Shown here in pieces: positions 1 to 42,809 of a stretch of DNA of 42,809 nucleotides (positions are counted from its first letter, which is position 1; the number at the start of each line of letters is the position of its first letter). The notes below the pieces were generated by a model. It was not told where the DNA came from. It made no database searches and saw only the letters and a program-made list of their open reading frames with translations. The translations under genes and the position numbers were made by a program. The stretch is from a virus, in the IMG/VR virus record IMGVR_UViG_3300030012_003299, positions 1 to 42,809 of that record; one strand, 5' to 3'.

Positions 1-279
1 GCTACAACTATTTACACAGCACCTGGTGGTACAACAGGAGTTATTCATGCAGTTTACATCAGTAATGTAGATGGAACGAATGATGCAACCATAGATTTGT
101 ATGTAACGGATACAAGCGCTGGTTCTGATTTCTACATTATGAAAACAGTAGACGTACCAGCAGATTCAACTCTTGTTATTGAGAAACCTATTAATTTAGA
201 AGCTGGTGATGTACTAAAAGCTGTTGCTTCGGCAGCTGGTGATTTACAAGCTTTTGCGAGTGTGTTGGAAATAACATAA
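1..279 (+). CDS. Small phage virion-associated protein, 5' end outside window
   Basis: The frame is open from the first base, so the gene starts upstream; 92 residues are visible before TAA at 277-279. An internal ATG at 97 is in frame, but the sequence before it (TTIYTAPGGTTGVIHAVYIS) continues the same fold and makes that start unlikely. The pattern is a small beta-rich domain: an opening 'TxIYTAP', a central 'NVDGTNDATIDLYVTD', then 'VPADSTLVIEKPINLEAGD' and the ending 'ASVLEIT'. Similar short proteins sit beside tail fibre and structural genes in many marine phages and are usually annotated only as structural or hypothetical. The next gene starts two bases after the stop, so the two are probably co-translated. 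Virion role is inferred from family likeness and position; the exact place in the particle is unknown. Confidence 0.6.
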   Translation, partial: ATTIYTAPGGTTGVIHAVYISNVDGTNDATIDLYVTDTSAGSDFYIMKTVDVPADSTLVIEKPINLEAGDVLKAVASAAGDLQAFASVLEIT

Positions 280-280
280 T

Positions 281-1573
281 ATGGCAAACCTAAAATACAT
301 AGGTAAAAATATTTTAAATCACGACCTTGAAGTTAGGAAAGGTAATGTTAGTGGTTCATCTAGCTCTACTGGTTCTTTTGGACTAGCTCAAATAGGTGGT
401 ACGGATATTAATCCAACCGGTGTTGCTCGTGACCAAGTTCTAAAATTTAACGGAACCAAATTTGTTCCTGCCGCTTTTGATGCTACCTTTGTATTCACAA
501 TAGCAGATTTTGATATGAATGATTCTACATCACCACAATTAATTGGAACAGGCTCGTGGAAAGGTGTGGGAGATCTTACATTTACAGCAACTTACAACAA
601 CGGCCCACCTGATGGGTTCAATGGTAGTTCGGAAGGTGCACCAAAAATTCAAGGTTTCGTAGATGGTTCGGTAAGTAGCTCCTATGATATGTTTCCGTTA
701 AGTTCAAGTTTTTCTACAGGTACTAATCCTATGGTTATTACTTATCCACCAAATGCTAACGATGATATAAGATTTAAATTATTTGCTTCTGCTGGAACCG
801 ATACCGATGATGATTTTACAGACCAAAGGATATATTTTAGAAACCAATTTGTTTACGGAGAGTTAAGTAAAAACAACGGATTCAATCAAGCAGACATAAG
901 AACACTAGCAGCAGCTAATAGTATTACGGGTACTGATACAACACGAACACTTTCTGGATTATCCATCGGTGATTCAAATTATTTATCATTTGCACATAGA
1001 ACTGGTGATACAAATGTTACACAGGTGTATTGTGGTAATAATCCAAATAGATTGACTGTTGCTATGGATAGAACAGATGCTACCACTAAAACACCTTTGA
1101 GAGAAACAGTAAGTTATCTTAATACTGCTGGATACACAGAAAACTTTTTTGTATATGCTAGTAAGATACCGAATGTAGATGCACATTCCACTACCTTTGT
1201 GACTAGTACTAATAATCAGATAAGAAATTATATTTATTGGGGTACTGGTTCAGCATGGGTTAACAATGAAGCTAGTGTAGAATCACTAACGAACAAAAAC
1301 ACTTCATACGATGATGGTTCGATAACCGGTAATACGTTATCTGTTGGTTCATTTACAAATCAGTATGTGATAGTAGCAATACCAAACAGATATGGTGATA
1401 ATGATAGTGAGTACCAATTAAAGGATAACAGTACAAATTTACCATTTGCATTTAACCAACAATCAGATGTCACAGTGACAAATGCTGTAGGGTTTCAAGA
1501 GGACTATAGTGTGTATAGGTCAACTAATAAATTAACAATGACTAATGCTACTGTATTAGTGGATACAGTGTAG
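281..1573 (+). CDS. Tail fibre-like structural protein (430 aa)
   Basis: The protein is 430 residues from ATG at 281 to TAG at 1571-1573. Residues 24-34 (SGSSSSTGSFG) match the linker that recurs through the giant fibre genes downstream, which places it in the same appendage system. After the linker comes a unique beta-rich region (about 60-260) and a C-terminal domain (about 270-430) with 'SLTNKNTSYDDGS', 'NTLSVGSFTNQYVIVAIPNR', 'FAFNQQSDVTVTNA' and 'YSVYRSTNKLT'. I recall such C-terminal domains from the ends of other phage fibre or appendage proteins; no enzymatic motif is visible. The gene starts two bases after the preceding stop and is followed nine bases later, in the same frame, by the first giant fibre gene. 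It may be a receptor-binding tip or an adaptor; both are inference. Confidence 0.6.
   Translation: MANLKYIGKNILNHDLEVRKGNVSGSSSSTGSFGLAQIGGTDINPTGVARDQVLKFNGTKFVPAAFDATFVFTIADFDMNDSTSPQLIGTGSWKGVGDLTFTATYNNGPPDGFNGSSEGAPKIQGFVDGSVSSSYDMFPLSSSFSTGTNPMVITYPPNANDDIRFKLFASAGTDTDDDFTDQRIYFRNQFVYGELSKNNGFNQADIRTLAAANSITGTDTTRTLSGLSIGDSNYLSFAHRTGDTNVTQVYCGNNPNRLTVAMDRTDATTKTPLRETVSYLNTAGYTENFFVYASKIPNVDAHSTTFVTSTNNQIRNYIYWGTGSAWVNNEASVESLTNKNTSYDDGSITGNTLSVGSFTNQYVIVAIPNRYGDNDSEYQLKDNSTNLPFAFNQQSDVTVTNAVGFQEDYSVYRSTNKLTMTNATVLVDTV
350..382 (+). repeat. Single copy of the fibre linker repeat
   Basis: These 33 bases encode SGSSSSTGSFG, a diverged copy of the linker repeated 12 times in the gene at 1583-7603 and 5 times in the gene at 21953-28468. 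At the DNA level it keeps the agtggttcatc start but differs in the middle (tagctctact). Confidence 0.75.
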
Positions 1574-1582
1574 GAAGATATA

Positions 1583-4500
1583 ATGGGTGTAAAAGTAACA
1601 GGACAATTTGAACCAGCCGGTGATTTTTCGATAGTAGACGGAAAAGATGTTTCGGGAAATATTACCGGTAGTAATATAAGTTCAAGCGGACAGATAGAAG
1701 CAGCTAGTATTGGAACAAACTTAGCCAGTATTATTAGTGGTTCTACACCATTTAATGCTGCTGCCGTAAGTGGTTCACTTGGTTCTAACGCAACATTAAT
1801 AAGAAGTTTAACAGCAGTTGGTATTAGTGGTTCTGTAACATCTGTAAGTGCAAGTATTGCAACCGATATAAATACATTTAGAGATGGGACTGCAACAAAA
1901 ATAAGTGGTTCAGCTACATCAACTGGTTCGTTTGGTCATATGAAAATCGGAAAAATAATGCCAGTTGGTGGATTAGACAATCCAAATACCCAAAATATCA
2001 GATTTGATTCTAATGGTTTGACTAGTCAGGCTGATGGTGAAAATGTCATAACAACTACAGACAATGGTGTAGTAGAGATTACTGATGTGGTTACTATCGC
2101 ACCTGAATTGACAGTCAAAAGTTCATATAATCATCTGACTCGTCAGAGTGGAGTAAATGTTGGTTTTATAGGTGATGGACAAATAACTGCGATTAGGTCA
2201 GGCAGTACAGCAGGACAAACCACAACTATCGCGATGAGAAATAGTGCTGAAATTCTTGGTCAATTCCAAACTGTTAACGGAATAGATGGAATAGACACGT
2301 ATGCTGGTCATGATTATCTAACCACAAGACTCAGAAGAAATGAGTTTCAAATTACTGGTTCGTTTAAAGTAAGTGGTTCAAATGTAACCATCGATGATAC
2401 GGGAACAGTAAGTGGTTCATCAACCTCAACTGGTTCGTTTGGTGCGGGTTTTATTGATAATAAGTTGGGTATTGGCACCACAAGTCCTGTAGAAGCTCTT
2501 CATGTTGCTGGTAAGGCTTATATAAGAAGAACAGGAACTGCTACTGCTCATGGTGATACAGATTTATTTGTAGCAGATTCAACTGCTGGTGGTTCTTATG
2601 GTCAAATACAAATATTAGGTGGAGCTAGTGGAGCAAGTTTACTTTACTTCTCCGATACGAATAGTTATTCCGTTGGTGGTATAAGGTACTTTCATAGTGA
2701 TAACAGAATGAACTTTAGAGCTAATGATACTGATATATTAGACATTACATCAACAAAAATAAGTGGTTCATCAACCTCAACTGGTTCGTTTGGTTCGGTT
2801 CATATACCAGATAAGATTGGAATAGGCACAACTGCTCCTAACTCTATGTTGCATGTAGATGGTGGAGATATTCGTCTATCTACTAATAAGAAAATATATT
2901 TTCACGACACCAACGATTACAACTATTTACATTTTCATGCAGGTAGATTAAAGTTAGGATATACTGCTGACGCCATTCAGATTGACATGAATGGAACTTC
3001 TGTTAAAACCATTGAGATGCAGGCTAGTTCTGATTTTAGATTATTAGGAAAAAGTAATAAAGATATTATACTAGAACCACAAGGAACTGGTATTGTTCAC
3101 GTAAAAGGTGCGATAAGCGGCTCTTCATTAGATGTAACTGGTAACATAAGAGCAGTAGGTGATGTGATAGCAGAAAGATACATCGTATCATCTTCGGTTA
3201 CACATCTCACACAATCATTCAGCAGTGGTTCAACCATATTTGGTGATAGCGCTGACGATACTCATCTATTTATTGGTAGTAAGATAAGTGGTTCATCAAA
3301 CTTAACTGGTTCGTTTGGTAAAATAGATTTTAGAGGTACTGGTGAAAAAGTATTTTTGAAATATAATCACGGTAGTAATGCTAATTTAAATGTTGGGTTA
3401 AAACATTTTGATAATGGTAGTGGTGGTCAATTTGCTATTGTTGGTGGTAGTACCCTTCAAAATAGAGTAGCAACTTTTCAATATAGTGGTGGTGCACCAA
3501 GATTAGGTATAGGTGTAACTAATCCTACCAATTCATCATTAGCAATATCAGCTCCAGCGGATAACGATATACAATTGGATGTATCTACTGGTGGTAACGG
3601 TTACTATGGATTAGGGATGGCTAATAGTGGTCAACATCGTTACCTACTTGGTAATACTTACTCAACTACCACGACACGATTTAGTATTACAGCTGGTGGT
3701 CTTACAACTGCTCATGATAGAATAACTATATACAATGCACTTGGAAATGGTAGAGAACATTATGTTGGTATAAACAAAGGAGCTACAAATCCAGCACATT
3801 CATTAGATGTATCTGGTAGTATAGTTTTTGCTAATGGAACACAAGCAGTTCAGATAAGCGGTTCAGCATCCTCAACTGGTTCGTTTGGTGATGGTCATTT
3901 TGCTAAAAAATTAGGTATAGGTACTGTATCAATACCACATGGTGGAGTCGGTGGCGGTAGATTATCCATAAATGGAGCAGATTCGAATGTAGCGAATGGC
4001 CCAGCTTTACAAATGACTACTGACTCTGATGACTATCCATTATTTTCTGTTTTACCTTATGCTCATGATAATGTAGCTGTTTATTTCGATGGATACAATC
4101 AGGGTGGTGGTAATAAATCATCGGACGCTGGTTCTACCTATCGTATACACAAAGTATCAGATGAATTAAGATTCGGAGTTGATTCTGGTGTGAGTGCTGG
4201 TTCAACAGCTACTTACGAAAACATTTTGGTTTTTGATACAAGCAAAAATATAGAGATAGGTGGTAACATAAGCGGTTCATCAACCTCAACTGGTTCGTTT
4301 GGTCAACTTGATGTTGCTCGTAACGCTGTAGTAGATAATAAGTTATTGGTAAATACCACCAACGATGCTCGTAGTCATGTTATTATAGCTAATGGTACAA
4401 TAGGAGGTCCTACTTTTAGTGGTACATATATAGATGCTAGAAGTGGTAATCTTAAATTATCAGCAAATAATGATGTACAATCTCAAAAGAGTATTATACC

Positions 4501-7500
4501 TGGTTACGATTACACGACTGTTAATGCTCGTGATTTAGGTTCAACTACTTACAGATGGAACGACATACATTTTGGTGGAGATATAAGTGGCTCATCAACT
4601 ACAACTGGTTCGTTTGGTTATGGTCACTTTGCTAGTAAGTTAGGCATTGGAACTACATCGCCCTCAAATGAGCTTCATGTTGTTGGTGATTTTTTATTAG
4701 ATAATTCTACTCCAGCTATGACAATGAAAAATGGTAGTACATTTTTTAATGAGTTTAAAGTTATTAGTGGTAATCACACAATATTAAAAACAAGTGGTGC
4801 ACAAGATTTAATATTTGGTACTGCTGATACAGAAAGATTTAGGTTAACTACCACTTCATTAAACTTTACCGATGGTATAAACATAAGTGGTTCAGCAACA
4901 TCAACTGGTTCGTTTGGTAATCTTAGGGTTGGTGATGTCGAAGGTGCTGAAAACAGATATGTATCTTTTGGTGGTGACGCTGGACTAAAGATAGGTTACG
5001 CTCAATCAGGTTTCTTAGCTAGTACAGGTGCTTCCTCAGATGGTGCTGATGCAGAAATAGTAATGACAGGAACTGGTGGTTCAGCGCCATTTAACCAACA
5101 TGGTAGTATCGTATATAAGACAAGAGCGGTAGATGCGATAGCAAGAAGTTCACATATATTCTACACAGGTAGAACATCTGCTGAAAGAGTAAGGATTGAC
5201 CACGATGGTAATTTGGGTATAGGCACAGCTGCTCCCTACTATAAAGGTCATATATCGTTTGATAATTCCACAACAGCGTTTAGTGGTGGTAGTAATGGAA
5301 ATTGGGGTGGTGACGGACTGAGAATCGAGAATACTAATAGTACAGTAGATACAAAAGCAACCTTACAATTAAGAGCATATGATTTTGACGCTTTTATATC
5401 CGCAGTTAAGAAGTCAGGTGCTAATACAGGTGAAATACAATTTACTGTAGATAATCATCCAAATTTAAATCAAATCCTTACATTAACAAAAACAAAAATA
5501 AGTGGTTCAGCATCCTCAACTGGTTCGTTTGCTAAAGGATTTATTGCTGATGGTCTTACCATTGGTGGAGACAGCACATTCATTGATAGTAAACTTAATG
5601 TTACCGATGGACATATAAGATTAGACAATCTTAAAAAAATACATTGGAATGGGACTAACAATGGTATAAGAGGAACTTCAAGTGGATACTTAGAGTTCAT
5701 GACTGGTAACTCTGTTAGGATGAAGGTTGCTAGTGATATTACATTTCCAAATGCTACAAAGATAAGTGGTTCATCAACATCAACCGGTTCGTTTGGTCAT
5801 CTTCATGTTGCTGCACAAGGAAGTACTTATCTAGCGACATTAGGAAATGATGGTCTTAGTGTAAAGGGTAGTAGTAATAGTACTGGTACAAACTTTAGAG
5901 TTAGAGATGGTAGTGGTAATACTAGATTTAATGTTCATGGTTATGGACAAACTGGTATAGGAACAGATTCTGCTCAAACAATGTTGCATATAAAATATGT
6001 TCATTCCTCTTTGAATAGTCTTGGTGAATACATTAGATTACAAGATAATTCAAACTATTCTGGTTCTATTGGATTAGGTTCAAATGGTACTTTAAAATTA
6101 ATGCCACAAGGTGGGGATGTTAATATAGCTAGTGAAGGTTCGAGTGCTGGTAATCTTACTGTTGATGGTAAGGTTCATATTGGTTCTTCAAATACACCCA
6201 CCAATGAGTTACAAGTAGTAGGTACTATAGAAGCTAGTGGAAACATAAGTGGTTCATCAACCTCAACTGGTTCGTTTGGTAAACTTAGTGTTAAGAATAC
6301 AGATTATGGTGGTATGATTGAATGGGGTAATGCTTATCCAGCACGAATATACAATCCAAGTGATAGTTTTGTAACTCTTTTAGACACAGCAGCTGATTTC
6401 AAGCTTCAAGCTAGACATGTTACTATTCAAAATAATGATGGAAACGATACATTGTATCTTCAGAACAATAGTGAACCAAAGATATACGCTAGTACAGGAA
6501 GTTTTCAAATATTAGCTGGTACAACATCTGTTGCTGATGGTGGTTCAAAAGATAGTGGTGGTGGATTTGGGTTCTTAACAGTAGGTTCGACTCACGCACA
6601 TATTTTTGCTACAGCATACAGACCTGGTGGTAATACTGGAAACTACGGAGTTCAATTTCATAATTCTTATGCAAATAAAGCTACAGGTTCTTTACTTATC
6701 AAAGATTCTGCTAAGATTGACCTTTTAACATTAGATGGTGCTATAATAAGTGGCTCATCAACCTCAACTGGTTCGTTTGGTAGGGTAGAAGCTACATCGA
6801 TATCAGCTAGTCTGTATCAAGGTCAAATCGGTTCTCGTTTTGTTCATTCACAGACTTCGGATTCTGCTACTTGGGTTATAAATCATAACATAGGACAGAA
6901 GTATCCTGTGGTTACTGTCTATGATGATAATGACCAGATGATACTACCTCAAAACGGTGTGGCTAATGACTCCGATACATTTACCCTGACATTCAATGAA
7001 GCCATACAGGGTAAGGCTGTAGTATCCGTTGGTGGTATCGGAACCAATGCTGGTGCTAACTACATCCATACACAAGGTGCCTCTTCTACGAATTGGAGAG
7101 TTACCCATAGTTTAAGTCAACAGTATCCAAATGTAACTGTTTACGATGATAATGACCAAGTAATCATACCCGAAAGTATCACAGCTGCTAGTTCAAATGA
7201 GATGGATATTACTTTCTCAAGCGGAAAGACAGGTTACGCAAACTTTTCAATCGGTAGCGGAATACCGAACATAAGTGCAGAAAATGCTGGTAAGGTTCTA
7301 AAGGTAAGGTCAGGCGGACAAGGTGTGGAATGGTCACCAACATCAAACGATGTTTCGGGTTCGATGTCCGTATCGGGTAGTATCACACCAACGATAGATA
7401 ACTTTCATAACTTAGGTTCAGCTACCCATAGATGGGCTAATCTACATACCGGTGATATTCAACTATCCAACGAAGGAACGGAAGGAAATGAAGTAGATGG

Positions 7501-7603
7501 AACAACAGGCTCTTGGACAATACAGGAAGGTGAGGATGACTTATATTTATTGAATAGGAAGAATGGTAAAAAGTACAAATTTAAATTAGAGGAGATTACC
7601 TAA
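1583..7603 (+). CDS. Giant modular tail fibre protein (2006 aa)
   Basis: The ATG at 1583 is preceded by an AGGAAG ribosome binding site that overlaps the previous stop. Twelve copies of an 11-residue linker close to SGSSTSTGSFG (residues 108, 277, 394, 569, 759, 897, 1002, 1102, 1307, 1395, 1556 and 1723) cut the protein into modules of about 90-205 residues. Several modules open with the fibre signature LGIGTTSP...LHV (for example 'KLGIGTTSPSNELHVVG'). Around residues 527-567 lies a motif 'SSSVTHLTQSFSSGS...FGDSADDTH' that stands at the N termini of the next giant proteins. Near the C terminus a 74-residue unit is duplicated (from residues 1753 and 1827; 'YPxVTVYDDNDQ'), followed by 'SWTIQEGEDDLYLLNRKNGK', an ending I know from cyanophage-type fibre proteins. 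There is no S74 domain. It is most likely a trimeric, beta-structured fibre; the receptor is unknown. Confidence 0.8.
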   Translation: MGVKVTGQFEPAGDFSIVDGKDVSGNITGSNISSSGQIEAASIGTNLASIISGSTPFNAAAVSGSLGSNATLIRSLTAVGISGSVTSVSASIATDINTFRDGTATKISGSATSTGSFGHMKIGKIMPVGGLDNPNTQNIRFDSNGLTSQADGENVITTTDNGVVEITDVVTIAPELTVKSSYNHLTRQSGVNVGFIGDGQITAIRSGSTAGQTTTIAMRNSAEILGQFQTVNGIDGIDTYAGHDYLTTRLRRNEFQITGSFKVSGSNVTIDDTGTVSGSSTSTGSFGAGFIDNKLGIGTTSPVEALHVAGKAYIRRTGTATAHGDTDLFVADSTAGGSYGQIQILGGASGASLLYFSDTNSYSVGGIRYFHSDNRMNFRANDTDILDITSTKISGSSTSTGSFGSVHIPDKIGIGTTAPNSMLHVDGGDIRLSTNKKIYFHDTNDYNYLHFHAGRLKLGYTADAIQIDMNGTSVKTIEMQASSDFRLLGKSNKDIILEPQGTGIVHVKGAISGSSLDVTGNIRAVGDVIAERYIVSSSVTHLTQSFSSGSTIFGDSADDTHLFIGSKISGSSNLTGSFGKIDFRGTGEKVFLKYNHGSNANLNVGLKHFDNGSGGQFAIVGGSTLQNRVATFQYSGGAPRLGIGVTNPTNSSLAISAPADNDIQLDVSTGGNGYYGLGMANSGQHRYLLGNTYSTTTTRFSITAGGLTTAHDRITIYNALGNGREHYVGINKGATNPAHSLDVSGSIVFANGTQAVQISGSASSTGSFGDGHFAKKLGIGTVSIPHGGVGGGRLSINGADSNVANGPALQMTTDSDDYPLFSVLPYAHDNVAVYFDGYNQGGGNKSSDAGSTYRIHKVSDELRFGVDSGVSAGSTATYENILVFDTSKNIEIGGNISGSSTSTGSFGQLDVARNAVVDNKLLVNTTNDARSHVIIANGTIGGPTFSGTYIDARSGNLKLSANNDVQSQKSIIPGYDYTTVNARDLGSTTYRWNDIHFGGDISGSSTTTGSFGYGHFASKLGIGTTSPSNELHVVGDFLLDNSTPAMTMKNGSTFFNEFKVISGNHTILKTSGAQDLIFGTADTERFRLTTTSLNFTDGINISGSATSTGSFGNLRVGDVEGAENRYVSFGGDAGLKIGYAQSGFLASTGASSDGADAEIVMTGTGGSAPFNQHGSIVYKTRAVDAIARSSHIFYTGRTSAERVRIDHDGNLGIGTAAPYYKGHISFDNSTTAFSGGSNGNWGGDGLRIENTNSTVDTKATLQLRAYDFDAFISAVKKSGANTGEIQFTVDNHPNLNQILTLTKTKISGSASSTGSFAKGFIADGLTIGGDSTFIDSKLNVTDGHIRLDNLKKIHWNGTNNGIRGTSSGYLEFMTGNSVRMKVASDITFPNATKISGSSTSTGSFGHLHVAAQGSTYLATLGNDGLSVKGSSNSTGTNFRVRDGSGNTRFNVHGYGQTGIGTDSAQTMLHIKYVHSSLNSLGEYIRLQDNSNYSGSIGLGSNGTLKLMPQGGDVNIASEGSSAGNLTVDGKVHIGSSNTPTNELQVVGTIEASGNISGSSTSTGSFGKLSVKNTDYGGMIEWGNAYPARIYNPSDSFVTLLDTAADFKLQARHVTIQNNDGNDTLYLQNNSEPKIYASTGSFQILAGTTSVADGGSKDSGGGFGFLTVGSTHAHIFATAYRPGGNTGNYGVQFHNSYANKATGSLLIKDSAKIDLLTLDGAIISGSSTSTGSFGRVEATSISASLYQGQIGSRFVHSQTSDSATWVINHNIGQKYPVVTVYDDNDQMILPQNGVANDSDTFTLTFNEAIQGKAVVSVGGIGTNAGANYIHTQGASSTNWRVTHSLSQQYPNVTVYDDNDQVIIPESITAASSNEMDITFSSGKTGYANFSIGSGIPNISAENAGKVLKVRSGGQGVEWSPTSNDVSGSMSVSGSITPTIDNFHNLGSATHRWANLHTGDIQLSNEGTEGNEVDGTTGSWTIQEGEDDLYLLNRKNGKKYKFKLEEIT
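1904..6781 (+). repeat. Twelve dispersed 33-bp linker repeats
   Basis: Copies lie at 1904, 2411, 2762, 3287, 3857, 4271, 4586, 4886, 5501, 5765, 6248 and 6749, each 33 bases long, all in the coding frame. The core reads agtggttcatcaacctcaac followed by tggttcgtttggt, with few substitutions and usually with 'ata' (Ile) before it. Distances between copies are 263-615 bases and are unequal, so this is neither a tandem satellite nor a CRISPR array. The DNA is more alike than protein conservation alone would require. Confidence 0.9.
6839..7255 (+). repeat. Tandem duplication of a 74-residue fibre domain
   Basis: Two adjacent units begin at 6839 (residue 1753) and 7061 (residue 1827). They share the plan H-[ST]-Q, a Trp (ATWVINHNI versus TNWRVTHSL), YP[VN]VTVYDDNDQ and a closing beta pair (VVSVGG versus NFSIGS). 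They have diverged, so the duplication is not recent. Confidence 0.75.
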
Positions 7604-10600
7604 ATGGCTATTTTTAGTGGTGACATATTTGCAGAAAATTATACTGTATCTTCGTCTGTAACCAACGTTCAGATATCGTCTGTCTCAGGTTCCACGAAGT
7701 CCGGTGATACTGGTGACGACATACATCAGTTTACTGGTTCTCTATCTATAAGTGGTAGTAGTATCGCTCTAGGTGGTGTGAACAACAATGTTATTATAGG
7801 TAAAAATACAAATCTTAACATAAATCTTGCTTCAACAGGACTAACAGCTATAGGATTAAATGCTGCTGGTGGAAATGAAGGTACAGAACTTGCTGGTGAT
7901 AACATAACTACTATTGGTTCACAAGCTGGTAGGAATATGCAACAGAATCCACATAGAACCACATTAGTTGGTTCTCTTGCAGGTGGATCTTTAAGTGTAG
8001 GTGTTGATAATACTTTTGTAGGTGCTCTTGCCGGATATGCTTTAACTGTTGCGGATAGAAATGTTTTCGTAGGTTCATACGCAGGATACCAAACAGTAGA
8101 TGTAGATAACTCAGTTATCATAGGATATCAAGCTGGTTACGCAAATATGACATCAGCCGCAGACGGAACAATCGCTATTGGATATCAAGCAGGTTATGCT
8201 ATTACTTCAGGTGCTGGAAATACAGTAATTGGACATCAAGCAGGTTATAACACTACTGGTAATTATAATGTGATGTTAGGATACAACGCCGGTAAATCAA
8301 TCACGAGTGGGGAATCGAATATCGCTATAGGTTATGAAGCTGGTAAAGGTATAGCTGGTCAAAGTAATAGTATCGCTATAGGTATTCAAGCTATGGAATC
8401 TATCGGTGGTGGTGGTAGTAACGTTGCCATTGGAACTGAAGCTATGAAAAGTAGTGGTACGGCAACTGGAAATGACGCTTCACAAAACGTCGCCATAGGT
8501 TATAGAGCAGGTAAGGATATAAGCGATGGTGATAATAATGTTCTACTAGGTTATAATACTGCTCAAAATATAACCACTGGTTATCGTGATGTTGCAGTAG
8601 GTGCACAAGCTTTAGAAACTGAAACCACAGGATATCATATCGTAGCAATAGGTTACGATAGTATGAGACAAGCAGTTGGTGCTAATCAAACTGTAGCTAT
8701 AGGTCAAGCTTCTCTTGAGTATTATTCTATAGGTAATAATACAAGTCAACACACAACAGCAATCGGTGATACCGCTGGTAAGTATACTACCGGTTCCTAC
8801 AACACATTCGTGGGTTCAGCTGCTGGTCAAGGTGGAACAACTTCCGCTCCGTATAGTTCTGGTGAGAATAATGTTGCTGTAGGATATCAAGCTTTTGATG
8901 CTTTCACAGAAGGAAATCTAAATGTGGCAGTTGGTTATCGAGCATTAAGTGCTGAAACTATCGGTATATCCACAGTAGCAATAGGAGATAATGCTGGAGT
9001 TGCTCAGAATTTTGGAAGTCACGGTTCAACTTACAATACAATGGTTGGGAGTGGTGCAGGATTTTGGAACGTAACAGGTACTGGAAATACATATTTAGGT
9101 GCTGGTGCCGGTACAGGAGCTAGTGGTCAGTCAAATAATAACAACACCGCAGTCGGAAATGCTGCGCTAACTTCTATCACCACAGGAATTCAGAACACGA
9201 TTATGGGTGCTGGTGCAGGACGAAATATTACTACAGGAGGAAACAACGTAATCATCGGAAGGGTTGCTGCTTACGCTTCAACCGATGTGGATAAAACCGT
9301 GATAATCGGCGAACAGGCAGCTTACACTGGTAATATGACCTCTGCCGCAGATGGTACGGTTTCCATAGGTGCTAATGCTGGTAAAAATGTAACATCAGCA
9401 GCTCAAAGTACGTTTGTTGGCTTTGGTGCTGGTGCGAATGTAACTACAGGAAATTATAATACTGCCATTGGATACAATGCAGGTTCACAAGCACAAGACG
9501 ATACTAATAATACATTCGTTGGTCGTGCAGCAGGATATCATGTTGAAAGTGATGAAAATGTATTTATTGGTGGTGATGCTGGTTATGGTGCACAAGATAG
9601 TACAACAGGTTCACAGAATACCTCTATCGGTTATCGTTCAATGTATAGTCACACTACTGCTAATAAGAATGTAGCTGTTGGTGACCAAGCACTTCAACTC
9701 CTCACAACAGGTAATCAGAACGTATCCATAGGAATGAGAGCATCTCAGTATAACACCGTTGGTAGTAATACGGTTCATATCGGTATTGAAGCTGGTAGAT
9801 ACGCAACAGGTTCTCTCAACACATTCGTGGGTGCAAATGCAGGAAAAGGTGGAACAACATCTGCTCCTTATAGTTCAGGTGGTTCAAATACTGCACTCGG
9901 ATATGGAGCTCTTACTGGTTTCACAACTGGATATAACAACACAGCTATCGGATATCAAGCAGGTAACAGTTTAACCACAGCTGAAGAGAGTGTTTTTGTC
10001 GGATACTTTGCTGGTTACAACGCTACAGGAAGTAGTGGTTATGGTGTAGCAATCGGTTCTCAAGCAGGTAGAGAGCAAAAATTAGGAAGTAGTGTTTACA
10101 TAGGTAGAATGGCTGGATATAAACATGATGGTTCTGCAGATTACGCTGGTGGGAATAATATTGGAATAGGATACCAGACAATGTATGGTATAAAAGGAGG
10201 TGCTAAAGGTAACATTGCTATTGGAAGAAGTTCTGGTTTGGCCTTAGATGGACATGATGTAAGTAATGAAGCAAGTTGGAATGTCTTTTTGGGATATTTT
10301 GCTGGTAATAATGTGACAAGTGGAAGTTACAATGTAGCAATAGGTTCTCACTATGGTGGTGGTGCAATGTATAATCTTAAAGATGGAAACCAAAATGTCG
10401 CTATCGGTTATAATACGTTTCAAGGTGATGGTAGTGATGGTCAGAAACCTGAACTTAACGTAATGATTGGTGGTGGTGCAGGTAGTGGTGGTTCTCTGAT
10501 GAAAACACCTAGCAACAATGTTGGTATTGGTTACACCGCTATGAACAAATTAGTAGACCAAGATTATTCTGTCGGAATTGGATATCAAGCTGGTAGATAC

Positions 10601-13600
10601 GCTACTGGTTCTTACAACACATTTGTAGGTGGAGATGCTGGAAAAGGCGGAACAACTTCTGCTCCGTATAGTTCAGGTGAAAGTAATACTGCTGTTGGAT
10701 ATAATGCTCTTGCTGGTTTCACGACTGGCGGAGACAATACCGCTATCGGTAGAAATGCAGGAACAGCAATTACATCTGGTGCTCGTAACGTTATCGTTGG
10801 AAAACAAGCAGGTGCTACACTAACCACAGGTACAAACAATGTTTTACTTGGTGTGAGTGCTATGTCATCAGCTGATGGGAATGAAAGAGAAAATATTGCT
10901 ATAGGTTACTATGCTGGTGGTGGAGTAAATAATGAATCTGCGATGCGAAATGTTTTTATAGGAGAATATGCTGGATACGGTGGAACTGGTGCTTTAAAAT
11001 ACTCTGTTGCTATAGGATATAGAGCGTTAGATGCTACTGATACAAATGGTGTAACTGGTGCGGTTGCAATAGGATACCAAGCTCTTACTGCTTTAACATC
11101 AGGCGGTGGTAATGTTGCAATAGGCTATCAAAATTCGTTAGCGATTACTACTGGAACACAAAATACTTCTGTTGGAAATTCTGCTAATTATAATTCAACT
11201 GGTCAAAATAATACTACTTTAGGATATCAAAGTAATTTTTACAATGTAACTGGTAATAATATTGTTGCAATTGGCTCTCAAGCAATGCAAGGTGGAAGTG
11301 GTCAATCTCATGCAAACAATACCTCAGTTGGTTATCAATCTATGTATAGTATTGGTACAGGTGGAAATAATGTCGCTATGGGTGCTAGTGCTATGTATGG
11401 TGGTGTAGGAGCTGCTAATCAGGTAGCAATCGGAACCGAAGCGTTATACTCTGCTACTAGTGGATTAGCTAATGTCGCAGTGGGATATAGAGCCGCGAAA
11501 GCACTTGGTAATGCAGAGAATGAAAATATTGCTATCGGATACCATACGATGTATTTGATGGATGAGGGTTCTGGTGCTAATGTAGATGAGAATATCGCTA
11601 TCGGTAGTTACGCTATGCAGGGTAAGGATTTAGGTTCAGCATCAACGGATATAACTAGAAACATTGCGATAGGAAAAGAGGCCTTGCAGCTATCAAACGC
11701 ACTAGCAGCTTCAGACAACATAGCGATGGGTTACAGAGCTCTAAAAGCAGTCACCTCAGGTGATGATAATATTGCTATTGGTTCAGAGGCAGGTGATGCG
11801 ATAACGACTGGAACTTACAATATTGGTATGGGTGAATATGCTCTATCATCTGTCAATACAGGCGGTTCAAATATCGGAATAGGTAGATTGGCTGGTACTA
11901 ATACCACCAGTGCAAATGGTAACTTTTATATCGGATACGCGGCTGGATATGCTAATCAAACTGGAACCTATAATACCATAGTAGGTAACTACTCCTTAGC
12001 ACAGACAACTGGAGTGGTGAACTTTTCCGCCGTAACAACCTTGGGTTGGGAAGCTGGATACTATGCTACTGGTTCCTACAACACATTCGTAGGGGCTGAA
12101 GCTGGAAAAGGAAACTCATCTGCTCCTCATAGTTCAGGTCAGAATAATACTGCTCTTGGATATAAAGCTCTTACTGCTTTCACAACTGGTGCAACTAATG
12201 TATCAATCGGTTCTTACTCACTTGAGTCAATAACAACTGGTTATGCCAATGTAGCAATCGGATACTATGCAGGTAGCGATTTAACCACAGGATTAAGAAA
12301 TGTTATTATTGGTGAAAATGCTGGTTTGTATGAAACTAGTAATTACAACACTTACATTGGTTATGAAGCCGGTAAAGGAAGTAGTAGCGGAAACGCATCT
12401 AACAGTTATAATGTTGCTGTTGGATACCAAGCTCTAACAGATGTCAGGTCAGCATCGCTTAACACTGCAGTTGGTCTTCAGGCTGGTACTAATATGGATG
12501 AGGGAGATGATAACGTATTGTTAGGAGCATATAGTGGATTAGCGATGACAGATGGCTCAAAGAATGTAATAATCGGTAGACAGGCAGGTAAAGATATTTC
12601 AACGGGTAATAGTAATATTGCTATTGGATACCAAGCTCTTTATACTGAAAACACAGGAACTTATGCGGTTGCTATCGGATATAGAAGTGGTTACAAAACT
12701 AGACTTAGTGCTCAAAATGAAAATGTCTTCATTGGTGCTAATGCTGGAAGAGAAAATACAGATGGTAACGATAATGTATATGTGGGATTTGGTGCTGGAT
12801 ATGGACAAGATGGTGAAAACCCAAATAGCAATGTTGCTATTGGTAATTATGCATTATATAATGCTAGAAATAATCAGAATGTTGCGATTGGTCATGAGGC
12901 GGGATTCTACGCTACAGGTTCCCAAAATACGTTCATAGGAAAAGATGCTGGAAAGGGTGGAATAACATCTGCTCCATTTAGTTCAGGTAATTTAAATACT
13001 GCCATTGGTTATCAAGCTCTTGCTGGTTTCACTACTGCTGAGTCTAATGTAGCCGTTGGTAGAGAAGCAGGTAATGACATCACCACAGGTACTGGTAACA
13101 CTTTAGTCGGTAATCAAGCAGGTGATAAAATAACAACTGCTGGGTATAATGCTGTTTTTGGAGCTGGTGCACTTGGAGCAATGGCAGCCAATACGGATAA
13201 TAACACCGCTATTGGTAGTTTTGCTATGTCTTCAGCTAACAATGCAGATGCTATAGATAATGTCGCTATTGGAGCATATGCGGGAACTGGTGGAACTGGT
13301 GCCCTAAAGAGAAGTATTGCTATAGGTAAAAATGCTCTTAACTCTACTGCTGGTAATGATAATACTGGTGCAGTTGCTATAGGTTATAATGCTCTTACTA
13401 CTTTGACCACAGGTGCTCAAAATTTAGCAATCGGATATGAGGCAGGTCGCACACTTTCAACTGGAGCTAGGAATACATTTTTAGGATATGAAGCTGGCGA
13501 AGATACTACTGGCGGTAGTGATAATACTTATCTTGGTAATAGAGCTGGTGGAGATCATACTGGTACTTACAATACTTTTGTAGGAAGTAATACAGGTAAA

Positions 13601-15220
13601 GGAGTAAGTGGGGGTAGTGCAAATGGTAGTTCTAATACTGCTGTTGGATATGATGCTTTAACTGCTCTTACAACAGGACATCAAAATGTGGCAATCGGCT
13701 TTGAAGCAGGGGAGGATATCACGACTGGATATTACAACACATTATTGGGATACGAAGCAGGAGAAAATTTAACCACAGGTGCAAGTAACGTATTTATTGG
13801 ATACGAAGCTGGTTCTGGTAAGATTGAAAATCAAGGTGCTGTAGCAATCGGTTACAGAGCTGGACTTCCATCTGCTGGTAGTTACGATGTTTTCATAGGT
13901 TATGAAGCTGGTGCTAATACCAAAGGTGGTAGTAGCATTGGAATTGGTAGAGGTGCTGGTAGAGGAAGTAATGGTGTCTCTGAGTACGGAGGAACATCCG
14001 GTTCTGCAAATACCTCTGTAGGATATTTTGCAGGGAATTATAATCTTGGTTCTCATAATACGAAGATTGGAAATCAAGCTGGCTATTACGCAACTGGTTC
14101 TCAAAACACATTCATAGGTTCTGAAGCAGGAAAGGGTGGACAAACCTCTGCTCCGTTTAGTTCAGGTCAATATAATACTGCTGTTGGATATCAAACTCTC
14201 TTCAATTTCTCATCAGGATACAATAACACCGTACTTGGAGTTGAGGCTGGTCATGACATCACAACTGGTTATGAAAATGTTTTTCTAGGATATCGTGCAG
14301 GTGATAAGTGGACAACAGGAAATACAACAGTTGTAATTGGACATGAAGCACTTCCAAATGCTACTAATGGTACAAATTCTGTAATAATCGGTAATGATGC
14401 GTGTGGAGTTCAATACACATCACATCTAACAGTTATCGGTGATGAAGCATTAACATATAATCATAGTACTGGAAATACTATGAAAGGAACTATAGCCATA
14501 GGTCATCGAGCTGGTTATGTTTTTAGAGGTCAAGGAAGTGCTGAATGGAGTAGAACCTCAATGTTTATTGGAGTATGGTCTGGATATAATGTCAGTACAG
14601 GAAATAACAACACCATTATCGGAACTAGAGCAGGTAATACTCTTACAACTGGAGACGAAAATTTAATAATAGGTCACCTATGTGATGTTGCGAGTGGTGA
14701 TAATACAAATAACATCGTTATCGGTAATAATTTACAAGCAACGGATAAGGATAATGCAGTATTTATTGGTAACGATACAAATCATATCGAAAACGATTTT
14801 AACGCAGATGCTACTTGGAACTATTCTTCTGATGTAAGACAAAAGAAAGAAATAGAAGATGATACTCTTGGTTTGGATTTTATAAATAAAATAAGGCCGG
14901 TTGTATATAAACATAAATCTCCATCAGAGTTTCCAAAGGAGTGGAGTGCTTATGATGCAGATGACAAAGAACCGATGGGTGGTGATAAAAAGATTCATGG
15001 ATTGATTGCGCAAGAGGTAAAACAAGCGTTAGACGAAGTTGGCACAGATTCTTTTGGTGGTTGGTCTGAAGGAGATGATGGAAGACAAAGGGTATCAAGA
15101 GAAATGTTTGTAACACCATTGATAAAAGCAGTTCAGGAACTAACAGAGAAAAACGAAAAATTACAAAACAAAATAAATGATTTGGAAATATTTATTATGG
15201 ATAAGTTAGGAGACAAATAG
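7604..15220 (+). CDS. Giant YadA-like repeat fibre with S74 chaperone (2538 aa)
   Basis: The ATG directly follows the TAA of the previous gene with no spacer; GAGGAG about 10 bases upstream is the ribosome site. Residues 1-50 carry the docking-like motif 'GDIFAENYTVSSSV...DDIHQFTGS'. From about residue 61 to 2392 the protein is built of repeats of the type N[TV]x[IV]Gxx[AS]G...TTG, about 16-18 residues with occasional longer loops. This is the YadA/Hia head type, a trimeric left-handed beta-roll. The C-terminal 130 residues are a Peptidase_S74 intramolecular chaperone: the motif SDVRQK places the catalytic Ser at 2409 and Lys at 2414, followed by 'LGLDFINKIRPV' and a terminal coiled coil. The chaperone trimerises the fibre and cuts itself off before the Ser. 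Fibre identity is secure; attachment site and receptor are not. Confidence 0.85.
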   Translation: MAIFSGDIFAENYTVSSSVTNVQISSVSGSTKSGDTGDDIHQFTGSLSISGSSIALGGVNNNVIIGKNTNLNINLASTGLTAIGLNAAGGNEGTELAGDNITTIGSQAGRNMQQNPHRTTLVGSLAGGSLSVGVDNTFVGALAGYALTVADRNVFVGSYAGYQTVDVDNSVIIGYQAGYANMTSAADGTIAIGYQAGYAITSGAGNTVIGHQAGYNTTGNYNVMLGYNAGKSITSGESNIAIGYEAGKGIAGQSNSIAIGIQAMESIGGGGSNVAIGTEAMKSSGTATGNDASQNVAIGYRAGKDISDGDNNVLLGYNTAQNITTGYRDVAVGAQALETETTGYHIVAIGYDSMRQAVGANQTVAIGQASLEYYSIGNNTSQHTTAIGDTAGKYTTGSYNTFVGSAAGQGGTTSAPYSSGENNVAVGYQAFDAFTEGNLNVAVGYRALSAETIGISTVAIGDNAGVAQNFGSHGSTYNTMVGSGAGFWNVTGTGNTYLGAGAGTGASGQSNNNNTAVGNAALTSITTGIQNTIMGAGAGRNITTGGNNVIIGRVAAYASTDVDKTVIIGEQAAYTGNMTSAADGTVSIGANAGKNVTSAAQSTFVGFGAGANVTTGNYNTAIGYNAGSQAQDDTNNTFVGRAAGYHVESDENVFIGGDAGYGAQDSTTGSQNTSIGYRSMYSHTTANKNVAVGDQALQLLTTGNQNVSIGMRASQYNTVGSNTVHIGIEAGRYATGSLNTFVGANAGKGGTTSAPYSSGGSNTALGYGALTGFTTGYNNTAIGYQAGNSLTTAEESVFVGYFAGYNATGSSGYGVAIGSQAGREQKLGSSVYIGRMAGYKHDGSADYAGGNNIGIGYQTMYGIKGGAKGNIAIGRSSGLALDGHDVSNEASWNVFLGYFAGNNVTSGSYNVAIGSHYGGGAMYNLKDGNQNVAIGYNTFQGDGSDGQKPELNVMIGGGAGSGGSLMKTPSNNVGIGYTAMNKLVDQDYSVGIGYQAGRYATGSYNTFVGGDAGKGGTTSAPYSSGESNTAVGYNALAGFTTGGDNTAIGRNAGTAITSGARNVIVGKQAGATLTTGTNNVLLGVSAMSSADGNERENIAIGYYAGGGVNNESAMRNVFIGEYAGYGGTGALKYSVAIGYRALDATDTNGVTGAVAIGYQALTALTSGGGNVAIGYQNSLAITTGTQNTSVGNSANYNSTGQNNTTLGYQSNFYNVTGNNIVAIGSQAMQGGSGQSHANNTSVGYQSMYSIGTGGNNVAMGASAMYGGVGAANQVAIGTEALYSATSGLANVAVGYRAAKALGNAENENIAIGYHTMYLMDEGSGANVDENIAIGSYAMQGKDLGSASTDITRNIAIGKEALQLSNALAASDNIAMGYRALKAVTSGDDNIAIGSEAGDAITTGTYNIGMGEYALSSVNTGGSNIGIGRLAGTNTTSANGNFYIGYAAGYANQTGTYNTIVGNYSLAQTTGVVNFSAVTTLGWEAGYYATGSYNTFVGAEAGKGNSSAPHSSGQNNTALGYKALTAFTTGATNVSIGSYSLESITTGYANVAIGYYAGSDLTTGLRNVIIGENAGLYETSNYNTYIGYEAGKGSSSGNASNSYNVAVGYQALTDVRSASLNTAVGLQAGTNMDEGDDNVLLGAYSGLAMTDGSKNVIIGRQAGKDISTGNSNIAIGYQALYTENTGTYAVAIGYRSGYKTRLSAQNENVFIGANAGRENTDGNDNVYVGFGAGYGQDGENPNSNVAIGNYALYNARNNQNVAIGHEAGFYATGSQNTFIGKDAGKGGITSAPFSSGNLNTAIGYQALAGFTTAESNVAVGREAGNDITTGTGNTLVGNQAGDKITTAGYNAVFGAGALGAMAANTDNNTAIGSFAMSSANNADAIDNVAIGAYAGTGGTGALKRSIAIGKNALNSTAGNDNTGAVAIGYNALTTLTTGAQNLAIGYEAGRTLSTGARNTFLGYEAGEDTTGGSDNTYLGNRAGGDHTGTYNTFVGSNTGKGVSGGSANGSSNTAVGYDALTALTTGHQNVAIGFEAGEDITTGYYNTLLGYEAGENLTTGASNVFIGYEAGSGKIENQGAVAIGYRAGLPSAGSYDVFIGYEAGANTKGGSSIGIGRGAGRGSNGVSEYGGTSGSANTSVGYFAGNYNLGSHNTKIGNQAGYYATGSQNTFIGSEAGKGGQTSAPFSSGQYNTAVGYQTLFNFSSGYNNTVLGVEAGHDITTGYENVFLGYRAGDKWTTGNTTVVIGHEALPNATNGTNSVIIGNDACGVQYTSHLTVIGDEALTYNHSTGNTMKGTIAIGHRAGYVFRGQGSAEWSRTSMFIGVWSGYNVSTGNNNTIIGTRAGNTLTTGDENLIIGHLCDVASGDNTNNIVIGNNLQATDKDNAVFIGNDTNHIENDFNADATWNYSSDVRQKKEIEDDTLGLDFINKIRPVVYKHKSPSEFPKEWSAYDADDKEPMGGDKKIHGLIAQEVKQALDEVGTDSFGGWSEGDDGRQRVSREMFVTPLIKAVQELTEKNEKLQNKINDLEIFIMDKLGDK
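7784..14780 (+). repeat. YadA-head-like repeat tract, first
   Basis: About 2330 residues of imperfect repeats built around [IV]GYxAG. A longer super-unit 'GSYNTFVG..AGKGGTTSAP' followed by 'GYQAL..FTTG' recurs with its GS/GT codon at 8792, 9809, 10607, 12071, 12917, 13562 and 14096, spaced 534-1464 bases. DNA words such as ggatatcaagc recur very often across the tract. The repeat number was not counted exactly; it is of the order of one hundred. Confidence 0.85.
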
Positions 15221-18200
15221 GTGAAAATTTATAGCTCGGAAATATCAGGATCTCTTAAAGTTCGTGGTGATATATTTGCAGAAAACTATGTAGTAAAATC
15301 TACAGTATCAACGATTACTCAATCGTTTAGTAGTGGTTCGACTATTTTTGGTGATAGTGCTGGTGATACTCATCAGTTTACTGGTTCCTTAAAGGTAAGT
15401 GGTTCAACACGATTAGAGGGTGAGGTTCTATCATTTGGTGCATCAGGAACTACCAATAATACTAATTTAATTATCGGTTATGAAGCTGGTGAAAATATAA
15501 CCACTGCGAATTACAATACTTTATATGGATATAGAGCGGGAAGAGATATAATAGATGAAAGTAGTAATGTAGCCATCGGTGCTTCAGCATTAACGAGTTT
15601 AAATAATTCTACTCATGGTTCTAATGTCGCAGTTGGTGCTAGTGCATTGACTTTAGCTACAAACGTATCCAGAACAGTTGCTATTGGATATTACGCTCTA
15701 GCATCTAATGTAGATGGGAACTATAATGTCGCAATTGGATATAGAGCATTACGCTCAACTACAGGAGGAGATGATAATGTTGCTATTGGTTACAATGCTT
15801 TAACTAATTATCTTCTTCATGATAATGTTGCTGTTGGAAACTATGCAGGTGAGATTGTAAACCAAACTGGTTTTACCAGTGTTGGTTATGAGTCTGGTAG
15901 GTATTCAAGCGGTAGTGGTAATACATTTATGGGATATCAGGCTGGTAAAGGTGGAACAACCTCTGCTCCGTATAGTTCAGGTACAGTTAATGTTGCTGTT
16001 GGATATCAAGCTCTTACTGGTTTCACGACTGCATTTCATAACGTTGCTATCGGTCATAGTGCGATGAAAGATAATTCCACAGGAAATTATAATACAGCTC
16101 TTGGTAATAATGCTTTAAGAGAGAATACATCAGGAGGTGCAAATACTGCATTGGGATATGCAGCTGGTTTTAGTCTAAATGGCGGAAACTACAATGTTCT
16201 CGTAGGGAACGGAGCTGGATATAGTCTTGCTGGAGTAAGTAATTGTATTCTAATAGGAGATGAAGCAGGTACTGCCATAAATAATACAGGCGCAAACGGA
16301 ACTGTTGCCATTGGGCACGAATCAGGAAAGGCGATTACTTCAGGTGCTCAAAATACTGCTATTGGTTACCGTGCTGGAAAAAGTCTAACAACCTCACAAA
16401 AAAACACTATCGTAGGATATCATGCAGGTGAAAATGTAAGTACTGATAATAACATACTCATAGGTAATAGTGCAGGTAGAAACATAACCACAGGCAATGG
16501 TAACAATGTTGTTATAGGTATGGCAGCTAGTGAAAATGCATCGGATGTAGACTATAGTGTACATATCGGTACTCAAGCTGGATATAATTCAAGTGGCTCA
16601 GCAAAAAATGTTGCGATTGGTTACTATGCTGGTCAGAATTTAAGCGTAGCTGAACACAGTGTTAGGGTGGGATACTATGCTGGTAGATATGCTACTGGTT
16701 CATTCAACACATTTGTGGGTTCTAACGCAGGATTAGGTGGAACAACATCTGCTCCGTATAGTTCAGGTACATATAATGTTGCTATGGGATATGAAGCTCT
16801 TAAAGCTTTCACGACCGCAGAAAGTGTAACAGCAATAGGACGTCAAGCTGGTAGAGCAGTCACGACTGGTAGATTTGGTGTTTTCTTAGGTGGCAGAGCA
16901 GGATATGCTATGACAACTGCAGATTTTGGTCCTATTGCTATAGGGTACAATGCACTTGGTTCGATGACAGATAAAAATGGTAATACCGCTGTAGGATATG
17001 AAACTGCTTATGCTAATGATACTGCGACTCAGGCTACTTTTATAGGTTGGACTGCAGCTAGATTATCAACTGGTGGAGTTAATAGTACCATCGTAGGTTC
17101 TCAAGCTGGTATGTACATCGTAGGTTCTGATATGGTTCATATTGGAACTCAAGCTGGATATTATGCTACTGGTTCTTACAACACATTCGTAGGTTCAGAA
17201 GCTGGAAAAGGCGGAACAACATCTGCTCCATACAGTTCAGGTCAGAATAATACTTCTCTTGGATATCAAGCTCTTAAAGCTTTCACGACAGGTGGTAACA
17301 ATACTGCAATCGGATATTTAGCTTTAAATGACAATACAAGTGCTAGTAACAATGTTGCAGTAGGAGCAGATGCTTCTCATAAAGGAACTACTGCAAATAA
17401 AAATGTAGCAGTAGGAAATCTTGCAAGTTATTTTAATGAAACTGGTGTCTATAATGTCTCAATAGGATATGAGACAATGAAAGGTACATCAGGTCAGTCA
17501 CACAACAATAATGTTGCTGTTGGCTATCAGTCTATGTTTCCAATAACTACTGGCGGTAACAATGTTGGAGTTGGTTATCAGTCTCTAAGAGCAATTACAT
17601 CGGGTGGGCAAAATACTGGTATAGGTACACAAGCTAATTATTCTGTTAATACTGGAGTTGTAAATACGGCAGTCGGTAATGGTGCATTATTTTATAACGA
17701 AACTGGTAATTACAATACTGCTATTGGTGGTTCTGCAATGGGCGGTGCTAGTGGAAACTCACATCAAAACAACACCGCAGTAGGATATAAAAGTTTATTT
17801 GGAGTTACTACTGGTAACGATAATTCCGCATTAGGGTATAATAGTTTATATTCAACAACAACTGCTAGATATCAAGTTGCAATAGGAGCTCAAGCATTAT
17901 ACTCAAATACTGCTGGAGATAATGGAGTAGCAATAGGTAGACAAGCTCTTTACAATCTAGACCAAACTACAAATACTCATGTTGTTGCAGTAGGTAATGC
18001 AGCTGGTTACAGTATGACATCAGGTAAATATAATTCTATATTAGGTTCTGCTGCTGGTTATTTTAATCAAACAGGTGATTATAATACTGTAATGGGTTAT
18101 GCAGCCGGATATGGTATAACTGGAAAATCAACCGATAATGTTACAGCTATAGGAGCTAGAGCATTACAGAATATAGTAGGAAATGAGTCTACTGCAGTTG

Positions 18201-21200
18201 GATTCCAAGCTGGATATTATGCAACTGGTTCTGAAAACACATTCGTAGGTGCTTACGCAGGTAGAGGATTAATATCATCTGCTCCTTTTAATCGAGCTAA
18301 GTGGAATGTTGCTGTGGGATACCAAGCTCTTTACAATTTAAAATCTGGTGGTTCTAATATAGCAGTTGGTTTTAAGGCTGCACAGAATGTAACTTCAAGT
18401 TTTAATGTTGCTGTAGGTTATGAAGCTGGAAGAGGTAAAACAACCGCTCCGTATAACTCAGGTGAATCTAATATTTCTATAGGCTCTTATACCAATCATA
18501 CTGTAAGCACAGGTAAAAGAAATGTCTCAATCGGTGGTAGAGCAGGTTATGCTATGGAAACCGGTACGGATAATACTCTTCTTGGAAACAACGCGGGATA
18601 CAATGTAAAACATGCAGTAGGTGCTACGATAATAGGTGGTTATGCTGGAAGATATGCATCTGGTTCTTACAACACATTCATAGGATATAATGCAGGAGAT
18701 GGTGCAACAACATCTGCTCCATTTAGTTCAGGTGAAGAGAATATTGCTATTGGTAGAAATACTATGAGAGTTTTCACAACAGGACACTCAAATGTTGTCG
18801 TAGGAAATCAAGCTGGTTACAACATCAACTCAGGACATGAGAATACCATAATGGGATATCAGGCTGCTTACAATCTTACAAGTGCTGATAACAACGTCAT
18901 AATCGGATACCAAACAGGTTACAATCTTACAACTTCGAGATATAATGTCTTAATCGGAGATAAGGCAGGATACAACTTACAACAAAGTAGTGCTAATAAC
19001 GAAAATGTTATGATTGGTTTTAATGCTGGGTATGCGGGTGATTACACCTGGCCTCAATCAACGGATAATGTTTATATAGGCTCCAATGCTGGTCGTGAGT
19101 TAGACGATGGTCACTCTAATGTTATAATAGGAAAAGAAGCTGGTAAAAGTAATGCCGCGGGTGGAAATACAACACAATACGATGTTTTTATTGGAATGGA
19201 AGCAGGATATAGTACAACGGACACAATCAGAAGTGTTGTGATAGGCTACAAAGCTGGTTACACAATGACGATTGGTAGTAATAGTGTTATCATAGGTGAC
19301 CAAGCTGGTTACACCCTTACGACAACCACCAATACAGTTTTAATTGGTAAAGATGCGGGTTATAATATCAACGCTACAGGCGCAGACGGAACAGTTGCTA
19401 TCGGATATCAAGCAGGATACAGTCTCACATCAGGTGCTGCGAATACAATTATAGGTTACCAATCAGCTAGGGCAGCAACCGATAGTGTTGGTGCTGCGGT
19501 TACTCTTGGATATGAAGCTATGAAAACCAACACAGATAGTACTGGTAATGTCGCTATCGGTTACTATGCTATGAGAGATGTTGCTGGTGGTTCAAGTAGG
19601 GATTACAATGTTGCTATAGGTCAAGATGCATTGAGAGCTGGAAACCCACATGTGTCTGTTGGTATCGGATATAGAGCTGGTTATAGAATTAAAGATGGTG
19701 GTACTGGTATAATTGCTATTGGACATGAAGCTGGATATCATGCAAGTGCTAGTAGAAACACCTTTATGGGATACCAAGCAGGAATGGGCGGAACAACAAC
19801 TGCTCCTTACAGTACAGGTACAAGTAATGTTGCTGTGGGATTTCAAGCTCTTAAATCTTTCACAACTGGTGACTACAATGTGGCTATCGGAGAAGCAGCA
19901 GGAGACGCTATAACGGAAGGTGGTCAAAATACTCTAGTTGGGTATTCAGCAGGTAGTGCTGTCACAACAGGTGGTGGTAACGTACTATTAGGTCGTTCTG
20001 CTGGAGCTAGTATAACCACAGCAGCTGGTTCTGTTATGATTGGTCAATACGCTGGTAATCAAACCAATGAAAGTCAAGTTGTTATCATTGGTCAATCCGC
20101 TGGTCAGTATAGTGGTCAAAGAAATATTATTATCGGTTACCTTGCTGGAAGATACGCAGGTGGTAACTATAATGTTGGTATTGGTTATTGGGCATTGAGT
20201 GCAAATACAAACTCACCTGGTGCAGGTGGAAGCTACAACACAGTCGTAGGATACTTTGCAGGTGCTGCTATGACAAGTGGTTCTAATAATACCGCGCTAG
20301 GATACTACGCTTTAGTAAGCACAACTACAGGTGGTCATAACACCGCAATCGGTACTCAAGCTGGAAATGATATCACAACAGGACAATACAACACCCTATT
20401 AGGTTCAGGTGCTGGACAGAATATAGTCTCATCAAATGACTATACTGCTATTGGGTATAGAGCTGGATATGATACTGGTAACGGTGGTTCAGATGGAGTT
20501 TATGTCGGTATGAATGCTGGTTACAAAGATAGTGGTAGTTACAATACATTTGTCGGTACAGATTGTGGTACTGCTACCTATACATCTGGTTACTCAACAG
20601 GTTCATCTAATACTGGTTTAGGATATCAAGCATTACAAGGTCTAAACGATGGTTATGATAACGTAGGAGTTGGTTCTGGTGCACATAAAAGAAATCAAAC
20701 CGGATATAGAAATACCGCTATTGGTACGATTGCTATGTTTAGTGATAATGGTGCAAGTGGTTATAATAATGTTGCCGTAGGGTATAAGTCGTTGTACTTT
20801 TTGACTACAGGTGATAGTAACGTAGGAGTGGGAAACACAGCTTTACAAAACATCACATCAGGAACAAATAATGTTGCTATCGGTAATGGTGCAGGTTTAA
20901 GTAACGCAGAACAAAGTGAGAATGTTTATATAGGATATTTGGCTGGATATCGTAACTCCAAAGGTACAGGTGTTGTTCATATCGGTGCTGATGCTGGTGC
21001 ATATACTACTGGCTCTCAAAACGTATTTGTAGGTCAAAGAGCTGGACAAGGTGGAACAGGGGACTCTACTCCATATGCATCAGGTGGAAGTAACGTTGGT
21101 ATTGGTTATGAGGCCCTTAAAGATTTCACAACTGCTGGTGGAAATACAGCAATTGGTAATGCTGCAGGAGCTGACCTTACTACAGGAGGACAAAACGTTG

Positions 21201-21952
21201 CGATAGGTGAGCAAGCTTTAAGGGTTGGAACAACTGCAGCGAATAACGTTGTTATTGGTGGTAGAGCTGCGGATGCGTTTAATGGTAATCAAAATGTTAT
21301 AATTGGTCAAAGTGCAATGACCACCGCAACGAGCACACTTAACAGTGTTATAGTTGGTTTTGCGGCTGGTGGTGCAATGACTAGTGGTGGCCCAAATACC
21401 TTAATCGGAACTTATACCAATGTACATAGTGGTACTGCTGACAATGTAATTTGTATTGGGTATGCTGTTACTGGAACTGCTGATGATAGAGTTCATATCG
21501 GTAATAACACAAGTCATATCTATAACGATTATAACTCTAATGCTACTTGGACACATTCTTCAGATAAGAGACAAAAGAAAAATATAGAAGATGATAAGTT
21601 AGGATTAGACTTCATAAATGATATCAGACCAGTTACATTCGAACATAAATCTCCATCAGAGTTTCCAAAAGAATGGAATGCTTACGATGCCGATGATAAA
21701 GAACCAATGGGTGGTGGTGGAAAAATTCATGGATTGATTGCACAAGAAGTAAAAGAAGCATTAGATAAACAAGGTATAGATACATTTGGGGGTTGGGATG
21801 AAACACCAGACGGAAGACAACATATATCTTTTGAAGCATTCGTTCTACCACTTATAAATTCTGTGAAAGAACTTTCTTCAGAAAATAAACAATTAAAAGA
21901 CGAACTTAATGAGTTGAAGATACTTATTAAAAAGAAATTAGGAGATGAATAG
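15221..21952 (+). CDS. Giant YadA-like repeat fibre with S74 chaperone (2243 aa)
   Basis: The start is GTG immediately after TAG of the previous gene, with AGGAG eight bases upstream. Residues 1-56 include 'GDIFAENYVVKSTVSTITQS' and 'FGDSAGDTHQFTGS', the N-terminal motif shared with its neighbours. From about residue 80 to 2098 the protein is YadA-head-like repeats with the same 'TGSYNTFVGSEAGKGGTTSA' super-unit as the preceding protein. The C-terminal 130 residues are a Peptidase_S74 domain: SDKRQK gives catalytic Ser 2114 and Lys 2119, and 'KSPSEFPKEWNAYDADDKEP' is almost identical to the preceding paralog. The protein is expected to trimerise and release its own chaperone. It is clearly a paralog of the 2538-residue protein; whether the two form one fibre or alternatives is not known. 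Confidence 0.85.
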   Translation: MKIYSSEISGSLKVRGDIFAENYVVKSTVSTITQSFSSGSTIFGDSAGDTHQFTGSLKVSGSTRLEGEVLSFGASGTTNNTNLIIGYEAGENITTANYNTLYGYRAGRDIIDESSNVAIGASALTSLNNSTHGSNVAVGASALTLATNVSRTVAIGYYALASNVDGNYNVAIGYRALRSTTGGDDNVAIGYNALTNYLLHDNVAVGNYAGEIVNQTGFTSVGYESGRYSSGSGNTFMGYQAGKGGTTSAPYSSGTVNVAVGYQALTGFTTAFHNVAIGHSAMKDNSTGNYNTALGNNALRENTSGGANTALGYAAGFSLNGGNYNVLVGNGAGYSLAGVSNCILIGDEAGTAINNTGANGTVAIGHESGKAITSGAQNTAIGYRAGKSLTTSQKNTIVGYHAGENVSTDNNILIGNSAGRNITTGNGNNVVIGMAASENASDVDYSVHIGTQAGYNSSGSAKNVAIGYYAGQNLSVAEHSVRVGYYAGRYATGSFNTFVGSNAGLGGTTSAPYSSGTYNVAMGYEALKAFTTAESVTAIGRQAGRAVTTGRFGVFLGGRAGYAMTTADFGPIAIGYNALGSMTDKNGNTAVGYETAYANDTATQATFIGWTAARLSTGGVNSTIVGSQAGMYIVGSDMVHIGTQAGYYATGSYNTFVGSEAGKGGTTSAPYSSGQNNTSLGYQALKAFTTGGNNTAIGYLALNDNTSASNNVAVGADASHKGTTANKNVAVGNLASYFNETGVYNVSIGYETMKGTSGQSHNNNVAVGYQSMFPITTGGNNVGVGYQSLRAITSGGQNTGIGTQANYSVNTGVVNTAVGNGALFYNETGNYNTAIGGSAMGGASGNSHQNNTAVGYKSLFGVTTGNDNSALGYNSLYSTTTARYQVAIGAQALYSNTAGDNGVAIGRQALYNLDQTTNTHVVAVGNAAGYSMTSGKYNSILGSAAGYFNQTGDYNTVMGYAAGYGITGKSTDNVTAIGARALQNIVGNESTAVGFQAGYYATGSENTFVGAYAGRGLISSAPFNRAKWNVAVGYQALYNLKSGGSNIAVGFKAAQNVTSSFNVAVGYEAGRGKTTAPYNSGESNISIGSYTNHTVSTGKRNVSIGGRAGYAMETGTDNTLLGNNAGYNVKHAVGATIIGGYAGRYASGSYNTFIGYNAGDGATTSAPFSSGEENIAIGRNTMRVFTTGHSNVVVGNQAGYNINSGHENTIMGYQAAYNLTSADNNVIIGYQTGYNLTTSRYNVLIGDKAGYNLQQSSANNENVMIGFNAGYAGDYTWPQSTDNVYIGSNAGRELDDGHSNVIIGKEAGKSNAAGGNTTQYDVFIGMEAGYSTTDTIRSVVIGYKAGYTMTIGSNSVIIGDQAGYTLTTTTNTVLIGKDAGYNINATGADGTVAIGYQAGYSLTSGAANTIIGYQSARAATDSVGAAVTLGYEAMKTNTDSTGNVAIGYYAMRDVAGGSSRDYNVAIGQDALRAGNPHVSVGIGYRAGYRIKDGGTGIIAIGHEAGYHASASRNTFMGYQAGMGGTTTAPYSTGTSNVAVGFQALKSFTTGDYNVAIGEAAGDAITEGGQNTLVGYSAGSAVTTGGGNVLLGRSAGASITTAAGSVMIGQYAGNQTNESQVVIIGQSAGQYSGQRNIIIGYLAGRYAGGNYNVGIGYWALSANTNSPGAGGSYNTVVGYFAGAAMTSGSNNTALGYYALVSTTTGGHNTAIGTQAGNDITTGQYNTLLGSGAGQNIVSSNDYTAIGYRAGYDTGNGGSDGVYVGMNAGYKDSGSYNTFVGTDCGTATYTSGYSTGSSNTGLGYQALQGLNDGYDNVGVGSGAHKRNQTGYRNTAIGTIAMFSDNGASGYNNVAVGYKSLYFLTTGDSNVGVGNTALQNITSGTNNVAIGNGAGLSNAEQSENVYIGYLAGYRNSKGTGVVHIGADAGAYTTGSQNVFVGQRAGQGGTGDSTPYASGGSNVGIGYEALKDFTTAGGNTAIGNAAGADLTTGGQNVAIGEQALRVGTTAANNVVIGGRAADAFNGNQNVIIGQSAMTTATSTLNSVIVGFAAGGAMTSGGPNTLIGTYTNVHSGTADNVICIGYAVTGTADDRVHIGNNTSHIYNDYNSNATWTHSSDKRQKKNIEDDKLGLDFINDIRPVTFEHKSPSEFPKEWNAYDADDKEPMGGGGKIHGLIAQEVKEALDKQGIDTFGGWDETPDGRQHISFEAFVLPLINSVKELSSENKQLKDELNELKILIKKKLGDE
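15457..21520 (+). repeat. YadA-head-like repeat tract, second
   Basis: About 2020 residues of [IV]GYxAG-type repeats. The 'GSxNTFVG' super-unit recurs with its GS codon at 15911, 16697, 17171, 18227, 18662, about 19748 (diverged, SASRNTFMG), 20534 and 21011. Stretches of DNA around these units are close to those in the neighbouring paralogous tracts. Confidence 0.85.
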
Positions 21953-24900
21953 GTGAAAATTGATAGCCCAACCTTTCTGACGGAAACCACTTTTATAAGT
22001 GCTTCGGTGCAATTCTCAAGCGGTTCCCAAAAGTTCGGTGATACAACAGATGATTTACATCAGTTTACTGGTTCCATGTCCATTACTGGAGATATGGGTA
22101 ATAAAATAAGTGGTTCATCAACCTCAACTGGTTCGTTTGGTGCTGGTTTCTTTGACGATAGTGTTGGTATAGGAGTCGCACCTGGTAACTCAAGTTATAT
22201 GTTAAATATAGAAGCAGCCCAAACTTATGCTGCAAAATTTAAGTCAAGAAAATCAACCTCATCTTCTTCTCAAAGAACGATGATTCAAGTTGGAACTGCA
22301 CAAGCCAAAGGAGCTGGTATCTTCTTTCAAGGTCCAGGTACAAATCTTTCAATAGGTGTAAAGGAAGATAATAAGTTTCATATTGCACCTGGTAGAAATG
22401 ATATTGGTGATTCTAGTGCTTATTCTGTTACTGTAGATACAATTGGTAACTTTGAGGTTACTGCTGGTAACATAAGTGGTTCATCAACCTCAACTGGTTC
22501 GTTTGGTTCTTTACAAATCGCTGACGCACATCAAGGTAATTTAAAAATAAATGGTGGATTAATAACTACTGATGGTATGAATATTGATGGAACAATTTAC
22601 CTAAATACCAACGGTGGTACTATTGCATCTTATGCAGCAGGCTACAGTATGACTTTATCATCTGGTTTCAAACATATTTTTAAATCTTGGAAAGCTGGTG
22701 TAGGTTTTTCAACAACGATGGAGATTGATGACATTGATAATGGTGGTCATGTAACATTTTTAGTTCCTAATCAAAAAATAAGTGGTTCATCAACCTCAAC
22801 AGGTTCGTTTGGTGTTACACAAACTGAGGGTATAAGAGGATTGGGTGGAACTTATAGTGATATATTATTAATACCAGATGCTTTAAAATTCGGAAACGAT
22901 ACGGATACTGAGTTTAGAAGAAGGACTTCGAATGAGGTTGAGTTTAGAATAGCTGGTTCAGATAAGGTTAGAATAAACACATCTGGTTTACAGGTTGAAA
23001 GTGGTCATTTAGAAGTTGAAAGTGGTAATGTAATAGCAAGTGGAAACATAAGTGGTTCAGCAACCTCAACTGGTTCGTTTGGTAATGTTGAAATATTAGG
23101 TTCTACTCCTCTATCAAAAGTTGGTGCTAATACATTAAATATTTCTAAAGATGCTGTAAGTTCTTTTGCTGACCTACAAATAGCAGTTCAAGGTAATGAC
23201 CTTATGGGAATGGTAATGCACGAGGATGGTAGCACTCGTGCTGGTGTATATTATCAAAATACTCCTCTCTCCATGTTAGTTCTCAGAACAAATTCTAGCA
23301 CCTTTAGAGTAGTTAATGCAACTAATACTTTTAGTGGTTCATCATCCTCAACTGGTTCGTTTGGTAGAGTAGTATCTGCTGATGGCGTGTTTGAGGGAGC
23401 CGGTAGTAAAAAACTTATAATAGACTCTAACTCAAATATAAGTTTAGGTAATAATGACTTAGGAAGTAGTAACACCCTATTTGGATATCAAGCTGGTACT
23501 TTTTTAATAGCAGGTTCTAATCAGAATACTGCTATCGGTACGCAGGCGCTTGTATATGCTGGAAGTGCTGATACTGATGGTAATACCGCAGTTGGTTTTA
23601 AGGCTATGTTTGGTAGTTCTGCTGGAAGTGCTTCAGATAAAAATCCAAGATGGAACACTGCTATTGGTTATCAATCACTTGCAGGAATTACTACAGGAGA
23701 CAATAACGTTGCTTTAGGTTATCTGGCAGGTTCTGCACTCACAAGCGGTGGATATCATGTTTTAATCGGTAGTGGTGCTGGTAGTTCTATGACCACCAAC
23801 ACTTTAGGTAGTGTTGCCATCGGTTACAATGCTTTGGCTAGTCAGACAGTAAAAGGTAGAACTGTTGCGATAGGTGTACAATCCTTAACTGCTCTAGACC
23901 GAACAAATCAAGACGATTATAATGTTGCAATAGGATATAGGTCTGGTTACGTTACCACTACAGGATTATTCAATACCTTTATAGGTGGACTTGCAGGTCA
24001 ACAACACCAAGGTCAAGATTCGGTAATGATTGGATATATTGCTGGTCAATACGCAACTGGTTCATACAACACATTTGTAGGTTCTCAAGCTGGAAGAGGA
24101 CCTGGTAGTGCTCCTTATGCTAGTGGTCTATACAATACTGCACTTGGATATCAAGCTTTATACTCTTTCACAACCTCTAATTCAAATGTTGCTATCGGTT
24201 ACCAAACTTTATATGAATTAGAAACTCAAACGAGTTCAACTAGCGGTCACTATGTCGCTATCGGTAGTAAAGCAGGTTTTACCTACAACCAATCTCAATA
24301 TGGTAGAAACGTTGCAATAGGTGGTTCTGCAGGTTATTATGCTTCTGCATCTAAAAATAGTGTAGTAATAGGATATCAAGCAGGAGAGTATGGTACGTCT
24401 AATAGTAATGTGTATTTGGGATATCATGCAGGTAGAGGATACAAAGCAAGTGGAACTTGGCCGTATAGTACAGGATTTTCTAATGTTGCTATCGGTCAAT
24501 CTGCTATGTATTCAATTCAAGGTGGAGGTGATAATGTTGCTGTTGGAACAAATGCATTGTATCGTAATACAGAAGGTGGTAATAACGTTGCTGTTGGGCA
24601 ACTAGCTGGATACAATGTTACAGGTTCTCAAAACACATTCATAGGTTCTGAGGCAGGTTACGGACTTAACTCAGCTCCTTACGCTTCAGGTGGTAGTAAT
24701 ATTGGGATAGGTTATAGAAGTCTTTACTATTTAACAACCTCTGGCGAGAATGTTGCAATTGGAGTTAACGCAGGTAATGCTATTACCACAGGTGGTTACC
24801 ATACCCTTATCGGTACACAAGCAGGCCTTAGACTTACCACTTCCAACTACACCACTCTTATCGGATACAGAGCGGGTAGATATAATACAGGTGCATATAA

Positions 24901-27900
24901 TACTTCTCTTGGATATGGAACTCTTGTAGGCTCTGATGGTTCATCAACTGGTGGTCAAAATGTTGCTATCGGGTATAATGCCTTAAATGGACTCACTACA
25001 GCAGCAGGTAGTGTTGCTATCGGGTACGAAGCTAGTACCGCATTGACATCAGGTGCAAATCAAGTCTCAATCGGATATCAAGCTGGTAGAGCTTTAACGA
25101 CATCAGGTAATTCAGTATTCATAGGTTATCAAGCAGGTTTAACACATACTGGTGGTACAAATGTTGCTATCGGTGATAGGGCTTTCTTCAATACAGATGC
25201 TGGTAGTAACTCTTTAGCATCCTCAAAAAATGTTGTTATAGGAAGTAGAGCGATGAGTGGAACATTAACAGATGCAGCTGTAGTTGGAACTGTTGCTGTT
25301 GGTTATGGTGCTCTACTAAGCGCTACGATGGGTGGTATTACTGGTAACATAGCTATCGGTATGGAATCACAATATCATAATGCTGGTGGTCAAAATGTTG
25401 CTATCGGTTATCAAACATTGAGACTCGCTAGTAGTGGGGAAACTAGTAATGTTGCTATTGGTACTTCTGTTATGGATGTATTGGACAATGCTGGTTCAGA
25501 TAAAAATGTAGCAATAGGAAACTATAGTTTAAGAGGTGGAACTGGTTTATTAGCAAGAAATATTGCAATAGGACAAGAAGCTATGGGTGAAACCAGACAA
25601 AATAATATCGGTGGTGTAGATAATGTTTTTATAGGTACTCTAGCAGGCGGTGGAAATTGGGTAACTGCAGCTTCAAACTACAACATAGGTATTGGTACTT
25701 TTGTCATGGATTCAGCTCTAAATGGAGCTTTATATAATACGGCTATAGGATATGCTGCTTTAAGCGGGATAACTACGGCGGATAATATGGTTGCTTTAGG
25801 TACTGGTGCTTTACAAGAACAAACAGCTGGTGAGGGTAATATTGCTATCGGTAGAGCTGCTATGAATGTTCATGGGACTGGTGGTTATAATATTGCTATC
25901 GGTAATTTTGCGATGGATGATACTAATGCTGGTTCAACTTCTGCGGCTTCTGACCATAATATTTTCATAGGAAATAGTGCTGGTGGTGGGACTTGGACGG
26001 ATGTAGCTTCTAATCAAAATGTCGCTATCGGTAACTATTCGATGGACTCTGCTTTAGATGGTGCATTAAATAATACTGCTGTTGGATATAATAGTTTAAG
26101 TAATATAACAACAGGCGACTATAATACAGTAGTAGGACATAGTGCTGGTAATGCACTAAACACCGCTACTGGTAATGCGATACTCGGATATTCAGCAGGT
26201 GACTCAATCACAACAAGTGGTTATAATGCTCTCTTAGGTTATCAAGCAGGTGCGGCTTTAGCTGGTGGTAGTGGTCAAAATATCGCTATCGGATACCAAC
26301 CTCTGTACAATGGAACTAGTAATTCTAAAGTTATCGCAATAGGTACAAGAGCAGGATATTATACTACATCAGATAGTAATGTTTATGTAGGTTCTTCTGC
26401 AGGTAGAGAAAATCGTACTGGTATTGGTCAGGTTTATATAGGTTCACAAGCTGGTTACTATACAACTGGTTCTTACAATACCTTTGTAGGACAAGATGCA
26501 GGATTGGGTGGAACAACTTCTGCTCCGTTTAGTTCAGGTGGGAATAATACTGCTATCGGATTCCAAGCTCTTAAAGCTTTCACAACAGGATATAACAACG
26601 TCATATTGGGATACAGAGCAGGATATTCGACAACTACAGGATATACCAACGTATATCTTGGATATCAAGCTGGATATCGTGGAACAACTGCTAGAGAAAA
26701 TATAGCTATCGGTTCTAATTCACAACAAGGTGTTAGTGGTCAGACCACTGGTCGGTACAATGTAAGTCTTGGAGTAAACGCTTTATTTGGTATTACAACA
26801 GGTAACCATAACTTTGCTGTGGGTTCTAATGCAGGCTACTCCCTAACATCAGGTGAACATAATGTTATAATCGGTTCAGCTGCAGGAGATGCTTTAACCA
26901 CTACCTCTAACGCAATAATGATTGGTAGAGACGCTGGAACTAATATAAACTCAGCAGACGCAAACGGAACGGTTTTAATCGGTGTTAGCGCGGGAACTGC
27001 ACTTACTGATGGTCAGTATAATACTGCTATCGGTACTTCAGCTTTAGCAACAGAGGACACAGGAGATTTTAATACTGCTATAGGATATCAAGCTCTAGCA
27101 ACTCAAAACAGAGACGGAACTGTTGGTAATACCGCAGTTGGATATAAAGCTGGTTATGCTGTAACAACTGCATATTCTGCTACAATTATGGGTATCAATG
27201 CAGGAGTTGCCCTCACAACAGGACACGACAACACATTAATTGGTGCAAATACTGCAGATGCTTTGACGACTGGCGATTACAATACTGCCGTAGGAGCTGG
27301 GGCATTACAATCAGAAGATGTTGGTAGAGGAACAACTGCTATAGGATTTGAGGCTCTATACAATCAAAATAGTGATTCGAATGATGAAGAAACTTCAAAC
27401 GTTGCTGTAGGAAAATCAGCTGGTTATAATGTTACGACTGCTACTGGTAACACATTAATAGGTCGTTCTGCAGGATTTAATCTAACTTCAGCTGGTAGTG
27501 TTACTGCAGTAGGTTCATTTGCTGGTAATCAAACCGATAGACATGAACAAACTATTATTGGACAAGGTGCTGGTCAATATGCTGGTATGAATCAAAATAG
27601 TGGTCAAAATGTTTTTGTTGGTAATTATGCTGGTCAGTATTTTGGTGGTAATTTCAACACAGCTGTAGGGCGTTATGCTGGTAGGGGGAACACATCCGCT
27701 CCTTACGCCAATGGTCAGTACAATTCATTTTTTGGAAGAATGTCAGGAGTTGCAATTAGTAGTGGTTCCTCTAACGTAGGAGTCGGTAATGAATCTTTAG
27801 AGGCAATAACAGATGGTGGTGCTAATGTAGCAATTGGAAGTCAAGCTGGTCACGGTATCAATACCGGAGATAGAAATACAATTGTTGGAGGTCAAGGTGC

Positions 27901-28468
27901 AGCCAATATTACCAGCGGTAATGGTAACACGATGATTGGATTTAACACTAGAACTTCTGCAGGTAGTGTAAATAACGAAATCGTTATAGCAGTCGGTGCG
28001 AATGCACTAACTGGTGCTGGAACTGAAACCATAAGAATAGGCGTTGATTCAGATTACATAACAAACGACTTCGGTGAAAATGCCACTTGGACACATTCTT
28101 CTGATAGACGAGTTAAGAAAGATATTAAGGATACTAATATAGGATTGGATTTCATACTTAAACTACAACCAAAAGAGTTTAAGAAGAAAGCACCAAGTGA
28201 GTATCCTGAAGAGTTTGAACAACATAATCCAAATACTACTGAAAGAAAAAATCCTGATAAGATACATTATGGTTTTATAGCACAAGAGGTTAAAGAAGCT
28301 ATGGATTCAGTAGGACACTCAGAGTTTCCTGTTTGGAAGGAAAATAGGGATGGAATGCAAGAGTTGGGTGAGACTGAACTGATTACACCTCTTGTAAAAG
28401 CAGTTCAAGAACTAACAGAAATCGTAAAATCTCAACAAAAAGATATAGAAGAACTAAAAAACAAATAA
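21953..28468 (+). CDS. Giant chimeric fibre: linker modules, YadA-like repeats, S74 (2171 aa)
   Basis: The start is GTG directly after TAG, with AGGAG upstream, and the junction is almost the same as the one at 15221. Residues 16-41 carry 'SVQFSSGSQKFGD' and 'DDLHQFTGS'. Residues 53-471 hold five copies of the SGSSTSTGSFG linker separating short beta modules, the plan of the 2006-residue protein. From about residue 495 ('SNTLFGYQAG') to 2036 the protein switches to YadA-head-like repeats, the plan of the other two giants. The C-terminal 122 residues are a Peptidase_S74 domain with SDRRVK (Ser 2050, Lys 2055) followed by 'IGLDFILKLQPKEFKKK'; this copy is more diverged than those of the two preceding genes. 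It is probably a self-trimerising fibre that arose by fusion of the two neighbouring architectures. Confidence 0.85.
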   Translation: MKIDSPTFLTETTFISASVQFSSGSQKFGDTTDDLHQFTGSMSITGDMGNKISGSSTSTGSFGAGFFDDSVGIGVAPGNSSYMLNIEAAQTYAAKFKSRKSTSSSSQRTMIQVGTAQAKGAGIFFQGPGTNLSIGVKEDNKFHIAPGRNDIGDSSAYSVTVDTIGNFEVTAGNISGSSTSTGSFGSLQIADAHQGNLKINGGLITTDGMNIDGTIYLNTNGGTIASYAAGYSMTLSSGFKHIFKSWKAGVGFSTTMEIDDIDNGGHVTFLVPNQKISGSSTSTGSFGVTQTEGIRGLGGTYSDILLIPDALKFGNDTDTEFRRRTSNEVEFRIAGSDKVRINTSGLQVESGHLEVESGNVIASGNISGSATSTGSFGNVEILGSTPLSKVGANTLNISKDAVSSFADLQIAVQGNDLMGMVMHEDGSTRAGVYYQNTPLSMLVLRTNSSTFRVVNATNTFSGSSSSTGSFGRVVSADGVFEGAGSKKLIIDSNSNISLGNNDLGSSNTLFGYQAGTFLIAGSNQNTAIGTQALVYAGSADTDGNTAVGFKAMFGSSAGSASDKNPRWNTAIGYQSLAGITTGDNNVALGYLAGSALTSGGYHVLIGSGAGSSMTTNTLGSVAIGYNALASQTVKGRTVAIGVQSLTALDRTNQDDYNVAIGYRSGYVTTTGLFNTFIGGLAGQQHQGQDSVMIGYIAGQYATGSYNTFVGSQAGRGPGSAPYASGLYNTALGYQALYSFTTSNSNVAIGYQTLYELETQTSSTSGHYVAIGSKAGFTYNQSQYGRNVAIGGSAGYYASASKNSVVIGYQAGEYGTSNSNVYLGYHAGRGYKASGTWPYSTGFSNVAIGQSAMYSIQGGGDNVAVGTNALYRNTEGGNNVAVGQLAGYNVTGSQNTFIGSEAGYGLNSAPYASGGSNIGIGYRSLYYLTTSGENVAIGVNAGNAITTGGYHTLIGTQAGLRLTTSNYTTLIGYRAGRYNTGAYNTSLGYGTLVGSDGSSTGGQNVAIGYNALNGLTTAAGSVAIGYEASTALTSGANQVSIGYQAGRALTTSGNSVFIGYQAGLTHTGGTNVAIGDRAFFNTDAGSNSLASSKNVVIGSRAMSGTLTDAAVVGTVAVGYGALLSATMGGITGNIAIGMESQYHNAGGQNVAIGYQTLRLASSGETSNVAIGTSVMDVLDNAGSDKNVAIGNYSLRGGTGLLARNIAIGQEAMGETRQNNIGGVDNVFIGTLAGGGNWVTAASNYNIGIGTFVMDSALNGALYNTAIGYAALSGITTADNMVALGTGALQEQTAGEGNIAIGRAAMNVHGTGGYNIAIGNFAMDDTNAGSTSAASDHNIFIGNSAGGGTWTDVASNQNVAIGNYSMDSALDGALNNTAVGYNSLSNITTGDYNTVVGHSAGNALNTATGNAILGYSAGDSITTSGYNALLGYQAGAALAGGSGQNIAIGYQPLYNGTSNSKVIAIGTRAGYYTTSDSNVYVGSSAGRENRTGIGQVYIGSQAGYYTTGSYNTFVGQDAGLGGTTSAPFSSGGNNTAIGFQALKAFTTGYNNVILGYRAGYSTTTGYTNVYLGYQAGYRGTTARENIAIGSNSQQGVSGQTTGRYNVSLGVNALFGITTGNHNFAVGSNAGYSLTSGEHNVIIGSAAGDALTTTSNAIMIGRDAGTNINSADANGTVLIGVSAGTALTDGQYNTAIGTSALATEDTGDFNTAIGYQALATQNRDGTVGNTAVGYKAGYAVTTAYSATIMGINAGVALTTGHDNTLIGANTADALTTGDYNTAVGAGALQSEDVGRGTTAIGFEALYNQNSDSNDEETSNVAVGKSAGYNVTTATGNTLIGRSAGFNLTSAGSVTAVGSFAGNQTDRHEQTIIGQGAGQYAGMNQNSGQNVFVGNYAGQYFGGNFNTAVGRYAGRGNTSAPYANGQYNSFFGRMSGVAISSGSSNVGVGNESLEAITDGGANVAIGSQAGHGINTGDRNTIVGGQGAANITSGNGNTMIGFNTRTSAGSVNNEIVIAVGANALTGAGTETIRIGVDSDYITNDFGENATWTHSSDRRVKKDIKDTNIGLDFILKLQPKEFKKKAPSEYPEEFEQHNPNTTERKNPDKIHYGFIAQEVKEAMDSVGHSEFPVWKENRDGMQELGETELITPLVKAVQELTEIVKSQQKDIEELKNK
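22109..23365 (+). repeat. Five dispersed 33-bp linker repeats
   Basis: Copies at 22109, 22475, 22781, 23051 and 23333, each 33 bases and in frame, encode SGSSTSTGSFG or single-residue variants (SGSATSTGSFG, SGSSSSTGSFG). The DNA is nearly the same as the twelve copies in the gene at 1583-7603, about 15-20 kb away. Confidence 0.9.
23450..28060 (+). repeat. YadA-head-like repeat tract, third
   Basis: About 1540 residues of [IV]GYxAG-type repeats following the linker modules. The 'GSYNTFVG' super-unit starts at 24059, 24623 and 26468, with a diverged form (GNFNTAVG) near 27644. The unit is less frequent than in the two preceding tracts. Confidence 0.85.
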
Positions 28469-28481
28469 AAAATCGTATTTC

Positions 28482-28499
28482 GGATATTTATCTGATATA
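28482..28499 (+). promoter_or_regulatory. Putative promoter motif upstream of the 103-aa gene
   Basis: The 68-base gap holds GGATATTTATCTGATATA, sharing ATATTTAT with three other gaps downstream. It lies about 50 bases before the ATG at 28537, which has AAGGAG at 28523-28528. Promoter function is inferred only from recurrence and position. Confidence 0.35.
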
Positions 28500-28536
28500 T
28501 ATTACTACTAATAAACAAAACTAAGGAGTTATTAAA

Positions 28537-28848
28537 ATGGCTGATGAAATTAAATTTACTGATGAAGAGCTAAAGTCTCTTCAAGAGTTAAGTCAAAGTT
28601 ATCAAAACATTCAAGCGTCTTTCGGACAACTAAAGGTTCAGAAGATTCTTAATCAACAACAAGCTGATGCTTTAGAAGAAGCTGAAGTAAAGATGGATTC
28701 TGATTATAAGGAGATTCAAGACAACGAGCGTAAGTTGGTTGAAGAGTTGAATGAAAAGTACGGTCCTGGTCAGTTAGACCCACAGACTGGAGTATTCACA
28801 CCGGCGCCTAAAGAAGAAGAAGCTGCTGAAGAAGTAGAACAATCTTAA
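28537..28848 (+). CDS. Small acidic coiled-coil-like protein, function unknown (103 aa)
   Basis: ATG at 28537 has a good AAGGAG site nine bases upstream. Residues 1-75 are rich in Glu, Lys, Gln and Leu with heptad-like spacing ('ELKSLQELSQSYQNIQASFG', 'KILNQQQADALEEAEVKM'), predicting a long helix or coiled coil. The C terminus has 'KYGPGQLDPQTGVFTPAP' and then an acidic tail (EEEAAEEVEQS). No enzyme motif, signal peptide or membrane segment is seen. The gene has its own flanking motif-bearing gaps and sits between the fibre locus and the tail sheath. It could be a tail accessory or a chaperone for the fibres; I do not recognise a named family, so the function is left open. Confidence 0.7.
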   Translation: MADEIKFTDEELKSLQELSQSYQNIQASFGQLKVQKILNQQQADALEEAEVKMDSDYKEIQDNERKLVEELNEKYGPGQLDPQTGVFTPAPKEEEAAEEVEQS

Positions 28849-28873
28849 ATAAATCCTTAATCGGTTGTATTTT

Positions 28874-28908
28874 GAAAATTTTCCTTATATTTATATATAA
28901 GAATTTTC
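28874..28908 (+). promoter_or_regulatory. Putative promoter motif within an AT-rich inverted repeat, upstream of sheath gene
   Basis: TATATTTATATAT (28886-28898) is identical to the motif before the tail tube gene. It is embedded in an inverted repeat: left arm gaaaatt (28874-28880) plus cttatat (28884-28890), right arm atataag (28895-28901) plus aattttc (28902-28908), with a 3-base bulge and a 4-base loop. No T-run follows, so promoter or operator is favoured over terminator. Confidence 0.4.
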
Positions 28909-28943
28909 ATATTAATTTTTTAAACCTTTAAAGGAGAAAACAC

Positions 28944-31424
28944 ATGGCAGAGAGAATAGTCAGTCCAGGTGTATTCACTCGTGAGAGAGATTTATCTTTT
29001 TTACCTCAAGGAGTATCTGAGATAGGTGCAGCTATAATTGGCCCGACTAACAAAGGCCCAGCTTTTGTACCTACAATTGTAAGAAATTTCGAAGAGTTTG
29101 AGAAGATTTTTGGTTCTTATAGTAGTGATTACTATACACCCTTTACAGTCAAAAACTATTTAGATAGTGCAGGAACTGTAACAATAGTCAAAGTCGGATA
29201 TCTTGGTGGATACAAGGTATCAGGATTCAACTTAGTGGTAAGCAGTTCAGTACCAGCTGCTGCTGGAACAGAGTTCGTTGTAGCTCAGTTCTTACCAGCT
29301 AAACCAAACAACGATGGTGAAGGACTAATAAGTGGTTCACTTAGTGCATTACCATCAGCAAGTTCGTTCACGTTATCGTTACATGGTGCGAACGCAACCG
29401 CTAGTGTTGCTAGTCTAACATTACAAGAAACAGGTTCACCAGGTGGTGATTTACTAAATGCTTCTTCTAACTTTATACTGAATAAACTACCAACCACGGC
29501 AAATGCACAAAAGATAGGTAGCACCAATGCACCGGCTTATATGTATAAGTTTTTTAGAACAAATCTGAGTGCTTCTTTTGCTAATGGATATATATCTCCA
29601 AGCTCTTCTCTATCAATTGAGAATATTGCTGATAATGGTATTGATTTTGCCTCAGGTACTGAAACAATAGATACTTCGGATGGTAATTACATATCAACCA
29701 TTAGCGGTAACTCAGATGCAGCTTCTGCTAGGACACCTTTTATTCAAGCGCAAGATGGTACTGATTTGTTTAAAATATATACCAGAGGAGCCGGTACAGA
29801 TACAAACAATCACTATGTAGTAATAAGAGATATTAAGAGACCACAAAATTCTAACTCAAGTCCAGATTACGCTGAATTTGGTTTAGCTCTTTACTCTTTA
29901 GATGGTAACTTACTAGAAGCTTACGGTAATCTAAATATGGATCCTGATTCTTCTAATTACATAGTTAAAGTGATTGGTGACTATTTTGAAACTGTGAATA
30001 ACGATGGTGAGATTACATCTTTCGGTGATTATCCTAATCTTTCACAACTCATAAGAATAGGTGACTACAAAGAAGATACATTCGAAAGTAATCCATCTCT
30101 ACAGCCTATGGGATATGCTTCAGTATTAGACCCGATTAAGTCTACTGCTAGTGTTCCATCAGCTTCTTTTAATCGTAGTCAAACGTTACCTCGTATTTCT
30201 GCTGATTATAAAGAAAACCTACCATACGGATTCAAAATCGATCCTCGTTTTGGTGATGATGAGTTGGCAACAAATAAAGAATATTTGTCTCCTATACCTA
30301 AGAGTGAACAAGCTGGTTCAAATGTAGATTTTAGTCTACTGAATATGAAAGGGTTTGGTACTACTGCTAGTTCAGAGTTTACAAAGTACACTAACTTTGC
30401 TATTTCTACAGTAAACCTATCAATATCATCTTCAGTACAGCAGCTGAAGTTCGCTGTTCCATTTCAACATGGGTTTGATGGTATTAACCCGGCAGCTCCA
30501 AAGCATACTGGCACCTCTATTAGCTCTGCTAATACAATGGGATTTGATTGTTCGGATGCCAGTGCTAGTGGTTCAGTTGCTTACAAAAGAGCTATAAACG
30601 CTGTTAGTAATCCTGATGAGTATGATATCAATATGTTGGTGACACCAGGTATTATTCATAAACATCATTCTGTTGTTACGAATCATGCAATTGATAGAAT
30701 TGAAAACAGAGCTGATGCTTTCTATGTAATGGATGGCTCTGATATTGACGATAATGTTGCTACAGCGGTTAATAATGTGGTTAACATAGATAGTAATTAT
30801 GTTGCTACTTATTATCCTTGGGTTAAGATGGATGATCCTTCTAAGAGTTCAGGCACTATTCTCGTACCACCATCGGTAGTAATACCAGGAGTGATTGCTT
30901 TCACAGATAGTGTAGCTCATGAGTGGTTTGCTCCTGCTGGATTAAACAGAGGTGGATTGACAAATGTTAGAATGACTAAGAAGAAACTTACTCATACCGA
31001 TAGAGACCAACTTTACGAAGGTAGAGTCAATCCTATCGCATCCTTTCCAGGTCAAGGTGTAGTTGTATTCGGACAGAAAACACTACAAGCTAAACCATCT
31101 GCTTTGGATAGAATCAACGTAAGAAGACTACTTATCAGATTAAAGAAGTTTATCGCTTCTTCAAGCAGATTCTTAGTATTCGAACAAAACGATTCATCCA
31201 CAAGAAGCAGATTCTTAAATATAGTTAATCCGTTCTTAGAATCAGTTCAAGCCAATAGTGGTTTGAGTGCATTCAAAGTTGTAATGGATGATTCGAACAA
31301 TACTCCTGATGTCATAGACAGAAATCAGTTGGTTGGACAGATATTCATACAGCCTACAAGAACTGCTGAGTTTATTGTATTAGACTTCTCAGTTCTACCA
31401 ACGGGTGCTGCATTTCCTGAATAA
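28944..31424 (+). CDS. Tail sheath protein (826 aa)
   Basis: The N terminus 'SPGVFTRERDLSFLPQGVSE' followed by 'GAAIIGPTNKGPAFVPTIV' and 'FEEFEKIFGSYSSDYYTPFT' is typical of T4 gp18-type contractile sheath proteins. The conserved C-terminal part (about 660-826) has 'NVRRLLIRLKKFIASSSRFL', 'SRFLNIVNPFLESVQ' and 'GQIFIQPTRTAEFIVLDFSV', the region that joins neighbouring subunits. At 826 residues it is longer than T4 gp18 (659), with extra sequence in the middle that would form surface domains. The ATG has an AAAGGAG site. The gene has a motif-bearing gap in front and a strong terminator behind, so it may be transcribed at high level on its own, as suits a major structural protein. Confidence 0.93.
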   Translation: MAERIVSPGVFTRERDLSFLPQGVSEIGAAIIGPTNKGPAFVPTIVRNFEEFEKIFGSYSSDYYTPFTVKNYLDSAGTVTIVKVGYLGGYKVSGFNLVVSSSVPAAAGTEFVVAQFLPAKPNNDGEGLISGSLSALPSASSFTLSLHGANATASVASLTLQETGSPGGDLLNASSNFILNKLPTTANAQKIGSTNAPAYMYKFFRTNLSASFANGYISPSSSLSIENIADNGIDFASGTETIDTSDGNYISTISGNSDAASARTPFIQAQDGTDLFKIYTRGAGTDTNNHYVVIRDIKRPQNSNSSPDYAEFGLALYSLDGNLLEAYGNLNMDPDSSNYIVKVIGDYFETVNNDGEITSFGDYPNLSQLIRIGDYKEDTFESNPSLQPMGYASVLDPIKSTASVPSASFNRSQTLPRISADYKENLPYGFKIDPRFGDDELATNKEYLSPIPKSEQAGSNVDFSLLNMKGFGTTASSEFTKYTNFAISTVNLSISSSVQQLKFAVPFQHGFDGINPAAPKHTGTSISSANTMGFDCSDASASGSVAYKRAINAVSNPDEYDINMLVTPGIIHKHHSVVTNHAIDRIENRADAFYVMDGSDIDDNVATAVNNVVNIDSNYVATYYPWVKMDDPSKSSGTILVPPSVVIPGVIAFTDSVAHEWFAPAGLNRGGLTNVRMTKKKLTHTDRDQLYEGRVNPIASFPGQGVVVFGQKTLQAKPSALDRINVRRLLIRLKKFIASSSRFLVFEQNDSSTRSRFLNIVNPFLESVQANSGLSAFKVVMDDSNNTPDVIDRNQLVGQIFIQPTRTAEFIVLDFSVLPTGAAFPE

Positions 31425-31446
31425 TATGGAGGTGTAAAACAATGAG

Positions 31447-31475
31447 AAAGGGGAACAATTTAGTTCCCCTTTTTT
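31447..31475 (+). terminator. Rho-independent terminator after tail sheath gene
   Basis: A perfect 10-bp stem, AAAGGGGAAC (31447-31456) with GTTCCCCTTT (31463-31472), closes a 6-base loop (AATTTA) and runs into TTTTTT (31470-31475). This is the clearest terminator in the window and would separate sheath from tube transcription. Confidence 0.9.
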
Positions 31476-31543
31476 ATTATATCTAAAAACTATGAAAAAA
31501 CTATGAAATAATAAGGTAATATATTGTATCGATTTTTCAGTTT

Positions 31544-31561
31544 GTTTATATTTATATATGA
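31544..31561 (+). promoter_or_regulatory. Putative promoter motif upstream of tail tube gene
   Basis: TATATTTATATAT (31547-31559) matches exactly the 13 bases found before the sheath gene. It lies after the terminator at 31447-31475 and 45 bases before the ATG at 31592. A new transcription start is needed here if the terminator is efficient, which supports promoter function. Confidence 0.5.
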
Positions 31562-31591
31562 AAGAATTAAACACTAATTAGGAGAACTGAA

Positions 31592-32080
31592 ATGGCAGAA
31601 CTAATCGATCCTTCAGAAATTATGTTTACACCATTTGAACCGAAAGTTAAAAATCGGTTTATTATGTATATCGAAGGAATCCCTGCATATTTAATAAGAG
31701 CAGCTGCTAGACCAGCTATCACATTCGAAGAAATCGAATTAAATCATATCAACGTTAAGAGATATGTTAAAGGAAAAGGTTCTTGGGAACCATTGGAGAT
31801 TACTCTTTACGATCCTATTGTACCATCAGGTGCACAGGCAGTTATGGAATGGGTTAGATTACATAAGGAATCTGTCACAGGTAGAGATGGATATTCAGAC
31901 TTCTATAAGAAAGATGTTACTTTCAACGTATTAGGTCCCGTAGGTGATAAAGTAGAGGAGTGGACACTAAAAGGTGCTATGATTCAATCTGCTAACTTTG
32001 GTGATATGAATTTTGAAACCAACGAACCTAATGATATTACACTAACACTAAGATACGATTACGCTATCTTACAATTCTAA
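31592..32080 (+). CDS. Tail tube protein (162 aa)
   Basis: The size and sequence fit the T4 gp19 family of tube proteins, which stack as hexamers inside the sheath. Visible hallmarks are 'FEPKVKNRFIMYIEGIPAYL' near the N terminus, 'YVKGKGSWEPLEITLYDPI' in the centre, then 'WTLKGAMIQSANFGDMNF' and 'DITLTLRYDYAIL' at the C terminus. T4 gp19 is 163 residues. ATG at 31592 has TTAGGAG upstream. It follows the sheath gene, as in nearly all contractile tails, but is not followed by a portal gene as in T4. Confidence 0.92.
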   Translation: MAELIDPSEIMFTPFEPKVKNRFIMYIEGIPAYLIRAAARPAITFEEIELNHINVKRYVKGKGSWEPLEITLYDPIVPSGAQAVMEWVRLHKESVTGRDGYSDFYKKDVTFNVLGPVGDKVEEWTLKGAMIQSANFGDMNFETNEPNDITLTLRYDYAILQF

Positions 32081-32089
32081 GAGGATAAT

Positions 32090-32299
32090 ATGAGTTTTTT
32101 AAGAGAAATGCTTTCTAGCGATGCTAAAATCTCTAGTAAAAGATTTGTTGGTTTTATGGCATTCTTTATGTTGATTTGTAGTTGGGGTGCTGATACCTTT
32201 TCTGCATTCGAAGTTAAGGATAAGATATTAGAATGCTTTATGTACATTTCAGTCGTTGGATTGGGTGTTACAGCTGCCGAAAAATTCGGTAAAAAATAG
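32090..32299 (+). CDS. Small two-helix membrane protein, possible holin (69 aa)
   Basis: The protein has a short charged N terminus, a hydrophobic stretch at residues 19-37 ('FVGFMAFFMLICSWGADTF'), a short acidic loop (FEVKDK) and a second stretch at about 46-62 ('ILECFMYISVVGLGVTAA'), ending in a basic tail (EKFGKK). The pattern 'SSKRFVGFMAF' with 'GVTAAEKF' is seen in small phage membrane proteins sometimes labelled holin. AGAGGA lies upstream of the ATG and the gap from the tube gene is nine bases, so the two are co-transcribed. A holin would be unusual inside the tail operon. Alternatives are a tail-associated membrane protein or an anti-superinfection protein; no endolysin is visible nearby. 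Confidence 0.6.
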   Translation: MSFLREMLSSDAKISSKRFVGFMAFFMLICSWGADTFSAFEVKDKILECFMYISVVGLGVTAAEKFGKK

Positions 32300-32332
32300 T
32301 TATAGTTCTAAACTAAATCATAGGAGTCAAAT

Positions 32333-33076
32333 ATGGCTGAAGTCAAATTCCCTACGGAAGTAGTGGATTTGCCGTCTAAGGGTTTACTATATCCAGAAGG
32401 TAGTCCCCTATCAACTGGTAAAATAGAAATCAAGTATATGACGGCTAAAGAAGAAGATATACTAACATCTGCTAATCTTATTAAACAAGGTGTGGTTGTT
32501 GAGAAGTTATTAGAATCACTCATAGTAGATAAATCAATTAAAGTAGATGATTTGCTGGTTGGTGATAAAAACTCTGTTCTAATCGCATCAAGAATACTTG
32601 CGTATGGTAAAGAATATGAGGTAGAAATAGGCGGTAGAAAGATAGAAGTAGATTTAACTCAACTAAAAGATATTGAGTTGGATGAGAGTATAGTTACAAA
32701 CGGAGTAAATGAATTTGAGTTTGAACTACCCGCTACAAAAAGGAAATTAACTTTTAAATTACTTACATCAGGTGATGAAAAGACGATAGCTGAAGAAGTA
32801 AAAGGTTATGAGAAAATACATGGTATTGGTTATGAACTAACAACTAGACTAAAACATAGTATCATTTCAGTAGATGGTGATACTAAAAGAGCTAGTATAA
32901 ATAGTTTCGTGGACAATGAGTTTTTATCAAGAGACTCTGTTGCTTTTAGAACTCATGTAGCTCAGATAACACCTGACGTGGATATGACATCAACATACAC
33001 AGATGCTGAAGGAAATGAAAAGGAGTTTACGGTCCCTATGACCGTTACGTTTCTTTGGCCTACCATTGACCTATAA
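32333..33076 (+). CDS. T4 gp26-like baseplate hub / tail assembly chaperone (247 aa)
   Basis: The N terminus 'VVDLPSKGLLYPEGSPLSTG' followed by 'KIEIKYMTAKEEDILTSANL' matches the phage T4 baseplate protein family (Pfam T4_baseplate, gp26-type) as I recall it. Members lie between tube and tape measure genes in other marine T4-like phages and behave as tail assembly chaperones or hub assembly factors. The rest is acidic and beta-rich, ending '...FTVPMTVTFLWPTIDL'. ATG at 32333 has ATAGGAG upstream. Its 3' end overlaps a second open frame in the +1 register (33042-33263), the classic arrangement of a paired chaperone. Function is inferred from family and position. Confidence 0.75.
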   Translation: MAEVKFPTEVVDLPSKGLLYPEGSPLSTGKIEIKYMTAKEEDILTSANLIKQGVVVEKLLESLIVDKSIKVDDLLVGDKNSVLIASRILAYGKEYEVEIGGRKIEVDLTQLKDIELDESIVTNGVNEFEFELPATKRKLTFKLLTSGDEKTIAEEVKGYEKIHGIGYELTTRLKHSIISVDGDTKRASINSFVDNEFLSRDSVAFRTHVAQITPDVDMTSTYTDAEGNEKEFTVPMTVTFLWPTIDL

Positions 33077-33263
33077 GAAAGATTTACACGAACAACTTTT
33101 TCAAATAAGTTTCAATTCACAAGGTATGTTCTCTTTTTCAGAGGTATATAACATGCCTATATATCTTCGTACATTCTATTTTAAAAGATTACAAAAACAT
33201 TTTAAAGATGAAGCTGAGGAGATTAAGAAAGCTCAACAGAGAAATAAATCAACCATTCCTTAA
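33066..33263 (+). CDS. Second tail assembly chaperone component, overlapping (65 aa)
   Basis: The frame is open from 33042 to 33263; the first usable start is TTG at 33066, eleven bases inside the previous gene, and no ribosome site precedes it. The product contains 'GMFSFSEVYNMPIYLRTFYF' followed by a basic, Gln/Lys-rich helix. The 'MPxxLRxFxFxxL' core is typical of the short downstream partner of tail assembly chaperones. It could be made by translational coupling from the TTG or by a +1 (or -2) ribosomal frameshift giving a fusion to the 247-residue protein. The overlap contains TTTC (33048-33052 region), which would allow a Phe tRNA to slip +1, but no well-known slippery signal is present. 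Confidence 0.65.
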   Translation: MTYKKDLHEQLFQISFNSQGMFSFSEVYNMPIYLRTFYFKRLQKHFKDEAEEIKKAQQRNKSTIP

Positions 33264-33280
33264 TACAAAAAATGATTATT

Positions 33281-33299
33281 TTGATATTTATTATTGAAT
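33281..33299 (+). promoter_or_regulatory. Putative promoter motif upstream of the 55-aa gene and tape measure
   Basis: The 70-base gap carries GATATTTATTATTGAATAA, which shares ATATTTAT (33284-33291) with the three other motif-bearing gaps and lies about 50 bases before ATG at 33334. Function is inferred from recurrence and position. Confidence 0.35.
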
Positions 33300-33333
33300 A
33301 ATTCCACACAAATAAATCTAATGGAGAATCAAA

Positions 33334-33501
33334 ATGGCTAAGAGAGATAGTTTATTATTCAAATTCTTTCAGAATTGGAAAAACAAAAAACTAAATAAAG
33401 TCGCTAAAGATTTGTTGAAGAAAGATCCTAAAATTGAAAAGAATCTAAAAGCTCTGTCCAATAGTTTTAAAGAACTAGAAAAAGAGTTAGATAATCGATA
33501 A
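33334..33501 (+). CDS. Small basic protein, function unknown (55 aa)
   Basis: An ATG with ATGGAGAA upstream opens a 55-codon frame that begins MAKRDSLLFKFFQNWKNKK and ends KELEKELDNR, with TAA at 33499-33501. It is Lys-rich in the first half, and the second half looks helical (LKKDPKIEKNLKALSNSFKE). It occupies most of the gap between the chaperone and tape measure genes, has a good ribosome site and ends eleven bases before the next gene, so it is probably real. No family is recognised; a tail assembly or tape measure accessory role is a guess from position. Confidence 0.65.
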   Translation: MAKRDSLLFKFFQNWKNKKLNKVAKDLLKKDPKIEKNLKALSNSFKELEKELDNR

Positions 33502-33512
33502 GAAAGATAATA

Positions 33513-35012
33513 ATGTCTGAATATAAAAGAACTTTAAAAGGCGTAAAACAAAATCTTGAGGATATTGATAAGTTAGAACAAAAGGGTTTAAAAAGCGCAG
33601 TAGATAGAAATAAACTTAGAAAAGAACAACTTCAATTTGAATCAAGAGGTCTTGATATAGAAAGAAAAGTTGATGCGATACAAGATAGTATTCTATCAAA
33701 GTTAGCAAAACAAAAGGGTTTTGAACTTGAGATTGAAGGACTGAAAAAGTTAAGGACTAAAGGAACAAAAGAAGAACAAAAAGCAGCTCAAGATTTACTA
33801 GGAACAGCAGAAGAATATGTAAATAGTCAGATAGATAGTGTCGAGTTTCTTAACAGAATGGCACAAGACTATGGTAAATTGAATGAACAGGCAAGTATCT
33901 TTGGTAAACTTGTAGCTGATAGTGCAGAAGATTTAGAAGATTCTATTAAGACTTCTGCTAAATTTAAAGAGGGTTTTGATACTTTATCAGAAGCTGTGTT
34001 GGGATTTAATATTAAACAAACACTTAGTTTTGCTGGTTTACTTGCTTTAGCTGGTGCTTTTGTACTAAAAATAAAAGAAGTAAGACAAGAATTAGGAACG
34101 ACAGTAGTTCAGTCAACAAGACTTGCTGGTAATATGTCATTAGCTGCTGCTTCTGCTACAGCTTTCGGTGGTAGTGCAGAACAAGCACAGGCTGCTGTAA
34201 CTTCATTAGTAGATGAGTTTGGTTCTTTAGATGTCGTAAGTGCTAGAGTATCAGCTCAGTTAGGTTCGATAACAGGTCAGTTTGGTTTAAGTGGAGATAA
34301 TGCTGGTAAGTTACTAAAACAAATGCAAGCTATAAATGGTGCTTCAATAGAAACTAACTTAAACTTAATAGGTTCTGTTGGTGAACTTGCTAGAGCTGAA
34401 GGAGTTGCTCCTGCTAAAGTTCTAAACGATATAGCTAGTGATACAGAATCATTTGCTCTTTTTGCAAGAGATGGTGGAAGAAATATTGCCAGAGCTGCTA
34501 TTCAGGCTGCTAAACTCGGTATAAATATGGGTAAAGTAGCTAGTATAGCTGAAAGTTTATTAGATTTTGAAACTTCTATAGAAAAGCAAATGGAAGCTTC
34601 TGTTTTATTAGGTAGACAACTTAATTTAGATAAAGCTAGAGAGTTAGCTTTAACAGGAGACTTAGAGAGTTTACAAAGAGAGTTAGTAAGACAAGTTGGA
34701 ACTCAAGCAGAGTTTCAAGCTTTAAATTTTATACAAAGAAAAGCTTTAGCAGATGCTATAGGTGTTAGTGCGGCTGAGTTAGGTAAGTTAGTAGCTGGTG
34801 GTGGGGGCATAGCAGCTGGTGCTCCAAAAGCACAAACAGGTGGTGTAGTTAGACAAACAGGTTTAGCTGTAGTTCATAGAGGTGAAACTATAGCTGGTTC
34901 ACAATTTGGTGGAAGAGAAAGTAATAAGTTACTAAAACAAATATTAGAACAAAACGCAACGTTAATGAATAGATTAACAAATAAGGTTAGTGACCTTGGA
35001 TTAAACTCATAG
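33513..35012 (+). CDS. Tape measure protein, gp29-like (499 aa)
   Basis: The protein is strongly helical. Residues 1-130 are Lys/Glu/Gln-rich coiled coil ('KLEQKGLKSAVDRNKLRKEQ'), followed by a hydrophobic segment at about 165-190 ('TLSFAGLLALAGAFVLKIKE'). Then come Ala/Gly/Ser-rich helices ('MSLAAASATAFGGSAEQAQA', 'NIARAAIQAAKLGINMGKVA') and a Gly/Ala linker near the C terminus (VAGGGGIAAGAPKAQTGG). This matches tape measure proteins, which set tail length and occupy the tube. It is short; T4 gp29 has 590 residues. Position just downstream of the chaperone pair supports the call. The ribosome site is weak (AAGAAAG) before ATG 33513, suggesting coupling to the 55-residue gene. Confidence 0.8.
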   Translation: MSEYKRTLKGVKQNLEDIDKLEQKGLKSAVDRNKLRKEQLQFESRGLDIERKVDAIQDSILSKLAKQKGFELEIEGLKKLRTKGTKEEQKAAQDLLGTAEEYVNSQIDSVEFLNRMAQDYGKLNEQASIFGKLVADSAEDLEDSIKTSAKFKEGFDTLSEAVLGFNIKQTLSFAGLLALAGAFVLKIKEVRQELGTTVVQSTRLAGNMSLAAASATAFGGSAEQAQAAVTSLVDEFGSLDVVSARVSAQLGSITGQFGLSGDNAGKLLKQMQAINGASIETNLNLIGSVGELARAEGVAPAKVLNDIASDTESFALFARDGGRNIARAAIQAAKLGINMGKVASIAESLLDFETSIEKQMEASVLLGRQLNLDKARELALTGDLESLQRELVRQVGTQAEFQALNFIQRKALADAIGVSAAELGKLVAGGGGIAAGAPKAQTGGVVRQTGLAVVHRGETIAGSQFGGRESNKLLKQILEQNATLMNRLTNKVSDLGLNS

Positions 35013-35022
35013 GAGATAGGAA

Positions 35023-37548
35023 GTGGCTTTAAAAGATTTAGTATCAGATTTATCTAATTTCAAAGGACAATCTCAGTACGATGGATTAGACAGTCAGATA
35101 GAGAAAGGTGTAGACTTTTTTCCTAATAATTCTGCTGGTGCTAAAGGTTTTACTCCTAAGACTAATTTAGAGAGTAAGTATAATAAGTTTATGAAAGATG
35201 TTAGAGAAAATAACTCTCTACCAAATCAGTATGAAAGTCAAGCTAATATATTAGCTCCAAAAGTACAACCAAAATTTACTGATGATTTTATGACTACGCC
35301 TTTGGCCAGTTATGTTAGTATGTTTAATCCACCAACAAATGATTCACTAACTTTGACTGTAGCTAAGAAGGATGGTTCTGGTAATTGGACTTTTAATGAC
35401 ACACAACAGATTCCATCAGCAACTACTACAGATTTTATGAGTAGAGTAAATTTTCAAAGTAGATATAGTGATTTTGTTAGTGGTATTAGTTCACAAACTT
35501 TTAATGTGGGGAGAGTTCTTCATACAGTAGATAATCCACTAGCTACTCAAAATGCAAATTATGTTTCAATTAAAAATGAAGGGCCTTTCACACTTAGTGA
35601 CTTTTCTGTACCACCTACACAAAAAACATACGATGATAGTGACTACATAAAACAATTATTTGAGTTTAAAAATGATACATTTCAGAATGTTCCAAATGGA
35701 ATGAATATTTTAAATAAGTTTGGTACATCTAATTTTAGAAGAGTAGCTAACAGAGGTCCTTTTGATGGTAATGACACTCATCCAATTATACTAAGAGATG
35801 TTAATTCTAATTGGGATAATTATATAAATGAAAAATTAGTAGGTGGTACACCCGGTAATGCTTTATCAGGTGCTTTAGGTTTTGTTGGTTTACTAACAAG
35901 AACATCAAGAGATTTGGCAGATAAAGTTAGAATATTCAAGTTCTTGACTTCACCAAAAGGTGGACTTTTTTTAGCAAAACAAGCAGGTTTACAACTTTTA
36001 AATCCTACATTAGAAACTAGAATTTACAATCCTTTCTCTACAATAGGAATAGCAGGTGTCGGTGATTTGTTACAAATGAATGTAAATGGTTTAACAGAAA
36101 TGGCTAAATCATTTGTATTTCCAACTCATATACAAAGACATGCTAATGTCACATCTGCTTTAATCGAATCGGATAGATACGAACCAATAGTATTAGGAAC
36201 AAATGATGGTGATGGTAGACTTTCTTATCAATCGCAGGCCTTTTCAAATGATTTTATTCCTGATATAGATTTACCACAAATACCAAAAGTTAAAACAAAA
36301 AGTGAAAGTCTCAATAATGTTCTTAACTTTTTTGTAAATAAAGCTAATAAAAAAATAAATAAAGCTGAGAAAAAAATTAACAAAATAATTGATAGTACTG
36401 AAGCAGCTGCTTCAATACTTTTATCAAATCCTAATCGATATTCAGCGTTAATTTCATCTGCTCCTATTAGTATAACGAATGGTATTCCTACTTTTTATGT
36501 TGGTAAGGATACTTTGACTACTGATGTGGATAAGGTTTTTCAAAAACCAGGTGGTACTTTTAATAAAAAAACTTCTATCAAAGATGATGGTAATCTTATA
36601 AAAAGACATTCTACTTTGGGGTATTCACAATTAAACGATAACTTTTCTTATGAAAATTTAGATTTGATTACACCAAGACAATTAGACGCTAGTGGACAAG
36701 GAACTTTATTAACAGGAGCTGATAATCAAGCAAAAATTAGAGGAAGAAAAATAAGTAAAGGAATTGGTGTTTACAACACAAATGAAGAGGTAAAAGATAA
36801 TGAAGTCTTAGGTAAAGTAAAAGGACAAATAGATACTGATTCTAGTAATGTAGATACTATCAATATGATACCATATGGTTCAAATAGTAAAACTCAAAAT
36901 GATTTTCCATTACCACCAGACACTGTTAACAATGATTTTATAAAGTTTAGATTTAGAGATGTAGTTAATAATAAGTGGTTAATTTTTAGAGCTATATTAG
37001 AGGGTATTACAGATACAGTGACTCCTGAATATGGAGAAGAAAGATATATAGGAAGACCAGATAAAGTTTTTACTTATCAAGGTGCTGATAGAAATATATC
37101 TTTTACTTTTAGTCTTTATCCAAAAACAAAACAAGAACTTCCTATACTTATGGAAAAATTAAATTACTTAGTTGGTTTATGTTATCCGTCTTATACTTCA
37201 GAAGATAGAATGATTACACCATTTATTGAATTGACTATGGGTGATATGTTTGTCAATACTCCTGGTATACTTAGCTCTTTGACAGTTACAGTTGAAGAAC
37301 AATCTACTTGGGAGATAGATGAAAAGTTACAATATCCACACTTTATAAAGGCAGCTTGTGAATTTAGACATATTGGAAAGTATGCTCTTGCTACTAAAGG
37401 AAAACATTACGATTTAGATTGGGTAAATTCCGATGGCTTAAGTGAGAATAGAAACTCTGGAAAAGATTTAGGTTTTAATAGTTATCCATCAAGAAAAAGA
37501 AGTTGGAGAAACTCTGTATTTAAACATCTTAACCAACCAAATGAATAA
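35023..37548 (+). CDS. Tail tube initiator/cap-like baseplate protein (841 aa)
   Basis: GTG at 35023 has AGGAGATAGG upstream. The C-terminal part (about 636-800) has 'FIKFRFRDVVNNKWLIFRAI', 'TPEYGEERYIGRPDKVFTYQ', 'ADRNISFTFSLYPKTKQELP' and 'ELTMGDMFVNTPGILSSLTV'. I recognise this as the T4 gp48/gp54 type of tube cap and tube initiator proteins, which form the first tube rings on the baseplate. The N-terminal 630 residues are much longer than in T4 (gp54 320, gp48 364 residues) and contain a Lys-rich helical stretch (about 425-460, 'NKANKKINKAEKKINKIIDS'). It follows the tape measure gene as gp48/gp54 follow gp29 in T4. The fold assignment is for the C-terminal domain only; the large N-terminal part is unassigned. 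Confidence 0.7.
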   Translation: MALKDLVSDLSNFKGQSQYDGLDSQIEKGVDFFPNNSAGAKGFTPKTNLESKYNKFMKDVRENNSLPNQYESQANILAPKVQPKFTDDFMTTPLASYVSMFNPPTNDSLTLTVAKKDGSGNWTFNDTQQIPSATTTDFMSRVNFQSRYSDFVSGISSQTFNVGRVLHTVDNPLATQNANYVSIKNEGPFTLSDFSVPPTQKTYDDSDYIKQLFEFKNDTFQNVPNGMNILNKFGTSNFRRVANRGPFDGNDTHPIILRDVNSNWDNYINEKLVGGTPGNALSGALGFVGLLTRTSRDLADKVRIFKFLTSPKGGLFLAKQAGLQLLNPTLETRIYNPFSTIGIAGVGDLLQMNVNGLTEMAKSFVFPTHIQRHANVTSALIESDRYEPIVLGTNDGDGRLSYQSQAFSNDFIPDIDLPQIPKVKTKSESLNNVLNFFVNKANKKINKAEKKINKIIDSTEAAASILLSNPNRYSALISSAPISITNGIPTFYVGKDTLTTDVDKVFQKPGGTFNKKTSIKDDGNLIKRHSTLGYSQLNDNFSYENLDLITPRQLDASGQGTLLTGADNQAKIRGRKISKGIGVYNTNEEVKDNEVLGKVKGQIDTDSSNVDTINMIPYGSNSKTQNDFPLPPDTVNNDFIKFRFRDVVNNKWLIFRAILEGITDTVTPEYGEERYIGRPDKVFTYQGADRNISFTFSLYPKTKQELPILMEKLNYLVGLCYPSYTSEDRMITPFIELTMGDMFVNTPGILSSLTVTVEEQSTWEIDEKLQYPHFIKAACEFRHIGKYALATKGKHYDLDWVNSDGLSENRNSGKDLGFNSYPSRKRSWRNSVFKHLNQPNE

Positions 37549-37556
37549 GGTAAATT

Positions 37557-37847
37557 ATGAGATACAGAAATAATAAAATTAGAAAAGATAAAAATAATAT
37601 TAGATATTATAAAGCGAGAATAATACCTAATATTCCAATAAAAGATACAGATATCTTTATTTATCCGTTATATGGTGATAGGTTTGATACTTTAGCGCAA
37701 AGGTATTATGAGGACTCTAATCTTTGGTGGATTATAGCTAAAGCTAATGAAATAGGTAATGGTAAAATTTCACCAAATCCAGAAGTAAAACTCAGAATAC
37801 CAACGGAGATAGATGATATATTAGAATCAATAGATAACTCAAACTAA
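37557..37847 (+). CDS. LysM-like baseplate wedge protein, gp53-like (96 aa)
   Basis: The centre reads 'GDRFDTLAQRYYEDSNLWWI' followed by IAKANEIGNG and a closing 'VKLRIPTEIDDI'. This is the LysM-like fold used by small baseplate proteins (T4 gp53 C-terminal domain, gpX of P2) to clip around the hub or wedge. The N terminus is basic (RYRNNKIRKDKNN). The gene starts eight bases after the previous stop with AAGGT as ribosome site and ends two bases before the next gene, so translation is tightly coupled. The LysM-like domain is clear; whether it is functionally gp53 or gpX-like is not decided. Confidence 0.75.
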   Translation: MRYRNNKIRKDKNNIRYYKARIIPNIPIKDTDIFIYPLYGDRFDTLAQRYYEDSNLWWIIAKANEIGNGKISPNPEVKLRIPTEIDDILESIDNSN

Positions 37848-37849
37848 TC

Positions 37850-40800
37850 ATGTATACAAAACTCGTCTCTAAAAAAATACAACAAAAATTAAAAGCTAAA
37901 GAAAGAGCTTTAGCCAGAAAGACTAAACCATCACAGGAAAGCACACCAGATGATTTTTTAGAGTTAAGCGATTTAGCCAGCAGAACTGTATTCGTAAGAA
38001 TGTGTTCTAATAAATCAGAGGTTGATAATATTTTAATATCTGGCGGAGAACAAGATGAAGATGGAATAAGTTTTGGTTTTAATAAAACTTACAGAAAAGG
38101 TTCTACAGGTATTAGAGGTATTCCTGGTATAAAAGATATAAATGTAGAATATAAAGGTGGTTTTAAGGCTATAAGAGAATGTGTTGTGAATTGGAGCGTT
38201 CCATCTATAGATGATTTGGACGCATTAACTCCATACTTTTTAACAGTTGGAAAAACTGTAGTAGTAGATTGGGGTTGGGTTAATGCGAAAAACAAAAGTC
38301 TAAAAGAGCAAGGTATAAGTCCGTTTATTATTAGACGAAGAAATAATACCACTAATGAAATCACATATGAAGTTGACCAAGAAATATTTACAAATCCACA
38401 ACAAAGAGTTTTAGATTCAGCTGGTGATTACGATGCTATAGGTGGACAAGTAACTAATTTTAATTACACTTTGAGAGATGATGGTGGTTTTGATTGTACC
38501 ACTACTATCATAAGTTTAGGTTCATCTTTATTTAAAAAACCGATTGATGAAGATGGTAACAGTGTAGGTACTAGAAAAACATTTTCTACCTCAAAACCAA
38601 AATATGATGCTCCTGATAATATCATCAATTGTATTTTAAATCTAAAAGATATCATAGTTTCTGATGTTTTTGGTGCTAATAAGTATGAATATAAGAATAA
38701 AGCTGCTCTATACAGTGAATACTATGCGCAAGAACATATATTCAGCGAAGAAAAAAACTTTACAATAATGCCATTGGGTTCAGCAAAATTAGATTCTTCA
38801 AGTTATAAATATGGTATAGCAGCTGATGATAAAGAAAACCCTAATGTTTTGTATACCATACATAATGGTGTTGTAAAAATAATGGTTACATGGGGTTGGT
38901 TCGAAGACCAAATATTAAATAGATATTTATCTTTCAATGGCGGCTCTGAAGATGGCAGTGGAGTTAAAATGACTATGAGGAGTATCGATACAGTTTTAGA
39001 TGATGAGGGAAAACCTATCACAAAGTCAGAGTTAGAAGATTTGGACTTTGCGACTGATGAAGAGTATGAAGCATTTAAAACAAAATACGATGTTGATTTG
39101 GATAATATAATAGAGTACGACAGTGTTTTAAAAAGAGAAACTCTAATCAGAAACACAGATTTATTACTTCCAAATAATGTTTTTTCTTTCTTTACTCTTG
39201 ACTCTTTAGAAGGAAGAAATATACTTGATATAAAAAATATTGATAAGAAAAAAAGTTTTGGTATTGGTAAATTTATATATTTTGACCGAAGTGGTGAAGC
39301 TACTGAAGACCAGCTATTTTTCAAAAACCTTTTCTCTCTAACCGAAGAACCTAATGGTTTTAAGTTTAAGAAAAAATATTTTAAAAGTGGTTTAGATTCA
39401 AAAAAAGGCAAACTAAGAAATATTTGGATGAATATAGATGAAATACAAAAAGCCTTTGGTGTAAAAGATCCAAAGAACAGCAAAACAAATCAAGACAATG
39501 TTACACCTCCCGGTACTTTTGAGAATGCTATTAATATATTGTTAAATTCTTTAAATTCTAACTTTCATAGTGTTTGGGATTTTGATCTTGTAGTTGACCA
39601 GTATGATTCTACAAACTTAAAAATAATTGATAAATCAGATACTGAAAACGACAATCCTTTATACACCACATATTTAAATGACAATAACAGTCATAAGGTT
39701 CAGAATCTTGGAATATTTCAATTTCCATCATTTCAAGATGGTAGTATCGTAAAAAACCAAACATTGGAGTTCAAAATACCATCTGCACAAGCGATATCAA
39801 TTCTCTACGGAAGTAATAGAGTAAAAGGAGAAAGCTCAATACAATCTGGCACTAACTTTGACAAGCTATTTAGATCTCATCAAGTAGAAGGATACGAAGA
39901 TCCCTACACAGATAAATTTCTTAAAAATTTAGAAACATCTAATTCAGAGGTTAAGCCTAAAGCAACTGATGAATCAGACTCTGAGTTTCAGCTACAATCA
40001 AGAAGAATCGGTAATTTAGAATCTAACCCTAATTCTCCCGTAACAACTGGATATGGTATAAATTTTAGCACAAATAATGAACGTTACAAATGGAGAAAGT
40101 ATTATAAAGATGGTGAAGAGGAATCAAAAGAGGATACCAAAGAGGTTCAGAAAAAATTTATAGTTAAAAATGGACAACTATTATTTGAAGTCGAAGGTGA
40201 ACAAACCGAAGAAAAACCTTTTTACAAAAAAGATGGTGGTGAATTAAAGTTATTGCCAGAAGCACAAGGCGTTATAAGTAGTTATTTAAATGCTAGTTCA
40301 CCAATGGCTCAGTTTGATTTAAATTCTTTGATTCCGGCTGAGTTGGGTTTGGAAATAGATGGAACAGGAGGAATTTTACCTGGAGATATTGTTCATACAA
40401 AATACATACAAAATGTATACAAAGATTCTTTACAGCATGTTCTTATTAGTACTTTTGAAGTATCTCAAGATACAAATGTACTTTTAAGTCCAGGTGAAAC
40501 AGGTGAACCGATTGGTTCTTTTGAGAGAATTGAAAGCACCACAGAAGAAATAGGACCTGTTTGTTACTTTCAGGTAGTAGGAACCACTCAAAAAGTAGAT
40601 AGTTCAGGATGGACTACTGAAATAAAAACATTAATGAGAATGAATAAGTTACCTAATGAAGGATTGATAGAATTCCAACCACCCGCAGATAGACCTAAAC
40701 CACAAGAAAACAAAAAAGATTTTACTCCTTTGCCTGAAGCTAAAAGACCATTTGTCTCTGTACCATCTTTTACTGATGTTGATATAGAGGGAGATGTTGA

Positions 40801-41803
40801 TGAAGGTGATACAAGTTTTAATACCTTTCCTGCTCCACATGAAACATTGAAAGTACCACTTGAATCCTTTACCGATGTTGATATAGAGGGAGATGAAGAT
40901 TTAGAAGATTTAGAGTTTGATGATATACCATCTTGGACACCACCACCATTTCCATCCACTATAGATTTAAGAAATGCTAGAGCGGAAATAGAATTACAAC
41001 CAGAATCAGTACCTGAACCACCACCGCCTGATGTTCCTCTTTTAGATGTTGGACCTATAATGAGTGAGGAAGATTTTCTAAATCCTCCTGATAACTTAGG
41101 TCAAGATGCTTCTAATAACCCTACAGATTTATTGGAGTATCCAATTGAGCCAGAACCTACAGTTCCAGCAAGTCAAGGGTCTGCTCCTGTAGTAGGTAAT
41201 CCACCAGAAGCAGAAGCTACGAGTAAAGAGGAACAATTACAAACACAGAAGATTATTTATGTTCATCCATCTCCTGAACTAACCAACGAAACTGGTCAGG
41301 TTCCAAAAGCACAAAGATTTGAGACTCCTATAGTTGAGGAAAAAGAGATAGACTATGGAAATCCTACAGTGGCTACAATAGAAGTCAATAAGAATATAAG
41401 AGTTCAGGTTCGTAGAAAAGCAACATTACCACCAAGTCTAATTATGGGTACGCAAGAAGTTGTAGATTTAAAATCTACATACAGAGGAACAAAGGAACAA
41501 AATGAGATTCTTTATAGTATAAGAGAAGATTGGAGACCATTGTATTTACAAGCAAATGGAAAACCTGGTGGTTCTGAAAAGGATAGTAATGGTAACTTAC
41601 AAACTCTACTAAGAGAAAGATTATCTTTTTCTACTAGACAAAGATTTTGGGACCAATATATAGAAGAACCAAATAGAACAGGTGTAACTAAAGCTACTAA
41701 AAATACTTTGTATTCCAGTACTCCAATACCAAAAAATCTTATGAGGACACAACGAAGTATTTACTGGCGTGGAAGTTTCAACCCAAATTATTCAGGTAGT
41801 TAG
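37850..41803 (+). CDS. Large baseplate-associated structural protein (1317 aa)
   Basis: The gene follows the LysM-like gene after two bases. Residues 1-60 are basic then helical; residues 85-145 have 'GSTGIRGIPGIKDINVEYKG' and 'YFLTVGKTVVVDWGWVN', and a second WGW motif stands at 348-350 ('VKIMVTWGWFEDQILNRYL'). I recall similar sequence in large structural proteins of marine T4-like phages, some labelled VrlC-like, but cannot confirm it. Residues 855-945 look like a beta domain ('ILPGDIVHTKYI'). Residues about 945-1165 are Pro/Glu/Asp-rich and low in complexity, with a repeated DVDIEGD motif. The C-terminal 140 residues are again globular ('STYRGTKEQNEILYSIREDW'). No catalytic motif is certain. 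Hub or spike role is inferred from position. Confidence 0.6.
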   Translation: MYTKLVSKKIQQKLKAKERALARKTKPSQESTPDDFLELSDLASRTVFVRMCSNKSEVDNILISGGEQDEDGISFGFNKTYRKGSTGIRGIPGIKDINVEYKGGFKAIRECVVNWSVPSIDDLDALTPYFLTVGKTVVVDWGWVNAKNKSLKEQGISPFIIRRRNNTTNEITYEVDQEIFTNPQQRVLDSAGDYDAIGGQVTNFNYTLRDDGGFDCTTTIISLGSSLFKKPIDEDGNSVGTRKTFSTSKPKYDAPDNIINCILNLKDIIVSDVFGANKYEYKNKAALYSEYYAQEHIFSEEKNFTIMPLGSAKLDSSSYKYGIAADDKENPNVLYTIHNGVVKIMVTWGWFEDQILNRYLSFNGGSEDGSGVKMTMRSIDTVLDDEGKPITKSELEDLDFATDEEYEAFKTKYDVDLDNIIEYDSVLKRETLIRNTDLLLPNNVFSFFTLDSLEGRNILDIKNIDKKKSFGIGKFIYFDRSGEATEDQLFFKNLFSLTEEPNGFKFKKKYFKSGLDSKKGKLRNIWMNIDEIQKAFGVKDPKNSKTNQDNVTPPGTFENAINILLNSLNSNFHSVWDFDLVVDQYDSTNLKIIDKSDTENDNPLYTTYLNDNNSHKVQNLGIFQFPSFQDGSIVKNQTLEFKIPSAQAISILYGSNRVKGESSIQSGTNFDKLFRSHQVEGYEDPYTDKFLKNLETSNSEVKPKATDESDSEFQLQSRRIGNLESNPNSPVTTGYGINFSTNNERYKWRKYYKDGEEESKEDTKEVQKKFIVKNGQLLFEVEGEQTEEKPFYKKDGGELKLLPEAQGVISSYLNASSPMAQFDLNSLIPAELGLEIDGTGGILPGDIVHTKYIQNVYKDSLQHVLISTFEVSQDTNVLLSPGETGEPIGSFERIESTTEEIGPVCYFQVVGTTQKVDSSGWTTEIKTLMRMNKLPNEGLIEFQPPADRPKPQENKKDFTPLPEAKRPFVSVPSFTDVDIEGDVDEGDTSFNTFPAPHETLKVPLESFTDVDIEGDEDLEDLEFDDIPSWTPPPFPSTIDLRNARAEIELQPESVPEPPPPDVPLLDVGPIMSEEDFLNPPDNLGQDASNNPTDLLEYPIEPEPTVPASQGSAPVVGNPPEAEATSKEEQLQTQKIIYVHPSPELTNETGQVPKAQRFETPIVEEKEIDYGNPTVATIEVNKNIRVQVRRKATLPPSLIMGTQEVVDLKSTYRGTKEQNEILYSIREDWRPLYLQANGKPGGSEKDSNGNLQTLLRERLSFSTRQRFWDQYIEEPNRTGVTKATKNTLYSSTPIPKNLMRTQRSIYWRGSFNPNYSGS
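40766..40895 (+). repeat. Direct repeat in the Pro/Asp-rich segment
   Basis: A 31-base unit at 40766-40796 recurs at 40865-40895 with two mismatches; the last 22 bases are identical. Both encode SFTDVDIEGD, 33 residues apart within the disordered segment of the 1317-residue protein. Confidence 0.85.
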
Positions 41804-41813
41804 GAGAAAGTAA

Positions 41814-42596
41814 ATGAATCCTCAATTAGAAAAAATATTAGAAGATAGAAAAAAGAAACTTAATGTGGTTTCACCTGCTATCTCTAACGTACATGAAAAG
41901 ACAGTTAGAGTAGAGAAAAATCAAGTAGCTGGAGAAAAAGAGTTCTACACTAAGCGTGGTAAATACATTCCTAAAGGTGATTTATATCATATTCATTACA
42001 CAAAAGATTTAGAAGTTTATTATATGAGCGGTGGAGAACACAATGAACAAACTAAATTAATATTTAAGTCAGATTTACAAAGTGATGATTTCAATTACTA
42101 TAATCAATTAAACAAACAAGAAACTTTAAAGTTAGAGTCTAAGGTTACTTTACCTACAGAAGAAGATTATAGCTTTGGTAGGATGACAAGATACTTTGCA
42201 AAGAAAACAAATGAGAGTAGTTACACTTTTGAAATATCAGCTGATGACTTTGAAACATCACCACTTTATGATTATGTATCGTTACTTTGGTATATAAGAG
42301 GAAATAAAAGAAGAGTGTTTAGATACAATCGTAGAGAAGTATTAATTGCTTCCCGTACAATACCAAACATAGGTAAGTTATTACCTGATTATCAGTATTA
42401 TCGTTCTGCTAAAAAGTTGAACACTAAAGAGGAGATACAAAATAGATTAGGAATATCATCAGAACAAAGTCAAGGTGAAGAACCAACACAAACAACTACT
42501 ACTCCAAAGACGAATAGACAAAGAAGTGCACCATCTGGTCCTCCACCAGGAGTAACATCAGGTGGCGCTGGTGGTGGTACGAGCGGTGGATATTAA
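41814..42596 (+). CDS. Probable structural protein with Gly-rich C terminus (260 aa)
   Basis: ATG at 41814 has TTAGGAGAAAG upstream, overlapping the stop of the previous gene. The body (residues 1-210) contains 'KEFYTKRGKYIPKGDLYHIH' and 'YYMSGGEHNEQTKLIF', then 'SSYTFEISADDFETSPLYDY' and 'YNRREVLIASRTIPNIGKLL'. The C-terminal 45 residues are low in complexity: Thr/Gln/Pro-rich, then Gly-rich (GVTSGGAGGGTSGGY). No membrane segment or known catalytic motif is seen. It is the last gene of the visible baseplate cluster and likely a virion protein by position. I do not recognise a named family. Confidence 0.6.
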   Translation: MNPQLEKILEDRKKKLNVVSPAISNVHEKTVRVEKNQVAGEKEFYTKRGKYIPKGDLYHIHYTKDLEVYYMSGGEHNEQTKLIFKSDLQSDDFNYYNQLNKQETLKLESKVTLPTEEDYSFGRMTRYFAKKTNESSYTFEISADDFETSPLYDYVSLLWYIRGNKRRVFRYNRREVLIASRTIPNIGKLLPDYQYYRSAKKLNTKEEIQNRLGISSEQSQGEEPTQTTTTPKTNRQRSAPSGPPPGVTSGGAGGGTSGGY

Positions 42597-42648
42597 TTTA
42601 CATTTTGAGATTGTTATGTGATACTTATTTACAAATAAAGGTTATAAA

Positions 42649-42809
42649 TTGGTTATAGTAGAAACATCTAAAGAGTTTGGAAAGTTTGCAAAAACTTTCA
42701 ATAAGTTCGACTCTATAGTTATTCCCATCGAATGTGATTTTAACAAGCATCCAAAAGATACTAGGTTGTGTTTACTCTATGTGAAAACTATGTCGAAAGA
42801 CTCCAAAGA
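42649..42809 (+). CDS. 5' end of unidentified gene, runs off the window
   Basis: A frame open from 42622 to the window end has its only early start at TTG 42649, with AAAGG (42637-42641) seven bases upstream. The 53 visible residues read LVIVETSKEFGKFAKTFNKF then DSIVIPIECDFNKHPKDTRL and CLLYVKTMSKDSK, a soluble alpha/beta-like start. A gap of 52 bases separates it from the previous gene and contains GATACTTATTTACAAATAAAG. I cannot assign a family; the sequence does not look like a tail protein, so the tail cluster may end here. Confidence 0.5.
   Translation, partial: MVIVETSKEFGKFAKTFNKFDSIVIPIECDFNKHPKDTRLCLLYVKTMSKDSK

Follow-up and report, generated by a model that had tools for sequence, protein, structure and literature searches.

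A repeated coding linker as a candidate recombination joint in the tail-fibre genes of uncultured T4-like phages

Introduction

Mosaicism of phage tail fibres is well known, but the joints between the exchanged parts are rarely visible. The locus described here raises the question whether such a joint can be read directly from the DNA, since one repeated coding sequence marks every border between the modules of two giant genes. The window under study is the whole stretch of 42,809 nucleotides of an IMG/VR virus record (IMGVR_UViG_3300030012_003299) and contains the tail region of an uncultured T4-like bacterial virus of marine type. From sequence comparison, we propose that the repeated sequence (hereafter the linker) acts as a joint at which fibre genes recombine homologously and in frame, in uncultured T4-like phages that form a widespread group, a reading to which we give a probability of roughly 0.87. 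Borders of this kind let single crossovers be read and the flow of modules between phages be traced, and they provide a natural catalogue of fibre modules with one common joint. They also make it testable whether viruses evolve features that ease the shuffling of their own genes.

Probable tail-fibre genes of the window

The tail sheath gene was identified by Pfam (28944-31424), and the gene at 31592 probably encodes the tail tube, judging by its position and by synteny with Flavobacterium phage immuto. Upstream of both lie four giant genes (F1 to F4) and one short gene (281-1573; Table 1). The Pfam search covered the short gene, F1, F4, the sheath and 33513-35012, and the PHROG search covered the short gene, F1, F2 and F3. 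The C-terminal ~96 aa of F1 match the fibre protein gp28 of cyanophage P-SCSP1u (8i4m, E=8.8e-21), F4 ends in a Peptidase_S74 domain (Pfam, E=1.5e-12), and the giant genes at 7604-15220 and 15221-21952 match tail-spike and virion structural families of PHROGs. The corresponding position before the sheath is taken up in phage immuto by genes annotated as tail fibres. Given these matches and this position, the genes upstream of the sheath are most likely tail-fibre genes, and the encoded fibres may well contact the host receptor. AlphaFold predictions for one module together with its linkers (mean pLDDT 46) and for the C-terminal block of F1 (43) were too poor for use.

Linker copies and modules

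We recounted the SGSSTSTGSFG-type linker with coordinates and recovered what the earlier note had reported, namely 17 copies between 1904 and 23365 and one more at 350-382, each in frame with its gene. Twelve copies lie in F1, five in F4 and one in the short gene. The ending is SFG in 16 of the 17 and SFA in the copy at 5501-5533. Linkers of one gene are spaced 264-615 bp apart, and the segments between them are as different as the earlier note had described, with no pair of inter-linker protein segments within the window reaching 60% identity over 80% of the length. Between the preceding ATA (Ile) and the last GGT, most bases carry close to 2 bits of information, with a sharp drop on both sides. 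As conservation starts at the ATA codon just before AGT, the repeat unit measures about 36 bp and not exactly 33 bp.

Table 1. Genes, linkers and named modules of the fibre region, with positions in the window.
Feature	Position	Strand	Remarks
Short fibre-like gene	281..1573	+	430 aa; N-terminal anchor of 23 residues (MANLKYIGKNILNHDLEVRKGNV), a single linker and a variable body
Linker 0	350..382	+	SGSSSSTGSFG; homology with L001 ceases at its end (381)
Giant modular fibre gene F1	1583..7603	+	2006 aa, 12 linkers
Linker 1	1904..1936	+	SGSATSTGSFG
Linker 2	2411..2443	+	SGSSTSTGSFG
Linker 3	2762..2794	+	
Linker 4	3287..3319	+	SGSSNLTGSFG; last base is the end of L001 homology block 3139-3319
Linker 5	3857..3889	+	SGSASSTGSFG
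Linker 6	4271..4303	+	Opens block common to L135; left flank unrelated
Linker 7	4586..4618	+	SGSSTTTGSFG
Linker 8	4886..4918	+	SGSATSTGSFG
Module M8	4919..5500	+	In L001 immediately after the N3 homologue
Linker 9	5501..5533	+	SGSASSTGSFA
Linker 10	5765..5797	+	
Linker 11	6248..6280	+	
Linker 12	6749..6781	+	Opens conserved C-terminal block common to L001
Module M12	6782..7603	+	C-terminal part of F1, conserved; end domains of the fibre
Giant fibre gene F4	21953..28468	+	2171 aa; five linker modules followed by repeats of NVAIGY type, with a Peptidase_S74 chaperone at the C-terminus
Linker 13	22109..22141	+	
Module N1	22142..22474	+	L001 homologue 90% identical, immediately before M12; 76-77% in L135
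Linker 14	22475..22507	+	
Linker 15	22781..22813	+	
Module N3	22814..23050	+	L001 homologue immediately before M8
Linker 16	23051..23083	+	SGSATSTGSFG
Linker 17	23333..23365	+	SGSSSSTGSFG

Occurrence of the linker in other phages

The exact 33-mer is present in 18 IMG/VR stretches and a wobble-neutral form of the linker pattern in at least 119. A reversed control pattern gave zero matches. The copy number per phage reaches about 37 (~17 in the window), with all copies on one strand and no inverted ones seen. A query with the C-terminal part of F1 retrieved 58 loci, nine of which contain the linker and largely agree in the codons they prefer for it. Among isolate phages we found no carrier of the linker DNA, the related isolates examined lack the linker peptide, and we found no mention of this peptide in the published literature. 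The systematic set comprises 99 loci on 87 contigs, whose 513 linkers yielded 297 distinct modules; all comparisons were made with metagenome assemblies.

Module order in the closest relative

The earlier note had proposed a comparison of module order in related phages, and both order and content turned out to differ from those of the closest relative, locus L001 on a contig of 164.8 kb (G001), with block ends at linkers. The sheath genes of the two viruses are 80% identical at the DNA level and the tube genes 92%, two adjoining genes fall within 80-92%, and the gene order is kept. Of each fibre gene, only 8-39% is common to both (8% for gene 281-1573). The common blocks in the linker regions start and end at linkers and occur in a changed order, with the exception of the block 3139-3319, which meets a linker at its right end only. 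In L001, the counterpart of 22773-23089 (N3, from F4) is followed by that of 4879-5531 (M8, from F1), and the counterpart of 22103-22507 (N1, from F4) by that of 6746-7764 (M12, from F1). The homology over 1-381 takes in all but the last base of the linker at 350-382. The 23-residue anchor of the short gene, together with its linker, precedes unrelated bodies in other phages (in proteins of 271-2091 residues) and stands in L001 at the head of the giant gene itself.

Break points across the related loci

Loci L123 and L104 are 99.9% identical except for one linker plus module of 327 bp, in frame, and the crossover lies within 25 bp common to the linker end and the module start. L006 contains an extra module at 11848-12204, a homologue of which is found elsewhere in the same gene of L005. 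L186 and L127 have one module in common (97.6-100% identical) between neighbours that are unrelated on both sides; the common segment including linkers is 375 bp long with 97.6% identity. The 87 contigs gave 202 homology-block ends within linker regions. In 112 of these the end falls in a linker in each of the two partners, whereas the null expectation is 22.4 (s.d. 4.4, maximum 37 of 2000). The remaining ~45% of block ends lie outside linkers and may represent ordinary divergence or other joints.

We then compared junctions of module pairs with at least 96% identity. Where the neighbouring module is kept, the linker differs at two of 63 junctions; with a replaced neighbour it differs at 11 of 12 (Fisher P=1.9e-10). 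In the 33 bp of module adjoining the linker, 1 of 2079 sites differs in the former class versus 5 of 396 in the latter. As the linker is altered together with a replaced neighbour and the adjoining module is nearly unchanged, the switch from homology to non-homology takes place inside the linker. The first mismatches are scattered along the linker without a single core. As judged by these comparisons, modules have been swapped between linker borders, gained and lost, with sequence switches inside the linker. An apparent strain-level module duplication in contig G014 relative to G003 was left out as an independent case because its frame is shifted, possibly by misassembly; G014 also carries L152, and the pair L003/L152 is one of the 12 neighbour-replaced junctions.

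Codon conservation of the linker

The claim of the earlier note that the linker DNA is conserved beyond codon bias was borne out. Ser9 is encoded by TCG in 17 of 17 window linkers, a codon that accounts for 5.7% of the Ser codons in the same genes; Ser3 is TCA in all 17, the preceding Ile is ATA in 15 of 15, and most linker positions reach P<=0.0005 versus draws from the codon usage of their own genes. In the control repeats GIGT, NTFVG and NVAIGY, codon identity is mostly near the bias expectation; a few codons slightly exceed it, but no repeat is as invariant as the linker. Position-specific codons are kept across 72-87 contigs as well: Ser9 is TCG in 42% versus 8% expected (72 unbiased contigs; above its own background in 55 of them), and Ser3 and Ser6 are TCA in 81-84% versus 52% expected. 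The codon similarity of linkers is 0.717 within contigs and 0.663 between contigs.

The comparison of synonymous divergence in linkers and modules, also proposed in the earlier note, did not reveal slower linker sites at matched age. At four-fold sites, divergence was 0.020 for linkers versus 0.002 for modules among near-identical modules and 0.342 versus 0.282 among the most distant ones; in the 75-90% identity class the linker was slightly slower (0.212 versus 0.247). The linker values level off near 0.34-0.38, with saturation at 0.577. Since the four-fold sites of linkers are mostly no slower than those of flanking modules and reach a plateau below saturation, the data agree better with a single ancestral linker that was reassorted among phages than with a DNA element of slow evolution. 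The similarity of the linker DNA thus looks like shared descent plus reassortment from a common pool, for which extra purifying selection would be unneeded. A tentative extension, which we consider doubtful, is that the linker serves as a community-wide DNA standard, where the exact 33-mer gives access to the common module pool and carrying it is favoured (selection for exchangeability).

Two alternatives concern what keeps the linker conserved. The linker DNA or mRNA could be under purifying selection, for instance as a protein-binding, pausing or folding signal, with module turnover being incidental. The position-specific codons kept across 72-87 contigs speak for such a signal, but the four-fold sites mostly diverge as fast as those of modules or faster, hairpins in the linker DNA show no excess of stability over shuffled sequences, and distant phages use different linker codons. 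Purifying selection on the linker DNA is therefore not supported by these data, and we consider this explanation unlikely. Conservation could also reside in the protein only, the linker being a structural joint of a trimeric fibre whose modules diverge or recombine illegitimately, with in-frame joints being selected. The linker peptide is indeed conserved more widely than its codons, and domain mosaicism is common in tail fibres (PMC10684548). Homologous modules in other genes and orders, with identity switching inside the linker DNA, nevertheless need pairing at the DNA level, and the codons are inherited together with the linker, which makes a protein-only explanation improbable.

Proposed recombination mechanism

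Under the recombination-joint reading, modules of 80-200 residues are separated by copies of one linker, and any two linkers, in co-infecting phages or within one genome, could be paired by a phage recombination system. A crossover in the linker would then insert, delete, duplicate or replace a whole module while leaving the reading frame intact. The enzyme would be of the RecA/UvsX type, by strand exchange, or an annealing protein, acting on about 30 bp of homology, and the outcome would be diversity in the host-touching part of the virion. According to published work, the shortest segments that pair measure 31-34 bp with RecA and 23-27 bp with Red-beta (PMC3945230). The linker joint of 33-36 bp is at or above these lengths, although paired linkers usually carry 1-5 mismatches and their perfect identity is often shorter than 33-36 bp. 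A RecA-family gene was found in two of seven related contigs (G001, which carries L001, and G008) and in none of the other five; all are virus records for which completeness has not been estimated, and they may be fragments. Searches of the seven contigs, which are up to 164.8 kb long and may be fragments, gave neither a reverse transcriptase nor a tyrosine integrase or serine resolvase. The scattered switch points are as expected from homologous recombination rather than from a fixed site, and homologous recombination fits best among the mechanisms considered.

A site-specific recombinase that targets the linker, in an integron-like or invertase-like cassette system, would account for a short conserved site and for the cassette-like modules. 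However, no such recombinase was detected in the seven contigs, which may be fragments, the switch points share no single core but occur throughout the linker, the copies are uniformly oriented, and part of the L123/L104 junction falls beyond the linker, so that this explanation has hardly any probability left. Nearly as improbable is an assembly artefact, in which short-read assemblers would link unrelated phages via the common 33-mer. One case, the frame breaks at repeated modules of G014, is of the kind expected from such errors, but junction linkers differ at one to five positions in 11 of 12 cases, common modules are often 80-97% identical and not identical, the genes stay open for about 2000 codons, and the pattern is repeated in many contigs from different samples.

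The suggestion of the earlier note that the linker is a recombination joint is thus supported by the rearrangement relative to L001, the one-module difference between L123 and L104, and the partner changes with switches inside the linker. Constant module order and sufficiency of codon bias, which the earlier note had named as evidence against a joint, were both contradicted. Its further notion of a cassette system for fibre diversity holds for module exchange, as seen in the linker-bounded swaps; diversity in host contact would be the outcome.

Comparison with known systems

Adhesins of the T-even distal tail-fibre locus are swapped by recombination between conserved motifs (Tetart 1998, cited in PMC6027323 and PMC3797505), and a few glycine-rich boxes reportedly surround the hypervariable loops of a single adhesin there (PMC6027323). 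The likeness extends to T4-like contractile phages in which short conserved coding motifs act as crossover points flanking variable adhesin segments, and in the linker system conserved motifs border the exchanged segments too. Unlike the T-even boxes, one standard linker, present in up to ~17-37 copies per phage, stands between whole modules, which it moves inside a gene, from gene to gene and from phage to phage. Homology to the gp37/gp38 family was found neither with Pfam (281-1573, F1, F4) nor with PHROGs (281-1573, F1-F3). We regard the linker system as a standardised, denser version of T-even motif recombination, which is its nearest precedent.

In antireceptors of Streptococcus thermophilus phages, the domains are separated by collagen-like repeats (Duplessis and Moineau 2001, cited in PMC5601072). 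The arrangement is similar, with a repetitive linker between tail-protein domains including a host-range region, but these repeats are collagen-like, belong to phages of a Gram-positive host and are not known to form a single fixed sequence at every border. Diversity-generating retroelements are likewise phage systems that diversify host-contact proteins; they mutate adenines, whereas whole modules are exchanged here, and the seven contigs, as possible fragments, gave no reverse transcriptase. Integrons and invertases rely on a site-specific recombinase and a fixed crossover core; the seven contigs, as possible fragments, gave no such enzyme, and the linker showed no such core. Finally, a survey of phage receptor-binding proteins describes domain mosaicism and ongoing shuffling of tail-fibre fragments between phages (PMC10684548); no common DNA joint is reported in that survey, from which the words 'linker' and 'breakpoint' are absent, whereas in the present loci the joint is identified and demonstrated in the nucleotide sequence.

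Both giant genes between the linker-bearing fibre genes F1 and F4 (F2, 7604-15220; F3, 15221-21952) are made up of NVAIGYxAG-type, YadA-head-like repeats, contain long, near-identical sub-repeats (e.g., YATGSYNTFVGxxAGKGGTTSAPYSSG) and end C-terminally in a DVRQKK...S74-like region. Neither gene contains linkers, the 33-bp in-frame repeats that separate fibre modules, and only 27-36% of each is found in the closest relative (L001). A second segment is shared among F1, F3 and F4. It is also present in dozens of relatives and may represent a further joint or a fibre-trimer segment.

Copies of the second shared segment (SVTHLTQSFSSGSTIFGDSADDTHLFIGS type) in the window
Position	Location
3139-3319	within F1
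15266-15391	F3 start
21953-22108	F4 start

Two relatives' loci, L210 (G014:C1:14000-19821) and L211 (G003:C1:69000-76500), belong to phages that are 99.95-100% identical elsewhere and differ by an apparent duplication of a module at linkers. The reading frame is shifted at this difference, and the duplication is therefore possibly a misassembly.

The fibre domain at the C-terminal end of F1 (6749-7603) matches PHROG 24148, whose label ‘HNH endonuclease’ probably stems from a fusion or mis-annotation. Contigs of two further relatives (L197, L204), which carry several linkers, were binned into a Flavobacteriales genome and a marine TMED198 genome, weakly hinting at hosts.
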